The notes under the pieces were generated by a model. The model was not told where the DNA came from and did not search any database. It was given only the letters and a program-made list of their open reading frames with translations. 64,000 bases of DNA from Aquiluna sp. KACHI24 (GTDB lineage: Bacteria > Actinomycetota > Actinomycetes > Actinomycetales > Microbacteriaceae). A program made the translations under genes and the position numbers. Below are positions 1 through 64,000 of this stretch, in pieces (position 1 is the stretch's first letter; the number at the start of each line of letters is the position of its first letter). The stretch is from NCBI RefSeq assembly GCF_025997915.1, contig NZ_AP026677.1, forward strand, positions 1,178,001 through 1,242,000, read 5' to 3'.

Positions 1-330
1 TGCAGGCTTCTCGCCCGGAGTCACACCCTCGGACTCAGAACTCTCATCATCATCGCCTGGTAGGGCCTCTGAAGGGTCGTTTGGCACCACAGGGTTTGGA
101 TCGCGTGGGTTGTTGATGGTGTCATTGTCAATGTCTGAGTCATCACCGTTGACAATGCCATCGCCATCGATGTCGTCATCGGTGTTGGTTGGGTTACCGT
201 CACCGTCGAGGTCATCTGGGTCACGTGGGTCTTCACCATTGCCAGAGTCATCTGGATCGGTTGGATCAACAGGGTTCTCAGGGTCTGGCTTAACCGGGTC
301 AAAGTCCTCGTTCACTGGGGAGCCGGCGAC
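1..330 (-). other. Asp-rich TSP3-like calcium-binding-type stalk of the partial giant protein
   Basis: Translation of this end gives Pro/Asp linkers (PVDPTDPDDSGN) followed by repeats of the D-x-D-G-D-G kind, such as DDLDGDGNPTN and DDDIDGDGIVNGDD. These resemble thrombospondin type 3 calcium-binding repeats. They end in an acidic Ser/Glu segment that runs off the window, so the anchor is not visible. The other giant protein has a Ser/Asn/Gly/Asp stalk here without the D-x-D-G-D pattern. Confidence 0.7.
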
Positions 331-3300
331 CGTGATTGCATCCTGAACAATCACACGACCCCAATCAGAGAAGTGCTCAACTGAGTAGGTGTCGGCAGCC
401 ATGTCCACTGGAACCTTGAAGACCAACTTCTTATCGCTGTAGACGATGTATTGAACAGGCTTACCGCCAAGCTTCAGGCTCTGCAGTCTGTCTAGCTTGT
501 AACCATCAACGGTCACCAGCGCACCTGGCTGCACCACCTTAGGTGTGAAGCTGTACATCTGCGGCATCTTCTCGAACACCTCGGCAGCCAAGCTCTGCGA
601 GGAAGGTGGCGGAGTTGGGTCAGCAGGGGTCACCAGGGTGAAAGTAGTTGGTGTGCTGAAGCCAATCTCGTTACGAGAGGTTACTTCAACGTTGTAGGTG
701 GTGGACCACTGCCAGTTGGCGAAGATCGCTGTGGATGGCGTTGGCGAAACGGTAACGACTTCGCCATTGACCTTTACGGTGTAGTCGATGATGTTCGATC
801 CACCATCAAATACCGATCCTGACCAGGCAATCAGCATGTCTGGTCCGACGGCTTGGGCCGAGAGTGTGGCCGGCGAGCTTGGTCGAACCAAGAGTCGCTG
901 CTGAACCATTGCGGTGTTGATGGCATTCGAGGTTGAGGTGACATCTGTGACCGTGATGATCATGAACTCGTAGTTGTTTGCCATCTGGCCCTGTTGTGGG
1001 ACGTTGTAGACCTGAGGCACCGGCAGCAAGGCTCGCTGGTTGAACATCGGCATGGCAAATGGCGGTGGGTTGACACTAAACAACCTTGCAAACATCGGAA
1101 CCTGGTTTACAGCAACCGAGGCACTCACTGTGACAGAAGCACTGACGGTTGGCTCAACAATTGGAGCCAGTGGCAGCTCCTCCAGAGCGATTTCTGAGGT
1201 GGAGGCACTGTATGAGGAGATGCTGTCCAGCTGGGTGTATTGGTTAGTGCCAACCGGACGGACAAATACGTCATACCTGAGGAACTCACCATCCAACGCC
1301 AGAGGCTCGGACCAGTTTAGGATCGCATCGGTCGCGTTTGAAATTGCGGTGAGTTCCTGAGGCGCCGCGTAGTTTGGTAGCGGCATGACTGGCTGCGAGG
1401 CGTCGGAGAATTCTCCCGCTCCGTAACCAGTGATGGCTGCCACCTTGATGGTGTATTCCTCTTCGTTGGTAAGACCGTCAATCACACAGTCAACAGTTCC
1501 CTGCGGGGTCACAATCGGGCTACCCGAGGCGTCGTACTGCGGCTCAGTTGGCAGCGGAAGACAGGCATAGCTGACAACCGTTGCACTGGTCGAGACATTG
1601 GTTGCAACCAGCTCGTAGGCGGTGATTGGTGATCCACCGCGGTAGCTTGGCTCGCGGAAGGAAACCTTTAGCGATTCATTAGCAGAGGCAACCGAGACGA
1701 TAAATGGCTTGGCCGCTGGTTTTGGCAGCACCTCGAAGCGTTGCTTAACCATTGGAGCCGCACGATAGGTCTGGTTACCGGCCTGTACCGCAAAGACCTC
1801 ACAGGTACCTGCCTGACCGACCGTTAGCAGGCCGGTCTCAGTGACGCTACAGATCTCACTCGAGAAGCTTGGTGCCTGGGTGAAGCGCACGGGCAGACCC
1901 GCGTTAGAGGTTGCCACCAGCTGGAAGGCTGGGTCGCCGAACTCAACGTCCTCAATCTCCTCAAAGGTGATGGTCTGGTTTAGGCGGTCAACTTCAATCA
2001 GCTGGCTCACGCTCGGAGCAGCTAGGTAGTTGTCATTGCCGAGCTGCTGCGCGACAACCAAGCATCGACCAGGTCCCTCGAAGGTGATCTTGGTGCCGTC
2101 ATAGCTACAAGCGGAGACAATCGGTGAGCCAGAAGCATCGGTCTCCTGACCGATGGAGATGGCAACCTGCAAACGACTGGAGGCAACTGCAGTTGGGGTG
2201 TATTCGTAGTTCACGGCAAGTGCACCCGGTGCAGTCTTTGGCTTTGGAGCCTGCGGAATTACCGAGGTGAAGCGAATGAACTGGTTCGCCTTCTGCACAG
2301 TGAAGGACTGGGTCAGTGACTGAGCTACAAAGTAGTTCACGCTTGCTGCCTTAATAGCGCGAATGTCACACGAACCAGCACCGGTTCCCTCAACGAATGA
2401 GCCGCTTGGGGTGTCGATTACGCGACACTTGTCTTGACCGCTAACGACCTGGAAGGTGACCGCACCGATACCGTTACCACCGGCTGCAAAGAGGCGCTGC
2501 TGTCCGCCGAAGTCAACCACTGGGTTAGAGACCATCGAAACGGTGGACTGTTCGGTCGGTGTGACAACGACATCAAGTGCTGTCGAAACCGGGTTGTAGT
2601 TAGCACTGCCTGGCAAGGTGACAAGAACACGACAGGTCGCCGCAGGGACACCACTCACCAACTGCACGTTTCCAGGGAACAGGGTGTTTCCAACTCGGAT
2701 ACACGGCTGAATGTTTTGACCCGCAGCCACAAGCTGAGGTGATGTGGTCAGCTCAAAGGTTGGTGAGGCAGTTACTGTGCCACCGGTGAAGCTCAGCTCG
2801 ATTGATTGACCAAATAGTCTGCTCACCCGATAGGTGTCAGGACCGGTTTGACCAAAGGCAGGAGCAATAGTCTGAGATCCGCTAATCGTCGAAACGATCG
2901 GTGCCTGCTCAGCCTTTGCGATAGTGAAGGTGAAGTCTGTACTTGCAGCCAGCCAGGAGCCACGAACCGCTCCGGAAACACTCACATCGAACTGAGCTTG
3001 GGCCAGGTCTACTCGACACTCTCCAGCCCCGAGGATTGTCACAAGTCCGGTTGCACCATTAACCGAACAGATGGCCGAGGATGCTGCAGCGACGGTGAAG
3101 GACAGCACACCGTCACTCTGAGTTGCGACGGTAGGGCTGACCGTCTTGCCTGGGGCATAGACGGTGTTCTGGTAGCTCAGCGTCAGGCTCGGAGTGCGGT
3201 TGACAAATAGCCCTGCCTGGGTAACTGCCGTCATCGATCCCGCTGCATAGGTAACGGTGTAGGACTCGACCGGGGTTCCACTTAGGGCCAGGTTGGTGAA

Positions 3301-6300
3301 GTTGGCTATTCCGTTTTGGAAGGTTGCAACGGTTGTTCCAGCCAGGCTTCCGTTCGCACCAGCGGTCAATGATGCGTTGACCTGGATACCAGCACTCGTG
3401 GAAGCCAAGTTGCCATCTTGGTCGTAGATCCTCAGCTGCGGCTGGGTCGTGGCCACCGCTCCAGAGAGCTGGTTATTACCTAGGCCAACTGCCAACTCGA
3501 AGTAGGCAGCAGGGCCTGGGTTGAGAGTAAAGACCTTCGAGGTTGGGTTGGTGATGGTCTGCGGAGTTAGAGCGGGTGAACCTGAAGATGAGTCATCCAG
3601 TACGTAGGTTCGGTACTCCTCATCGGAAGCCTCACGGAAGGTAATCGAGTAGCTCTGAGTCAGCGCACCACGGACACCGAGGTTTTGGAAGGTGACGACA
3701 CCGCTCTGAGCAATGGCGACCCGCTGGCCCACCAGCTGCGCTCCCCCACCGCCGTTGAGAACTGCGATGATGCGAGTGCTGGAGTCATTTTCAACCAGGT
3801 TGCTGAAGCTGTCGTAGAGCTTGAGTTGAGGCTGGGTCGTGAATGCAGCTCGAGTGGCGGATGCAATATCACCGTCATTGGCCACCATCTCGCGGGTGAT
3901 CACCATCTCGGAAGCCTCGTCGTTTGAAAGACGGAACACCGAGGTGGTCGCACTCAGAGTGGTTGCCAAGTTAGTTGACTCGATTTTGAGCCTGAAGTCC
4001 TGACCGGTCTGACCACCGACCTTAATTCCCTCGAAGTTGAATAGACCCGAGGTTGCAACGTATGGAGAATCCGTCACTCTCAGGTATGGAATACCAGCTG
4101 CTCCGGCTTCATAAACATCGTTGCCTCGAAGTAGCTGAACCCTAAATTCAATGTTGGAAACTGCTCCAACACGGTTACCAGCAGCATCCACCAGCTCGAT
4201 GCCTGGCTGAACTGCAAGCTCCTGACCTGTGATACCTCCAACTGGGCTTTGGATCACGTTGATGTCAGTCGGAGCTCCAGCCAGGACTCGGAACGCTGGA
4301 GAAGTGATTGGCGATAGGCCATTCAAATCAGGAGTGAAGGTCAAGAAGTAGTCAACGCCCGGAGTCCCCAGCACATCGATGTTCGACAAATCAAAGACAC
4401 CGTTGTTCAAGGTTGGCAATGAACCAACCCGAACCGTGCCGGTGGCAGGAGAGATCGTCACAGCAATATTGATTGGGTTGGCCTGGGTGACAACGTTTCC
4501 GTATTGGTCTACCAGCTTCAACACAGGACGCTGGTCGGATGGGAACTGCTGACCCACGGTGACAAGAGTTGGAGACTGCGAGAACTTCAGCTCAACTGGA
4601 GCTCCCGGAGTGACGGTTCGAGTTTGCGAGTCCTCGGAAATCAAGCCCAGCGACTGCGCAACAAACTGGAAGTTGTACTGAGTGCCAACCAGTCCACCGA
4701 GCTTGTAACCATTGAACTGGGCAACACCGGCGGAGAAGGTCAAAGTCGTGGTGGCACCGTTAGGTGCAATCAGCACGCCACCGCGACCAACACTTGAATC
4801 ATTGGCATCAACCTTGATGCGCATGGTGATGGCGGAGGAGTTGTTCGAGGTAATGACGTTGCGGAAGCGGTCACGCAGGCGGATTTCGTAGCTACCCAGC
4901 GACTCTTCGCCCGCCACCACAGCACCAACACCCTGACTTGCAATGTATAGCTCGTGTGGGTTTGCGGTGGTCAAAGTGAAGTCAACGGTTGGGCTTGAGG
5001 ATAGGTAGCCCTGAGCCTCAAAGCGAAGCTGATAGCTGTAGCCGGGGATACCGACAACTGCAAGATCATTGAAGGTTGCGGTTCCGTTGGCATCGGTGAC
5101 TGCAACCGGGGTAGGCAGATCACTCTCGGTTCCAGTAGCAACCGACCAAACATTTGCAGAGGTTGAACCTGCATAGGTGGCCTTTTGAACCACATTCGAG
5201 CTGGATGGGTTGTGAAGAATTGCAGACACCTGGACACCAGCGAGCGGGACACGGTTACCGAATGCATCGCGAAGTTCAACAACGGGCTGCGGTGTGAAAG
5301 CACCACCAGTCTGGGTGCCGCTCGCAGCAGGCTGGGTAACGATACCGATGCGCGTTCCAGCGCCATAGCTCAACGCAACATCGTGAGTGGCGCTTAGGAC
5401 GGTAGAACCGTAAGCAACGCGATAAGTAATGGTGTAGTTACCCACGCGACCACCGATGGTGACAACTGGGGATAGCGTGCCGCTAGTCAGCGCGGTGGCT
5501 CCTAGATCAACGCTGCCACCACCCGAGGCAATAGCCGAGACCACACCAGATGCGTTGTTGATTAGGTTGCCGCTGAAGTCGGTGACTCTTAGCTCTACCG
5601 GCTGGAAGCCAACACCAGCGCTCGCGTTGGTGAGCTTGGAGACCACGGTCAACTGACTTGGAGCTGCCGGGCTGAGTGTGATCGCGTTAGAGACGCCGAA
5701 GGTATTACCCGCGGTGAACTTCAGCGTGTAGCTCTCTGAAACCAGACCTGAGAGCTTGAGGCCATCGAAGCTAACTAGTCCCAGCGACGCCTTAGCGCTA
5801 GTGGTTCCAGCGAGACTTCCACCGTTACCCGAGTGAATCGCAGCGGAGATGACGGTGTTGTTGTCATCTGAGATCTCATTTCCGAAGCGGTCCTTGAGTC
5901 GGATTTGAGTGAAGTTGTTTTGCTGTGAGCTACCGCCAAGGACCTCACCGTTCACTCCGCCTACCGGCTGAGAAAGAATCTGGAACAGTCCAACTGGGCC
6001 AGGAGTGACTCGGAATTCATTGGTTGTGGTCTGAACCAATCCAGATGCGCTGACTTCAAATGAGTAGCTGTAGCCAAGTGATCCCTTGAACTTCAAACCA
6101 GTGAAGGACGCCTCACCGGAATTCGCGGTGGCCTGGCGATCAGCAAGGTTTGTAACTTCATTCAGTCCATCACTCTGAAGCAAAGCGCCGTTGCCGTTGT
6201 TTGCACTCAGGCCAATTGAAACGACAGTCGAGCTGTCCCATGTGACCAGGTTGTCATCCATGTCCAAGACTCGGACGACTGGCTGCGTGGTGAGAAGCTC

Positions 6301-9300
6301 ACCCGCGCGAGTGGTATCAGAAAGCTGATTCTTCATCGCGAGCTGGAATGGGTTACCAGGTTGCAGCGAAATCTGCTCGGACGTGTTGATGCCACCATTG
6401 CCTGGGTTGTAACGATAGGTCAGGTTGTAGTTAGCAACCTTTCCATAGAGCGCAACGTTGGAGAAGGTGGCGTAACCTCCCGAGATGTTTGCCGATGGTG
6501 AGACGCTAAAGCTTGCAGAAACACCACCAGAAACCGACATGGTCACGGTTCCAGTGGCACTGGTGGCAAGGTTGCCGAATGCGTCACGGATCTCAACTGA
6601 AGGCTGTGTTGTGAATGCGAGTCGGCTCTTTGCGCCTGCAGCACTGGTGACAACGCTCAGCTGTGCAGGCGCAGCGTGAACAACGGTGACCGAGAAGGTG
6701 TTCGCATCGAAGGCTAGGTCGTTGCCCATCCACTCGGCTGCAAGTGATAGCTCATAGTCGCCTGGGCGAGCAACCAAGATGTAGTTCGAGAAGGTGGCCT
6801 CGCCGTTCTCGCTCGTTACAAGAGCATTCGAGTGACGCTGGAACTGCGGCGTGCCAAGAGCAGATACCGAGACTCTGACATCAACCGAAGAGTCGGTTGA
6901 TGTGACGTTACCGAACATGTCTAGAACTCGGATCGAGAAACTTGGGTAGACCGAACCAACAACGTAGGAGTTCGTTGATGGGTCACCGATGATCTCAAAC
7001 TTGGTTGGGTCACCGTGAATCATTGGGAAAGCCGATGAGGTAGCAACCTCTCCAGAGGCCGTCGCCTGAGCATCACCCTCAACCTCCGTGATCTTCACAC
7101 GGAGCTGGTAGTTGCCCACGGCAGCCGAGAAGCTAGTGTTTGCAAAGCTGACAACACCATTTGATGCGACCGCTTCAGAGGTGGAGGCCACGACAACGGA
7201 ACCATCAACCAGTTCGAGCTTTACCTTGCTTGACGAGTCAAGGCGAACTCGGTTGCCTCGGGAGTCAACCAAGTGAGCAACCGGAGTTGGAGTAAAAGTC
7301 TTGCCAACCTGAATTCTGGTTGGTGCCGCACTCAAGAACTCGATAGCTGATACATCTCCAGCCTGTAGTTCGATGGTCTCGGAAGTCTTGATCACTTGAC
7401 CGTTGGTGTTGGTGATCGTATAGGTCAGGACGTAGTCACCCACCAAGCCATCGAGCTTTAGGTTTTTGCCGGCAAAGTCAATTACACCGCCTACGGCCTC
7501 AACAGTCTTGGTGCCAGCGAAGTCTGGAATGGTGCCACTACTTGAAACCAAACCAACAGTCACAGTTGCGCTCAAGGTCGAGTTTGGTCCGGTGTTTACC
7601 AGGCTGCCTTGGGCATCCAAGATGCGAAGTACAGGTAGTTGGCCAAATACTCGGTTGGATCGAATCGCAGCCGAGTTGGTAACGATGTCCAGCTGAGCTG
7701 CAGTTCCAGCGAGCAGAGTAAAGGGCTGACTCTCGAGCGTTTGCGCATGAACTGGTTCACCAACGTTCGCAGCAGTGAACGTGATCTTGTAACCCGACTG
7801 TGCGATGGCGTTCATGGTCAGGTTATTGAAGGTGACCACACCTGCTACGGCGCGAGTGGATCGACCGTTTAGAGCCGTTGCGCTGCCCGAGGAAACCGCA
7901 GCGGTTACGACGGTTGTGCTGTCAGAAGCTCGGTTTCCATAGGCATCGAGGATCTCCATCCGGATGCCATTGCCGTTGGTTCCCTTTAGCGCAATACCGC
8001 TCTCACCCGTGGCGACATTGCCACCACTGAGGAAGCGCAATGAGGCAGGTGCAGCGGGAAGGACCATGAAAGCTTCAGATGTCAGCGAGTAATTAGCAAC
8101 TCCAACGATTCCAAATTTCAGCTTGTAGTCCGGGGTCAGGGAAGCGCTTCCCGTGGTCGCAAAGTTTGCAAACGTCGCTACACCTGAATTCGCAGCGGAT
8201 TCCGTTACTTCCAAATCAACGCTGTTTGCGTAGAAAATTGTTGCGCTTACAGTCGCGGAAGCCGTCGTGAGGTTTCCCCAGGCGTCCATGATACGGATCG
8301 TGGGGCCTGGGGAAATTGGCTGACCAGCAATTACCTCCGAAGGAACAGCAACCGTGTTTGATGTTGTCAGCTTGACTGCTGCTCCACCAATAACGTGAAC
8401 GGTTTGACTCAAACTCACATCCGTACCCGGCAATGTGAATCTGACCTCGTGGCTGGTGGTGGCTCTAGCTCCAATCACCACATCCGAAATGGTGGCGAAA
8501 CCAGCCCCAGCGCCTGACTTGATTAGCGCGCCTGGCTTTGTGGTGGCTGTGTAGCTCATTGTCGACGTACGCGGACTGCTCGAGTAAACGGCCTCTACAT
8601 TTTGGATACTTGCCCATGATGCACCGGGTCGAGTCCAGTCAGTAACAACGTTTCCGAACACATCCCTGACCGAAACCACGAAATCAGAGGCTGTTAGGCC
8701 TGCCTCAACAGATCTTGGGGACACCTCCGTGCTCAGAGATACCGGAGCAGAGTGAATCAGCCTGATTTCTGGTGTCGGTTCAGACTGGATGTTGTCGGTC
8801 TGGAATCTGAATGAGTAGAGGTTAGCCTCTCCATCCACTGCAGAGGCAGGTGTCACGCGGCCTGAAAAAGCAACGTTTGAGAATGTGGCAACACCGTTTA
8901 CAACCGTAACCTCGGTGGCACCCGAAAGTTCTCCCCCGATGCCGGAGGCGATCACAATAGTGACCTTCGTTAGGCTGTCGCGGACAGTTATGTTTCCTAC
9001 CGAATCCTTCAGGCGAATTACTGCATGGTTAGCAAAATCGGTACCCGTCTCGTGACCCGCCAAGGCTGGGTCTGTCACGTCGAGGGTTGAACAATAACCG
9101 TGGAAGCCATCGATGATGTCTCCATACTCAAGCCTTAGGCCGACAAGTACATCCGAAGCTGAACATGTTGGGCCGTTTGGATGCGTGGAAGCAGAAGATC
9201 CAGCCGGGACCCACGTTTCAGTTGCCAATGCAGAAGGTGAGCCACATTTGATTGCTATTGAAGACGGCCACGCGATGTCGACGCGATTCTTGTTAAGGAT

Positions 9301-12300
9301 CTCTGTGATGACTTGACCGGTTGGGCAGGTCAAAACATTCAAAGGCTGTGATGGGCTGTCGTTGTTGGTCGAATGCGCGGCAAGCTGAATCCTCGTGCTG
9401 GCCGACACGGAGCCGTCATAAAGAACAGCCACACACGATCCGCTGATCATGGTTATAGATGACCCTGAGCCGCTTACGTTTCTGTATGAGATTCCATCAA
9501 GGGCGTATCCGACAGGGCAGGACCTGGAGGCTACATTTGGGTGATCGGAACCTAACTGAGCACCTAATGACGGAACACCAAACTCGACGGTCTTCCAATG
9601 CGGAACCTGCAGAATTTCAATACGAGTGGCTTCTCCATGCAGTAGGCCGAATTGAGCAGAGACAACAGACTTGGCCTGACCGCTAATGGTCGCACTGAAA
9701 ACGAACTGATGCGAGACCTGGTCGCTTCCTTGGAATTTTAGGTTGTCAAAGGTTGCAACACCTTGCTCGGTCTCGACCACTGTCGTTGAAGAGGTAAATG
9801 CCGCAAGTTGATCCGACGATGATATTGCGACTGCAATGCTGGAGGTTGCACTCAGGACAGGGTTTCCATACGAGTCAGCAATCGCTACCTTTGGAGCATT
9901 TGCCACAGATCCACCGACTTGGGTTTCAGACTCAAAAGGACCCATTGGCTGTCTAAGAATCGCCAGTCCGGCTGCCTGCCCGGCGACCAGTTCAACCTTG
10001 GCCAGCTCAGAGTCAGCGATTGGATTTGCAATCTCGAAAGCTAGAACGTAACTTCCGGCCTTTCCACCCAGCGTCAAGCCATTGAAGCTAGCGACACCCG
10101 CGGTAGCCGCTAGTTCGACCCTAAGTGTCTCTGCCCCTGAATTGAGCAAGCTAGCGCGCTGTCCATAAGTACTTGATGGCATTACGCGAACAGAGATAGT
10201 TGAGTTTGACCCTGCGCCCGTTGTTACTACGTTTCCGTAGGCATCCAGAATCTGTACTTGCGGAGTCGCGGTGATGGCAACACCAGACTTGGCCTGAAGG
10301 TTGGCTGGTCGAGTCGTCGCAAGGCTTGGGAGTGAGCCACCATGGAAACGAGTCTTGGTGGAGTCGTAGAAGGAAGTAACTTCAGCATCTGAGAGAGCTC
10401 GTCCATAGAGCGCAACCTGTGCAATGTCCCCATCAAGGTAATTGCCCTCCACGAAAGCTCCCAGGAAGGATCCACCCGATCCACCGGCGGCGATGTTGGG
10501 AACGGAATTGCGTATCTGTACGTACTGACCGTCAACAAACAGCTTCATAGATGAGACTGAGGCGTTGTAAACAACCGTTACGAGTCTCCACTGTGTTCTT
10601 GTCGAGGAAATGTCAGTTTCCACGTGATTCCATGTGCCATTATGGCCAGCTGATAGCACGCCATTTGGAACGAATAAAGCATGGCCATTCAGCGTGGCTG
10701 AACTGAATAGGTTGTTGTTCCCAGGACTGTTGGCACCCAGACGGAACCAGACTTGTTTGGTGTAATTGCCGCTAGAACCTGTAGGGATAATGTCGTTAGC
10801 AAAGTTACCCCTGGTCGCTCGTGCGGATGAGAAGTTTAGAGCCCCGCCATTGGTGGAGGCATACTGAGGACCTGCAGCACCGATTGCGGATTCTAAAGTT
10901 GCGCTGTTGCCTTGATTTGTCAGGTCTGTCCAGAGGCTTCCTGTGACGGAAGATCTGACCGAGGCGTCAAGGAATGTCGTCAAGTTAGTTTCGCTAATGC
11001 GGTTTATGAACAGGTGTTTGCCGTTGCCACTGACATCAAAGACGCGATCCGTGGAGATATCCTCGAAGTCGTAGTGAGACTTGAGTCCTGATATTCGACC
11101 GTCCGCATCTGTTGCCCCATAAGCGGCGGAAGACCTCACAATTTCGCTGAGTGTAAGGGCACGTGACCAGACCTTTACCTGGTCGATGGCTCCATCGAAG
11201 TACTTTTCTGTTGTGTAGAAGTTTCTTCCGACGTAGAAGGCAGGATTCATGCCATTGACCACGTATGTGCCTGAGTACCGCTCGACTCCGTTTATGAAGA
11301 GTTTCACGGTTGATGAGCCCTGGCCGCCCTCAACAGAAACCGCAAGGTGACTCCAGGCGTTGGCAGAGACAGATGCACCGGTTGCGATATTGGATACTTC
11401 ATCGCCAACCCTCAAGGTGATGAACTTATCGGGCTCCACTGTCAACGTGAATCGATCGGCAGGGTTCCAAACAGACCCCTGTGACACAACCGTCCCGGAC
11501 TGTGCGTAATCAGAATCAGGTTTGATCCATGACTCGACGGTGAAGCTTGATCCGGAAGGAATAACTTGATCCAAGGTCTTGGCGTATTGATTGACTCCGT
11601 CGAAGCGAATTGCAGTTGAGGTTCCGCCAGATGTGCCAGATAGTCGAATCGAAGCCGGTGCACCATTAGCAACTACAACATTGTTTGACAGTGTGAATGT
11701 AATTCCCGAATAGGAACCAGTTCCAGACACCTTTAGCTTGTATGCGGCAGGTGAGGCCGAGATGGCAATAGCCGAGAAGGTTGCAACACCATTTGATGCC
11801 GTGGCAGTCGGGTTGATTACAGATCCTGAAGCCGAGTTTCCACTTGCATCGGTAAGTGCAAGGTTTAGACCAACATCAACGCCTGTGTTGACTCGATAGT
11901 TGTCCTTATCCAAGATCTCGACCGAGAAATCAGCGATGCTTGCGTTGATGGTCGCACTTGCTGCTGGCTGAGTCAGAACGCGAACCTTGGCCGGGTTACC
12001 AGACTTGATCTCAAAGGTCCTAGATAGGACTGCGTCAGCCTCGTTGCCCTGGATGAAGTAACGCAGCTGGTAGCCGGTGTTTGGAGCGACTGCGTAGCTA
12101 ACTGATGCGAAGGTGTGGGTGCCGGAGGCTGCGGCGCTTACCGACTGACTCAACGATGCGCCACTTCTCCAAAGCTGTAAGACAACATTTGATGAGGTTG
12201 CGACCTGGTTGTCCCAGGCGTCATAGATAGCAACCGCACCGGCACTCATTGAGATATCGGTTTGGGCAGAAGTCGCAGGTTGCTGAGTGATCTGAACCTT

Positions 12301-15300
12301 CGAAGCAGCACCTGCCTCAAGTGCAACGCTTTGACGACCTGAGATAAGCGCGGCCCTGGTGGTCTGGGCATTGAAAAGCAGGTTGTAACTGGAGTTTGCA
12401 ACACCGCTGAGGACCAGGTTGTTGTTTGTGAAGGTTGCAACACCGTTGACTGCTGTGGCACCGAGGGTGCCGGAGAGTCCAACGGCGGTTGCTGAAATGG
12501 TGACTCGAAGTGAAGAGTCCACTCCAGACGAAACGGTGTTACCGAATCGGTCCACGATCTTGGCACGCAGGTAGCCGCTCTGACCAAACTCAAATGGCAA
12601 TCCTGCCTTTGGTGTGGTTAGTCCGTTGAGCTCAATTTGAATGTTGGTTGCAACGTCATTTGTGACGGTGACCGAGTTAGAAATCGAAACGTTGTTGATC
12701 GATGCCACTGAGCCGTTAGTGGCATTGAAGTTCAGTGAGTAGCTGCCAGGAATCGCAATGAGGTTGAAGCGATCGAAGGTAACAAGACCGTTCGAGGCGA
12801 CTGCAGAAACACCTGAGGTGGTGGTGCCATTGGCTGCGGTGATGGTGACAACGGTTGAGTTGTCGGTGGTCACGCGGTTGCCATAAGCATCCTTGATCTC
12901 CAAGATGCTGGTCGGCATGTTCGTGCCGGTGACCAACGTGCTTGGCGGAGCAGTCTGCCAAGTTAGAACCGACGCATCTGCAACGGTTACAACGAACTGG
13001 GATGAAGTGACGGGCTCAAGACCACTGGCGGTGAAGACGATTCGGTAGGTGCCAGGAGTTGCCACAAAGTTGAAGTCCTGGAAGCTCGCTACACCCGAGG
13101 TGTCGAAGCTCTTGCCGGTCTTGTTGATGGTGGTTGCAAGAGCTGAACCGGTAGAGCTGACCAAAGTTGCGGTCGCAGTCACCGAGTTGGAGTTGGTGAC
13201 CTCGTTGTCGAACGCATCGAGCAACCTGATCTGAGGTGCGTTCGCAGGGAAGTTTGCACCGGTCTTCTTGTTGACCGGCTGCTCCTTAATCTGCAGCTTC
13301 GCTGCGCTACCGGCAGCCAGAACAATCGGCTGAGTAGCGGTAACGGTGGTGCCGTTGTCGGTTAGCGAGTAGGTGAGTACGTAGTTACCTGCGGCTCCTT
13401 GAACACCTGCACCTGAGAAGGTTGCGACACCCGATACTGCGGTACTTGAGCTGACCCCAAAGGTTGCGATCTGATTGACGCTCATTGAAACAGTTGCGCT
13501 GGTGGGAACCACGCTGCCGTCGCGGTCCTTAGCACGCACCACAGGCTGGGTACCAAATGCTTGGCCTGCCTTGGCACTAGATGCCGCAGTCACAACCTCG
13601 AGAGAGAAGACGGCACCTGGTGTGATCTGGAACTGGCCAGACGCGCCACCTAGGTTTCCAGCCAGTGAGGTTCCGTTGTTGGAGGCAGTATCTACCTGCA
13701 ACGAGTAGGTGTCAGCAAGGGCTCCAATTGCAAGGGCATCAAAGGTTACATAACCACCAGAAGCGCGCTTGGTAAATCCAGCTGATGAGTTTGGAGTCAC
13801 GGTCGCGCTTGCCGACGAGAGCAGCTTCAGAGTCACCGTTGTTGCGCTGTCACCTGACACGTGGTTACCAAAGGCGTCAAAGATCTTTAGTCGTGGCGCA
13901 GTCATAGTTGCGCGGGCAACAACATCGGATGGCTGGATATCCCAGACCAAGGAATGAGCTGACGACGGCGAAACCACGAACTGTGATGAGGTCACTGTTG
14001 CCAGCGGTGAAGTACTTACGTTTTCAAAACCAATCTCGTAGCTGCCAGCCCGGGTGAAACCAAGGTTGGCAAACTCAATAACACCCGCACTCGCGGTCAC
14101 TGAGCCTGACTCAGAGAGGTAATTGTTGGCTCCAGCAAACACCGGCTTGACCTCAAGGCTGTTGTTACTGGTCACGCGGTTGCCGTAGGCATCGAGAATC
14201 TCAAGGCTCACAGTTGGCGAGAATGTCTTGCCGGCAACAATGTCGCTTGGCTGAGACAAGATCCGCATGCTTACCGGAGCACCAGGCTGCAGTGTGAAGT
14301 TATTGATAGCAGCGGAAATGGTCTTGGACTCGGTCTGACCCTGAACCACCACGGAGAACTCAACTGTGTAGTTGGTGCCAGTGCGGCCAGCGATTGCAAG
14401 GTTTGAGAAGGTAGCTAGACCGGACACTGCTCGAGAGTGCGAACCAGCCAAGATCTGACCGTTCGGGCCCGTGATGGTGGCAGAGATGGTCGCTGAAGCG
14501 TAGGGCTCGACGGCGATTGGGTTACCACCATCGTCAATCAAGGTGACCTTTGGCGCCTCAAATACACTGCCGCCCGCAACGCCGCCTCGGTTGGACCACT
14601 GAATTTGAAGTCTTGATGGCAGCGAGGAAAGTAGCTCGTAGTTACCAGTTGTGACAGAGTCGACCAGGGTTGCTCCGCTGAATACCTGGAAGGTCAGCGG
14701 GTAGGCACCGGGTGCTCCAACAAACTTTAGGTTGTTGAAGGTTGCGGTTCCGTTCACGGCATTAGAGGTTGTAGATCCAGCCAGCTCAGCTGCCGCAGAT
14801 GCGGTCACCTGGAACCTGTAATCTCCGGCCAAGGTATTGCGCTCATTCAGAGTCTGAGCGTAGGCATCGATCAGGTTCAAGCGTGGGTTTGGGTTCACCA
14901 CTGCGTTCTGATAGACGGTGGTTGACTCAACCGAAGGCACCTGAGAGGCGCGAGCCGAGGTGGCAACACCAAAGACTGGGTTGACTCCATCAACCGTCTC
15001 TGGGGTGTAGTCAGCAGCGAGCTGAGAGAACTGAACGTTACCTGCGGTGAGGTTGCTGCTATTCAGAGCAAGCTTCGAAGGGGTTGCCGAGGCGTACTCC
15101 GAGCTGAGTCTGATGGATCCACCGGCAACAACTGCAAGGTTTGAAACACTTAGGTTGTTGCCTGTGGTGTTTGCAACCGAACCAGCAGTGGTGAACTTGA
15201 TGGTGTTCGAACCAGCTTGGTCACGAACCAGTGGGTTTTCAATTGTGATGTTTCCAGCGTTGGATGCACCGATTCGTAGGTAGCCAGCAGTGACCTTAGC

Positions 15301-18300
15301 TAGGTCAGTTGTTGAGATGTTCAAGGTGCTGGTTGCTGCTGCGCTCTTGGCGGCCGCAGAGAGAATTCGAATTGCAGTTCCGGAAGTCGCGGAACCAATT
15401 TCGACTGCACCGGTTCCAGCGTTGACTGTTGCGGATGCACCAAGGGTAAGAGCATTCGCACGGATCTTGACTACTCCGTTATTGCTTGTCACAGAGCTGG
15501 TGCCGTTGAAGCCGGTAGTGAGCCTTAGGTCAACAACACCACTGGTTGTCGTTGATGCAATCGGTGCGGTTGCATTTAGCTGGGAGGCGTGAACTTCGAT
15601 GTTTCCAGGCACTCGAATTGCAGCGGAAATAGTTCCCTGGTTCAACGACTGTGAGGTGTTTGAACCGGCCTTACCGATTCTCACATTGCTGAAGTCTGAA
15701 ACTGGAATGGCCCAATTGAAAATCGTGGAGTTAGCTGGGCCCTCAAAGCTTTGACCGGTCGGCTCGATAACTAGATTTCCGCTCGCTGCAACTCTTGCAC
15801 CCGATGCATTTATGCGCTTTGCAATAAATGAGACGCTGGCTGAACTAGTCGCAGAGTTTTGACCGGTTCCAACGTAAACAAGCTGGGACATGTTGAGGAT
15901 TGAGGTTGGTGATTCCAGCTTGATGTCGCCGTTTGATTCAACAGTCGACCAATACAAACTGATGCCGGAGTAAGCATCGTCTGTGTCTAGGGCTTTAGCT
16001 CCTCTGAGGTCAATTGATCCGTCAGTGCTTCTGATTGTTGACTGCTGGATCGCAAGAGCTGGGTAGTAATCATTGGCCGTGGTGGAGGTTTGCTCAGCGT
16101 CAATGAGTATGTCACCGGTAGTGGTTTGGACCCTGGTTCCGGGCTGTAGGAAGACACCGCTCCCTCTTTGAGGTGAAGATCCGAAGATGTCAATATTTCC
16201 TGAGGTGGCGTTCAGGACGGAGCTTGACACGTTGACACCCTCAGCGTTTGGTGCAGTGCCTAGCCCAGAGAAACGACCCGAAATCTTAAGGAGCCCCTGA
16301 CCGGAGTTGATGGTCGATGAAGAGATCTTGACTCCCGGCAAAGTCGGGGTCACAGCTGTGCTGAAGGCGGAGCCAGCCGGTGACTCAATGGAGGCACCGC
16401 CGTAGTAAAGCGGGTTGGCAGTAGCGCCACCGCCCAAGAAGATCGGTGCACCGACAGAGCTGGAGACGGTTGGGCTGTAGGTGGTAGAGATAGTTCCGGT
16501 CAACTGGATAAAACCGGCATTAGCTCCAGAAGCATTAGACCACAGCACGATCGGTGCGCTGTTAGCCAAGACGTTCTTGCTGTTAGGGAGGTTGATGTTG
16601 TTCAGAGCCTTGACGGTGATGTGTCCACCAGGCTCATTTGCAACCAGAGCATTGGTCTCCGCGGTTGAGGTGATTTCAAAGCTTCCAGCGTGAATCTCAA
16701 TGGTCTTGCTAACTGAGATGGATCCGCGCTGCAAAGAGATGGTCTGGTTATTGCCAGGGGTTCCGTAACGGAAAGACTTTGGCGTTGAGAGGTACTGGTT
16801 GCTGTAGAGGTTTGCCTCGTGATAGCGACCGTAAACCTCTACTCCCGCGAATGCGGTTGCTACAGGTTCGAGCGCAATGTCACCGGTGACGTCCCAACGG
16901 AACTTCGGTTCGAATGCAGTTGACCAGGAGCTGTTGTTGATTCGGTTCGACCTAATGACAACGCCGCCGCCGTTTTGGTTGCGGAAGGTTAGGCCGTGAG
17001 GGGAGTAGAAACCGTGCTGGATCGAACCTCGTGTCACACCAAGAATCTGAATCGCATTCGATGCAGTGTTGGTCGACTGAACAACATACTTGTCGGCGAA
17101 TGTTGAGGTGCCGGACCAGTGGTTAGTTGCTTCTTGGGCAAATGCGTTCAGCATCACACCACCACAGCTCACATAGTTTTGAGCGTTTTGGCACTCACCG
17201 TGAAGCAGGATCTTTCCACCGGAGGCATTGATTCCCGAGACATTGGCGCTTGAACCCATGGCCATGATTCCGAATGCCATGGAATCCTGTGAGCTCCAAA
17301 CGCTGGTGTTCTCTGTAGCTTTGCCTCGGATTGTGATGTCTGCGCCACCAGAGTTGATGTTTGTTGCGGCAGCGTTTGAAGTAAGGAATCCAAGCATGAC
17401 GCCGGATAAGTAGCCGTTTCCACCGGACTGACCGCCAAGGTGTCCAGCGTAGTTCACGGTTCCGTAACCCTCTGCAAAACCTGCAGGCACGGTGGCGTTA
17501 GGACCAGAGGCAACTGTTGGCGAACTGGTACCCGCGCCACCACCCAGGTGAATGTCTGCACCGCCGGTGGTTCGGCACGAGTTGAGTGTTGCCGTTCCAT
17601 CAGCAACCGCGTTGAAAGTTGCGGCGGAACAGACCTGAGCACCATCCCAAAGTCGAATAACACCCTCAGTGTCAGATGAGTTCGCCCACATCACAATCGG
17701 ACTGCCATTGGTATCGAACCTGTTGGCCGCGGTCCAGATGCTCTTACTTGCTTTGAGGCGAATACCACCCTCGCCTGCCTGGGAAGAGTTGTTTAGAACT
17801 CGGATGTCACCGTTCGAGTAGATGTCGCGACCGTATAGCTCTACTGACTTCTTGGCGGTAAGGGTCTGTCGGGTATAAGTGTCGGCCACTGCTGTGGTCG
17901 AATCCTTACCCAATCTCACGCTCTCTGGAACGAGGTTTGAAGTATTGGCATAGAAGTTGAGAAGGCTAGTGAAGTTATTGCCCACAGATGGCTCAACGAC
18001 GATGTTTCCCTCGGTGCGGAACGAGAGGTAACGGTTATCGCCGTAGATAGGAATGTAGTTACCGCGAACCGTCACATCGGCGCTCGAGGATGGAACCAAA
18101 GATGTTGCACAGTTGAAGCCGGTTGGCATGTTTGCAGTGGTGCAAGAACCTAGGTTCACATAACCAACTGCTGAGTACCAACCCATGAAGGAAATTCCCT
18201 TGGCACCACCGTCCAAGACGATTGGTCCAGTTGGTGACAGCAAATCGGTTCCATTGATCTCGATGCCAAATCGGCTTGAGTTCACATTGTTTGACGCGCT

Positions 18301-21300
18301 CATGACGATTCCACCCTGGCCGGTGGACTGGATGCTTATGCGATTGTTCGTTCCGTTCTGGTGGTAACCAGAGAGGATGCCCGCATCGCCAGTTGTGCCT
18401 GGGTTTGAGACCTCAATCTTGATAGCCGGGTTTTCATTGGCACTCGACAGAATTCGAACATTGCCCGCATTGGCGTGACCAAGCTCCATGCCTCGGGAGT
18501 TTATGTTTACGGGGCTATTGACTGTGAGTTCGATGGCTCCCTCACCGGCGATTAGGTTCTTGCCACCCCTAATACCGATTCCAATTGGACCAGAGACATT
18601 GGATGAGGCACGGATGCGAATGTCTCCACCACCGGAGTACATACTGTTGAGCGAACCACCGGTTCCATACATGAATCCCATGTAGCTACCGCTAAACGTT
18701 CTAAGAACTCCAGTTGGTCCCAGGGAGTCAGTGCTGGTGCCCGATCCCATGACAATGTCACCGCCACCGGTTGAGGTGAGGTAGCCATTAGGAAGCGTGA
18801 AGTCTGTGTTCACGTTTGGCATGGTTGCCGAGGCAGGCATTGCGCTGACGATGTTGATGCCGTCTTCAACATGAACGAAAGAGTTGTTGTTGGTCTGCCC
18901 GTTGGATCCGGTCCAGAACGTAATATCGCCGTTATTGGTATAGAAGCCACTTCCAGGAGAGCGGTTGTAGTGGTACTGCTCAAATACCGACTTGAACAGG
19001 ATCTCGTTGCCTGCTCCAGTGGTGCGGAATGGGCCCCAGGTGAAAACGTGGCTTCCATAGATTCTGAATGGCCCAGATCCATAGAACTCACCAAGAACCC
19101 TGGCCGCAAAAGTTGGGTTGTTGTCTCTACCGACCGTGAGCGATCCAATGCCGAACATCTTGGCGTAGACATAGGCGTCGGTAATGAAGTCGGTAGAACG
19201 AGGTCGAATCGTCACATCACCTGAGGACTGAACTACGAAGCGCTCATCACTTGGTGAGTAAAAACGATCGGCTTCAAATAGGACTGCTGCGGATGATGTG
19301 CTAACCGTTGCATCGAGGGACAGATAGGTGTTGGTCAGTCCGGCTCTCGCAACGCTCGAGGTTGTGTAAGAACCGAGGTAAACGGGAGCACCGTAGTTAG
19401 TGCCACCGAAGTAGTAACCGTGGTTACCGGCATTAGCGCCAATATAAATCGGGCCGGTCTTTGAGAACAGCGATGCGCCCGCAATCTCAGAGGCCCAGTC
19501 AGTGCCGGTGGTGCGCTCGGCGAGAAGGCTAATTCCACCCTCGCCTCGAGCTTCAAGCAGGTTGTCATTGGCATAGCTTGCAACCCAGCCAATCATGATG
19601 GCGCGTCTGTTGCCAGTGTGCTCAACACGACCCTTGATTTCAATCGCAGGAGAAGAAGTGCTGTTCGATCCACCGCCGGCATAAATGCGAACTCTGGTTC
19701 CAGTGGTTCCCGAGAGTTCAACTCCGACGTTGTTCGAGTTTCTACCAACGCCGTCTAGCTTCACGGTTCCGTTGCCGGCGTCGATCAGACCACCTTGGAC
19801 AAAGATTCCAAACGAAGAGGCATTTGAATCCGAGCCTCGACCTCGGAAGAGGATGTCGCCACCACCGGATTGGAACTTGGTTCCGGCATTGTTGCTGTCA
19901 ATCTGGACACCGTGGCTGTAGTTGGTGAAGCTGTCTGCATAACCAACCGGGAAGCTGCCACTCATCTGGCTCGCACCGGCTAGGACAATCGCACCGCTTG
20001 AGGTGTTGTAATCCTTTTGGGTGGTGCCATTAGCGGTGTTGAAGATGTTGTTGGAGCCAATTTGGATAAAGCCGGTACCGGAGTTGTCAGCATTTGAACC
20101 AAACAGCAGGTTTCCACCATTGGTCTGGAAACGGTAGCCACCAGCGCGGTTGTAAATGATGTCCTCGGAGTAGACCCTTAGATCCTGATTTCTACCCGTC
20201 ACAATTACGTTTGCATCGGCATAGGTTGTGTACTCGGAGCGAACCGTGAACTGACCACCAGAGATGATTTGCTGATACCAGCGAACCGTTCCACCGTTAA
20301 TTTCGACAGGGCCTGAGGTTGAGAAGGCTCGGTTTAGCTCAATGTAGCGAGTGCCGGTGTAGCCCAGACCATCACCGGAGTTTGCGACGAAGTTTCCTAA
20401 CTTGAATCCAGCTGGCACGTTTTGAGCGTTACCAATCTCAGTTGTGCTTCTTGGGAAGTAAATGTCGGAGTCGAAGTTGGTGTTGGCAAATGGTTCGACA
20501 GAAATAGCACCATTTGTATATAGGTAGGTGTAGTCCTCGGCAACGGTGTAGGCAGTAGTGATCTTGATGTCGGCGCTGGATGAGGTAACCGGTGAGTTTG
20601 GAGCTGCACCAAGGTAGCTGGCGTTACCGCTGTAGCCGTTGAAATAGACCGTCTTGTTTCCGGTGTTGATCGAGATCTCGCCAGTTTCAGCAAGCAGGTT
20701 CGCGCGAAGCAGAGCACCATGTATGTAGGTGCGCTGGACGACATCAATGTCGATTCCGCCCTTACCCCAAATGTTCAGCTGGCGGTTGTTGTTGATTGCG
20801 CCAGTTGAAGGACTCCACTGGTTACCACCGTTTTGGTCAATTGCAGCCTGGGTTGCGGCAAGATTTTGCACGCTTCCCTCGTTTAGGTAAAGACCCCAGT
20901 TTGAACCGGCAGTGTCATTGTTGACCGCCATCCTGATGGCGTCAGATTCGGTTGCCTGAGAGATGAAGAATGATCCGATTGTGCCGCCACCGTTTAGGTT
21001 CAAGCGCAAGGCGATTGGTGTCGAGGAGCCAAAGGTATTTCCAGTCATTGAGATGCGACCGGCGCCAGATTCAACTCGGTTACCTGCGTAACCAATGAGA
21101 CCATAGCCACCCTGGTTGGTGGTGCCTCGCATGATGATGTCTCCACCCGAAGACAGAATTCTCACGTTCTCTCGAACTGCAGAGGTACCCAGCTGGACAC
21201 CATTTAGATAAGTTCCGTTGTAACCGGCGGCTACACCACCGGGCACCTCAACACCATTCGAGATAGTTGCAGCGCCACCCGCTAGGTAAATGTCTCCACC

Positions 21301-24300
21301 GTTAGAGCGCATGTCAACGTAGTTAGGAACCTGAACCACACCCTGGTTGTTTGCCGTCGCGTTAGACCACAGAACCAGGTTGCCATTATTGGATTGCAAC
21401 TCGGTGTAGTCATTCGACACACCAGGGCTGACAATGACATCTCGCGAGGCCCGAATCACCAAGGACGACGTTGGACCGTTTAGCTTAATGTCGCGCTTGA
21501 CCAAGTTGTCTTGAGCTGCAGATAGCAGCAATGAGCCTGCGGTGTTTCCACCGGTGATCGGGCTCTGAACATCTACGTTTCCGTTGGTGGCAATCAGGTT
21601 CACCTGATAACCAGCGTCGAGACGCTGCTCAACATCGCTCTCGCGCAAAACCGCATTCAAAGCCGATGGGTCGGCATAGAAATCACCCTGGACCCACGTT
21701 CCCGGCGTCGAGACAACAGCCTGAGAATCAGGAACGATAGTTATAGAACTTGGACGCTGCAGCAGTTGAATAGTTTGAGTGGCGGGCAACAAGCCAGCCG
21801 ACTCATAAACGATTTGAGTTGACTTATTAGTTCCAACCCAAAGGTCTTGACCAGAGAAATCAGCAACACCGTTTACAGCCGTCACGGTCTTGGAAACATA
21901 GACCTGGTTCGAGCCGCTCATCACCTTGGCGGTGACCAAAACATTCGCATTCACCTTCTGGCCAGCAGCGTCGACAACGTGGACGATTGGCTGCACGCCA
22001 AATGGGGCCGACGAGCTAGCCGCCGTAGCCATTCCGGCCGCACGCACCAATGCAAGTCCGGTTGCTACACCCGATGACTGGTAGCGAATCATCACAACAC
22101 CAGAGGCACCAGCACCACCGTTAGCACAGTTTGCCTCACCTGACCCACCGCCTGCACCGGTGTTAGCAAGACCAGCTTTACCAACGGTTGCAGTTACGAA
22201 AGCGCCTGCGCCACCGCCACCTTTACCGCCGACACCGTTTAGTTGGCCTTGACCTTGCCAGCCACCGCCACCGCCACCACCGCCGAAGAATCGGGTGGTA
22301 CCGGTGAAGTTGGTCGAGTAGCCGTTTGCACCGTTGCCAGCTGGGATACCCACTCCGGCTCCGACACCACCAGATGCACCCGCGTTTCCGCCCGCCCCAG
22401 CAGCACCGCCGGCACCACCGGTTGCGACTCTGGTGCCACCACAGAGCAAGCCGGCTCCGTGAGTTAGTCCACCGTTTCCGGCGTTTGCGGTGAGGATTCG
22501 TGCACTGGTTGAGGAGTTGATAAAGGAAGGGAGGCCATTTTGACCATGGCGCAGAGTGCTGTTGACGTTGACACCACCAGCACCTCCGGCACCGACAGTG
22601 ATTTTCAGGGTCTTGTTATTCCCTGAGGTTGGCACTCCGGCCAAGAATGCGGATCCACCACCGCCGCCGCCGCCACCGACGTTGTTAGCTCCACCACCGC
22701 CGCCACCGACCGCGTATAGGTCAAACGCGCTGATGCCGTCAGGGAAGGTGAAGTCACAGTTAGCAGCAGACAGGAACTCGTGAATGGTGTACGGAACACC
22801 AGCGATCTGCTGCGTGTAGGTGATTGGGGCACACTTCTCGGAGCTGCCGGCAGATGGTCCCGCGGTTGGGCGAAGAATTAGTCGCTCCCAACCCGAGCCA
22901 ACACTGGTATTGACACCAACTCGCCATCCGCCGTTCAAGTTGCCACCGGAGGTGTGCCAACAAAGTCTTAGCTGCGGGTTGGTGTTGTTGGTGTCGCACG
23001 AGCCACGGCTTAGCGGATCGCCCTCTTTGGCAAAACCAATCGAGTACGAACCGTTGTAGTACCAACCAACACCATTTGCATTCGATGGAGTTTGACCCGT
23101 GCCGGTGTCAGTTAGAACTGCAGCGCGTGGCCCGGCGGCAAGTACCTGAAGGTTTGCAGCGCCGTTCGCACGGCCGGCATACATGAGGTAGTCACCCGGA
23201 CAGTTTGCGTAGATGGTCGCTAGCGATACACCAGACACTTCGTAGCCACCGCGGTAGCAGACCTCCCAGCCACCAGCTATCACGTCAGTCAGTGGGACGT
23301 TGGTTTGCGGTCCGAATGGATAGTAAAAGCCTGAGACCGCAGGAGCATAGGCAAAGCTCACTGCAATCACACCGGAGGCTCCGTAGCCACCTGGTTGGTT
23401 GGTGGTCCAGTTTCCTAAGCAGGCGGTACCACCACCGCCACCACCACCGCCACCACCGGAACCGGTGTTGGCTAGGCCGTCAGCTGCTGGAGCAGTGGCT
23501 CCAAATGCAGTTCCACCCGCAGCCTTACATCCCTTAGCCGAGCCACCTGCGCCGTAATACTGAAGTGTTCTGGTGGCAGCGTTGTAGATACCAGGACCAC
23601 CGGTTCCACCGGAACCGTTCACACCGGAGCCGGCCGTGCCAGCTCCTAAGACACCACCACCTGCTCCAGCGGAGAAGAAATTGGAATTGACACCTGATGC
23701 TGGGGCACCTCCACCGGCATTACCCATGCCAGCCGTACCAGCGGCTCCGCTGATTTGATACATGGCCCCACCACCACCGGATGCTCCGGTGGCTGGATCT
23801 GATGACCTACCAGTCGTTGATGTAGCTCCTGTGGCCTGGTTGACAAACAATCCACCGTAGGAACCACCTCGACCACCGCCGATCGCGTCGATCGATCCAA
23901 AAACTGTGGTCTGTCCAGAAGTTGCGTGATACCTAATGCGGTCAGCATCGGATTGACCACCGATACCACCCTGGCCGACCACAACTGACATGTTTGAACC
24001 AGGTACGACCGCAACAGACTCAGTGCTTAGAACTTCAGCACCACCACCGCCACCACCGGCGTAACCGGTGTTGCCGCCGGCACCACCACCGCCACCACCA
24101 CCGACAGCCAGAAGGTCAACTGTGGTTACTCCAGATGGGACGCGCCATCCGCCATCTCGGGTGATGTAAGTGCGAGGGAAGACATAAGTCGTGCGGTAGT
24201 TCTCGGCGGTTGGTGCAAACACCTGCTTGACGTCGGTGGCACCCAAATCTCCAATGACTCGGAGATTGGTCGCTGCCGATGCGCCTGGAGCTTGGTTCTC

Positions 24301-25005
24301 AAGGGAACCAGAGCCGACATCATTGAAGTCGTAATAGACCTGCAATCCAGTGCCTGATGCGCGGGTGTGCATCTGCTCGCGAATCTGCTGCTGAGTTCTT
24401 GCCACTCCCCAGAGTCGGAACTCATCCATGCGACCGATGAAACCCTCGCCCATTGAGTCACGGCGATTTTGAACGGAAAACTCACCACCCACCGGCATAG
24501 TCGCTGGCGCGGCGTTGGTCTCGTAAACCTGCTCACCATCAATAAATAGCTTGAGGTTGGTGCCGTTTTTCACCCAAGCAACGTGTTGCCAAGTGTTGTA
24601 ACGAGCTTTTGCCGGGGTGTCGGTCCAGAACCAGGTTTCGTTTGGCCAGCGCAATGCCCAACCAAAGTTACCTGTTGAGTTGATCCTAAATACGTAGCCC
24701 GCAGATTTACCCACATAGGTACAGCTCCAGGCGCAGGAGATCGGATTAATCCAAGCTTCCCAGGTTCCCGCCGAACTGACCCGGAATGAGGCGTTGTCCG
24801 GGGCAAACGCGTAGTTGTTCAGTGGATCTGAAACGTTGGTTGAGTAGTCCACCGGTTCGCCGCCCGGAACCGCGCGCGCAGGAGGCTCTGGCGCGAGCAA
24901 ATTCGGGGTGGCGGCGGCGAATAAACCAATGAAGGCAATGATTGCGATGCGACGAATCCAGGAACCAAAGCTGGCCCCTCGGAATAGCCTCATCAACCTG
25001 CGCAT
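1..25005 (-). CDS. Giant multidomain surface protein/adhesin, partial (C-terminus beyond window)
   Basis: The minus-strand frame that ends in codon 3-1 and starts at ATG 25005 is open wherever I translated it along its length, giving at least 8335 codons with no stop in the window. The start is preceded by GGGGGAGG 11 nt upstream and is followed by an Arg-rich n-region and a hydrophobic core (IAIIAFIGLFAAA), a signal peptide. Approximate layout by residue: LamG-like 55-230; Gly-rich 290-550; Cys module 570-745; Gly-rich 760-960; one Ig-like domain 980-1080; predicted beta-helix 1080-3340; about 30 Big-1-like Ig modules 3370-7260, interrupted by two LamG-like domains and a six-Cys domain; five paired-Cys modules 7260-7750; about three FN3 domains 7755-8135; IPT/TIG 8145-8220; Asp-rich stalk. 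It is a paralogue of the upstream giant gene. An exported adhesin or envelope role is inferred from the domains; no ligand can be named. Confidence 0.9.
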   Translation of the reverse strand, partial: MRRLMRLFRGASFGSWIRRIAIIAFIGLFAAATPNLLAPEPPARAVPGGEPVDYSTNVSDPLNNYAFAPDNASFRVSSAGTWEAWINPISCAWSCTYVGKSAGYVFRINSTGNFGWALRWPNETWFWTDTPAKARYNTWQHVAWVKNGTNLKLFIDGEQVYETNAAPATMPVGGEFSVQNRRDSMGEGFIGRMDEFRLWGVARTQQQIREQMHTRASGTGLQVYYDFNDVGSGSLENQAPGASAATNLRVIGDLGATDVKQVFAPTAENYRTTYVFPRTYITRDGGWRVPSGVTTVDLLAVGGGGGGGAGGNTGYAGGGGGGAEVLSTESVAVVPGSNMSVVVGQGGIGGQSDADRIRYHATSGQTTVFGSIDAIGGGRGGSYGGLFVNQATGATSTTGRSSDPATGASGGGGAMYQISGAAGTAGMGNAGGGAPASGVNSNFFSAGAGGGVLGAGTAGSGVNGSGGTGGPGIYNAATRTLQYYGAGGSAKGCKAAGGTAFGATAPAADGLANTGSGGGGGGGGGGTACLGNWTTNQPGGYGASGVIAVSFAYAPAVSGFYYPFGPQTNVPLTDVIAGGWEVCYRGGYEVSGVSLATIYANCPGDYLMYAGRANGAANLQVLAAGPRAAVLTDTGTGQTPSNANGVGWYYNGSYSIGFAKEGDPLSRGSCDTNNTNPQLRLCWHTSGGNLNGGWRVGVNTSVGSGWERLILRPTAGPSAGSSEKCAPITYTQQIAGVPYTIHEFLSAANCDFTFPDGISAFDLYAVGGGGGGANNVGGGGGGGGSAFLAGVPTSGNNKTLKITVGAGGAGGVNVNSTLRHGQNGLPSFINSSTSARILTANAGNGGLTHGAGLLCGGTRVATGGAGGAAGAGGNAGASGGVGAGVGIPAGNGANGYSTNFTGTTRFFGGGGGGGGWQGQGQLNGVGGKGGGGAGAFVTATVGKAGLANTGAGGGSGEANCANGGAGASGVVMIRYQSSGVATGLALVRAAGMATAASSSAPFGVQPIVHVVDAAGQKVNANVLVTAKVMSGSNQVYVSKTVTAVNGVADFSGQDLWVGTNKSTQIVYESAGLLPATQTIQLLQRPSSITIVPDSQAVVSTPGTWVQGDFYADPSALNAVLRESDVEQRLDAGYQVNLIATNGNVDVQSPITGGNTAGSLLLSAAQDNLVKRDIKLNGPTSSLVIRASRDVIVSPGVSNDYTELQSNNGNLVLWSNATANNQGVVQVPNYVDMRSNGGDIYLAGGAATISNGVEVPGGVAAGYNGTYLNGVQLGTSAVRENVRILSSGGDIIMRGTTNQGGYGLIGYAGNRVESGAGRISMTGNTFGSSTPIALRLNLNGGGTIGSFFISQATESDAIRMAVNNDTAGSNWGLYLNEGSVQNLAATQAAIDQNGGNQWSPSTGAINNNRQLNIWGKGGIDIDVVQRTYIHGALLRANLLAETGEISINTGNKTVYFNGYSGNASYLGAAPNSPVTSSSADIKITTAYTVAEDYTYLYTNGAISVEPFANTNFDSDIYFPRSTTEIGNAQNVPAGFKLGNFVANSGDGLGYTGTRYIELNRAFSTSGPVEINGGTVRWYQQIISGGQFTVRSEYTTYADANVIVTGRNQDLRVYSEDIIYNRAGGYRFQTNGGNLLFGSNADNSGTGFIQIGSNNIFNTANGTTQKDYNTSSGAIVLAGASQMSGSFPVGYADSFTNYSHGVQIDSNNAGTKFQSGGGDILFRGRGSDSNASSFGIFVQGGLIDAGNGTVKLDGVGRNSNNVGVELSGTTGTRVRIYAGGGSNSTSSPAIEIKGRVEHTGNRRAIMIGWVASYANDNLLEARGEGGISLLAERTTGTDWASEIAGASLFSKTGPIYIGANAGNHGYYFGGTNYGAPVYLGSYTTSSVARAGLTNTYLSLDATVSTSSAAVLFEADRFYSPSDERFVVQSSGDVTIRPRSTDFITDAYVYAKMFGIGSLTVGRDNNPTFAARVLGEFYGSGPFRIYGSHVFTWGPFRTTGAGNEILFKSVFEQYHYNRSPGSGFYTNNGDITFWTGSNGQTNNNSFVHVEDGINIVSAMPASATMPNVNTDFTLPNGYLTSTGGGDIVMGSGTSTDSLGPTGVLRTFSGSYMGFMYGTGGSLNSMYSGGGDIRIRASSNVSGPIGIGIRGGKNLIAGEGAIELTVNSPVNINSRGMELGHANAGNVRILSSANENPAIKIEVSNPGTTGDAGILSGYHQNGTNNRISIQSTGQGGIVMSASNNVNSSRFGIEINGTDLLSPTGPIVLDGGAKGISFMGWYSAVGYVNLGSCTTANMPTGFNCATSLVPSSSADVTVRGNYIPIYGDNRYLSFRTEGNIVVEPSVGNNFTSLLNFYANTSNLVPESVRLGKDSTTAVADTYTRQTLTAKKSVELYGRDIYSNGDIRVLNNSSQAGEGGIRLKASKSIWTAANRFDTNGSPIVMWANSSDTEGVIRLWDGAQVCSAATFNAVADGTATLNSCRTTGGADIHLGGGAGTSSPTVASGPNATVPAGFAEGYGTVNYAGHLGGQSGGNGYLSGVMLGFLTSNAAATNINSGGADITIRGKATENTSVWSSQDSMAFGIMAMGSSANVSGINASGGKILLHGECQNAQNYVSCGGVMLNAFAQEATNHWSGTSTFADKYVVQSTNTASNAIQILGVTRGSIQHGFYSPHGLTFRNQNGGGVVIRSNRINNSSWSTAFEPKFRWDVTGDIALEPVATAFAGVEVYGRYHEANLYSNQYLSTPKSFRYGTPGNNQTISLQRGSISVSKTIEIHAGSFEITSTAETNALVANEPGGHITVKALNNINLPNSKNVLANSAPIVLWSNASGANAGFIQLTGTISTTYSPTVSSSVGAPIFLGGGATANPLYYGGASIESPAGSAFSTAVTPTLPGVKISSSTINSGQGLLKISGRFSGLGTAPNAEGVNVSSSVLNATSGNIDIFGSSPQRGSGVFLQPGTRVQTTTGDILIDAEQTSTTANDYYPALAIQQSTIRSTDGSIDLRGAKALDTDDAYSGISLYWSTVESNGDIKLESPTSILNMSQLVYVGTGQNSATSSASVSFIAKRINASGARVAASGNLVIEPTGQSFEGPANSTIFNWAIPVSDFSNVRIGKAGSNTSQSLNQGTISAAIRVPGNIEVHASQLNATAPIASTTTSGVVDLRLTTGFNGTSSVTSNNGVVKIRANALTLGASATVNAGTGAVEIGSATSGTAIRILSAAAKSAAATSTLNISTTDLAKVTAGYLRIGASNAGNITIENPLVRDQAGSNTIKFTTAGSVANTTGNNLSVSNLAVVAGGSIRLSSEYASATPSKLALNSSNLTAGNVQFSQLAADYTPETVDGVNPVFGVATSARASQVPSVESTTVYQNAVVNPNPRLNLIDAYAQTLNERNTLAGDYRFQVTASAAAELAGSTTSNAVNGTATFNNLKFVGAPGAYPLTFQVFSGATLVDSVTTGNYELLSSLPSRLQIQWSNRGGVAGGSVFEAPKVTLIDDGGNPIAVEPYASATISATITGPNGQILAGSHSRAVSGLATFSNLAIAGRTGTNYTVEFSVVVQGQTESKTISAAINNFTLQPGAPVSMRILSQPSDIVAGKTFSPTVSLEILDAYGNRVTSNNSLEVKPVFAGANNYLSESGSVTASAGVIEFANLGFTRAGSYEIGFENVSTSPLATVTSSQFVVSPSSAHSLVWDIQPSDVVARATMTAPRLKIFDAFGNHVSGDSATTVTLKLLSSASATVTPNSSAGFTKRASGGYVTFDALAIGALADTYSLQVDTASNNGTSLAGNLGGASGQFQITPGAVFSLEVVTAASSAKAGQAFGTQPVVRAKDRDGSVVPTSATVSMSVNQIATFGVSSSTAVSGVATFSGAGVQGAAGNYVLTYSLTDNGTTVTATQPIVLAAGSAAKLQIKEQPVNKKTGANFPANAPQIRLLDAFDNEVTNSNSVTATATLVSSTGSALATTINKTGKSFDTSGVASFQDFNFVATPGTYRIVFTASGLEPVTSSQFVVTVADASVLTWQTAPPSTLVTGTNMPTSILEIKDAYGNRVTTDNSTVVTITAANGTTTSGVSAVASNGLVTFDRFNLIAIPGSYSLNFNATNGSVASINNVSISNSVTVTNDVATNIQIELNGLTTPKAGLPFEFGQSGYLRAKIVDRFGNTVSSGVDSSLRVTISATAVGLSGTLGATAVNGVATFTNNNLVLSGVANSSYNLLFNAQTTRAALISGRQSVALEAGAASKVQITQQPATSAQTDISMSAGAVAIYDAWDNQVATSSNVVLQLWRSGASLSQSVSAAASGTHTFASVSYAVAPNTGYQLRYFIQGNEADAVLSRTFEIKSGNPAKVRVLTQPAASATINASIADFSVEILDKDNYRVNTGVDVGLNLALTDASGNSASGSVINPTATASNGVATFSAIAISASPAAYKLKVSGTGSYSGITFTLSNNVVVANGAPASIRLSGTSGGTSTAIRFDGVNQYAKTLDQVIPSGSSFTVESWIKPDSDYAQSGTVVSQGSVWNPADRFTLTVEPDKFITLRVGDEVSNIATGASVSANAWSHLAVSVEGGQGSSTVKLFINGVERYSGTYVVNGMNPAFYVGRNFYTTEKYFDGAIDQVKVWSRALTLSEIVRSSAAYGATDADGRISGLKSHYDFEDISTDRVFDVSGNGKHLFINRISETNLTTFLDASVRSSVTGSLWTDLTNQGNSATLESAIGAAGPQYASTNGGALNFSSARATRGNFANDIIPTGSSGNYTKQVWFRLGANSPGNNNLFSSATLNGHALFVPNGVLSAGHNGTWNHVETDISSTRTQWRLVTVVYNASVSSMKLFVDGQYVQIRNSVPNIAAGGSGGSFLGAFVEGNYLDGDIAQVALYGRALSDAEVTSFYDSTKTRFHGGSLPSLATTRPANLQAKSGVAITATPQVQILDAYGNVVTTGAGSNSTISVRVMPSSTYGQRASLLNSGAETLRVELAATAGVASFNGLTLGGKAGSYVLAFEIANPIADSELAKVELVAGQAAGLAILRQPMGPFESETQVGGSVANAPKVAIADSYGNPVLSATSSIAVAISSSDQLAAFTSSTTVVETEQGVATFDNLKFQGSDQVSHQFVFSATISGQAKSVVSAQFGLLHGEATRIEILQVPHWKTVEFGVPSLGAQLGSDHPNVASRSCPVGYALDGISYRNVSGSGSSITMISGSCVAVLYDGSVSASTRIQLAAHSTNNDSPSQPLNVLTCPTGQVITEILNKNRVDIAWPSSIAIKCGSPSALATETWVPAGSSASTHPNGPTCSASDVLVGLRLEYGDIIDGFHGYCSTLDVTDPALAGHETGTDFANHAVIRLKDSVGNITVRDSLTKVTIVIASGIGGELSGATEVTVVNGVATFSNVAFSGRVTPASAVDGEANLYSFRFQTDNIQSEPTPEIRLIHSAPVSLSTEVSPRSVEAGLTASDFVVSVRDVFGNVVTDWTRPGASWASIQNVEAVYSSSPRTSTMSYTATTKPGALIKSGAGAGFATISDVVIGARATTSHEVRFTLPGTDVSLSQTVHVIGGAAVKLTTSNTVAVPSEVIAGQPISPGPTIRIMDAWGNLTTASATVSATIFYANSVDLEVTESAANSGVATFANFATTGSASLTPDYKLKFGIVGVANYSLTSEAFMVLPAAPASLRFLSGGNVATGESGIALKGTNGNGIRMEILDAYGNRASDSTTVVTAAVSSGSATALNGRSTRAVAGVVTFNNLTMNAIAQSGYKITFTAANVGEPVHAQTLESQPFTLLAGTAAQLDIVTNSAAIRSNRVFGQLPVLRILDAQGSLVNTGPNSTLSATVTVGLVSSSGTIPDFAGTKTVEAVGGVIDFAGKNLKLDGLVGDYVLTYTITNTNGQVIKTSETIELQAGDVSAIEFLSAAPTRIQVGKTFTPTPVAHLVDSRGNRVRLDSSSKVKLELVDGSVVVASTSEAVASNGVVSFANTSFSAAVGNYQLRVKITEVEGDAQATASGEVATSSAFPMIHGDPTKFEIIGDPSTNSYVVGSVYPSFSIRVLDMFGNVTSTDSSVDVRVSVSALGTPQFQRHSNALVTSENGEATFSNYILVARPGDYELSLAAEWMGNDLAFDANTFSVTVVHAAPAQLSVVTSAAGAKSRLAFTTQPSVEIRDAFGNLATSATGTVTMSVSGGVSASFSVSPSANISGGYATFSNVALYGKVANYNLTYRYNPGNGGINTSEQISLQPGNPFQLAMKNQLSDTTRAGELLTTQPVVRVLDMDDNLVTWDSSTVVSIGLSANNGNGALLQSDGLNEVTNLADRQATANSGEASFTGLKFKGSLGYSYSFEVSASGLVQTTTNEFRVTPGPVGLFQILSQPVGGVNGEVLGGSSQQNNFTQIRLKDRFGNEISDDNNTVISAAIHSGNGGSLAGTTSAKASLGLVSFDGLKLSGLVSESYTLKFTAGNTFGVSNAITLSPAAPSQLTVVSKLTNASAGVGFQPVELRVTDFSGNLINNASGVVSAIASGGGSVDLGATALTSGTLSPVVTIGGRVGNYTITYRVAYGSTVLSATHDVALSYGAGTRIGIVTQPAASGTQTGGAFTPQPVVELRDAFGNRVPLAGVQVSAILHNPSSSNVVQKATYAGSTSANVWSVATGTESDLPTPVAVTDANGTATFNDLAVVGIPGYSYQLRFEAQGYLSSSPTVDFTLTTANPHELYIASQGVGAVVAGEESLGSYEIRLRDRFRNVITSNNSSAITMRIKVDANDSSVGRGGVLIAPNGATTTLTFSAGVAQFNGYKLGGLVGTQYNFQFVAQSLGLISEDSQTRTVTPGAPVELKFSQSPTLVTVGQQFPSDQRPVLKLVDQYGNVVTQANPINIAVTISPATGTVRVGSLPTLNNGVFDLSNIDVLGTPGVDYFLTFTPDLNGLSPITSPAFRVLAGAPTDINVIQSPVGGITGQELAVQPGIELVDAAGNRVGAVSNIEFRVQLLRGNDVYEAGAAGIPYLRVTDSPYVATSGLFNFEGIKVGGQTGQDFRLKIESTNLATTLSATTSVFRLSNDEASEMVITREMVANDGDIASATRAAFTTQPQLKLYDSFSNLVENDSSTRIIAVLNGGGGAQLVGQRVAIAQSGVVTFQNLGVRGALTQSYSITFREASDEEYRTYVLDDSSSGSPALTPQTITNPTSKVFTLNPGPAAYFELAVGLGNNQLSGAVATTQPQLRIYDQDGNLASTSAGIQVNASLTAGANGSLAGTTVATFQNGIANFTNLALSGTPVESYTVTYAAGSMTAVTQAGLFVNRTPSLTLSYQNTVYAPGKTVSPTVATQSDGVLSFTVAAASSAICSVNGATGLVTILGAGECRVDLAQAQFDVSVSGAVRGSWLAASTDFTFTIAKAEQAPIVSTISGSQTIAPAFGQTGPDTYRVSRLFGQSIELSFTGGTVTASPTFELTTSPQLVAAGQNIQPCIRVGNTLFPGNVQLVSGVPAATCRVLVTLPGSANYNPVSTALDVVVTPTEQSTVSMVSNPVVDFGGQQRLFAAGGNGIGAVTFQVVSGQDKCRVIDTPSGSFVEGTGAGSCDIRAIKAASVNYFVAQSLTQSFTVQKANQFIRFTSVIPQAPKPKTAPGALAVNYEYTPTAVASSRLQVAISIGQETDASGSPIVSACSYDGTKITFEGPGRCLVVAQQLGNDNYLAAPSVSQLIEVDRLNQTITFEEIEDVEFGDPAFQLVATSNAGLPVRFTQAPSFSSEICSVTETGLLTVGQAGTCEVFAVQAGNQTYRAAPMVKQRFEVLPKPAAKPFIVSVASANESLKVSFREPSYRGGSPITAYELVATNVSTSATVVSYACLPLPTEPQYDASGSPIVTPQGTVDCVIDGLTNEEEYTIKVAAITGYGAGEFSDASQPVMPLPNYAAPQELTAISNATDAILNWSEPLALDGEFLRYDVFVRPVGTNQYTQLDSISSYSASTSEIALEELPLAPIVEPTVSASVTVSASVAVNQVPMFARLFSVNPPPFAMPMFNQRALLPVPQVYNVPQQGQMANNYEFMIITVTDVTSTSNAINTAMVQQRLLVRPSSPATLSAQAVGPDMLIAWSGSVFDGGSNIIDYTVKVNGEVVTVSPTPSTAIFANWQWSTTYNVEVTSRNEIGFSTPTTFTLVTPADPTPPPSSQSLAAEVFEKMPQMYSFTPKVVQPGALVTVDGYKLDRLQSLKLGGKPVQYIVYSDKKLVFKVPVDMAADTYSVEHFSDWGRVIVQDAITVAGSPVNEDFDPVKPDPENPVDPTDPDDSGNGEDPRDPDDLDGDGNPTNTDDDIDGDGIVNGDDSDIDNDTINNPRDPNPVVPNDPSEALPGDDDESSESEGVTPGEKPA
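9060..9600 (-). other. Six-cysteine three-repeat domain inserted in the Ig array
   Basis: Between an Ig strand reading RIEILQVP and the next D-x-x-G-N motif (KDSVGNITVRD) the frame encodes about 180 residues with six cysteines. They come in three similar sections: RSCPVGYALDGI...SGSC, LTCPTGQVITEI...IKC and PTCSASDVLVGL...GYC. The Cys-x(3-6)-[LV]-x-[GE]-[IL] spacing repeats about every 55-60 residues, suggesting internal three-fold symmetry with a disulfide per repeat. The surrounding Ig array is almost Cys-free. I do not recognise the family. Confidence 0.6.
10330..11690 (-). other. Two LamG-like lectin-type domains nested in the Ig array
   Basis: The frame encodes two concanavalin/LamG-like domains in series. 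The first contains FTVESWIKPDSDYAQSG, WSHLAVSVEGG, VKLFINGVERYSG and GAIDQVKVWSRALTLSEI. The second contains YTKQVWFRLGANSPGNN, WRLVTVVYNASV, MKLFVDGQYVQI and GDIAQVALYGRALSDAEV. The W-x-H-x-x-V, hydrophobic-F-[IV]-D/N-G and G-x-I/M-D-x-[VF] signatures are typical of LamG/pentraxin-like carbohydrate-binding folds. They interrupt the D-x-x-G-N array, placing a probable glycan-binding unit mid-stalk. Confidence 0.7.
14990..21760 (-). repeat. Predicted beta-helical region with five super-repeats (partial giant protein)
   Basis: Ser/Asn/Gly/Val-rich sequence made of short strands such as SGGGDIIMRG and TTGDILIDA, similar to right-handed beta-helix regions of filamentous haemagglutinin-type proteins. 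A recognisable unit with N-G-[DN/S]-[IL]-x-[LFM]-[WG]-[SAT]-[ND] followed by a strand and a later G-G-[GA] block occurs five times, near 21385, 20110, 18905, 17710 and 16555, a spacing of about 1.15-1.28 kb. The region ends at a conserved junction (VDGVNPVFGVATSARAS) also present in the paralogue. Confidence 0.6.
22120..24125 (-). repeat. Gly-rich low-complexity tracts (GGN codon runs) flanking a Cys module
   Basis: On the plus strand these appear as runs of ccaccaccgcc, densest near 22655-22712, 23430-23462 and 24036-24108; in the coding frame they are Gly-Gly-Gly tracts. They alternate with short strands such as VVVGQGGIGG and KITVGAGGAGG. Because the unit is a codon, copy-number slippage would keep the reading frame. 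Confidence 0.8.
22770..23300 (-). other. Cys-containing globular module between the Gly-rich tracts
   Basis: About 175 residues with motifs WEVCYRGGYEVSG, IYANCPGDYLMYAGR, VLAAGPRAAVLTDTG, NGVGWYYNGSYSIGFA, SRGSCD, LRLCWHTSGG, LNGGWRVG and WERLIL. At least five cysteines and many aromatic residues indicate a compact, disulfide-stabilised extracellular domain. The complete giant paralogue has a second LamG-like domain in the equivalent place instead. The family is not recognised with certainty. Confidence 0.6.
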
Positions 25006-25092
25006 AGCGCGTACTGCCTCCCCCTGATTGGTGTGCACTCCGATCAGGAAGCTTCAGATTAGCCTTGCAAGCTGACAGGGAAAAATGGCGTA

Positions 25093-25106
25093 TTCGGATA
25101 ACCGAA
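25093..25106. promoter_or_regulatory. Palindrome TTCGG-N4-CCGAA upstream of the partial giant gene (putative operator)
   Basis: A 14-bp inverted repeat with 5-bp arms and a 4-bp AT centre (ATAA on the plus strand) lies 88 bp upstream of ATG 25005. The same arms and spacing occur upstream of the other giant gene at nearly the same distance. It overlaps the left arm of a longer inverted repeat (25104-25148). The regulator is unknown; it may be a shared operator or part of a promoter. Confidence 0.55.
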
Positions 25107-25148
25107 CATTTTCAGAGGTCACTTTTGAAACTCACTTCAAAAATGTTC
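25104..25148. other. Long inverted repeat in the spacer between the giant genes
   Basis: Arms GAACATTTT (25104-25112) and AAAATGTTC (25140-25148) are perfect 9-bp complements separated by 27 nt. An alternative inner hairpin (TTTTGAA / TTCAAAA, about 25123-25142) shares bases with the right arm. The structure starts 3 nt after the stop codon of the upstream giant gene. It is AT-rich with no clean T-run, so it is a weak terminator candidate or a 3'-end/attenuation structure. Confidence 0.4.
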
Positions 25149-25150
25149 CG

Positions 25151-28100
25151 CTATGGACGATCTCCCCTATTTCTCGAGAGTAACCACAGGCTTGCACCCG
25201 CAATCAAGAGAGCGATCAGTAACCACCACAGCATCAAAGTTGGCTCGGCTCTGCCTGCGGGGAGTGCGACTTCAGATTGCGTCTCATCACCGGGCTCGAC
25301 CTCGGGCTCGGAACCATCACCGTCAGCCGAGTCGCCACCAGGATTATCCGACCCTGAACCAGAATCATTGCCCGAGTCCTCAGGGCGATTGTTACCAGAA
25401 TCACTGCTGTCCGAACCGCCATTTGAGGATCCGTTATCCGAGGAACCGTTGCCATCGTTTGGTACCTCTGGTGATTCGGTGTTACCGGTCTCAGGTGATT
25501 CGGTTTGATCGGTATCTGGGCTGTCGGTGGACGGGCTTTCAGTAATGGGGCTCTCGGTGAGCGAACCTGTAATTACCGTGATGGCGTCGATGACTGTCAC
25601 CTTGCCGAATTCGGAGAAGTGCTCAATGTTGTAGGTGCCAGGCTGCGTACCAAGTGGAACCCTGAAACGTAGTTCGGTAGCACTTACCGCAGTGAAGTCA
25701 ACCTTTACGCCGCCAAGTCTCAGCTCGTTGATTGCGTTCAGCTTGGTACCACCAACCTCGACGACCTGCCCTGGGCGAACCAGCTTTGGAATGAAGTTCT
25801 GCATGGCTGGCAGGCGAACCAAAAGCTCTGTACCTGAGTTCAACGAAACCGCAGGTGGGGTCGGGGTGGTGTGCTGAGCAGATGCAATTGCTCCGAATCC
25901 TGCAGCGCTCCTAGCCCTGACCTCAATCCGGTAGAGAGTTGAGTCCGTCAGCGGTGAAATCTCACACATGCGAATTTGGATGTTGGCACAGATCACCTGG
26001 CCGTTTGCCCTCACCTCGTAGTCATCGATGGGGAAACCACCATCGAAGTTTGGAGCACCCCAACTTGCGATGATCTTGGTCGGGTCGGTGGTATCAAGGG
26101 TCAACTGTGTTGGAGCTTCCGGGGTTGACAGGCCAAGCTTCACACCCATCGCCGTGTTGATGGTTTGCGAGGTTGAGTGCTCATCGGTGACGGTCACGAC
26201 GCGAATCTCGTAACCCACCAGGTTCGATGCGGTTGCAACCTGTGACTGAGAAGAGGCGAGACGGATAAAGCCCATTGGACCCTGGTTCACAGCACCGAAA
26301 ACAACGACTCTCGATCTCACCTGGAAGGCGTTTACAAACACCGGCTGAACTTGGTTGACGATTTGGCTAATCGTGCCTGAAGAACTCATGGAGGTGACGT
26401 CAACTGCAGTTGTGGTGGCGCTTTGAGTTGTCACAGCTTGGGTTGGAGTCTGCGGTGGGGTTGAACCCTGAGGCCAGACGTAAACGTCATAGCGCAGGAA
26501 GTTACCCGAAACTGCAGCGGGTGGGGTCCACTCCATGACCAGGTTTGCACCTGATATGCCAGCCTGCAGCTGTGTGACTGAAATCTCTGCGTTGGTCGGA
26601 GTTAGTGCAGCCGTCGCGCTTGAGTAGCGACCGATACCAGCCGCAGTTATCGCAGCAACACGAGCGGTGTAATTGCGACCATTTGGAATACCTACCATGG
26701 TACAGCTCAATGGTGCACTCGTGCTACAAGCTGAGTTCACATAGCGATCGCCCGATGCAACATCCGTCACCTCAAGTCGGTAGCCGATGATGCTCGAACC
26801 ACCCGTGTAGCTAGGTTGGGTGAATCCAACCGTGAACCACTGGTTACCAACCGCTGCGGATAGAAGTGCAGGCGAAGATGCCTGGTCTGGGGTCACTTTG
26901 AAGAAACGGGTGACTGGGGCAGCCGCTGCATAGCGACCATCACCCGGCTGAGAAGCAACGACGGAGCAGTCACCAGCTGAGGTCAGAGTTAGTAGACCAT
27001 CGGTCGTCACGGTACACGCAGTCACGCCAGCAGATACGGTGTAGCGAACCGGTAGACCAGATGAGGCTTGGGCAGTGAGCCTTGAGGTTGGAGTTCCGTA
27101 GACCATGTCATCTGGCTGCGGGAAGCTAATCACCTGGTTGAGCTGACCGACAGTCAAGATCAACTTCGCAGTCGCAGCCGCGAATTGCGCGTTACCGGCT
27201 TGGGTCGCTGTGATCTCACAGGTGCCGGTTCCCAGCATGGTTACCGTGCTCTGAGAGAGGCTACATATCGCGGGCGAGTAACTGGTTTGCGCCGATGCCT
27301 GCACCTCAAGCCCACGGGTGATAGCGAAGCTAACACTCAGTCCTGAAGAAGCCGACGCGGCTAGCTGGTAGCTCTGTCCCGGGAGCAACATACCTGGAAC
27401 AGCGGAGGTGAAGGTAACAACCTGGACCTGCTTAGAGAAGGTAAAGATTGCTACTGGGCTTGATGCAGTGTTGTAGTTCGTTGACGCATTCTTTTGAGCG
27501 CCAACCTCACACCAGCCATTTGTCGTTGCTCGAAGCTTGTTGCCATCAACAATCGAACAGGTGGCAGTTCCGACTCCGGAGGAAACCTGGTAGCTGACTG
27601 TTCCAGGACCTGAGCCACCAATTGTGAATAGCTCTAAATCGCCAACCGAGGTCTCGCGCGAGTTACCGATCGTTAGTGCAGCCTGAGCGATCTTGCGAAC
27701 CGTGATGCGCTGACCCGCAGATAACGCTGGCTCGAAGTTCTGATCTCCATCTTGGATTACACGAACGGTACAGCTGGCGGTGGTGTCCTCAGTGGCATCG
27801 CCAAACATCATCAACTGGTTACCAAATGCCCTACAGGTTCCGGAGGCAAAGTATTCAGGTGTTGCGGTTGAGGATCCACCTGAATGTGTCAGGGTCAGCA
27901 CCTGACCATAGTCAACAAAGTTAGGGCTGGTCATCAGAAGCGTGGTCTGAGTCGCCTTCAGAATCACCAGGTTCACATCAAGCACGTTCTGCTTGTAATA
28001 GGTGCCGTCGGCAACGGAAACCCTGATCACACAGGTGCCAGCTTCAACAATGGTTGCAACTCCGGTCGATCCGTTGACCGTGCAGTACTGAGTGGTGGTT

Positions 28101-31100
28101 GAAGTGAAGACGAGTGGATTCTCGGTTGAGTCAGTGACCGCGACCGTCGGCGCGACCGTTGCACTCAAACTGAAGTTCACGGTTGGGTAGCTGACCTGAA
28201 TGGCAGCAGTCTTGAATAGTCGCAAAGCTGTGCTATCGACTACCTCATAACTTGAGCCAACCGAATACTTGAGTGTGTAGGCGACACCTGGTGAACCGGT
28301 CAGTGCAAGAGAGCTGAAGTTGGCTTCACCGGCGTTAGCCGTCACGCTTGCAGAACCAGATACCGCTCCCCCGGAACCTGAAGCGATGGTCGCAGTCACA
28401 ACCGTTGAGTTGTCATAGATCGCCTTGTTGCCGTAGCGGTCGTATAGGTAAATCCTTGGCTGGGTCGTAAATGCAGCACCCTGCTGTCCAACCTGGTTTG
28501 GTGAGCGGTTCACTCTGAGCTCACTGGCATCAGTGTGACGAACCTGCAAGTTATACGGGGTATTGATCGAGAAACTGCCCTGACCGGTAGTTGCGGTGAA
28601 GGTCAGCTGTTGCGAAACACTTGGCGGTGCAACCAGGATCAGGCTGGAGAATGTGACGTAGCCATTGACAATCTGGCTTGTAGTTCCAGATTCAATGTAG
28701 CCGCCGCCGGTAACTGTCACGGTGACGCTGTCCGAGCTTGACACGGCTAGGTTGCCATCAAAGTCCAACACCTTCAACACCGCTGGGGTTGGCATCAGCT
28801 CTCCAGTTTTATCGACTTGAGGGAGCTGCACCCAAACAAAACTGTCTGCACCCGCGCTGGTGACCCGAACCACATTCGAATTGGTCGTGATGGCCCCACT
28901 TGCGAACCTGAAGACATAGTCGGCATTCACCAATCCTGTGAACTTCAAACCTGAGAAGGTAGCCAAACCGTTTTGAACGGTTACTGTGGTTGAACCAGAA
29001 ATTTGTGCGGCACTGCCACCTGGTCTATTCGGACCAGAGAACACCGACACGGAAACCTGAGAGGCGTTGTCGGTGTCAGTGACGTTGCCAAAGCGGTCGA
29101 GGATCTCAACCGAAGGTTGGTTCGCCAGCAACTGACCCGTGATAGCACCAACCGGCTGGGTCACAATTCGAAGGCTGTAGGCCGAGGTGTGGGTGAGCGT
29201 AACCGGGTTTGATGTAGTGCTGGTCAGGGCTCCCGAGTTGAAGGTGAGTGAGTAGTGCTGGTTTGCCTCACCTTCGATACGCAGGCTGACGAAGGTCGCA
29301 ACTCCACCGGAAACTTGTGCGGAAATAGATGGGATGGTGTTGTCAGAACCATCAACCAATCGTGAGCCATTTTGTGCTTCAACCCAAACGCTGCCGACAA
29401 AGTCAGAGACTGTGTTGCCGTATTGGTCTTGAACCACAACCTTTGGCTGGGTACCCAGTAGTTCAGCAGTCACGGCGTTAGCGCTCGGCTGCTGAATCAC
29501 AGCCAGCTGGTGGGGATCGTTGAAGGTAACGGAGATCTCGTTTGATGCCACTGAGGTAACCGCTTGGGAAGCAGAGTTTTGGTAGCCGTCGAGTGTGAAG
29601 GTAAGTCTTTGGTTCTCACCCGGAAGCGCGACGATAGTCAAGTTGGAGAAGGTTGCAACTCCGCCAACCAAACTCGCCTGCCCGTTTGCAGCGATTGAAC
29701 CTGCGCCCTGGGTGATAGTGGCCGAGATGGTTTGACCGGTGATAGTCGTGGTCGGGTTGCCATCAAAGTCGCGGACGGTTACGACAGGCGACAGGCTCAA
29801 TGAGTTTCCAGTCTTATTGCCACCCTGGGGCTGACGTTCGATAGTGATGTATTCGGCGAGTGCGTGAGTAACCCAAACAGCCGTGGGTTGGGTGAGCGCT
29901 GTCGAGTTACCGGTGAACTTGTAGGTGAGTTGGTAGCTGGTTTCTGGCAGCACAATCATTGCAAGGTTAGAGAAGGTTGCCACACCAGCCACAGCAGAAA
30001 CGGTATAGCCCTTCAGATAGTCGCGAGCGCCGCGCACTGTGCTTGATAGTGAAACCGTAATCGTGTGGTTTGAGTTCAGAACTCGGTTACCCCAGTCATC
30101 GTGCACCTCGATCACCGGCTGGACCTTGAGCGCTTCTCCGGTCATAGAGCGAACCGAGTTTGAGTCCGTTGCCGAAGCTGCCCTGGAGATGAACAGCTGT
30201 CGAGCCTGTCCGTAGGTGATCACTATGCCGCTTTGACTTGCGGGAATCAGCGCCTCTTGGTCATCCTTGAAAACCAACTTATAGGTGTTACCCGTTGAGC
30301 CAGCAAGGCCCATGTCAAAGGTTGCGACACCCGAAGCATCAGTCTGAGCTTCATTGTTGCCAGCAACGCTGACACCTCCAGTGCCGGAAGCAACCTCTGG
30401 GACAGCAAGGATTGTGATTCGTGCATCATCAAATACTGTGTTACCGAAACCGTCGACAACCTTGACCTTTGGTTGCGTTAGGAAGTCGAGACCGGCAGGG
30501 CCACCAACGGCATCCTGAATCTGAACAATCTTGTGAGCTACGTTGTGCTTCAAGGTCAGCTGTGCCGATGGCGATGAGGTAATGCCGTTGTAGCTGAATT
30601 CGAGTCGATAGATCTCAGCCGACTGAGTTGGGGTTGCAACCTTACCGATCAGCCCCAAATCGGTGAACTGAGCAATACCAGCGCTAACGCTCACAGATGC
30701 AGTTGTTACCTGACCATCAACACCAGATGCAATTGCCGCAGTGACTGAGCCCGAATTCACCGTGGTGACGACGTTGCCATCGAAGTCAACCAACTTGACT
30801 CTTGGCTGGTTTGTTAGTGCGTTTCCGGTTCGAGTTTGAGTAACGCCAGCACCAGTGCCAGGCTGCTCGACTATCTCAACTCGATCGACAGGACCCGGCA
30901 ATACCGTGATTGCCGATGAGCTGACATCGCTGAGTCCAGTGCTCTCAAACTGCAGTGAGTAACCCTGGTTCGGTGTGGCGATAAAAGTCAGACCGGTGAA
31001 ATCCACCACACCAGCGGATGCGGTGAATACCTGGTTGGACGTGGTGACCAGAGAACCTAGGCGATAGAGCTTGGCGGTGACCTGAGTTGCGTTATCGAGG

Positions 31101-34100
31101 GTGACCAAGTTTCCAAACTCGTCATAAAGACGAACTATCGGCGCAGGTGAAATAGCGGCCCTGGTTTGAATATCTGCAGCCGTCCAATCAAGCACCATGT
31201 AGTCGGCAAGACCAGGGGTCAGGTTCACGCTCTCTGAGGTAGAGATGGTTTGAGACTGGTAGGTAATCGCGTAGTTCAGGGTTACCGCGCCCGAGATTGA
31301 TCCAGAGAGCTGGGCCGACGTGAAGCTGGCAATGCCGTTCACAGCAGTGGACTGAGTTTGACCGGTCAGGTCAGCACCGGTGGCAGTCAAGGTAACCACG
31401 GCGTTGCTGCTGCTTACTCGGTTGCCAGCGGAGTCCCGAATCTCAATCACTGGCTGGGTAGCAAAGTTAACTCCGGCACGAACAGCACTTGGGTGCGTGG
31501 TTGCAACCACCTGGGTTGGAATACCGTGCAGGACCTCGATGGTGTGAGAAATCGATGCGAAGTAGTTGGCATTGGTGTCAGTGTTGGCCTTGAACCTGAT
31601 GGTGTAATTACCGACCGTTGCCCTGAGCATGAGGTTCTGGAAGGTGCCTACTCCAGAAACTCCATCAACACTGACCCCAGTGAACGACTGTGGCGCTGGG
31701 GTGGACGTCACTTCAGCTACGAAGCTGACGGTGCCGGTATCGACCAAGTTGCCGAATCTATCCAGTGCCTTCAGCTGCGGATATGCCGAACCCTGACCGG
31801 CTATCACTGCATCGTTAGCCACCGAAGCTGCAGGCAGTGTGGTCCACTGCAAGGCATTTGGTGCAGCGTGAGTGATGACAAATGTTGTGCTGGTACTGGC
31901 GTTTAGGTTTGGCAAAGACGAGCCGGGGCCTGAGGCAAATTGTATGAACCTTGAACCTGCTGATTCGAAGGTCAAACCGTTGAAGACCACCAAACCGTTT
32001 TGAGCAGTGAACTCAGCTGAGGTGGAAATCAGTGCAGAGTTGGTAGCGCTCTTTAGATTTGCAACCAGGGTCGCAGAGGCGGTGACTCTTGTTACTCGGT
32101 TGTAGTAGTCGTCAATAATCTCGGCGCTCACCGACTGAGCAAACAACTCACCGGCAACTACATTCTGCGGACCCTGAACAACACTGATACCTGTTGCATT
32201 GCCCGGCTCGAGTGTGACTGCAGAACTTATTGAAATGCTCGGTTGATCAGTGAAACTGAAGTCGAGGTTGTAGCTTCCGGCCACACCCGATAGTCGAAGC
32301 GCAGAGAACTCACCAATACCTGCTGATAGCGAGATGGCCCTTGTTCCGGTGAGAGTCACGCCCTGCTTGGTCTGGGCATCCCAGACCGCGCCCGAATAGC
32401 TGACCTCGACGGTTGCAGTTGCCTGGTTCGAGGTTGAGACTCGGTTGCCTTCTGGGTCGCGCAGTTCGACAATCGGCTGAGTTCCAAAGTCCACACCTGA
32501 AAGTGCGTCGGAAACTGAGGTGGTAACTACGAGCTGCGAAGCAGCTCCGTGGTTGAGTGTGATGACTTGAGAAGCCGAGATAACTCCGGATGAAGATGTG
32601 CCCTCAGCCTCATATATAAGTGTGTGAGATCCGGCAGTTCCTCGAAGCACAAGGTTGGATGCGAAGGTCGCAACACCGGTTTGAGCAGAGGCAGTGACCG
32701 AACCAGAAATGGAGACAGTTGCGACCTTGATTCGGATGTCCATGCCTGGGGTCGGAACCGTGTTACCCGAGACGTCTTCCACGGTCACAATAGGCGCGGT
32801 CCCGAAGACCACTCTGTTACTAAATCCATCCGCAGCCTGGGTCAACTCCAGACGGTAAGGGTTTCCAGGCTCCAGTTCAATAGCTCCGGAAACAGAAATC
32901 TGTGACGGCAGCTGGATGGTTGCGCTCAAGGTCTTGGTGCCAACAAGGCCTGTGAGCACGACATTGCTGAAGGTAGCAACACCTGCAGACGCAGAGACGG
33001 CAGTGGTTCCGGAGCTGACAGCACCCAAAGAACTGAGTTGAACGGTTTGGGTTGATTGCCCGCCGGAAGTTACCAAGTTTCCATCAGCGTCAAAAATCTT
33101 CACCACAACTGCATCTGCGCCAAGTGAAATGTGGTTTTTTGCAGCCGCGGGTTTTGTCAGGGTTAGGTAGTCCGCTGCACCGTGTGCGACCGTCACCGAG
33201 ACGGTTGCCCCGGTTAGGCCGGTCGAGGTGAAACCAAGGTCGTAGGTTCCAATGCTTCCCGCTAGCGATAGTCCAGTGAAGTTAATCTGACCCGAGCTTG
33301 CATAACGAGTTTCAGTGCCAGAGAGTGCAATGCCCGAGATGGTCGCCTGAATCTGAGCTGAGCTGTCCGTAACTGTGTTTCCCGCACTGTCGAGAACCGA
33401 GAGCACTATGTCAGTAATTGTGGTTCGGTTGGCAACCGAGACTGCCGTCGCGCTTGCGGATAGGCGCACTGGCTCTCCAAATGTGAGGGCAAAGTTCTGC
33501 GACTCGACAAACGTGATGCTTGCTCCAGCAGAGTTACTAGTAGCTGAGAAGCGCAGTCGCTTGGTACCAGCAGAACCTTCAACCGCGAGGTCCGGTAGCT
33601 CAATGAAGGAATCACCAAGAATGTTGGACGCGGTGGATCCCGTGATGGCATTAGCCGAACCAGACACGATGGTGGTCGAGACGGTAGTCACTGAGTCAAC
33701 AACTGGGTTATTGAACTGGTCCTGGACCTGCAGGCGGACGGCAGGGCTGAAGGTCATTTTGGAACGAATGCTGGATGCTACGTTTTGAACAACAACCAAC
33801 TTGCTTGCTTGGGCGTTGCTGATGACGAAGGTATCCGAAAGCGCGGCGTCGAGACCCGACGCGGTTGCTTTGATCTTGTAGCTTCCGACCTTGTCGATTC
33901 TGAGCTCTGCCCCGGTGAGGCTTATGAATGTTCCACCAGCGTTTATTGTCGACGTCTTGACTGACTTGGACACATAGGCGGTGTCGCTTGAAGAGACTGC
34001 CTGAACTATGACCGTGATGTTGCTTTGCGCAGTTGCAATGTTGCCCAAACCATCCTCAAGACGGATGTACATTACAGAGCTCTGGTTATCACCGGCCTTC

Positions 34101-37100
34101 TTGTTGACCGGCTGCCCTGAGGAGATCACCAATTCGGATGCGCTACCTGCCGTTACATTGAAGTTGGTTGTGAACCAAGACACAAAACCGGTCACGGTGA
34201 AGTTGAGACGCTGATTTGGATTGGCTTTTTCCAGCGCTAGATTGTCAAATGTTGCAACGCCCGAGCTGAGTGATACCGATTTGGTTCCAAATACCGCGCC
34301 CTCAGCAGCATTTGTGATTGTGATGGACTTAGATGAAGTTGGACCGGTAGTTACTCGGTTACCTCTTGAGTCAATAACTTCGACAACCAATGCTGAAAGC
34401 GTCGCTCCAGCAATTCCACTTGTTGGCTGCGAGATAACTCTGAGGTTAGTAGCAACGCCGTGAGTAAGTTCGATCTCTTGGCTCACGCTCGCAACTGCAG
34501 AACTACTGGCTCCTTCGATGGAGTAGCTAATCGAGTAGCTACCTACGGTTCCAGAAATAGATAGCGCCGTGAAGGTAGCAATACCTGTCGAGGTATCCAC
34601 AGCAACAGTTGTTCCTGACAGTGATGCCGCAGGGCTAAGGGCCGCGACAACATTGTGGGCTACACCCGTCACGATGTTGTTGGAACTATCTCGAAGCTTC
34701 AAAATCGGTTGAGTGGTGAGAGCAATTCCGCTGGCTGCTCCAGCACCCTGAGTTTCCAAGGTCAACTTGGTGGCATCGCCAAATCCGAGAGTGATGGTCT
34801 CGTTGTCAGAGAGTTGAGAAGGCAGATAGATGCGGCCTGTGAGGGTGTGGCTTCCGATTGTTCCCTGAAGTGCAACTCCGGAGAAGGTAGCAATACCGCC
34901 ACTGGCAGAGATTGCTGTGGTACCAGTCAAGGTGCCAGGGCTCACGATTAGCTCAATTGTCTGGTCAGACTCCTCACCAGAGGTAACAAGGTTGCCATCA
35001 GCATCCAGAATCTTCACCACTGGTTGAGTAGCTAAGTTCTGAGCGTTCTTGGCCGTTGCTGAGACCGTTAGGTCCACAAAGGCTGCGACACCGTGAGTCA
35101 ATGTAATTGAGGTTGTCGCCGAAGCCAGTCCTGTTGCGGTGAAGCTAATGGTGTATCCGCCAACGGTTCCAGAAATCGAAAGCGAACTGAAGTTGGCGAT
35201 ACCAGACGAGGCATATACGGATGTGGTGCCATTCAGCGATGCGCCAGTCAGAGAAGCAACCACATTGGTATTTGCATCGCCAACTAAGTTGCCCGCAGAG
35301 TCAAGCACGTTGACGGACAGTTGATTGAGTGTTGCTCGGTTGGCAACCGAAATAGCTGTCGGGCTGACGGTCAACCTTGAGGCCTCTCCAAAAGTAACAG
35401 CAAAGACCTGGCTTGAAACCGAAACATTTGTGTAGATAGTGGTGACGGCAAACTTCAGGCGCAGATTCGATGCCAAGGCCTCAACTGCGAGATCCGGGAA
35501 TTCGATAATTGAACTTCCGCTCACCATTGCAACGCTGGTGCCAACAAGAGAAATTGCAGAACCAGATATCACGGTCGCGCTGATCGACAAATCCTTGTTC
35601 AGAACTGGGTTGTTATAAGCATCCAGAGCTTCGAGTCGGACCACCGGACTGAAAGTCATTCCGGAGCGAACTGAAGAAGGCATGTCCTGCAAGATCCGCA
35701 GCTTGGCGGTTGCGCCGTTTGTGATTACGAATGTGTTGCTTAGTGCCTCTTGCAATCCCGCAGTCACTGCTTTGTATTTGTAGCTACCAACTGCGGTAAC
35801 CCTGACCGTCTCTACGGACAGCGAAACTGATGATGCCTGCGGAGAGATTGTCACTGTTGAGCTGGCCAAGACTTGCGAGGAGTCAGTGCTAGATACTCTC
35901 TGAACTTGAATTGACACAGAAGCTGACTGTGATGTCAGGTTGCCCCACTCGTCTTTCAGATCTATTCGCTGCGGGTTCTGGTCTTCACCGGCAATCTTGT
36001 TTGCAGCTGTGGTCGCCCATACAAGTTGGTATGGCAAACCAGCGGTCAAGGTTAGGGCTTGTGAAGTTGAGAGCGCAGTGAGTCCGGCGGGAGCGGTAAC
36101 TCGGTAGCTCAAGGTTCTAGTTGTCGCCGTGTTCGCATAGGCCAAGTCGCTATAGGTGGCAAAGCCAGCTTCAATTGGAACCGTTGTGGTACCAGACAGG
36201 GTCGGTGAGATCATCGTCGCCGATACCGAAGCCGCACCAGGCACCACGTTGTCATCGGCATCACGGAGACTGAGTCGAGGCTGAGTTGTAAATGCGATGC
36301 CGGCTCTAGCTCCCGCTGCTGCGGTATCAAGTGCCAGCCTTGTTGCAGCACCCGGGGTCAAGGTCACCGTGTGAGAGACCGAAGCAACTCCGACTGATGA
36401 ATAGCTGAAATCAAGTCGGAAAGTGCCAACTGTTCCGCGCAGCGCAAGGTTAGAGAATGTCGAGACTGCTGCAACATTTGAACCGGTCGCAACCGGTGAG
36501 TTTGTAGTGCCGATCAACGATGCACCCGAACCAGAACCGATAACCGCGGATATAGTTCCGGTTCGGTTTAGTGACTGGTTTCCGTAGGCATCGAGAAGTC
36601 GAACCACTACTTGGCTAAGAGTGCTGCGGTTCGCTTGAGTCTGCGCGTCACTGGATATTGCTAGCTGAGTCGGGGCACCGGGGGTCAGAGTGATCAGAGT
36701 GCCCGAAGAAGTAACAGTCCTGGTTTCACTTGTGAGCGCGGTGTAGGTGACCGCGAAAGAGACGGTCACAGTATCCGAGGTAGACGCAGCTATGACTAGG
36801 GAATTGAAGGTGGCAACACCAGAGTCGTTTGCCTTGACCTTGTCGCCCGAAACTATGGTTGCGGTCGTGCCAGATACGCTGGCCGACACTGTGATGTTCT
36901 TGTGATCGCCTGCTGTGATTGCGTTGCCATAGGCGTCTTTGACGGTGACAGTGAAGTGCAGGCCGGTCTGCCCGACTACTGAAGATGCGGTATTTGCAAC
37001 GACAACGAGCTGTCCTGGTTCACCCGCCATTACGTTGTAGTCGACGGAGCGAGTCTGAAGAGTTGTGTTGTCAACGGTTGCTGAAACAGTGAAGGCGTAG

Positions 37101-40100
37101 ACGCCGACACCGGTTGTGACCTTTAGGTCACTGAATGAGATAAGTCCACCAACTCTGGTTGTGGTGCTCAGGCCGGTTAAGGTTCCCGAACCTGAAGCCA
37201 CGGTTGCGGTTACGGAATAGCTGTATGCGAGTCGGTTGTTAGCATCCAGCACCTTGGAGTAGGTATCCGTAATGGCAAACCTAGGCGGTGGGTTGAATGC
37301 AACTGCCAAGAACTCGTTAGCTTCCTCCGTGGTTGGGCTATTGGTTTGAGAGATTGCGGTTCCAACACCAAAAACTGGAGAAACACCGTCAACTGCAAGC
37401 GGTGAGTAAGAGACTGCAGAGGAGTAGGTAACCATGCTCGATGCAGAGATTGCGACAGCTCCAGACACCGAGTTGGAGCCTGGAAGGTTTACTCCGCCAC
37501 CGGCGTCAATGGCAAGGTTTTGTGCTGTGAGTATCGAACCCGTTGAAGTAACAGAACCTGGCGTAGAAAGTCGAACGGATGTCACCTGAGACGCAGCAAC
37601 CGAGACGTTTTGGGTCACAAAGATGTCACCTGTTGTAGCTGAACCGAAGCGCAACCTTGGGGTTTCAATGAACGAGAGCTCTGACTGAACAAGACCTAGT
37701 CGATTTGATGCATTTGTTCCCAGGTCAATCGGCCGATTGAGAGTTTGAGGCCTGATAGTCACGCTTCCATCTCTAGAACTTAGCGATGCGCCGATTGCAA
37801 TGTCATCGGAGTTCACAACTACCCCCGCACTCGATGTGACCGACCCAGCCTGGTTGAAGTTTCCTGCGAAGACTGTCGTGGTTCCTGAGATGCTGACCGG
37901 GTGGCTGGCGTGAATTGTGACTGTTGAGCTATTTCCGGATTTTGCGATGACTAGGTTTCCAACGCGAGGATCTAGACCTCGAGTCGTCAGTTCGGATCGG
38001 AATGATGTGGTTAGGGGCTCTAGTGTCAATGTGCCCGAGGTTGAGACGATTACCTTTCGAACATCAGAGACGCCGTCAGAAAAATCAATCGAGTTTGATC
38101 GAAGCACGATCTGGGCGGAGCTGGTGGTAATCGGCGAGTTCGAAACCGGAGAAGCTCCCAAGTAGACGCGGTCACTTGCATTCCAAGTTGCATCACTGTT
38201 GTCACCTGCAGTATCTCCGAGAGATATTCCAGCATGGGTCGGTGCAGTTGCCGAGAGAGTGGACTCTATTGTGATGCGTCCATCGCGCGACAAAATCTCT
38301 GAGTACTGCAAGTGGATAGGAGCACCCATTCCGTCGTTGCGAACTCCGTTATTGGTTCCTCCAACGGCAGAGATATTGACCTCCCCACCGACCCCAGTTG
38401 CAGCAACTCGGAAGCCAGGAGCGTATCCGCTTGAAGCAACAGGTAGTTCAGCGTTCAGAGCTGAACTAAATTGCCCCGAGCCATTGGAACTATTGACATT
38501 GATGGTGATCGCATCAGTGTTGGTTGCCGAGGAGATCCACTGATCGGATCCCCCTTGAACGTAACTCCATTGATTGGTTGTGTCATAAGCCGCGAACCAA
38601 GCGTAGTTATAGTCACCACTCGTTAGAGGTCGCAGCGTTGCCCAAACGGCTATTCGCCCACTTCCCGCATTCGTGACACCCTGTGCTGAGAACATGCCGT
38701 ATCGGTCAGCTGCATTGCCGCCACCGCTGGCTGCGATGAAAACATCTCCACCGGAAGTGACGAAGCTTCTGCCCGTCTGAAGTTCTACGCCTGCTCGGTT
38801 TTGGGTGTTGCTCGTGTCAACGGCGTAGCCGTCCGGGTAGCCGTCATTCGCGCTTCTACCTGATATCCCAGACCCAGCTCCGCCATCATCCAAGCCTCCA
38901 GCAATGGTGAGCTTGCCACCGCGAGTTTGAATCGTGTTGGATGCCCCAAAGCGAATGGAACCAGCGCCATTGTTGTCAGTGTCAGACCAGAAGGTGACGT
39001 CGCCATTTTGGGTACTGAAGTCGACGCTTGCAGAGGTGAGAATGTTCCCTCTTGACTTGAGGGTGATGGATGCTGAGGTTGAGGAAGAAGTCAAATCCTG
39101 TTGAATTTCAATAGACCCGCCGTGAACTAGCACAGGGCCGTTGATGCTGAAAGCCTTGTTGATGGTCCACGTTCCCGTCTCGGTTGACCTTCCAAGAGTC
39201 AGAGCCGACAATCCGGAGTGCGCTGTTACCTGCCCCAATGATGTTGGAACTGTGACAAATGCGCTTGCACTTGATTGCACCGTCACCCTTGCCGAGCCGG
39301 TCCAGGTGGTGGAGTCAAACTGAGGAGTGTCATCCTGAATGAGCAACTCGCTCCCTGCTTGGAGTGTTGTCGTGGCCGTCCAAACTCTGGATGATCCCTT
39401 TCCGAGAAGCGAGACTGCACCGTTGGTAGAACGAATTACTGACCCGTTGGCACCGCTGTACCAAATTTGTTGGTCATGCGAATCCGCAGCGCTTGAATTC
39501 ACCTCACCCGAGATAGTGATGTCTCCATCGGTAGACGTGATGGTCGCGGGCCACAGGAACACCCCGCGCTTTTCGTCCTTGTTCCCAGTTACTGCCCTTC
39601 CGTCACCTATGAGCTCGATGTCGCCCGTGGTTGTGGTGATAATCGCACCGTAGGTGAGAATTCCAGAGTGCTCCTCGTCGATGGCTCCACCTATGGGCTG
39701 ATCGGCGAGGCGGCCATAAACGCGAATGTTTCCAGAGGTTGCCGAGATCTGCGCATCTGAAAGGTAGGCACCAACTCCGTCGTCAGGATCGTTGTCTGGC
39801 CCCTGAGAACCTCGAATCGTTATATTTCCTGTTCCTGAGTTAAGTGTGGATCCCAGGTCTAGCGATACACCTAAGTACTGAGTTGACTCTGAAGTTCCAA
39901 TCGCATAGCTCGTTAGAGGGCTTGATCCGCCTGAAATGAGGATGTCACCGCCGTTGCTTCTGAAGTTGGCGGAGTTGATCAGGACACCACCCTCAACTGC
40001 ATCATTAGCGCGCGATTGAATCCATATGTTCCCGCCCTGGGTCGTGATGTCCTCATAGAGTCGCAGGTCAGCCCTTGCGACCAATGAGACTGTTGACCCT

Positions 40101-43100
40101 GCGCTCAGGTCGCCAGCCTCCGCACCATCGCCCACAATAATGTTTCCCGCGTAGATTTTGATTTCGCCGCTAAGCGATTGATTGTTTCTGATGTAGAGGT
40201 CGCGATTGATGTCGCCTGCCAGAGGCGGCTTTCCGATGGTCAGGCTTCTTGGGCCTACCAATGTTTGCTTGAAAATCTGGTATCCGTTACCCCAAAGATC
40301 AGCAAAGTAGTTATTGGTGTAAGGCAGGAACTTAACATCACCCGAGAGACGATAGTTAGACGTATCTGCGCTAAATCCAAAGTTGTCCGAGATAAAGGTG
40401 ATGTTCGCACTCGAGGTTGGGACGTAAGCATTACCCGCGACACTTCCAAAATTACGATTTTTTTCAGAGGTTGCGAGGTCCAGAGAAGTGATCTTTCCGC
40501 CGCCATCTACGGTTATATCGCCTGCCGCCGAAAGAAGATTTATCCTTCGAAGGTACATGCTGTATGCGCCAGCACCTGTCTGGCGAGCTATTAGCTCGAC
40601 ACCTCCACCAGTGGTAGCAGCCGAAGCAACCGTAATTAAATTGGATCCTCCTGATCCATAAAGTCGCAATCCCTCGTGGGTGGCTCCAGCAGAGACGCCA
40701 GAAATTCGAACCGCGGGTGAGCTGGAGGCATGAGAAACGATGGTTATAAAGTCGTTGAAGTTAGTGTCAAGGTCATAGTCAATAAAAGCGAAACCTCTAC
40801 CATCCGCAGTAGTTTCACCCGTTAGATCTATCGAACCCGTACCGCTAAATATCTCTGTTACCGGGTAGGCGAGCAAACCGTAGCTCGAATTGCTTCGGCC
40901 TCGCATGACTATGTCTCCGCCACCCGAATAGATCTCCAAGTGGGGAAGTAGAAAGATTGCCCAGGTTGCGCCTGAACGCCCGCGTGCATAACCGTCTGGT
41001 CGCCCATCTAGATTGGAGTCAGCTCCACCTGCAATGAAGATGTCTCCGCCACCGGAGACGGCAGTTTTGTCTTCGACTCCGTTTGCAGTATTTAGCTTGG
41101 CGTACCATCCGATCTTTACGTCACCAGCACCGTTGCTGTCTGCATCTGACCAAATGGTGAGGTCTCCGCGATTGGTTTGAAGCCTGGAGATACCAGTTTC
41201 CAGAGTGTTGCTGCTACCGTCCGTGACCTCAATAAAGTCAGCCGCTTTTAGGGTTACACCAGACCCGACTCCCGTTGTCATCAAGTCGTATCCAGAGTCG
41301 AGGTCAATGCTTCGTCCAAAGACTCGGAGTGCGCCATTGGAGGTTACTGAGTTGTAAAGGATTATGTCGTGAACGGCGGTCGCGTAACCAGAATCGACTC
41401 CCAGGGTAAAGCTGCCAGCGTTAACCAGTGGCCACCAATTGATGTTGGCTCCGAAGTTAGATCCAAAAGGCAAAACCGCCACCGCGCCAGAAGTACTAAA
41501 CGCAGCTGACCTTTGGTTTCCAATCACACCGTTGGCGATTACGTTTATGCCGGCCACGGAGCTGGATACGCTCGTGCCAGCGCGTTCGCCCCAGTGCTGG
41601 GTGAAGTTTTCATTTGTAAAACTAACGACAGCGTTCGAGCTAAATGTAACCGCTCCAGTCTTCGACAAGACGTTCACAGCAGCTAACCAAGTTCCGGTGT
41701 TGGTGGAAGTTGAACCCAAGTTTGAGGTAATTGACACTCCACCGCCAGCATCGGCCAGCGACTGAATCGTTGTCGGGTTGCTGGAATTCTTCGTGTAAAT
41801 GCGAACAGCCTGGGTTCCGGTACCGCTAATCCTGGCTGAAATTGAAATTGCAGGCGTCGATGTTGCTTGGGAGGAAAAGAGCGCTCCGGCCTCGGTTTCT
41901 TGATCAGTGAAGAATTCAAAAGCTTCTACGTCTCCACTGCCAGTTACTGCAGCCTCAACCAAGATTTGACCGACACCAGTTACGAATTCACCTTGGCTCT
42001 GGAAGTTGAAGGCCGAATGACCTCCTGCGACCTTTTTACTTGCGCGAACCACCCAATCTCCACCTCCGGTGAAGATGTCAACGAACTTTCCGAGACCGAC
42101 CGCGAGGTCAGTGTTAGTTGCAGATTGGCTCCTCTGGCCCGTATCCCAAGCTTGTCCTGCAGGGCGGCCGGATCCATCGTCTGCTCCGCCAGCCATGATG
42201 ATATCGCCGCCGCCGGTCAAGGGACCGTATGAGTAAACGCCGTTGGCAGAGTTGATGCGGGTGTTGTGAGCAATCCAAATCAGACCCTGCTGGTTGGCGT
42301 CAGAATCCGCCCAGAAAATTATGTCGCCGTTATTGGTCTGGATAGTGCTGAAGCTAGCATCGGTACCTTGCACATTCGTAGTGGTGTTGTTGACAACGTC
42401 AATCCAACCTCTTGCCTTCAAGGTGATTGGGCTGTTGGCGCCCGAAGCATAGAGGTCCGCCCCCACATCGACCGTCACGGCGAATGCCGACACGGTGATG
42501 GGATCAACACTGTTCAAGTCTCTGGCGATCTTGAAATTCTTCGATGATGTGTTGACGGCAAGGTAGTTTCCAATTTCAACAGAAGAGGCAAAAACATCAA
42601 AATTCAAAGTTGAATCGGCTTCGAAATTAACGTTTGCTGGCGTAACCCGAACTCTTCCTGAGGTTGAAATCAGCGATGAGGCATTTGCCGTGGTGTCCAG
42701 CAAGGCACTCGTGCTGATGTTAATGTCTGCACTCGAGGTTGGAACGCTTGAGCCGCTCTTGGATCCAATCCATCTAGCATCGGCAGTTGCCCAGTTGAGA
42801 TAACCGTTTGAGAAAATGTTTATGTCGCCTGCTGCAGACAGCAAGTTAGTGACGTCGGTCAATAGCATGCCCGATGTGTTGGTTGCCCCAGTGATCGCGG
42901 AAATTGAAATTCCAACATCTACCTGGCCGGTAGAGACCATGGTTAGGTTCTGGGTGTCTGTCTGCTCAAATGCCTCATTGGATGTGGCACTGGTTTGGGT
43001 ATAAATCTCGATGGCTGGAGAGACGGTGGCAGCCGACTCCCAGCTTCCGCCCTGGTTTCGGTACCCGTTCTGGGCATTCTGTGACACAGCATTCAGGTAG

Positions 43101-46100
43101 ATCTTGCCGGTGCCGGAGTTGACGATAGAGCTCGAATTGTGATGGAAGGCGTCATAACTAGCATTTGACTTGACTCGGATGGCGATGTCTCCGCCACCGG
43201 ACCAAATCTGAGAGTTGCTCTGGAATACAAGCGCGTACTCAGTCGTCGAATTCATGGCAACGGCTCCAAGAGGATGCCCTCCGGAATCCACTCCGGTGTT
43301 TCCATAGCTGCCGCCAATCGTTATGCGGCCGCCGCCAGACTGGCCAGATGTGACTCTGCCATTTGCTGAATTGAGGACCACATACGAGCCCAGGTAGATC
43401 TTGCCAACACCTGAATTGTCAGCATCCGACCAAAGGATTATGTCGCCGTTGTTCGTCTGGATAAGCGACCTTGCGATTGAGCTAGTTCCATTGTTGAAAT
43501 TTATGGAATCCGACGCCTTGAGCAGGATTCGAGCCGAAACCGAGCTCAAGACGATGCCTGCGTCATTAGAAAATGCGACCTGATTACCCAAAAGCGTCAA
43601 TGACCCTATGGTTCCGGAAACAGAAGCCTGGACGGAAATTAGACCGCTAGTTGAGACGACTGTATTGGATGCTGATAAATATGTCGATAGATCTGAGGCC
43701 TTTATTGTCGCCGTCCCAGAGGTGCTCGAGATGAACTCCCCAAGTGCAAAGGCTCCAGTTGTAGGTCCTGCCGATGTGATGTCGATAGCCGAAGGAGTAA
43801 ACCCGACAGTTAGGTCCAGCGTGGTTCCGACGAACGCATCAGATGTGAAGGTGAGTGTCACCACTCCCGTTGCAGCCGAAGAGAGCCCGAGTCCAGCAAA
43901 GTCGTAAACGCCGTTTACGGGTGTTACGGAGTGAGACTGAGTTAGGAGCACGCCGTTCAACGTGAGTACGTTAGACGATGCAGTGACCGTCACACTTGCA
44001 GTCGAGCTGGAGGTGACGCCAACTGCACTAAAGGCCTGCAGTCTGATTGAATCCTTGAGCATGGAGCCCGCTCGCACAACGGCCGGAGATCGCGTAACTT
44101 GCAAGTAATCGCCATAGGAAAGAATGACGACACCTGCTGCGCCATCTCCTCCTCGAGTCTCCGAGTCTGTCCCATAGCCGTAGTTGGTTGCACCACCAGA
44201 TCCAGTCGTTTGCGGACGGTCGGTATTGGATACGTCGGTCCACGAACGGAAAGTTGCTTGCTTAGAAAAGACTTCCTGGGCTCCCGAGAGATTGAAGGTT
44301 CGTCTCTGGACTGGCAACGCAGAACCAAGTGAACCAGTGCCGGCGCCGAGCGAGTTCGGAGCCGAGAGGCCCTGATAGCCAAGGAACGTCCTGCCACCGA
44401 AAACTATTCCAGATGCAGAGTAGGCTCCTCCCGCTCCAGAGGTTCGTGCTACATCGCCCTTCGCACCTCCTCCGTTTCCACCGACCAAATAGGTTGATCC
44501 ACCTCGTCCTGGATTTGCAGCTGATGCGGCACTAACACCCTGGCCACCACCTCCGCCGCCAACCAGAAGTGGGCCGATGGTCGAGTCGCCACCGTCGCCA
44601 CCGACACAGGTGGAGCATGAGCCGCGCCCTCCCATGCCAACTTGGATTGCAACGGTCGACGATAGGGTCAAATTGTCGGTGTAAAAAATCGCACCAGAGC
44701 CACCACCACCACCTGTGGTGTTTGCAGCAGAGTCTCCACCACCGCCGCCGCCAGCAACTATGAGTGCCTTATACCGGGTTGACACTGCAGGCGGCGTCCA
44801 ACCTCCAGCGCTTGTGAGGTACGACCTCATGAATCGCAAAACGGTTTGCGATCCGTGTGCGACCGATGTTTGAACGATTCCTGACGAGGTTAGGTCTGTC
44901 TCAGCGTAACTTCCTGAGACGGCCTGATTGTAAATGAGAGTATTTCCATTGCCAGACCGGTCCATCAAGGCAGTGCTGGAAAATTCGTTGAAATCGTAAT
45001 GAGCTCGAAGAGTTGGTGAGGTTATTCCCGCGGTGGAATATCCATACATTGACGCTTGAACTTGGGCCGCACTGAGGGCTCCATTCCAGACCTTAACCTG
45101 ATCAATCTCCCCTGGGAACTCCTGGTTGGTATTTTGGCGAGTGCCTCCGAGTGTGAAATATGTTCCTGCAGCACTAGTTCGGGCTAGTGATCCAGTCCAG
45201 GCTAGGTTGCCATCGATAAAGAGCGATGAGTTGCCTGACGCTGGCATCGCCCATGCAACGTGCGTCCAGACACCACTCCTGATTGATACGTCAATTGTCT
45301 TTGCTTCATTTGGGCTAGTTAGGTGAAAAGCGAGTCCATCGAACCAAATTGAGTAGCGGGAAGTAGAGGAATCCGTGTCATCCATCTGCGAGAACAGTCC
45401 AGTCCAGCCCGTACTTGAGCTCAAGCCCTCCGGTTTGACCCAAGCTTCAAAAGTCCAAGTGCCGTTTGTTGCGGTTGGAATGATTGCGGTCGAGTTCGTA
45501 TACGCGTAGTTGAATGCCAAGCCAGTTTTCTTCCAGGCGTTGTCATTACTGGGCTGGTAACTGAAGATTATGATTCCAGATCCGCCACTTCCACCGTCAG
45601 TTCTCTGGAAAATTCCGTTATCGGCACTGTTGGTGCTAAACGCATTACACGCAGAGCCACCACCACCACCACCACCGGTGTTAGCAGCTCCCTCTTGACC
45701 AGCCGAAGCTCCATTTCTGGCCGAACCATCATGATTCAGTTTGTAGTTGTTTCCCCGGCCACCGCCCCCAGCACCACCCGCGGATCCCCACGCGCTGTTT
45801 CCTTGGTTGACTGTGTCATATCCAGTTCCGCCACCTCCTCCGCCGCCAAATGCTCTGGCAGAGTCAGCTCCAATAGAAGAACTTGGGCCATCAGAACCCG
45901 CAGTAGCCGCGCGCCCTGTGTTCGGTCGGCAAAAGTCATCCGCCTGTCCACCCGGCCCACCGCTGAATCCAACGCCACCTCGGCCCCCTGAGCCACCCGG
46001 TGAAGAGAGTGCCCCGAAGCCTCCGCCGCCCGTACCACCCTGAGCCAAATAATCCATACCTGCGCCGAGAACCGAGGATGATTCTCCCGTTGTTGCGTTG

Positions 46101-47158
46101 AATGGGCGAAGCCATGATCCAGCCCTGCCACCCTGCCCAACTTGAACCGCTACTGATCCCCCAGGAGTCACTGACTGGCTGACGCTGGCACGCATTTCAC
46201 CACCACCACCACCAGAGCCATTATCTGGTCCTCCACCACCACCAGCACCAATCACCAGTACTTGAAGCTGTCTTACACCTTGTGGAACAAGCCAGCCCCC
46301 TGAGCCGGGAAGGTAGGTTCGGGGGAAGGTTACAGCTGTGCCACCGCCAGCTAGAGCCCTCACCTGCTTAACGTCGGAGTAGACAATTTGTGTTGCAGCT
46401 AAATCAACCGCGCCGACTCGATCAAAGACCGTAGTGCCTGTTCCTTCGTTGAAATCCCAGTAAACTCCGGTGCCTGTGCTGGGTGCTTGCCGGGAATGCA
46501 TGTCAGAAGCGACAGAAGAGCTGCGGTCTGACTGCCAAACCTTGACTTCATCGACTTGGCCGCTAAACAGCCAGTTTTGATTAGTAGTGCCTCGAGCCCA
46601 GCTGCCAATTGCAAAGTACTTGTTGGCTTGATTAACACCTGAGTCTGTTCGGGAACCTCTTGAATGAACGAGCGCTCCGTCGACGTAGAACAACGTATTA
46701 GTGGCTGTCATGACCAAGGAAACGTGGGTCCATCGATTTGGAAGCACCGCGACTCCAGTGTTTACTTGGACGTCCCATGCAGTTCCTGTGCCAACCCAAT
46801 ATCTCCAGGTCCCACTAACGTTCTGGATTGCGAACTTATGTTCCATGTTCACGAGTATTTGCTCTACAGCGGTTTGAGCTCCGGCGCCTGGGTTCACCCA
46901 GAGTTGAACACTGTAGGGATTGGTGCCAGTCGGTTGGAGAATGTTTCCCGCCGACGATAAACCAAGAATTGTGCCGTTACTTGTACCTGACAGGTTGGCG
47001 GCAAAGTCCACATCCGAATTCCAGCCAAGATCTTGATTAGCTTTCGCGCCGGACAGAGCTAGGAGAGTAAGGCATGCTGATGCTAAAACTGCTCCTAATG
47101 CAAGCCCAAGCTTGCGCAACCAACCGGTTGCGCTTCGCACAAGCTTCAGCTCTCTCAT
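25151..47158 (-). CDS. Giant multidomain cell-surface protein/adhesin with C-terminal membrane anchor
   Basis: Complete 7335-residue protein. I prefer ATG 47158 because it has GAGGGA 3-5 nt upstream and is followed directly by a signal peptide (basic MRELKLVRSATGWLRK, then LGLALGAVLASACLTLLAL, cut near AKA); a GTG 33 bp upstream at 47191 lacks a ribosome binding site. Approximate residues: LamG-like 53-250; Gly-rich 300-530; LamG-like 543-760; Gly-rich 797-1017; one Ig-like domain; predicted beta-helix 1120-3290; about 27 Big-1-like Ig modules 3300-6320; five paired-Cys modules 6320-6757; about three FN3 domains 6760-7095; IPT/TIG 7117-7200; Ser/Asp/Asn/Gly/Glu stalk; transmembrane segment and basic tail. 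It is paralogous to the next gene, 145 bp downstream. A long stalk presenting lectin-like domains is inferred; the ligand is unknown. Confidence 0.93.
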   Translation of the reverse strand: MRELKLVRSATGWLRKLGLALGAVLASACLTLLALSGAKANQDLGWNSDVDFAANLSGTSNGTILGLSSAGNILQPTGTNPYSVQLWVNPGAGAQTAVEQILVNMEHKFAIQNVSGTWRYWVGTGTAWDVQVNTGVAVLPNRWTHVSLVMTATNTLFYVDGALVHSRGSRTDSGVNQANKYFAIGSWARGTTNQNWLFSGQVDEVKVWQSDRSSSVASDMHSRQAPSTGTGVYWDFNEGTGTTVFDRVGAVDLAATQIVYSDVKQVRALAGGGTAVTFPRTYLPGSGGWLVPQGVRQLQVLVIGAGGGGGPDNGSGGGGGEMRASVSQSVTPGGSVAVQVGQGGRAGSWLRPFNATTGESSSVLGAGMDYLAQGGTGGGGFGALSSPGGSGGRGGVGFSGGPGGQADDFCRPNTGRAATAGSDGPSSSIGADSARAFGGGGGGGTGYDTVNQGNSAWGSAGGAGGGGRGNNYKLNHDGSARNGASAGQEGAANTGGGGGGGSACNAFSTNSADNGIFQRTDGGSGGSGIIIFSYQPSNDNAWKKTGLAFNYAYTNSTAIIPTATNGTWTFEAWVKPEGLSSSTGWTGLFSQMDDTDSSTSRYSIWFDGLAFHLTSPNEAKTIDVSIRSGVWTHVAWAMPASGNSSLFIDGNLAWTGSLARTSAAGTYFTLGGTRQNTNQEFPGEIDQVKVWNGALSAAQVQASMYGYSTAGITSPTLRAHYDFNEFSSTALMDRSGNGNTLIYNQAVSGSYAETDLTSSGIVQTSVAHGSQTVLRFMRSYLTSAGGWTPPAVSTRYKALIVAGGGGGGDSAANTTGGGGGSGAIFYTDNLTLSSTVAIQVGMGGRGSCSTCVGGDGGDSTIGPLLVGGGGGGQGVSAASAANPGRGGSTYLVGGNGGGAKGDVARTSGAGGAYSASGIVFGGRTFLGYQGLSAPNSLGAGTGSLGSALPVQRRTFNLSGAQEVFSKQATFRSWTDVSNTDRPQTTGSGGATNYGYGTDSETRGGDGAAGVVILSYGDYLQVTRSPAVVRAGSMLKDSIRLQAFSAVGVTSSSTASVTVTASSNVLTLNGVLLTQSHSVTPVNGVYDFAGLGLSSAATGVVTLTFTSDAFVGTTLDLTVGFTPSAIDITSAGPTTGAFALGEFISSTSGTATIKASDLSTYLSASNTVVSTSGLISVQASVSGTIGSLTLLGNQVAFSNDAGIVLSSVSARILLKASDSINFNNGTSSIARSLIQTNNGDIILWSDADNSGVGKIYLGSYVVLNSANGRVTSGQSGGGRITIGGSYGNTGVDSGGHPLGAVAMNSTTEYALVFQSNSQIWSGGGDIAIRVKSNASYDAFHHNSSSIVNSGTGKIYLNAVSQNAQNGYRNQGGSWESAATVSPAIEIYTQTSATSNEAFEQTDTQNLTMVSTGQVDVGISISAITGATNTSGMLLTDVTNLLSAAGDINIFSNGYLNWATADARWIGSKSGSSVPTSSADINISTSALLDTTANASSLISTSGRVRVTPANVNFEADSTLNFDVFASSVEIGNYLAVNTSSKNFKIARDLNSVDPITVSAFAVTVDVGADLYASGANSPITLKARGWIDVVNNTTTNVQGTDASFSTIQTNNGDIIFWADSDANQQGLIWIAHNTRINSANGVYSYGPLTGGGDIIMAGGADDGSGRPAGQAWDTGQRSQSATNTDLAVGLGKFVDIFTGGGDWVVRASKKVAGGHSAFNFQSQGEFVTGVGQILVEAAVTGSGDVEAFEFFTDQETEAGALFSSQATSTPAISISARISGTGTQAVRIYTKNSSNPTTIQSLADAGGGVSITSNLGSTSTNTGTWLAAVNVLSKTGAVTFSSNAVVSFTNENFTQHWGERAGTSVSSSVAGINVIANGVIGNQRSAAFSTSGAVAVLPFGSNFGANINWWPLVNAGSFTLGVDSGYATAVHDIILYNSVTSNGALRVFGRSIDLDSGYDLMTTGVGSGVTLKAADFIEVTDGSSNTLETGISRLQTNRGDLTIWSDADSNGAGDVKIGWYAKLNTANGVEDKTAVSGGGDIFIAGGADSNLDGRPDGYARGRSGATWAIFLLPHLEIYSGGGDIVMRGRSNSSYGLLAYPVTEIFSGTGSIDLTGETTADGRGFAFIDYDLDTNFNDFITIVSHASSSPAVRISGVSAGATHEGLRLYGSGGSNLITVASAATTGGGVELIARQTGAGAYSMYLRRINLLSAAGDITVDGGGKITSLDLATSEKNRNFGSVAGNAYVPTSSANITFISDNFGFSADTSNYRLSGDVKFLPYTNNYFADLWGNGYQIFKQTLVGPRSLTIGKPPLAGDINRDLYIRNNQSLSGEIKIYAGNIIVGDGAEAGDLSAGSTVSLVARADLRLYEDITTQGGNIWIQSRANDAVEGGVLINSANFRSNGGDILISGGSSPLTSYAIGTSESTQYLGVSLDLGSTLNSGTGNITIRGSQGPDNDPDDGVGAYLSDAQISATSGNIRVYGRLADQPIGGAIDEEHSGILTYGAIITTTTGDIELIGDGRAVTGNKDEKRGVFLWPATITSTDGDITISGEVNSSAADSHDQQIWYSGANGSVIRSTNGAVSLLGKGSSRVWTATTTLQAGSELLIQDDTPQFDSTTWTGSARVTVQSSASAFVTVPTSLGQVTAHSGLSALTLGRSTETGTWTINKAFSINGPVLVHGGSIEIQQDLTSSSTSASITLKSRGNILTSASVDFSTQNGDVTFWSDTDNNGAGSIRFGASNTIQTRGGKLTIAGGLDDGGAGSGISGRSANDGYPDGYAVDTSNTQNRAGVELQTGRSFVTSGGDVFIAASGGGNAADRYGMFSAQGVTNAGSGRIAVWATLRPLTSGDYNYAWFAAYDTTNQWSYVQGGSDQWISSATNTDAITINVNSSNGSGQFSSALNAELPVASSGYAPGFRVAATGVGGEVNISAVGGTNNGVRNDGMGAPIHLQYSEILSRDGRITIESTLSATAPTHAGISLGDTAGDNSDATWNASDRVYLGASPVSNSPITTSSAQIVLRSNSIDFSDGVSDVRKVIVSTSGTLTLEPLTTSFRSELTTRGLDPRVGNLVIAKSGNSSTVTIHASHPVSISGTTTVFAGNFNQAGSVTSSAGVVVNSDDIAIGASLSSRDGSVTIRPQTLNRPIDLGTNASNRLGLVQSELSFIETPRLRFGSATTGDIFVTQNVSVAASQVTSVRLSTPGSVTSTGSILTAQNLAIDAGGGVNLPGSNSVSGAVAISASSMVTYSSAVSYSPLAVDGVSPVFGVGTAISQTNSPTTEEANEFLAVAFNPPPRFAITDTYSKVLDANNRLAYSYSVTATVASGSGTLTGLSTTTRVGGLISFSDLKVTTGVGVYAFTVSATVDNTTLQTRSVDYNVMAGEPGQLVVVANTASSVVGQTGLHFTVTVKDAYGNAITAGDHKNITVSASVSGTTATIVSGDKVKANDSGVATFNSLVIAASTSDTVTVSFAVTYTALTSETRTVTSSGTLITLTPGAPTQLAISSDAQTQANRSTLSQVVVRLLDAYGNQSLNRTGTISAVIGSGSGASLIGTTNSPVATGSNVAAVSTFSNLALRGTVGTFRLDFSYSSVGVASVSHTVTLTPGAATRLALDTAAAGARAGIAFTTQPRLSLRDADDNVVPGAASVSATMISPTLSGTTTVPIEAGFATYSDLAYANTATTRTLSYRVTAPAGLTALSTSQALTLTAGLPYQLVWATTAANKIAGEDQNPQRIDLKDEWGNLTSQSASVSIQVQRVSSTDSSQVLASSTVTISPQASSVSLSVETVRVTAVGSYKYKAVTAGLQEALSNTFVITNGATAKLRILQDMPSSVRSGMTFSPVVRLEALDAYNNPVLNKDLSISATVISGSAISLVGTSVAMVSGSSIIEFPDLAVEALASNLRLKFAVTTIYTNVSVSSQVFAVTFGEASRLTVSPTAISVANRATLNQLSVNVLDSAGNLVGDANTNVVASLTGASLNGTTSVYASSGIANFSSLSISGTVGGYTISFTATGLASATTSITLTHGVAAFVDLTVSATAKNAQNLATQPVVKILDADGNLVTSGEESDQTIELIVSPGTLTGTTAISASGGIATFSGVALQGTIGSHTLTGRIYLPSQLSDNETITLGFGDATKLTLETQGAGAASGIALTTQPILKLRDSSNNIVTGVAHNVVAALSPAASLSGTTVAVDTSTGIATFTALSISGTVGSYSISYSIEGASSSAVASVSQEIELTHGVATNLRVISQPTSGIAGATLSALVVEVIDSRGNRVTTGPTSSKSITITNAAEGAVFGTKSVSLSSGVATFDNLALEKANPNQRLNFTVTGFVSWFTTNFNVTAGSASELVISSGQPVNKKAGDNQSSVMYIRLEDGLGNIATAQSNITVIVQAVSSSDTAYVSKSVKTSTINAGGTFISLTGAELRIDKVGSYKIKATASGLDAALSDTFVISNAQASKLVVVQNVASSIRSKMTFSPAVRLQVQDQFNNPVVDSVTTVSTTIVSGSANAITGSTASNILGDSFIELPDLAVEGSAGTKRLRFSATSNSAGASITFVESQNFALTFGEPVRLSASATAVSVANRTTITDIVLSVLDSAGNTVTDSSAQIQATISGIALSGTETRYASSGQINFTGLSLAGSIGTYDLGFTSTGLTGATVSVTVAHGAADYLTLTKPAAAKNHISLGADAVVVKIFDADGNLVTSGGQSTQTVQLSSLGAVSSGTTAVSASAGVATFSNVVLTGLVGTKTLSATIQLPSQISVSGAIELEPGNPYRLELTQAADGFSNRVVFGTAPIVTVEDVSGNTVPTPGMDIRIKVATVSISGSVTASAQTGVATFASNLVLRGTAGSHTLIYEAEGTSSSGVISASQVITLNHGAASQLVVTTSVSDALSGVDFGTQPIVELRDPEGNRVSTSNQATATVEVSYSGAVWDAQTKQGVTLTGTRAISLSAGIGEFSALRLSGVAGSYNLDFSFTDQPSISISSAVTLEPGNATGISVVQGPQNVVAGELFAQSVSAEIIDDYYNRVTRVTASATLVANLKSATNSALISTSAEFTAQNGLVVFNGLTFESAGSRFIQFASGPGSSLPNLNASTSTTFVITHAAPNALQWTTLPAASVANDAVIAGQGSAYPQLKALDRFGNLVDTGTVSFVAEVTSTPAPQSFTGVSVDGVSGVGTFQNLMLRATVGNYTIRFKANTDTNANYFASISHTIEVLHGIPTQVVATTHPSAVRAGVNFATQPVIEIRDSAGNRVSSSNAVVTLTATGADLTGQTQSTAVNGIASFTSAQLSGSISGAVTLNYAITYQSQTISTSESVNLTPGLADYMVLDWTAADIQTRAAISPAPIVRLYDEFGNLVTLDNATQVTAKLYRLGSLVTTSNQVFTASAGVVDFTGLTFIATPNQGYSLQFESTGLSDVSSSAITVLPGPVDRVEIVEQPGTGAGVTQTRTGNALTNQPRVKLVDFDGNVVTTVNSGSVTAAIASGVDGQVTTASVSVSAGIAQFTDLGLIGKVATPTQSAEIYRLEFSYNGITSSPSAQLTLKHNVAHKIVQIQDAVGGPAGLDFLTQPKVKVVDGFGNTVFDDARITILAVPEVASGTGGVSVAGNNEAQTDASGVATFDMGLAGSTGNTYKLVFKDDQEALIPASQSGIVITYGQARQLFISRAASATDSNSVRSMTGEALKVQPVIEVHDDWGNRVLNSNHTITVSLSSTVRGARDYLKGYTVSAVAGVATFSNLAMIVLPETSYQLTYKFTGNSTALTQPTAVWVTHALAEYITIERQPQGGNKTGNSLSLSPVVTVRDFDGNPTTTITGQTISATITQGAGSIAANGQASLVGGVATFSNLTIVALPGENQRLTFTLDGYQNSASQAVTSVASNEISVTFNDPHQLAVIQQPSANAVTAELLGTQPKVVVQDQYGNTVSDFVGSVWVEAQNGSRLVDGSDNTIPSISAQVSGGVATFVSLRIEGEANQHYSLTFNSGALTSTTSNPVTLTHTSAYSLRIVTQPVGAITGQLLANQPSVEILDRFGNVTDTDNASQVSVSVFSGPNRPGGSAAQISGSTTVTVQNGLATFSGLKFTGLVNADYVFRFASGAITTNSNVVRVTSAGADSFVWVQLPQVDKTGELMPTPAVLKVLDFDGNLAVSSSDSVTVTVTGGGYIESGTTSQIVNGYVTFSSLILVAPPSVSQQLTFTATTGQGSFSINTPYNLQVRHTDASELRVNRSPNQVGQQGAAFTTQPRIYLYDRYGNKAIYDNSTVVTATIASGSGGAVSGSASVTANAGEANFSSLALTGSPGVAYTLKYSVGSSYEVVDSTALRLFKTAAIQVSYPTVNFSLSATVAPTVAVTDSTENPLVFTSTTTQYCTVNGSTGVATIVEAGTCVIRVSVADGTYYKQNVLDVNLVILKATQTTLLMTSPNFVDYGQVLTLTHSGGSSTATPEYFASGTCRAFGNQLMMFGDATEDTTASCTVRVIQDGDQNFEPALSAGQRITVRKIAQAALTIGNSRETSVGDLELFTIGGSGPGTVSYQVSSGVGTATCSIVDGNKLRATTNGWCEVGAQKNASTNYNTASSPVAIFTFSKQVQVVTFTSAVPGMLLPGQSYQLAASASSGLSVSFAITRGLEVQASAQTSYSPAICSLSQSTVTMLGTGTCEITATQAGNAQFAAATAKLILTVGQLNQVISFPQPDDMVYGTPTSRLTAQASSGLPVRYTVSAGVTACTVTTDGLLTLTSAGDCSVVASQPGDGRYAAAAPVTRFFKVTPDQASSPALLSAAVGNQWFTVGFTQPSYTGGSSIIGYRLEVTDVASGDRYVNSACSTSAPLSCTMVGIPNGRNYTARVAAITAAGIGRYSSATAALTPTNAEISVTQLQAGISGANLVMEWTPPAAVSGNFLRYDVYVWPQGSTPPQTPTQAVTTQSATTTAVDVTSMSSSGTISQIVNQVQPVFVNAFQVRSRVVVFGAVNQGPMGFIRLASSQSQVATASNLVGYEIRVVTVTDEHSTSQTINTAMGVKLGLSTPEAPTQLTLDTTDPTKIIASWGAPNFDGGFPIDDYEVRANGQVICANIQIRMCEISPLTDSTLYRIEVRARSAAGFGAIASAQHTTPTPPAVSLNSGTELLVRLPAMQNFIPKLVRPGQVVEVGGTKLNAINELRLGGVKVDFTAVSATELRFRVPLGTQPGTYNIEHFSEFGKVTVIDAITVITGSLTESPITESPSTDSPDTDQTESPETGNTESPEVPNDGNGSSDNGSSNGGSDSSDSGNNRPEDSGNDSGSGSDNPGGDSADGDGSEPEVEPGDETQSEVALPAGRAEPTLMLWWLLIALLIAGASLWLLSRNRGDRP
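25178..25264 (-). other. C-terminal anchor: LPAG motif, transmembrane helix, basic tail
   Basis: The last residues read ALPAGRAEPT, then a 20-residue hydrophobic helix (LMLWWLLIALLIAGASLWLL), then SRNRGDRP. The order motif-helix-positive tail is that of a sortase signal, but the motif is LPAG and lacks the Thr-Gly of LPxTG or LAxTG. It may be a plain membrane anchor or a signal for an unusual sortase. Confidence 0.65.
25265..28200 (-). other. Paired-Cys modules, FN3, IPT/TIG and acidic stalk of the complete giant protein
   Basis: About 28200-26890 encodes five modules each with two cysteines about 13-35 residues apart, for example AICSLSQSTVTMLGTGTCEI followed by Q-x-G-x-x-x-[FY]-x-A-A. These resemble MBG/Ig-like repeats. 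About 26880-25870 encodes three FN3-like domains (for example EAPTQLTLDTTDPTKIIASW, GGFPIDDYEVRANG). About 25810-25570 encodes an IPT/TIG domain (RPGQVVEVGGTKL, INELRLGGVKV, PLGTQPGTYNIEHFSEFG). About 25560-25270 is a Ser/Asp/Asn/Gly/Glu/Pro stalk. The partial giant gene has the same order at 3230-330. Confidence 0.7.
28200..37250 (-). repeat. Ig-like (Big-1/invasin-type) domain array of the complete giant protein
   Basis: About 27 modules of about 112 residues each, recognised by D-x-x-G-N (LDAYGNQSLNR, KDEWGNLTSQS, LDADGNLVTSG, VDGFGNTVFDD, YDRYGNKAIYD), then a G-x-A-[TN]-F-[ST]-x-L core and a G-x-[YH]-x-[LI]-x-[FY] strand. Cysteine is essentially absent. Modules are highly diverged. Such arrays form rigid extracellular stalks in intimin/invasin and RTX-type adhesins (established for the family). 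Confidence 0.8.
37300..43790 (-). repeat. Predicted beta-helical region with five super-repeats (complete giant protein)
   Basis: FHA-like short-strand sequence. A unit reading T-N-N-G-D-I-x-[LF]-W-[SA]-D-[AS]-D-x-x-x-x-G-x-I occurs near 43430, 42310, 41160, 40030 and 38980, so the period is about 1.05-1.15 kb. In four of the five it is followed by a GGG-[DR]-I block and a G-[RH]-P-x-G-x-A segment. The region ends at VDGVSPVFGVGTAISQT, matching the junction in the paralogue. Confidence 0.65.
44110..46260 (-). repeat. Gly-rich low-complexity tracts around the second LamG-like domain
   Basis: Runs of Gly codons (plus strand ccaccaccacc) are densest near 44700-44755, 45656-45683, 45760-45850 and 46199-46253. 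Between them, about 45530-44880 encodes a LamG-like domain (GTWTFEAWVKPEGL, WTHVAWAMPASG, SLFIDGNLAWTG, GEIDQVKVWNGALS). Confidence 0.75.
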
Positions 47159-47234
47159 CAATCCCTCGTTTTTGGGTATGCCAAGGCACACCGTTTAGGC
47201 CCTTCAACCCTAGATAGGGGACCTGAGAGGGTGG

Positions 47235-47258
47235 ACCGAAATCTTCGGTATACCGAAG
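47235..47258. promoter_or_regulatory. Operator-like triple half-site, includes perfect palindrome CTTCGGTATACCGAAG
   Basis: Positions 47243-47258 are a perfect 16-bp palindrome. A further half-site ACCGAA (47235-47240) pairs with TTCGGT (47244-47249) as a second inverted repeat, giving three ACCGAA/TTCGGT half-sites in 24 bp. The palindrome ends 85 bp upstream of ATG 47158 and has the same TTCGG-N4-CCGAA core as the site before the second giant gene. Its centre (TATACC) could also form part of a -10 element. Confidence 0.6.
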
Positions 47259-47283
47259 CTAAAAAAGACTCACTTAACAAGAA

Positions 47284-47312
47284 AATCCCCTGGGTTTTGA
47301 ACCCAGGGGATT
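47284..47312 (-). terminator. Rho-independent terminator of rplJ-rplL
   Basis: A 13-bp perfect stem (AATCCCCTGGGTT / AACCCAGGGGATT) with a 3-nt loop lies 19 nt after the rplL stop. On the minus strand it is followed by TTTTCTTGTT. A CTTTTTT tract on the other side makes it potentially bidirectional. It insulates the ribosomal operon from the giant genes. Confidence 0.9.
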
Positions 47313-47331
47313 GATTCTTTTTTAGAAGTTA

Positions 47332-47715
47332 TTACTTCAGGGTTACCTTGGCGCCGGCAGCCTCAAGCTTTGCCTTTGCGTCCTCAGCAACGTCCTTCTT
47401 AGCACCCTCTAGAACAGCCTTTGGAGCGCCGTCTACTAGAGCCTTTGCCTCACCGAGGCCTAGGTTGGTGATGCCACGAACCTCCTTGATGACCTGGATC
47501 TTCTGGTCACCAGCGGACTCAAGGATTACGTCGAAGGAGTCCTTCTCCTCTGCAGCCTCAGCTGCACCGCCAGCGGCGGCAACTGCAACTGCTGCAACTG
47601 GAGCTGCAGCGGTAACCTCGAATACCTCTTCGAACTTCTTAACGAACTCAGAAAGCTCGATCAGGGTTAGCTCCTTGAATGCCTCAATGAGCTGGTCGGC
47701 AGTTAGCTTTGCCAT
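47332..47715 (-). CDS. rplL: 50S ribosomal protein L7/L12
   Basis: 127 residues, the usual length for L7/L12. The N-terminal dimerisation segment ([34 protein letters not shown]) is followed by an Ala/Gly-rich hinge (residues about 36-58) and the C-terminal factor-binding domain with [26 protein letters not shown] and the terminal [13 protein letters not shown]. It forms the mobile stalk of the large subunit with L10 and recruits translational GTPases. The start ATG has AGGAG 6 nt upstream. It lies 28 nt after rplJ and is followed by a strong terminator, so it is the last gene of the operon. Confidence 0.98.
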
Positions 47716-47743
47716 TTGTATCTCCTAAGTGGTTTACGTCTTG

Positions 47744-48256
47744 TTAGTTGGACTCTTGCTTTTGACGCAGCGCGTCGACAACACGAACTGCCTGTGAAGG
47801 TAGTGCGTTGAAGGTGTAAGCAGCCTTGAACAGCGATGCCTTGATTGCGCCAGCGGCCTTGGCCAGTAGCACCTCACGGGTCTCGAGGTCAGCAAGCTTC
47901 TTCACATCTGCTTCGGATAGAGCGATGCCATCCATGACACCGGTCTTCACCACTAGCAGTGGGTTTGCCTTTGCAAAGTCCTTCAGTGCCTTTGCTACTG
48001 CAACGGCGTCGCCGTGCACAAATGCCAAAGCAGATGGGCCAAATAGTTGGCCGTCAAATGCGGTGACACCTGCGTTCTTTGCAGCAAGGGTTAGAAGGGT
48101 GTTCTTTGCAACAACGTAGGTTGCGTCATTAGCCATTGAGCGACGCAGCTCCTTGAGCTGAGTCACAGTGAGTCCGCGGTATTCAGTAAGCAGTACTGCG
48201 CTTGAGCTCTGGAACTTCTCCGTTAGCTCAGCGACAGTGGCTTTCTTGTCTGCCAT
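47744..48256 (-). CDS. rplJ: 50S ribosomal protein L10
   Basis: 170 residues starting MADKKATVAELTEKFQSSSAVLLTEYRGLTV, a typical L10 N-terminus, with VVAKNTLLTLAAKNAG and the C-terminal helix that binds L7/L12 dimers. I place the start at ATG 48256 (AAGGAG 4-5 nt upstream); the open frame extends 20 codons further, but that part has no L10 similarity and lies inside the leader RNA. It anchors the L7/L12 stalk to 23S rRNA. In known systems free L10(-L7/L12) binds the leader of its own mRNA to repress the operon, and a leader-like region is present here. Confidence 0.97.
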   Translation of the reverse strand: MADKKATVAELTEKFQSSSAVLLTEYRGLTVTQLKELRRSMANDATYVVAKNTLLTLAAKNAGVTAFDGQLFGPSALAFVHGDAVAVAKALKDFAKANPLLVVKTGVMDGIALSEADVKKLADLETREVLLAKAAGAIKASLFKAAYTFNALPSQAVRVVDALRQKQESN

Positions 48257-48446
48257 GGCACTCCTTTTGTTGGTGCCGGCAAGAGAAAACAAAAATGCCC
48301 CGGCGCAAGCGCGCACGGAGCAAAACTCAAAAGAGTATCTCTTTACACACCTGCGCTGGCAGTCACTTTCGTGAACCCTTAGTCGAGGTGGTAGAACCTA
48401 GATTGCTCTTAGTTTTCCCAAACCCCGATACCGGCGGTCTTTGGCT
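48257..48446 (-). ncRNA. L10 leader region (ribosomal protein autoregulatory RNA)
   Basis: About 190 nt lie between the predicted transcription start and rplJ. Near the 5' end the RNA would read GGAAGCCAAAGACCGCCGG, then UAUCGGGGUUUGGG, which resembles the conserved L10-binding internal-loop motif of bacterial rplJ leaders. A later GC-rich hairpin region (CGUGCGCGCUUGCGCCGGGGC) precedes the ribosome binding site. Assignment rests on position and partial motif similarity; a covariance-model search would settle it. Confidence 0.55.
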
Positions 48447-48452
48447 TCCCAA

Positions 48453-48482
48453 AGCTTATTTGTTGCAGGGCTAATCCCGCAA
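48453..48482 (-). promoter_or_regulatory. Predicted rplJ-rplL promoter
   Basis: On the minus strand TTGCGG (48482-48477) and TAAGCT (48458-48453) are separated by 18 bp. The -35 element continues as TTGCGGGATT, the same ten bases as the -35 region before tRNA-Trp-secE-nusG. It lies just after the helicase terminator and just before the L10 leader. Confidence 0.5.
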
Positions 48483-48502
48483 GTTATTTCTTCCAAAAAG
48501 AC

Positions 48503-48530
48503 AACCCCCGGCTCATATAGGCCGGGGGTT
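48503..48530 (-). terminator. Rho-independent terminator of the DEAD-box helicase gene
   Basis: A 10-bp stem (AACCCCCGGC / GCCGGGGGTT) with an 8-nt loop sits 20 nt after the helicase stop. On the minus strand it is followed by GTCTTTTT. Confidence 0.88.
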
Positions 48531-48550
48531 AACTTGGTTAGATCTTGTGT

Positions 48551-50329
48551 CTAGCGTCGGTAGCCACCACGGCCCTTAGAGGCATAGTTGCGCTGAGGAG
48601 CTCCGTGCTTGGCACGAATCTGGCTCTTTGCACGGTCCTTGTTCATCGACTCGAAACGGCTGTCGCCGAAATCTAGGAAGTCAACCACAGGTGGTGGGGC
48701 GATTGGGCCGGCAAGCTCCTCGATGATGGCATCGCCTGGCTCAACCTTGGTGTAGACGGCTTCGCGATCGGCACGATCCAGAAGACCCTCAATCTTGCGG
48801 GTTCTGCCTAGTGGCACGAGAGAGACCACGGTTCCAGAGCGACCGGCACGGCCTGTTCTTCCGGCGCGGTGTAGGTAGGTCTTGTACTCCTCTGGGAGGT
48901 CAAGCTGGATAACCAGTTTCACATCGTCAACGTGAATACCACGAGCAGCAACGTCGGTTGCGATCATGACGCGTGCTGCACCCTTGGTGAAGCGCTCGAG
49001 GTTCTTGGTGCGCTGAGCCTGGTTTAGGTCTCCGTGCAAACGAGCGGTTGGGACACCGGCATCGTTCAAGCTCTGAGCTAGTGCCTCAGCAGTTGACTTG
49101 GTTCTGACGAACACGATGCTCTTGCCGGTGCCCTGAACGAGACGGTGGAAAACCTGAGAGCGGTGCTGCGGCTCGATGACCAAAACCCTGTGCTCGATGT
49201 CAGAGGTCTCGTTGACCTCGCCTGGCACCTCGTAAACGAATGGGCTAGGCATGAATTTCTTCACAAGAGCTGCGACCTCGGAGTCCAAGGTTGCTGAGAA
49301 GAGAAGCTTCTGGCTGCCAGCGGCTGCCTCCAAGATGCGGTTTACCGGCTCAACAAAGCCAAGCTCACACATGTGGTCAGCTTCGTCCAAAACCACACGC
49401 TCACACTCAGACAGGTCAACTAGACCCTGAGCCATCAGGTCCTCTAGGCGACCTGGGGTAGCAATTGCAATGTCAACACCGCGGCGAAGGGCCTGCTCCT
49501 GACGGAACTGTGGCACACCACCGTAGATGGTGGTGGTGAAGAAGCCAACGCTCTTGGCAAGTGGTGCCAGGGTGTTGTCGATCTGCATCGCTAGCTCACG
49601 AGTTGGTGCCAACACCAAAGCCTTTGGCTTTAATGGCTGGCGAGGCTGGTTGCCAGCCTGAGCTAGGAAAGTAATTAGTGGCACACCAAAGGCAATGGTC
49701 TTACCAGAACCGGTCTTACCACGACCCAGGACGTGACGACCCTCCATAGCAGCCGGGATGGTAGCTGCCTGAATTGGGAACGGAGTTGCCGCACCCATCT
49801 TTGCAAGCTCCTGAGTTAGTCGCTCTGGAAGACCCATCTCCTGGAAGGTGGTGAAGGTCTCGGTGATGGTCTCACTCTCGAGCTTGGCTAGCTTCTTGTC
49901 TCCCTGAAAAGTCTTACCGGTTGCGCTCTTCTCGCGAGCGCCGGCAAATTTCTGGTTTCGATCCTGATCGCGTGCTACGCGGTCTGGACGATCAGACTTT
50001 GCTCTTGGGGTGAAGCCCTTGTCATCTGAGTAGGAGCGCTTCGCACGTGGTGCGGCATCGCGGTCTTCAAAGCTGCGCTTTGCTCTTGGGGCATCGTCGA
50101 AGCTGCGCTTAGCGCGAGGAGCATCGGTGCGCTCCTCGGCAAACTTGCTCTTGGCGCGCGGCTTGCGAGCTGCAAATTCACCCTCTGGCTTTGGGGCATA
50201 GTCGCCACGCTTTGAGGCGTAACCTGGGCGGCCATCGCGTTTGGTTGGTTTATTGGTCGACTCCCACTTAGGGGCGACGGCGCGTTTGTTTCCAGTTGAT
50301 TTGGGCGCGCGTGCATAGCTATTGCTCAT
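48551..50329 (-). CDS. DEAD-box ATP-dependent RNA helicase
   Basis: 592 residues. The first ~160 are a low-complexity basic extension rich in RAKRSF repeats (PRAKRSFDD, PRAKRSFED, PRAKRSYSD), typical of RNA-binding tails. The helicase core follows: F at the Q motif with the FPIQAATIP segment, Walker A as GRGKTGSGKT, PTRELA (motif Ia), TPGR (Ib), DEAD in VVLDEADHM (II), SAT (III), then the RecA-2 domain with ATDVAARGIHVDDV (V) and HRAGRTGRAG (VI). It unwinds structured RNA in ribosome assembly, mRNA decay or cold adaptation; which cannot be read from sequence. It is monocistronic, with its own terminator and a hairpin over its ribosome binding site. Actinobacterial annotations often call such proteins DeaD/CsdA or RhlE; I leave the symbol blank. 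Confidence 0.94.
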   Translation of the reverse strand: MSNSYARAPKSTGNKRAVAPKWESTNKPTKRDGRPGYASKRGDYAPKPEGEFAARKPRAKSKFAEERTDAPRAKRSFDDAPRAKRSFEDRDAAPRAKRSYSDDKGFTPRAKSDRPDRVARDQDRNQKFAGAREKSATGKTFQGDKKLAKLESETITETFTTFQEMGLPERLTQELAKMGAATPFPIQAATIPAAMEGRHVLGRGKTGSGKTIAFGVPLITFLAQAGNQPRQPLKPKALVLAPTRELAMQIDNTLAPLAKSVGFFTTTIYGGVPQFRQEQALRRGVDIAIATPGRLEDLMAQGLVDLSECERVVLDEADHMCELGFVEPVNRILEAAAGSQKLLFSATLDSEVAALVKKFMPSPFVYEVPGEVNETSDIEHRVLVIEPQHRSQVFHRLVQGTGKSIVFVRTKSTAEALAQSLNDAGVPTARLHGDLNQAQRTKNLERFTKGAARVMIATDVAARGIHVDDVKLVIQLDLPEEYKTYLHRAGRTGRAGRSGTVVSLVPLGRTRKIEGLLDRADREAVYTKVEPGDAIIEELAGPIAPPPVVDFLDFGDSRFESMNKDRAKSQIRAKHGAPQRNYASKGRGGYRR

Positions 50330-50340
50330 TATTGAGGATT

Positions 50341-50359
50341 CCTTAGAACGTGCCTAAGG
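50341..50359 (-). promoter_or_regulatory. Hairpin covering the ribosome binding site of the helicase mRNA
   Basis: On the minus strand CCTTAG (50359-50354) pairs with CTAAGG (50346-50341) across a 7-nt loop. The downstream arm contains the AAGG of the only good Shine-Dalgarno (AAGGA, 10 nt before ATG 50329). A formed stem would block initiation, and opening it would expose the site. Confidence 0.45.
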
Positions 50360-50381
50360 ATGGATTCCTCTAGCACTACGA

Positions 50382-50399
50382 AGCCCTAAGCCTAGGGCT
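50382..50399. terminator. Weak hairpin after the glutaredoxin-like gene
   Basis: Arms AGCCCTA and TAGGGCT with a 4-nt loop lie 22 nt after the stop of the glutaredoxin-like gene. No T-run follows on the minus strand, so termination is uncertain. Confidence 0.35.
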
Positions 50400-50420
50400 A
50401 ATACTCAAATAAAGATAGGG

Positions 50421-50672
50421 CTAGGAAACAAGTCCGCGGATTTTGAGCTCCGCGTGCAGAACTGCATCTGATGGCTCAACCAGGTGAACACCGTCTGCAA
50501 ACTTGATAACCGGAATGTTGGTTCGACCCGAAATAGCCTGCGCCTTGTCCGCATTTTCCTTGGACTCTTCAACGTCAAACATCTCGTACTCAACACCCAG
50601 GGTGTTCAGTAGAGACTTTGATCGGCGGCAGTCGCCGCACCAGTCAGCACCGTAAAACTCAATCTCAGCCAT
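50421..50672 (-). CDS. Glutaredoxin/mycoredoxin-like thiol oxidoreductase
   Basis: 83 residues, a single glutaredoxin fold: EIEFYGADWCGDCRRSKSLL carries the redox motif W-C-G-D-C at residues ~11-15, followed by VEYEMFDVEES, the cis-Pro segment NIPVIKFADG and a C-terminal helix. Length and the W-C-x-x-C-[RH]-R/K surroundings fit the actinobacterial mycoredoxin/NrdH-like group, which reduces mixed disulfides with mycothiol or feeds reductases; the partner is not shown. It starts 2 nt after the upstream HAD gene ends, with GAGG as ribosome binding site, so it is translated from the same mRNA. An NrdH role is less likely because no nrd genes are adjacent. Confidence 0.8.
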   Translation of the reverse strand: MAEIEFYGADWCGDCRRSKSLLNTLGVEYEMFDVEESKENADKAQAISGRTNIPVIKFADGVHLVEPSDAVLHAELKIRGLVS

Positions 50673-50674
50673 CG

Positions 50675-51316
50675 CTACCTCAATCTCAAGCTATCTGGAA
50701 TAAACAATTCGCCATCCTGGAAAGTAATTCCCTCCAAGGACCTAACCACGATATCTGCATCAGTGTGAAGAGCATGCTCGGTGACACCGACCAGTAGACC
50801 CGCTCCCGCCTCAAGACCCGCCTGGATCCCGGCTTGAGCATCTTCAAAAACCACACAGTCGGAGATGTCAAACCCGAGATTTTGAGCACCTTTTAGATAG
50901 GGCTCAGGATTTGGTTTGCCCTTTGAGACGTCGTAGGCAGTTACCAGCTCCGCTGGAACAGGAATGCCAGCGGCTTCCAATCTCGCCTTGGCTAAGAACG
51001 GGTTGGCACTGGTTACGACAGTCCAGGTTCCGGGCTTTAGAGAGCTGGTGAATTCTTTGGAGCCAGGCAGCGAGATCGTAAGGTGAGCTAGATCTTGCTC
51101 GAGTTGGTTAATAAAGTCGTTTGCCTCTTCGAATCCGGCTTCACCAACCAGCATCAAAACAATGTCTTGAGCACGTTTGCCGTGGTGATCCTTGGTTAGC
51201 TCGAAACCTGGAGAGTATTTCTCACCCCACTGTTTCCATGCGGCCATTGCGCCCTGCATGGAATCAACCAAGACTCCGTCGTTATCAAACAAGAGACCCT
51301 TGTAATAACTACGCAA
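50675..51316 (-). CDS. HAD-superfamily hydrolase (beta-phosphoglucomutase/sugar-phosphatase type)
   Basis: 213 residues. Motif I is LLFDNDGVLVDS near the N-terminus (nucleophile D11 and acid D13), the helical cap follows, motif II is VVTSAN, motif III is the Lys in SKGKPNPEPYL, and motif IV is VVFEDAQAGIQAG. This is the standard order of HAD subfamily I phosphatases acting on small sugar phosphates; the substrate is unknown. The start is TTG 51316 with GAAGGA 5 nt upstream; it overlaps the end of the membrane protein gene by 8 nt, and the glutaredoxin-like gene follows after 2 nt, indicating a three-gene operon. The nearby divergent PfkB kinase makes a sugar-phosphate link possible but unproven. 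Confidence 0.88.
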   Translation of the reverse strand: MRSYYKGLLFDNDGVLVDSMQGAMAAWKQWGEKYSPGFELTKDHHGKRAQDIVLMLVGEAGFEEANDFINQLEQDLAHLTISLPGSKEFTSSLKPGTWTVVTSANPFLAKARLEAAGIPVPAELVTAYDVSKGKPNPEPYLKGAQNLGFDISDCVVFEDAQAGIQAGLEAGAGLLVGVTEHALHTDADIVVRSLEGITFQDGELFIPDSLRLR

Positions 51317-52334
51317 TCTGATCCTTCTTGGTGTTGCGCACTACCAAAGTGCGGTAGATACCAAACTCCGCCAGCGCGAGCAGGGTGATTGCGGGGAGCA
51401 TCTTGCTGATGAACCAGGTCAGGTCAGCCGGCTTGATTGTTGGCATCAGAGCCTCAGTCATGCCTGGCTTATATTCAGGCCACTCTCTGAGCTCATCCAC
51501 CGCGGTGGCACCGAAGGCAAAACTCATAATGGTGACAACCACTCCAAAGACGATGGTGATAACAAGGTTCAGGTTGACTGCCGCAATACCTCGCAACTTA
51601 GGCTTCGGCTCCAAAGGTCTGGCCAGTCTGACCTTTGCGGCAAAGCTGGTTCCGATGATGATCGAGGTTGCAATGATGGCCTGGATAACCACCCAGATCC
51701 AGACATCCAATGTGGTTCTGGTGGTGTCATAGACCACTAGTCCCAGGATCACCGCAATAGCGGTTCCAATAATTGGCGAGGCGTAGGCAAAGCCGACATA
51801 GCGCTGCAGCTTCGAGCGCTCCTCATCTTTTTCGGTGTTTTCAAGATCCGGTGCATCTTGACGGAAGACAAATGCAAACAGAATCAGGGTCACAACCATG
51901 ATGGTGGCAAGCACGATTGGGACATATACGCCGAAGATGCGAATCAGTGCCGGCACGTCGCGGGAGTCATAGTTATTGAAAGCACCCAGGAAGTTACCGA
52001 TCGCAAACACCGCACCGGCTACCAGAGCGACAATCACGGCAAGGTTGTTCAGGCGGTGCGAAGACTTGGCGAGCGCGGTGTCATTTTCGTTGCGAAGCTT
52101 TAGCGCTCGTCTTTGACCCCAGAGTGAGAAGCCCGAGAAGATTGCGATGCCGCTGAGGAATAGGTAGGTGGAAACCTGAACCTGGGGCTCGGTGAGCAGC
52201 TGGCCGTTATCGCCATACTGCGGATACGGATAGAACAGATCCGTGTAGATGGCTGTGATGAAGAAGATCCAGCCAAGAGTTAGACCAATCAGGGGCAAGA
52301 TGACTGAGAGCTTTACTGCCTTTTCGTGGTTCAT
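51309..52334 (-). CDS. Eight-TM integral membrane protein, DUF5671-like, function unknown
   Basis: 341 residues with about eight predicted transmembrane helices: residues ~9-33, 54-73, 95-119, 133-157, 179-203, 208-231, 248-276 and 307-330. A charged loop (APDLENTEKDEERSK) splits the protein into two four-helix halves. No catalytic motif or nucleotide-binding site is visible. Repeated four-helix architecture and size recall actinobacterial DUF5671 proteins; this is a recollection, not a search result. First gene of the operon with the HAD hydrolase and glutaredoxin-like gene. The start codon has no Shine-Dalgarno but has TAGGCT 6 nt upstream, suggesting a leaderless mRNA. Start codons of this gene and the divergent kinase are 22 bp apart. 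Confidence 0.8.
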   Translation of the reverse strand: MNHEKAVKLSVILPLIGLTLGWIFFITAIYTDLFYPYPQYGDNGQLLTEPQVQVSTYLFLSGIAIFSGFSLWGQRRALKLRNENDTALAKSSHRLNNLAVIVALVAGAVFAIGNFLGAFNNYDSRDVPALIRIFGVYVPIVLATIMVVTLILFAFVFRQDAPDLENTEKDEERSKLQRYVGFAYASPIIGTAIAVILGLVVYDTTRTTLDVWIWVVIQAIIATSIIIGTSFAAKVRLARPLEPKPKLRGIAAVNLNLVITIVFGVVVTIMSFAFGATAVDELREWPEYKPGMTEALMPTIKPADLTWFISKMLPAITLLALAEFGIYRTLVVRNTKKDQIA

Positions 52335-52340
52335 GCTCTA

Positions 52341-52350
52341 AGCCTAGACT
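52341..52350. promoter_or_regulatory. Overlapping divergent leaderless promoters (-10 elements on both strands)
   Basis: Within the 22-bp spacer, plus-strand TAGACT (52345-52350) ends exactly 6 nt before the kinase ATG (52357). Minus-strand TAGGCT (52346-52341) ends exactly 6 nt before the membrane-protein ATG (52334). The two -10 hexamers overlap by two bases. Neither gene has a Shine-Dalgarno sequence in the spacer. Confidence 0.6.
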
Positions 52351-52356
52351 TACCGC

Positions 52357-53313
52357 ATGATTTTGGTAATTGGTGAAGCTCTCATTGACCTAATTGGCAA
52401 GGCCGACGGCGATGGTAAGTATCAGGCCGTGGTCGGTGGAGCAAACGCCAATGTCGCGCTGGCGCTAGCTCGACGCGGTGAACCACAAAAGTTCTTGGGT
52501 CGAATCTCGACTGATGGCTTTGGACAGATGATCAGACATCGCCTGGCCTCAAATGGAGTCGATCTTTCGCTTTCGGTCTCGGCCAGCGAGCAGACCTCTT
52601 TGGCGGTAGCCACAATTGGCCAAGGCGGTGGCGCGAGCTACAGCTTCTACCTAAATGGCACCGCCGATTGGGCATGGGCTGAGAACGAACTACCCACTGT
52701 GTCAGAGGTCAGTGCTCTGGGAGCTAGCTGCGTGCAGTATGGCTGTCTAACCATGGCGGTAGAGCCTGGCAGCAGCGTGGTAAGCAATTGGCTCGCTGGT
52801 CTATCTGGTCTAACCCGCTCGCACGATCTAAACATTCGCTCGTCTCTCGGTTTTGAAAGAGAGCGCGAGCTGGAGCGAGTGCTAAAGATCAATGACTACT
52901 CGGACATCATCAAGGCATCCGATGCAGATCTCTGGTGGCTGTTCGACTTGGCCGATGGCTCCGACATCGATGAGATTGCTCACGCCTGGAGTGATGGTGG
53001 TCGCCTAGTTGTGATCACTCGCGGTGGCGATGGTGCATCGCTTTACCGCGGCGGCAGACGCATTGATGTTTCTGCCCCAAGAATCTCCCTGGTTGACACA
53101 GTCGGAGCCGGGGACACCTTCATGGCAAATCTGCTCGGTGAACTTAGCTCCAGGGGTGCCTTAGGTGATAACCCACGAGAGCGACTGGTCGACCTAAATG
53201 AGGATGAGCTAATCGCCGCTGCCCACTTTGCTGCTGTAGCGGCAGGGTTAGTTTGCGAGCGACAAGGTTGTGAGCCGCCAACTAAGGCTGAGGTTCAGGC
53301 TCTACTTGGCTAA
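52357..53313 (+). CDS. PfkB-family carbohydrate kinase (fructokinase-like)
   Basis: 318 residues with both PfkB signatures: the N-terminal glycine-rich VVGGANANVALALARRG (residues ~27-43) and the C-terminal DTVGAGDTFMANLLGEL with catalytic Asp (GAGD). FLGRISTDGFGQMI fits the sugar-binding segment. It phosphorylates a sugar or nucleoside with ATP; the N-terminal ILVIGEALIDLIG is typical of fructokinases and related kinases but does not fix the substrate. Divergently transcribed from the membrane protein-HAD-glutaredoxin operon with a shared promoter. Its 3' end overlaps the convergent histidine kinase gene by 32 nt. Confidence 0.92.
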   Translation: MILVIGEALIDLIGKADGDGKYQAVVGGANANVALALARRGEPQKFLGRISTDGFGQMIRHRLASNGVDLSLSVSASEQTSLAVATIGQGGGASYSFYLNGTADWAWAENELPTVSEVSALGASCVQYGCLTMAVEPGSSVVSNWLAGLSGLTRSHDLNIRSSLGFERERELERVLKINDYSDIIKASDADLWWLFDLADGSDIDEIAHAWSDGGRLVVITRGGDGASLYRGGRRIDVSAPRISLVDTVGAGDTFMANLLGELSSRGALGDNPRERLVDLNEDELIAAAHFAAVAAGLVCERQGCEPPTKAEVQALLG

Positions 53314-55039
53314 TTGGTAGTTTGGCCTCAAATACAATCGGGCCCGCTCCGCGCAGTGAATACTCCAGGGTCAGCTCGGCGAAGATCTGGCTACCAAGAC
53401 CAAAACTGGAGCGTTGAATAGCCGAGCCATCATTTTCAATCCTGAGATCAATTAGCTCTGAGCTTGAGTCGATGTCGATCTTGATCCGTTGTGGTTGGCC
53501 GTGTTTGATGGCATTGTTCACAGCCTCGCGCAGCACCTCGAGGGTGCAGTAGGCAGTGCCAGAGTTTTCGGCCAAAATTTGCGAGGCTCGGGCACTCACC
53601 TGATAGTTGATGTCACAGGTTGAATCCCACAGTTCACAGATCTGCTCGACCAAATCTTCGAAGCTTTCACCTGCCAAGTAATCCTCGCGGCCCAGCTTTG
53701 AAAGAGCGTGGTCGATGTCTTGTTTTACTCGGTCGAGATCTTGCTCGGTGGGGTGCTCCAGCTGAGCAAGACGCATGGCACTGGCGTTGAGCGCGGCCTG
53801 CACTGAACCGTGGAGCTCGGTTGCCAAAGTTTTTTGGCTGAGCCAAACTCGCTGTCGAAGTTTGGTGTTCAGAAGACGTAGATCCTCAACCACCTGCTCC
53901 AACTCTTGAATTGAGCGATCACGCTGCAGACCAGTAACCGCAAGTCCAAACATCAAGGTCATGGTCACAATAAAGAAGGCAATAGCTTGGGTCACAATTC
54001 TCGGCGGCAGTTCCAGGATCGGGAACGCAGTCAGCAAACTGACGCTGAACCCCAGTTGAAAAGCAACGACCAGCGATAGTGCAAAGGCTACGATCAACGG
54101 CAGCTCTCGATTACCAAGAAGCTTTCGCCAAAGCCAGATTTGCGAGCTAAACAGCACCAGCGCGGCTGCCAAAACCAGCAGCGCAATGAAGGGGCCCGAC
54201 AGCACTGACGCCGTGGAGTAGCTCATGATCAAGATAAATGGAATCAGGGTTCCAAGCTGCAGCACTCGGTTGAATGAGATGTGGCTTGGTAGCACGAACT
54301 GTCCCAGTTGAGTCAGTTGAGTCTGTGATTTAGAGAGAGTTGGGAGCTCAAAACTCTTGGTTAGGTTGTGGGAAAGCGGCCTGACCACGTTGTCATTTAG
54401 CTCGCGCAGTGCCTGGATAGCTCGCGAGGCGTTCTTGGAAAGCTGGGCGTCACGAAGTAGCTTTCCCAACTCCCAAACTGCGGGGATGATGCTCTCTCTA
54501 ACGCGAAGGATTTGCGCATCCCGCAATCGGACCAACTCGCCTTCAAAGCTGCGTTTTGAAAACTCAAGGTTCTCGCGCTCCAGCTCGAGCTCCGCTGCCA
54601 ACTGCCGTTGAGCCAGGTGGGCGGCCACCAGAGAATTCATCAACAGATAGACAGTCAGCGTGAAAACCGGGCCGCCAACTAAGCGAAAGCCAAGATCCGA
54701 AGGTGGCACCATCTCAAGGGCACCGCCCGCCACCATGAATGTCGCGCCTCGAAAAAAGCCGGCCAAAACCAAAATCCCCGCAACGGTTATTGGCCGGGGT
54801 TTTTGCCAGCTGGACTTTCCCAGCAATTGCGAAAGCCCTTCGATGGTGATGATGGTGACAGCCAGAGCCAAAGATGTGAGCACAAGCCATGGGGCTGGCT
54901 CGCCACCGAGCCGGGGCAGATCAAATGCCACTCCAACACCCATGGCTGGAAAGCCAAACAAGATGTGGGTGCGCCAGTTAAGAGACTTGCTATCCCCCAG
55001 AGACTGCCAAGCGGTTTGCTGTTTAGGCAACCGTCTCAA
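53282..55039 (-). CDS. Membrane sensor histidine kinase (HisKA_3-like)
   Basis: Up to 585 residues. Two membrane blocks (about residues 25-145, four helices, and 245-360, about four helices) are separated by a cytoplasmic or linker helix rich in Glu/Arg. The dimerisation/phosphoacceptor helix contains ATELHGSVQAALNASAMRLAQL (about 408-430). The HATPase domain follows, with N-box EVLREAVNNAIKHG and G-box-like FGLGSQIF. The His is followed by GSVQ rather than the D-x-x-x-Q usual for HPK7 kinases. It is translationally coupled to the response regulator upstream: TTG 55039 or TTG 55030 overlaps its stop codon; neither has a clear ribosome binding site, so the start is uncertain. Its 3' end overlaps the kinase gene pfkB. 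The signal is unknown. Confidence 0.85.
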   Translation of the reverse strand: MRRLPKQQTAWQSLGDSKSLNWRTHILFGFPAMGVGVAFDLPRLGGEPAPWLVLTSLALAVTIITIEGLSQLLGKSSWQKPRPITVAGILVLAGFFRGATFMVAGGALEMVPPSDLGFRLVGGPVFTLTVYLLMNSLVAAHLAQRQLAAELELERENLEFSKRSFEGELVRLRDAQILRVRESIIPAVWELGKLLRDAQLSKNASRAIQALRELNDNVVRPLSHNLTKSFELPTLSKSQTQLTQLGQFVLPSHISFNRVLQLGTLIPFILIMSYSTASVLSGPFIALLVLAAALVLFSSQIWLWRKLLGNRELPLIVAFALSLVVAFQLGFSVSLLTAFPILELPPRIVTQAIAFFIVTMTLMFGLAVTGLQRDRSIQELEQVVEDLRLLNTKLRQRVWLSQKTLATELHGSVQAALNASAMRLAQLEHPTEQDLDRVKQDIDHALSKLGREDYLAGESFEDLVEQICELWDSTCDINYQVSARASQILAENSGTAYCTLEVLREAVNNAIKHGQPQRIKIDIDSSSELIDLRIENDGSAIQRSSFGLGSQIFAELTLEYSLRGAGPIVFEAKLPISQVEPEPQP

Positions 55040-55697
55040 CCTGGGATCTGAGTTGGTGATAGCGAGCAGTCGCTTCCACTCTTGGGTTCGAGCCCTTGGG
55101 GTCGATCTCCAAGACCTCGAAAATTCTGGTCAGCATGCCCTCGACCGCTCTAACGGTGGTCCCGCGCAGGGCCGCAATCTGCGCGTTGGTTTTGCCCTCG
55201 GCAACCAACTGCAGGGTGTTGATCTGGCGCTGAGATAGCGCAGAGAATGGCCGATTCGAGGCAAGATCGTGTCGGTACTGCTTGGTAACTCGATCGCGAA
55301 GCACTGCCTCAATCGCTTCAACCAACTCGGCACCGGTGTTGATTGCAGTCTTACGAAGATAGGCCTGGTTCTTCTTTACCGTGGCAGCGTCTTTGCCACC
55401 AAATCTTGGATCGGGGAGATTCGTTAGAAAAACCACTCCCACCTCGGGAGACAACACTGTAACTGCCTCAGCCAGGTCAAACCCGTTTGGTCCTGGGCCC
55501 AACTCAATGTCGATCACCATGGCGTCTGGATCCATGACTTTCACTGATCGCATCGCGTCAGCGGCATTAGCTGCAGTGGTGACCACAAAGCCGGCACCCT
55601 CGACTGCTTTGGCCAACAGGTCACGCATGAGTGGTTCATTCTCGACTACGAGGACATGCCTCAGAGCCTTAAAGTCTGCCTTGACCACAGTGATCAC
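55023..55697 (-). CDS. NarL/LuxR-type response regulator
   Basis: About 224 residues from GTG 55697 (GGAG 3 nt upstream; GTG 55688 is an alternative). The longer open frame has no receiver homology before that. Receiver domain: HVLVVENEPL (acidic pocket), phosphoacceptor Asp in MVIDIEL, Thr in FLTNL and Lys in AYLRKT. C-terminal LuxR-type HTH: LSQRQINTLQLVAEGKTNAQIAALRGTTVRAVEGMLTRIFEVL. A loop between FLTNLPDP and the Lys is longer than usual. It pairs with the histidine kinase immediately downstream, whose start overlaps this stop. It is divergent from the RecB-like nuclease, 99 bp away. Confidence 0.88.
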   Translation of the reverse strand: MITVVKADFKALRHVLVVENEPLMRDLLAKAVEGAGFVVTTAANAADAMRSVKVMDPDAMVIDIELGPGPNGFDLAEAVTVLSPEVGVVFLTNLPDPRFGGKDAATVKKNQAYLRKTAINTGAELVEAIEAVLRDRVTKQYRHDLASNRPFSALSQRQINTLQLVAEGKTNAQIAALRGTTVRAVEGMLTRIFEVLEIDPKGSNPRVEATARYHQLRSQVETVA

Positions 55698-55796
55698 TTT
55701 CTCCAGAAATTCCTTAGAGAGTTTAGAGGGGATTGGGTGTGTGCGAAACCGGAACTTTTGCTCCAAATTGTCACACCGTGGGTAGAAACTAACTCC

Positions 55797-57368
55797 ATGA
55801 GAAAACGGGGTAACACGCTCAGTTTCGATTCTCGAGACTTGATGCGTTCGCAGTGCGAACACTGCACCAGAGTTGCAACCGCACGCGAACTGGGGGTCTC
55901 AGGGGTTCGCGAGCTGGTAGAGCAGTTCTACAAGGCACCAGACAATCTGGCTATCCGATACGGCATGCGCTTTGAATCTCAGCTCGAACAGGAGCTGATT
56001 TTCAACCTTGGTGATCTGGTTCAAGCACCAAACACAAACTCACTCGATGCCACCTTAGATCTGGCTGCCAGTGGAGTCCCGGTGATCTATCAGGGCACTG
56101 TGTTTGGAGGTTCCGGTGAGCTTCCATTTTCAGGTCGACCAGACTTTTTGGTCCGCGGCGATTACGAATTGGTGTTTAGCGATTCTGGTCTATCCGCAGT
56201 ACAAATCGGACCGAGAGAAGATGGCTACACCGCTTGGGACGCCAAGCTCTCCACAACCGCCAAGCCTGAATATCAAAATCAGGTTGCCCTGTATGCAGAT
56301 GCGCTCAGAAGCCTCGGACTTGAATCTTCCAGGCCCCACGGTCTGATTCTTGGCTCTCGGGAGCTCGCAAGCTTTGACCCGCTGAGCCTGATTGGTCAGC
56401 TGATTCCTGCACGAGAGAAACTATTCGCCCAAATCAACGCCCTGATTGATGAGGATCCGCAGCGCCTTGAGGACATTGGATCGCTGGTTTGCGAGGCATC
56501 GAGCTACTGCGAACTTTGTGAGTACCCGCTACTTTGCGATCACATAAGGCGTCAGACCGGTCATCTGCAATTGATAGCCGGCATGACTCGGCCGCATCTC
56601 GAATCGCTGCATCGTGCAGGGGTGAAGACGGTTGCTCAACTCGCAGAATTCACCGGCGAAGCAGACAAGCTTTCCAAGGAGCAGCTTGAGAAGCTCTCGC
56701 TCCAGGCTCGACTGCAAAATCACTTCTACCAATCTGGGGAGCATGCTCACGAGATCATCTCTCGCGATAGCTTGGACCAACTTCCCGCGCTAAACCCTGG
56801 TGATATCTTCTTCGACCTAGAGGGATTCAGCTTCTTTGATCAGCCTGGAGGGCTCGAGTATCTATTTGGGTTCACCTCGGTCGAATCTGGTGAAGCGTTT
56901 CATTACCGATGGTCGGATGACCGAGTGGAAGAAAAGGAAGCCTTTGAGTGGTTCATGCGCGATGCCCTAGATCGGCAGCGCAACTACCCAGGTTGCAAGA
57001 TATACCACTATGCAAATTACGAGCAGGCTGCACTCAAGCGACTGGCCGAGCGATTCGGTGTTTACCAGCAAGAGGTAAATCAACTCCTCGCCGATGGGGT
57101 CTTCATCGATCTGTACAAAGTCGTCAAGAGTTCACTGGTGATATCCCAAGAGAGTTACAGCATCAAAAAACTTGAGGCATTTTATGGATTCGACCGCGGC
57201 TCCGATGTCAAAGAGGCCATGGGATCGATGGAGTACTACAACCAATACCTCGAACTACTAGCCGATGACTACCCTGCCGCAGAAAAGCTAAAGCGCCAGG
57301 TGATCGCATACAACCAAGAAGATTGTGCGAGCACGCTGGCGCTCTACAGCTGGCTAAAAAGCCTTTAG
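55797..57368 (+). CDS. TM0106-type RecB-like nuclease with C-terminal RNase H-like domain
   Basis: 523 residues from ATG 55797; ATG 55842 is an alternative. The N-terminal half is a RecB/PD-(D/E)XK-like nuclease: [29 protein letters not shown] and the catalytic-type YTAWDAKLS. Four cysteines that could hold an iron-sulfur cluster are split between CEHC and [13 protein letters not shown]. The C-terminal half has exonuclease-like acidic motifs: [27 protein letters not shown] and [16 protein letters not shown], as in YprB/RNase_H_2 proteins. Longer actinobacterial relatives add a superfamily I helicase; this one ends after the RNase H-like domain. The role is nucleic acid repair or processing, not established. 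Its stop overlaps the rplA stop by 4 nt. Confidence 0.85.
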
Positions 57369-58057
57369 CTGAAGCTTGCTACATCAAGTGCAATGCCAGG
57401 ACCGAAAGTGGTCGCAACGGCACCCTTGAGTAGGTACTTACCCTTTGAGGTAGAAGGCTTTAGACGAACGATCTCGTCCATAGCTGCGTTCAGGTTCTCA
57501 GCTAGCTGAGCCTGGGTAAAGCTTGCCTTACCGATTACAAAGTGCAGGTTCGACTGCTTGTCGATGCGGAAGTCGATGCGACCACCCTTGATGTCGGTCA
57601 CTGCCTTGGCGGTGTCCATGGTTACGGTTCCAGTCTTTGGGTTTGGCATTAGGTTACGAGGACCTAGAACCTTACCTAGACGACCGACCTTACCCATCAG
57701 GTCAGGGGTTGCAACTGCAGCGTCGAAGTCGGTCCAACCGGCCTCAACCTTTGCAATTAGGTCGTCAGATCCAACCTCATCCGCTCCGGCCTCACGCGCT
57801 GCGTCTGCTGCGGCACCGTTAGCAAACACGATTACGCGGGCGACCTTTCCAGTTCCGTGTGGCAGCGAGACAGTGCCACGGATCATCTGGTCGGCCTTGC
57901 GAGGGTCCACTCCAAGCTTGAGTGCAACCTCGACGGTTGAGTTGGTCTTCTTACCAGCGGTCTCGATTGCTAGAGCTGCTGCCTCTTCGGCGTTGTACAG
58001 CTTGCCAGCTTCGATCTTTGCTGCGGCCTCTAGATAGGCCTTTGAGCGCTTTGCCAT
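57365..58057 (-). CDS. rplA: 50S ribosomal protein L1
   Basis: 230 residues beginning [22 protein letters not shown], with the L1 signature ([23 protein letters not shown]) and the C-terminal [22 protein letters not shown]. The start at ATG 58057 has AAGGA 8 nt upstream; the open frame extends 20 codons further without L1 similarity. L1 forms the E-site stalk on 23S rRNA and represses its own operon in model bacteria. Last gene of the secE-nusG-rplK-rplA unit. The stop codon overlaps that of the convergent nuclease gene, so no intergenic terminator exists between them. Confidence 0.98.
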
Positions 58058-58141
58058 TCTGCTATTCCTTACTTGGTCACAGTCCGTGGTTTGCCCGGGG
58101 TAGCTCCCCGATCCCACGACTTATTGGTTTTTGAGTTTTGT

Positions 58142-58573
58142 TTACTGCTCTACGGTGATGCCCATTGAGCGAGCGGTTCCAGCAATGATCTTTGCTGCGG
58201 CGTCGACGTCATTCGCGTTTAGGTCTGACATCTTGGTCTCAGCAATCTTGTAAAGCTGGTCCTTCGATAGCTTCGCAACCTTCACGGTGTGAGGGGTCGC
58301 GCTGCCCTTTGGAACTCCCGCAGCCTTCTTGATTAGCTCAGCAGCTGGTGGGGTCTTCAGGACGAAGGTGAATGAACGGTCTTCATAAACGGTGATCTCA
58401 ACCGGTACTACGTTGCCGCGCTGGTCAGCGGTGGCGTTGTTGTACTGGGTGCAGAACTCCATGATGTTTACACCGTGCTGACCTAGAGCAGGACCGATAG
58501 GAGGTGCTGGGTTAGCAGCGCCAGCCTGGATCTGAAGCTTGATCAGTCCGGTGACTTTCTTCTTGGGTGCCAT
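58142..58573 (-). CDS. rplK: 50S ribosomal protein L11
   Basis: 143 residues, full length: [45 protein letters not shown] is the L11 N-terminal domain, and the C-terminal rRNA-binding domain carries [41 protein letters not shown]. It builds the GTPase-associated centre with 23S rRNA. It lies between nusG (18 nt) and rplA (84 nt) in the conserved order. Confidence 0.98.
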
Positions 58574-58591
58574 TTGTCTTTTTCTTTCCTA

Positions 58592-59407
58592 TTAGTTCAG
58601 TGGGCCGACCTGGTCAAAGGACAGCTCTACTGGTGTCTCGCGCTCGAAGAGCGATACCAAAACCGTGACCTTGCCAGACTCTGGCTTGATCTCGGAAATG
58701 GTTCCAGGTAGTCCGGCGAAGGAGCCATCCTTGATCAGGATGGATTCGCCGACCTGGAAGTCGATCTTTACCGGGATGCTCTTGCCCTTGGCCTTGCCCG
58801 AGGAAACCTGGGCCTTGGCGCTCTTGACTTCCTCTGTCTCCTCTGGGGTAAACAGTGGCTTGAGCATCTCGAATGCCTCGTTTGGACGAAGCGGGGTTGG
58901 GTGCTGGCTGTTGCCAACGAAGCCAGTGACGGCTGGGGTGTGACGAACAAGTGACCAGCTGTCCTCGTTCATCTCCATGCGAACTAGTACGTAACCAGGG
59001 ATGCGAACCTTGGAAACTAGCTTGCGAGAACCATTGCGGATCTCGATGGTCTCTTCCATCGGAACCTCAACCTGGTGAACATCGTCGCCACCAGCAAGCT
59101 GGGTCTTACGAGTCTCAATGTTTTGCTTTACGCGACGCTCATATCCAGCGTAAGAGTGAACCACGTACCACTTGCCTGGCTGCTCGCGCAGCTCCTGGCG
59201 GAACTTGCGGTATGGGTCCTCGGAGTCCTCAACGACGACCGGGGCTACCTCAGCGGGAGCCTCTTCGATCTGGAAGCCCTCTAGCTCCTCAACTGCTTCT
59301 TCGGCAGCTGCTTCGAGGTCAAGCTCATCTAGATCAACGTTCTCGTTTACCGAGTCTTCGGCTAGCTCTACTGGCTCACCAGCATCACTGAAATTTAGGT
59401 CAGACAC
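58592..59407 (-). CDS. nusG: Transcription termination/antitermination protein NusG
   Basis: 271 residues, longer than the ~180 of E. coli because of an acidic N-terminal extension of about 75 residues (ENVDLDELDLEAAAEEAVEELEG), a feature of actinobacterial NusG. The NGN domain starts at GKWYVVHSYAGYERRVKQNIE and includes IPGYVLVRMEMNEDSWSLVRHTPAVTGFVG. The KOW domain includes VGESILIKDGSFAGLPGTISEI. It couples RNA polymerase to Rho and to the ribosome. The start is GTG 59407 with AGAGGA 4 nt upstream. It follows secE after 10 nt, with rplK next. Confidence 0.97.
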   Translation of the reverse strand: MSDLNFSDAGEPVELAEDSVNENVDLDELDLEAAAEEAVEELEGFQIEEAPAEVAPVVVEDSEDPYRKFRQELREQPGKWYVVHSYAGYERRVKQNIETRKTQLAGGDDVHQVEVPMEETIEIRNGSRKLVSKVRIPGYVLVRMEMNEDSWSLVRHTPAVTGFVGNSQHPTPLRPNEAFEMLKPLFTPEETEEVKSAKAQVSSGKAKGKSIPVKIDFQVGESILIKDGSFAGLPGTISEIKPESGKVTVLVSLFERETPVELSFDQVGPLN

Positions 59408-59417
59408 TTAATCCTCT

Positions 59418-59681
59418 TTATTCTGCAAACACGAAAGTTACGACGTTTAGGAAGGCCCAGTCCAAGACTGAGATCAGCACCATCACAACAGCTACGAAGC
59501 CGAGCACTACACCGGTGTAGTTGATGAGTTCCTTGCGGGTTGGCTTGGTGACCTTGGATAGCTCCTGGAGCACCTGGCGCACAAATAGCGAGGCACGCTG
59601 GAATGGGTTCTTTGCCTTAGCCGCATCCGCTTTCGCGATTTCGACTAGGTCTTCCGAAGCCTTCTCGTTCTCTTCTGCCAT
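59418..59681 (-). CDS. secE: Preprotein translocase subunit SecE
   Basis: 87 residues. An N-terminal charged cytoplasmic segment is followed by the amphipathic SecE helix (FVRQVLQELSKVTKPTRKELINYT) and a single C-terminal transmembrane helix (GVVLGFVAVVMVLISVLDWAF). This one-TM form is normal outside Enterobacteria. It clamps SecY in the SecYEG channel that would export the giant proteins. It is preceded by tRNA-Trp (20 nt) and followed by nusG, the canonical order. Confidence 0.96.
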   Translation of the reverse strand: MAEENEKASEDLVEIAKADAAKAKNPFQRASLFVRQVLQELSKVTKPTRKELINYTGVVLGFVAVVMVLISVLDWAFLNVVTFVFAE

Positions 59682-59701
59682 TTACTGACCTTCTTTCTGC
59701 G

Positions 59702-59774
59702 CAGGGCGGACAGGACTCGAACCTGCAACTTGCGGTTTTGGAGACCGCTGCTCTACCAATTGAACTACCGCCCT
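59702..59774 (-). tRNA. tRNA-Trp (anticodon CCA)
   Basis: A 73-nt cloverleaf on the minus strand: acceptor AGGGCGG / CCGCCCT, anticodon stem GCGGT / ACCGC with loop containing CCA, T-loop GTTCGAGTC, discriminator G. The 3' CCA is not encoded (CGCA follows). It lies directly before secE, as in other actinobacteria. Confidence 0.96.
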
Positions 59775-59912
59775 AAAGTTGCCATCGCCATCAACCGTGA
59801 ACAGGCACGAGGCTTGGTTTCAAGTGCCACCTGAAGAAGACACACTTCTAGATTGGAAATCTATTTAGTGAATTTTCGCCAGATTAGTTTTCGGCAGATG
59901 TCAACTTGAGAA

Positions 59913-59941
59913 AGTTTAGGCCCTTAAACGCAATCCCGCAA
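59913..59941 (-). promoter_or_regulatory. Predicted promoter of the tRNA-Trp-secE-nusG-rplK-rplA unit
   Basis: On the minus strand TTGCGG (59941-59936) and TAAACT (59918-59913) are separated by 17 bp. The -35 reads TTGCGGGATT, identical over ten bases to the rplJ promoter. About 135 bp separate the -10 from the tRNA; I saw nothing else gene-like in 59775-59912. Confidence 0.5.
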
Positions 59942-59967
59942 CGAGTATTTCGCTAGCTCTGGCGCGA

Positions 59968-59983
59968 GATACCAAGGTATCCT
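59968..59983 (+). promoter_or_regulatory. aspC leaderless -10 element overlapping a palindrome
   Basis: TATCCT (59978-59983) ends exactly 6 nt before the aspC ATG, which has no Shine-Dalgarno, so a leaderless mRNA is likely. It overlaps the inverted repeat GATACC-AA-GGTATC (59968-59981), which could be an operator. Confidence 0.5.
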
Positions 59984-59989
59984 TGCCCC

Positions 59990-61189
59990 ATGTCGAAATC
60001 CCGCATCTCCGCCAGAATTCAAGCCATCGCCGAAAGTGCAACCCTGAAGGTTGACGCTAAGGCTAAAGCCCTCAAGGCTGAGGGCAAAGACATTATTTCC
60101 TACGCCGCTGGAGAGCCCGACTTTCCAACCCCAGCCCACATCGTTGAGGCTGCTGTTGCAGCGGTTAGAGATCCCAAAAATCACCGCTACACCCCGGCAG
60201 CTGGTTTGCCAGAGCTGAAGGATGCAATTGTTGAAAAGACCAAGCGCGACTCTGGTACCGAAGTAACTGCAGCTCAGGTAACTGTTACCAACGGGGGCAA
60301 GCAGGCGGTTTATCAGGCATTCGCCGTTGTGGTTGACCAAGGTGATGAGGTTCTGGTCCCGACTCCTTACTGGACCACCTACCCTGAGGCAATAAAGCTT
60401 GCCGGTGGCAAGCAGGTTGACGTATTCGCGGGCAGCGACCAGGACTACAAGGTCACCGTTGACCAGCTAGAAGCGCACTACACCGATAAGACCAAGGCCC
60501 TTCTAATGTGCTCACCCTCGAACCCAACCGGTTCGGTTTACTCAAAAGAAGAACTTCAGGCCATTGGTGAGTGGGTTGCTTCGAAGGAGAACCTGTGGGT
60601 TATCTCCGACGAGATCTATCAAAACCTCACCTATGACGGGGTTTATGCACACTCCATCACTGAGCTGGTTCCTGAACTTGCCGATCGCACCATCATGGTC
60701 AACGGAGTTGCAAAGACCTACGCCATGACCGGGTGGAGACTTGGCTGGATGGTGTCACCGCTAGATGCAGCGAAGGCAGCGAACAACCTGCAGTCACACC
60801 TGACCTCGAACGTTTCCAACATCTCGCAGCGCGCCGCTCTGGCTGCCTTGACTGGCGACCAGCAGCCGGTGAGAGACATGCTTGCAGCCTTTGATCGTCG
60901 TCGAAAAGTTGCTGTCGCTGAGCTAAACAAGGTCCCAGGATTTGTGACCCCAACCCCCAAGGGTGCGTTCTACGTGTACTCCGATGTCAGTGCTTTGATC
61001 GGCAAGGAGTTTGGTGGGGTCAAGATAAACAGCTCACTAGACCTATGCGACTATGCGCTCGATGCTGCAGGGGTTGCGATGGTTCCCGGTGAGGCTTTTG
61101 GCCCCTCCGGCTACATCCGCATGAGCTATGCCCTTGGAGATGACCAGCTACTAGAGGGTATTCAGCGTCTACAGAAGCTGTTTGGCTAA
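59990..61189 (+). CDS. aspC: Pyridoxal-phosphate aspartate aminotransferase (class I, AspC/AAT-Ib type)
   Basis: 399 residues, fold type I aminotransferase: [68 protein letters not shown], the PLP-binding Lys in [16 protein letters not shown], and the C-terminal substrate Arg in [12 protein letters not shown]. It interconverts aspartate plus 2-oxoglutarate with oxaloacetate plus glutamate; some members also act on prephenate or aromatic amino acids. It is monocistronic, divergent from tRNA-Trp-secE, with a leaderless-type start. Its stop overlaps that of convergent murB by 4 nt. Confidence 0.93.
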
Positions 61190-62226
61190 AAGCCAATCAG
61201 GTTTGGCTCAGGGATCAGGTTGATTCCCCACCTAGCTGCAACTCGTTCTTGGACATAGCGAGCCAGCTGCAAAATCTCCTCCGCGCTGGCTCCCCCAGTG
61301 TTGGTGATTGCGAGTGCATGCTTCTGCGAGATTGCGGCCTTTGAACCTGGAAGGTGGTAACCCTTCGGGATGCCGGCGTGCTCAATGAGCCAGCCCGAGG
61401 AAATCTTGACCTGTGATTCGTCTTCCATGCGCCAGCGCTGCATGTCCTCTGGAAACTCCAAGGACTTGCCATAGCTGATGATTGGGTTTGTAAAGAAACT
61501 GCCGCAGCTAACGCTGTTTGGATCCTCAGGCCTTACCACCATGCCCTTGGAGCTCCTTAGCTCGATGACTACATCTCGCACCTGACGAAGCGGTAGCTGC
61601 GATCCGTAAGGAGCACCGACGTGGTTCGTGATCTGGCCCGATGCCATTGGAACCGAGAGCCCGCCGAGTTTTTTGAGTTCAAACTCGACCCAGCCAATCA
61701 CTCCCCTTAGGCCATGCTTCAAAGCTGAGTCTCGGTATGAGAAGTTGAAAAAACTGGCTGGTTTGATCTCAACCTCGTGAGTCTCTGAATCTAGAAACTC
61801 AATCTGAGTGATTACTTGGGCAACCTCTTGGCCATAACCACCAACGTTTTGGACCGGGGTTGCTCCGACCGTTCCGGGGATTCCACTCATTGCCTCGATG
61901 CCTGCATAGCCGTGCTCAACTGCCCAGGCAACAAACTCGTCCCAACTCTCGCCAGCCTGAACTCGCACCAGAACTTTTTCATCGTCCTCGTGAACAATCT
62001 CAAGACCTCGGTTTGCAACCAAGATCACGTTTAGCTCAGAAACATCGTCTGCAAACACCGTGTTTGACCCACCCGCCAAGATGTGGTGAGGTTCGTCACT
62101 TAGCCAAGCTGACTTAGCAGCTCCGTAAAGCTCCTGTGTGCTTTCGCAGCGCTGCAAAGACTTTGGTGTCCCACCCACCTGCATGGTGGTGAGGGTTGAC
62201 AGCGCAACAGGTTCAACAAAACTCAA
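61186..62226 (-). CDS. murB: UDP-N-acetylenolpyruvoylglucosamine reductase
   Basis: 346 residues. FAD-binding segments: [11 protein letters not shown] and [24 protein letters not shown]. The catalytic region has [24 protein letters not shown] (catalytic Ser) and [16 protein letters not shown], with a C-terminal Glu in IPEPNLIGF. It makes UDP-MurNAc for peptidoglycan in the cytoplasm. The start is TTG 62226, overlapping the upstream hadB stop in TTGA; the internal ATG 39 bp in would cut the conserved N-terminal LTTMQVGG strand. Last gene of the hadA-hadB-murB operon. Confidence 0.95.
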
Positions 62227-62639
62227 AGCTGCACCCAGACCTGTGCCTTGCCCAGCACGTTGTTCTCCTCAAACGAGGTGGTTAGATCGAGTCTTGCCTT
62301 GCGATTCTCCGCATCTAGCTGAGCAACTGTTGCTGAGACCTTGACCAGAGCGTAGCCATAAGGAGGAACCACCACTGGCTTAGTGAAGCGAACTCCATAG
62401 TCAAGTACCTTGCCGGCATCTCCTAGCCATGAGACCACAGGCTGAACTGAGACTCCCATGGTGAGCATGCCGTGAGCTAGCACTCCCGGTAGTCCGACCG
62501 CTTGGGCAATATCGTCGCGGTAGTGGATGGTGTTGAAATCACCCGAGGCTCCGGCATAGCGCACCAGGGAGTCCCGCGAGAATTTATATTCCGACGCAGC
62601 AACCTGCTGACCGACTTCTAGCTCTTCGAACCTTGGCAT
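62223..62639 (-). CDS. MaoC-like hydratase/dehydratase, HadB-type
   Basis: 138 residues, a single hot-dog domain. The hydratase motif contains the catalytic Asp and His: YAGASGDFNTIHYRDDIAQAVGLPGVLAHGMLTMG. The C-terminus gives VRFTKPVVVPPYGYALVKV. By family it dehydrates 3-hydroxyacyl thioesters as a heterodimer with the HadA-like partner encoded just upstream. It overlaps hadA by 1 nt (TAATG) and murB by 4 nt, so expression is translationally coupled. Lipid substrate length cannot be inferred. Confidence 0.88.
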   Translation of the reverse strand: MPRFEELEVGQQVAASEYKFSRDSLVRYAGASGDFNTIHYRDDIAQAVGLPGVLAHGMLTMGVSVQPVVSWLGDAGKVLDYGVRFTKPVVVPPYGYALVKVSATVAQLDAENRKARLDLTTSFEENNVLGKAQVWVQL

Positions 62640-63076
62640 TACTCACCCCTCACTACGAGAGTGGATATTGCAGTGCAAACGAGCGAATCGTTCGCGTCAA
62701 AAATCTTGGTTTCAAAGGTGACCATGTGGTTACCACCAAGGCTCTTTACGCTTGCAACCTCTAGTTCACTGGTCAACTCATCGCCGGCAACGATCGGTCT
62801 TTCGTAAACAAATCTTTGGTCTCCATGAACCACTCTTGAGAAGTCGATTTTGGCCTCGGGGTCCGCGAGCACCACTTGCAGAGACTGCTCCTGAATTACC
62901 ACCGGAAAAGTCGGTGGCACAACAAGATCCGAGTAACCATTTGATCTTGCGTAATCGAGATCGAGTGACTCGTGTCCTGCCATGACGGCCTTGGCGAATT
63001 CTCTAACCTTTTCGCGTCCAACTAAATACCTCGGAGTGCGCGGATAGCGCTTGCCCTGAATCTCTGGATTGACCAT
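62639..63076 (-). CDS. FAS1-like/HadA-type dehydratase subunit
   Basis: 145 residues with the N-terminal MaoC-like hot-dog of HadA/HadC proteins: YLVGREKVREFAKAVMAGHESLDLDYAR, VPPTFPVVIQEQSL, VVHGDQRFVYERPIVAGDELTSELEV. It lacks the catalytic D-x-N-x-x-H motif present in the neighbour, as expected for the structural partner in HadAB heterodimers. First gene of the hadA-hadB-murB operon. The start has no Shine-Dalgarno but TAGCCT lies exactly 6 nt upstream. Confidence 0.87.
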   Translation of the reverse strand: MVNPEIQGKRYPRTPRYLVGREKVREFAKAVMAGHESLDLDYARSNGYSDLVVPPTFPVVIQEQSLQVVLADPEAKIDFSRVVHGDQRFVYERPIVAGDELTSELEVASVKSLGGNHMVTFETKIFDANDSLVCTAISTLVVRGE

Positions 63077-63082
63077 GAGTAA

Positions 63083-63088
63083 AGGCTA
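63083..63088 (-). promoter_or_regulatory. Leaderless-type -10 element of the hadA-hadB-murB operon
   Basis: Minus-strand TAGCCT is followed by 6 nt (TTACTC) and ATG 63076. It has the same layout as the aspC, PfkB and membrane-protein starts. No convincing -35. Confidence 0.5.
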
Positions 63089-63128
63089 GCCCAACCCCGG
63101 ACAGCGGTGATGGTCTTCATTCATAAAT

Positions 63129-63197
63129 GTGTGAACGGTATAGTAAAGAGTGTGTGAATGGTATAGTAGGTAGCGTGTGAATGGTATAGCAGGGAGG
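63129..63197 (+). repeat. Three 23-bp tandem repeats (iterons) upstream of the ATPase gene
   Basis: Core GTGTGAA[CT]GGTATAG[TC]A begins at 63129, 63152 and 63175, a constant 23-bp period with only two variable positions in the 17-bp core. The last unit merges into GGGAGG, the ribosome binding site of the ATPase gene. Each core holds a TATAG[TC] that resembles a -10 hexamer. Likely regulator binding sites. Confidence 0.8.
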
Positions 63198-63201
63198 ATC
63201 C

Positions 63202-64000
63202 TTGAAGCAGCGAATTATCTGTGATGCTCTTAAGAAACTTTTGGAACAAACCCCTGCCGTGATTCTTGATGGACCCCGTGGCGTTGGAAAAACAACGCTT
63301 GGGGTTGCTCAGGCAAGGACTACCCTGAACCTTGAGATTCCTGCACTGCGTAACTTGGCTCAACAGCAGCCAGATGAACTACTAGTAACCGAGGAGCCAA
63401 TCTTCATAGATGAGTGGCATCTTGCACCGGAGATTATTGCCGGTGTGAGGAGGTCGGTTGACCGGAACCGGACTCCTGGGCGATTTCTATTAGCAGGCTC
63501 AGGATCACGTCCACTACCCCATTCTGGAGTGGGCCGAGTGAATACCCTTCGAGTTCGACCACTGCTACTTCAGGAGCGAGATCGCGCCGATGTAAACATC
63601 TCGCTAGTTGACATTGCAGCAGGGGCGAGGCCTGAAATAAAGAGTTGTTCGCTAGCCCTCGTCGACTATGCGAGAGAAATTGTGGTTTCCGGATTTCCGG
63701 CCTTCACGGACCTAGATGAAAAAGTGGCTCAAAACGAGTTGGATTCCTACATCCAAATACTCATCGCGTCTGACACTGAGGCGTCAGGCATTGAGGTGCG
63801 TAGACCTCAGCTACTAAGACATTGGCTTAGGTCATATGCATCTGCGACAGCAACGCTCTCAAGTCTCGAAAGCATTCGGTTGACTCAGGGACCAGATGCG
63901 GGACCCAGCAAAGTGACCGCCCTGAACTATCTAGAGATGATGCAGATGCTTCGAATTATTGAACCTGTTGAGGCATTCAGTCTTTCTACCGGGCCGGCAC
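63202..64000 (+). CDS. AAA+ ATPase of the DUF4143 type, partial (3' end beyond window)
   Basis: At least 266 codons from TTG 63202; GGGAGG lies 4 nt upstream and an in-frame TAG at 63187 excludes any longer start. KQRIICDALKKLLEQTPAVILDGPRGVGKTTLG carries Walker A (GPRGVGKTT); PIFIDEWHLAPEII is the Walker B region with the D-E-W typical of this family; RFLLAGSGSRP fits sensor 1. The following part (VVSGFPAF, LRHWLRSYASATATLSSLESI, NYLEMMQMLRIIEPV) matches the start of the DUF4143 nuclease-like/winged region. Family members are scattered, horizontally mobile genes of unsettled function. This entry looks accessory: it follows compact housekeeping genes, has a repeat-rich promoter and a TTG start. 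Confidence 0.82.
   Translation, partial: MKQRIICDALKKLLEQTPAVILDGPRGVGKTTLGVAQARTTLNLEIPALRNLAQQQPDELLVTEEPIFIDEWHLAPEIIAGVRRSVDRNRTPGRFLLAGSGSRPLPHSGVGRVNTLRVRPLLLQERDRADVNISLVDIAAGARPEIKSCSLALVDYAREIVVSGFPAFTDLDEKVAQNELDSYIQILIASDTEASGIEVRRPQLLRHWLRSYASATATLSSLESIRLTQGPDAGPSKVTALNYLEMMQMLRIIEPVEAFSLSTGPA

Follow-up and report, generated by a model that had tools for sequence, protein, structure and literature searches.

Two giant genes for predicted surface proteins occupy a variable chromosomal slot in Aquiluna sp. KACHI24

Introduction

Genome-streamlining theory holds that small free-living plankton should shed costly genes. Against this expectation, the tiny river bacterium Aquiluna sp. 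KACHI24 carries two adjacent giant genes, here called A and B, which cover 47,142 bp counted from their ATG codons, so that 3.2% of a 1.46-Mb genome is spent on two predicted surface proteins. What are these proteins, and why would such a small genome keep them? We analyzed a window of 64,000 bp (positions 1,178,001–1,242,000 of the one-contig, 1,459,348-bp genome; 52–56% GC) and compared it with related genomes. The KACHI24 genome is closed and has 53.8% GC, with a PacBio HiFi read set of 389.9 Mb (N50 14.2 kb); A and B are unmentioned in the paper describing it (PMC9583784). For Aquiluna and Rhodoluna, no relevant report on giant proteins or surface proteins was found in the openly accessible literature, nor was a report on actinobacterial giant proteins, adhesins and two-component systems. 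The passages of PMC12422013, PMC4156110 and PMC11577799 retrieved by term look-up do not mention giant or surface proteins.

Two intact paralogous genes

The locus is made up as follows.

1–25038, minus strand: giant gene B (open frame and translation; its end lies outside the window)
25151–47191, minus strand: giant gene A (open frame and translation)
47284–47312: terminator-like hairpin between rplL and A, present on both strands
47332–48316, minus strand: rplL and rplJ, bordering the slot upstream

Gene A is an uninterrupted frame of 7346 aa from a GTG codon, or 7335 aa from the ATG at 47158, with a product of about 750 kDa. Gene B runs 129 bp past the window edge (locus L006 17873) and encodes 8388 aa from its GTG, or 8377 aa (about 862 kDa) from its ATG. 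No internal stop was present in either frame. The initial annotation, made from the window alone, had given lengths of 7335 and at least 8335 codons, in agreement with these values. It had also described a tandem pair of giant paralogous genes and proposed aligning the two translations. BLASTP of A against B gave 17 segments over most of their length, the best with 28% identity over 3111 columns, confirming the paralogy of the two intact frames.

At 63128–63189 of the window, a tandem repeat with a period of 23 lies just before an AAA_14/DUF4143-like ATPase (63202–63999), whose frame exits the window and which matched the PADLOC candidate PDC-S01 (E 2.8e-40). At genome positions 950205–952906 (L024), two neighboring secreted ORFs (347 and 506 aa) end in the same 40 residues, which suggests recent duplication or exchange.

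Domain architecture

The domains of the two proteins, all on the minus strand, were located as follows.

45056–45478: A, Laminin_G_3, the better of two head stretches (Pfam)
45554–46297: A, Gly_rich_2, the better of two head stretches (Pfam)
37826–43462: A, beta-helix region with five units, each some 370 aa, unit four in two halves (HMM; partial AlphaFold solenoid)
28223–37333: A, array of 28 Ig-like repeats, each some 105 aa, with a 29th preceding the beta-helix (HMM)
26882–28159: A, five paired-Cys modules (HMM and cysteine count)
25862–26839: A, FN3 region, approximate limits
25178–25237: A, C-terminal membrane helix, followed by a basic tail (translation)
24382–24819: B, Laminin_G_3, head (Pfam)
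22078–22758: B, Gly_rich_2, the better of two stretches (Pfam)
15526–21399: B, beta-helix region, five units, the fourth in two halves (HMM)
11140–11601: B only, LamG inside the Ig array, the better of two stretches (Pfam)
9091–9519: B only, six cysteines in three pairs inside the Ig array (translation)
1723–3147: B, five paired-Cys modules (HMM and cysteine count)

Three Pfam domains exceeded their cut-offs in both proteins: Laminin_G_3 and Gly_rich_2, which are N-terminal, and fn3, which lies close to the C-terminus. A Glyco_hydro2_C5 match in the Ig array of A scored 33.3 bits (cut-off 32). Beta-helix units, Ig-like repeats and Cys modules were counted with HMMs built for this analysis. Each protein had six beta-helix stretches, two of which were halves of one unit, giving five units after merging; these counts depend on merging the half-matches by hand. 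The Ig-like repeats numbered 29 in A and 30 in B. Five Cys modules were detected in A and four in B, and the Cys region of each contained exactly ten cysteines, i.e., five pairs; B's second module had no HMM match and was counted solely from its cysteines. No Pfam match to TIG was found in A or B at E ≤ 0.01, and both the TIG domain and the acidic stalk were assigned by eye. In B, and not in A, the Ig array is interrupted by an insert that comprises two LamG stretches and a module of three Cys pairs. The domain order of the initial annotation was largely reproduced by Pfam and the HMMs; it had omitted the C-terminal membrane helix with its basic tail and the insert of B.

That annotation had also noted that the number of paired-Cys modules equaled the number of beta-helix units, both being five. 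Five Cys pairs were constant in all eight family members examined, A and B included, so this half of the observation held. Beta-helix units were not constant: after merging of halves, the HMM gave 5 in A, 5 in B, 6 in genome G018, 7 in G012 and 7 in G010. As sister species differ by one unit, equal unit counts are no sign of a constraint on the beta-helix.

AlphaFold modeled 896 residues of the beta-helix region of A as a solenoid (mean pLDDT 75, pTM 0.73). A Foldseek search of the PDB with this model returned 49 matches at E ≤ 10, none of them under 0.001. They were weak and mostly to beta-helix adhesins and enzymes; the best was the adhesin EtpA (PDB 8vbb, E 0.024). A possible resemblance to TpsA/filamentous-haemagglutinin adhesins, which have a right-handed beta-helix rod, lies in the predicted rod, which makes up about a quarter of A and B, and these differ from that type in their one-membrane host and in having no TPS/Haemagg_act secretion domain detectable by Pfam at E ≤ 0.01. 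Giant adhesins of the LapA/SiiE type combine RTX calcium-binding repeats with type I secretion, and no Pfam match to an RTX repeat was found in A or B. A model of the head from a five-row alignment reached a pTM of 0.34 and failed in its Gly-rich parts; the LamG domains alone were moderately confident.

Membrane anchoring

Translation of the C-termini of A and B gave an acidic stalk, a single membrane helix and a basic tail. Aquiluna is a one-membrane bacterium. Neither protein has an L[PA]xTG motif in its final 1000 residues; ahead of its helix, A carries LPAGR. A sortase gene is present in KACHI24, and none was found in G010 or G012, both of which have giant genes. The helix without a preceding LPXTG, together with the giant genes of these two genomes, points to anchoring in the membrane.

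A polytopic C-terminal domain is present in G003-B, G004, G012, G017, G018, G046, G237, G350, L028 and L029 and absent from A, B, G010 and G127. With their single helix, A and B thus represent a variant within the family. The polytopic domain gave no Pfam match at E ≤ 0.05. It is about 400 aa long (L008 8714–10120, minus strand, and relatives), ends most Aquiluna and Rhodoluna family members, and recurs in a 2284-aa frame elsewhere in the KACHI24 genome, near 1,397,081.

A family in small-genome Microbacteriaceae

We defined a family by a homologous C-terminal region of Cys modules and FN3, which A and B both have. Judged by this region, A and B belong to a family of giant predicted surface proteins of small-genome Microbacteriaceae that includes Rhodoluna lacicola. 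A search of 22 Aquiluna genomes with the C-terminal FN3 region gave matches in 12 at E ≤ 0.001, many through single domains only. The same query, which was built from Aquiluna and so favors near relatives, matched 13 of 398 Microbacteriaceae at 1e-20; these belong to 4 of 85 genera. Every positive has a genome of at most 1.8 Mb, in a comparison of sizes that covered the positives and all but 365 of the negatives; small genomes among the negatives listed are G041, G048, G050 and five Aquiluna.

R. lacicola MWH-Ta8 (G046), whose genome is given as 1 430 433 bp (PMC4156110), has a homologous frame of 7968 aa. Giant genes were found in three further genomes of the genus Rhodoluna (G127, G237 and G350), and two Actinomycetales MAGs also carry family members. 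The frame of G237, a 1.42-Mb genome, is 10,947 aa long (L149–L151, 1258930–1291770), longer than A or B. The Rhodoluna genes share the homologous C-terminal region with A and B. Those of G127 and G350 also lie at rplL, as A and B do, whereas rplL is absent from the 37 kb around the R. lacicola gene. Unlike A and B, the proteins of G046, G237 and G350 have the polytopic domain.

An occupied or empty chromosomal slot

In KACHI24 the gene order is rplL, the A/B pair, a ZIP gene and nrdF. The initial annotation had suggested looking for the pair in related genomes. The slot was readable in 21 of 22 Aquiluna genomes (G013 did not have both anchors) and proved to be occupied in 10 and empty in 11. 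Family members filled it in seven genomes (KACHI24, G003, G004, G010, G012, G017 and G018, the genes of G004 and G017 being contig-end pieces), as a single giant gene in G012 and in G018. Other large secreted-protein frames, interrupted by contig ends, filled it in three (G001, G019 and G020). No large surface gene was present in G002, G005–G009, G011, G014–G016 and G021. In nine of these 11 genomes rplL faces the ZIP gene across 50–57 bp. In G016 the ZIP gene is replaced by a 418-aa transporter-like frame (Nramp-like by eye).

Parsimony, read by hand on an eleven-protein species tree with missing data in many genomes, gave about three independent losses. One was in G002, one in G008 with G009, G011, G014, G015 and G016, and one in G005, G006, G007 and G021, which are incomplete genomes (76%, 84%, 55% and 64%, respectively). 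In the slot of G002 a secreted TIG-like ORF of 192 aa remains (L031 3736–4299, minus strand). Its relatives adjoin the giant genes of G003, G012, G017 and G018, and it looks like a footprint of giant-gene loss.

An old duplication

The tree built from the Cys/FN3 region placed A beside G012 and G018, and B beside G003-B. Both groupings had 100% support, whereas support was weak at two deeper nodes (38 and 47%). G010 has a 340-aa fragment beside its giant gene that is nearer to B (37%) than to A (30%). G003 has at least three tandem genes, interrupted by frameshifts and contig ends. As KACHI24 and G003 belong to different deep branches of the species tree, A and B would have diverged before that split. 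With orthologues of each in other Aquiluna species, the two genes appear to stem from an old tandem duplication, as the initial annotation had proposed, within a chromosomal slot whose position is fixed.

Exchange of heads and selection on the base

The giant proteins of G012 and G018 were compared along their length. Identity was 91–98% over residues 5501–7500, 73% in the stalk and 90–93% in the polytopic end. Residues 1–1250 were 39–61% identical, and the part in between was a mosaic with identities of 49–93%. Relative to G012, G018 has one beta-helix unit and six Ig repeats fewer. The head of A is 48% identical to that of G012 and 37% to that of G018.

For synonymous divergence (dS), the head gave about 2.0, the beta-helix 1.45 and the Ig array 0.61; values above 1 are near saturation and may be inflated by misaligned units. 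In the base the dS values were 0.19 (FN3), 0.29 (Cys modules) and 0.43 (polytopic end), and seven neighboring genes gave 0.13–0.29. Selection on the protein alone would not be expected to produce such a step from base to head; read most simply, it means that diverged copies took the place of distal parts in the G012/G018 pair. Heads thus look exchanged between close species.

The dN/dS values between G012 and G018 were 0.08–0.11 in the Cys modules and FN3, within a range of 0.08–0.16 from the beta-helix to the C-terminus, and 0.26 in the head, the head and beta-helix values resting on high dS. These ratios support purifying selection in the membrane-proximal part. The statement that the duplication was kept under selection holds to this extent; for the pair as a whole it was too strong, with the slot empty in 11 of 21 genomes and a single gene in G012 and G018.

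A linked kinase/response-regulator pair

Two candidate regulatory genes lie 6–9 kb from the slot genes.

53282–55039, minus strand: histidine kinase, candidate sensor (HATPase_c E 7.5e-05; co-occurrence)
55023–55862, minus strand: response regulator with receiver and LuxR-type HTH, candidate activator (Response_reg above cut-off; co-occurrence)

Response_reg scored 51.8 bits in the regulator (cut-off 30.2), a clear receiver domain as in two-component systems of the NarL/LuxR type; GerE in the regulator (23.1, cut-off 23.5) and HATPase_c in the kinase (23.6, cut-off 26.4) were slightly below their cut-offs. A regulator at least 69% identical was found in nine of the ten genomes with an occupied slot (KACHI24, G001, G003, G004, G010, G012, G017, G018 and G020). 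The exception was G019, which is 77% complete. None of the 11 genomes with an empty slot had one; the match in G014 was 35% identical and elsewhere in the genome. Fisher's test of regulator against slot occupancy gave p = 3.4e-5 with relatedness ignored, and the linkage may come partly from shared ancestry. PfkB and a RecB-like gene, which flank the pair elsewhere, are adjacent in G002, G007 and G014; in G016 PfkB is gone along with the pair, and G008 retains a broken regulator remnant. For the remaining empty genomes, several of them incomplete, the absence was read from a genome search.

In the Rhodoluna group, where the comparison covered giant-bearing genomes, a regulator 54–59% identical was present in all four, near HAD/TM341 or DEAD-box genes in three. 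The R. lacicola genome has relatives of both regulator and kinase.

A candidate operator palindrome

The sequence TTCGG-N4-CCGAA occurs about 100 bp upstream of the ATG in both A and B.

47244–47257, unstranded: palindrome TTCGGTATACCGAA, candidate operator of A
25093–25106, unstranded: palindrome TTCGGATAACCGAA, candidate operator of B

Of 13 slot genes, 11 have an exact core, CGGnTAnCCG, in the 300 bp that precede them. The exceptions were G003-B and A, whose palindrome has an AT center and departs from the core there; the gene start of G004 is unassembled and hence outside this scoring. The core was also exact in the 300 bp upstream of six of ten regulator genes, or eight when one mismatch was allowed, and no close core precedes the regulator gene of KACHI24 (3 mismatches) or G010 (2). 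Six control patterns in the same stretches hit 0–1 of 13 slot genes and none of the ten regulator genes. In these counts targets were chosen by gene, with 300 bp each and start sites set by hand; the motif was first noticed in some of the sequences later scored, and the hits are not all independent because G004, G012, G017 and G018 are close relatives. In four Rhodoluna-group regions the core was seen inside open frames only and not upstream.

Frequency alone was less telling. In 727 kb of Aquiluna DNA the core had 28 hits, and four permuted patterns had 7, 15, 23 and 30, so that the core was not commoner than one of them. Twenty-two of the 28 lay just upstream of secreted-protein or regulator frames and six did not, a proportion biased upward because some of this DNA was chosen for large surface genes. 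In the window, the motif with up to two mismatches was not significantly enriched (36 matches; shuffles averaged 27, and 7 of 100 had as many). The exact sequence TTCGGnTAnCCGAA was tried as the mark of a genome-wide regulon and rejected, with 11 sites in 22 genomes and 8 for the reversed pattern. Counts alone therefore say little, and the evidence for the palindrome is positional. A sorting by hand covered the 11 sites themselves: eight precede secreted-protein frames and one precedes the broken G008 regulator. The other two lie ahead of, or at the start of, a small ORF with a DivIVA-like gene after it; they occupy corresponding positions in G005 and G009, both with empty slots (L061 1501 and L062 970).

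In KACHI24 the looser TTCGGN4CCGAA has eight sites, against two for the reversed pattern. Two of the eight lie inside unrelated genes and one upstream of PTS genes. At 1,156,769 (L072 1501) a site and the start of a lipoprotein-like frame overlap; this frame and a glycosyltransferase-like one are divergent. The palindrome also precedes a secreted-protein frame at 913,800 (L060 1501) and, at 51,478 (L069 1501), a second response regulator, 44% identical.

Discussion

What would these proteins do? We consider it probable that A and B form a regulated, dispensable, membrane-anchored giant adhesin or coat with exchangeable tips, encoded in a fixed slot with a linked regulator. The architecture, anchoring signals, orthology, slot polymorphism, regulator co-occurrence, common palindrome and head mosaicism are read from the sequences; from these we infer the export route, disulfides, regulation, binding and ecological role. 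A signal peptide would direct A and B through the Sec pathway, and the C-terminal helix, or the polytopic domain in most relatives, would fix them to the membrane. A long stalk would be built from FN3, modules stapled by disulfides and some 28 Ig-like repeats, with the beta-helix rod beyond it and a distal LamG/Gly-rich head that is probably glycan-binding. With heads replaced by recombination, the molecule would act like a surface filament with exchangeable tips, in contact with particles, cells, grazers or phages; the initial annotation had suggested a central role in surface interactions such as attachment, grazing or phage defence.

The nearby kinase/regulator pair probably switches the giant genes on, most likely through the CGGnTAnCCG palindrome, which would also act at the regulator's own gene, as it precedes this gene in most relatives. 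More tentatively, it is possible that a dedicated, autoregulated two-component system and a single slot form a unit that is kept or lost together, a sensor-controlled switch between a bare and an armed surface.

Another function for the same proteins would be a defensive coat, which mainly hinders ingestion of the tiny cell by protist grazers rather than attaching it. Protein size and the planktonic host fit such a coat. SwmB of Synechococcus WH8102 (10,791 aa), likewise a giant protein on the surface of a small bacterium of the plankton, is reported to act in swimming motility and in resisting protistan predation (PMC9387257). However, SwmB belongs to a cyanobacterium, and its likeness to A and B is drawn from its published description. 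The LamG heads and the exchange of heads speak for specific binding, and loss in half of the genomes would require variable grazing, so we regard a mainly defensive role as unlikely.

A phage arms race, with the proteins as receptors or decoys and with head exchange and locus loss as escape, seems more doubtful still. The high, near-saturated head dS beside a conserved base and the repeated loss of the locus are what it would produce. It leaves the benefit of the proteins to the cell and the link to a sensor unexplained, and PADLOC gave no match in the three pieces examined, two from A and one from B (the middle of A and both ends of B lay outside these pieces).

It is very improbable that the genes are dispensable baggage, i.e., repeat-rich genes that grow by duplication and stay near-neutral until lost. 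Variable unit numbers and about three independent losses would suit this, but the low dN/dS along the protein, the lack of stops across 22–25 kb per gene and the ten cysteines retained in all eight members disfavor it. An assembly or sequencing artefact, which very long repetitive frames invite, can practically be dismissed given the closed HiFi genome (PMC9583784), open frames of 7098–8169 aa at the corresponding place in three other genomes, and few near-identical tandem repeats.

The preferred reading, a regulated adhesin or coat with exchangeable tips, has partial parallels, all compared by published description. The nearest one found is in Lactobacillus kunkeei, which has tandem genes for giant extracellular proteins; these differ from A and B in resembling EbhA and streptococcal adhesins, and the account given there does not describe a LamG/beta-helix/Cys-module plan or a regulator link (PMC4494060). 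SwmB is the nearest functional parallel found. The cell-wall genomic island of Haloquadratum walsbyi holds fixed, highly variable surface proteins in synteny, but in an archaeon and with smaller genes (Hmu2 homologues of 1350–3072 aa) (PMC4535781). LamG heads, Ig stalks, beta-helix rods and giant tandem genes are each known. New is their combination in streamlined plankton with a presence/absence slot that has clean empty alleles, a co-lost regulator with a candidate operator, and a head/base dS step.

If slot and regulator do form a unit, a minimal cell would deploy very long filaments with interchangeable tips, adhesive or predator-resistant. R. lacicola is the subject of a genome-editing paper (PMC11577799), and natural pairs with and without the giant genes exist. 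The slot, the sister species in which it is empty and the linked regulator make the cost and benefit of such proteins a testable question.
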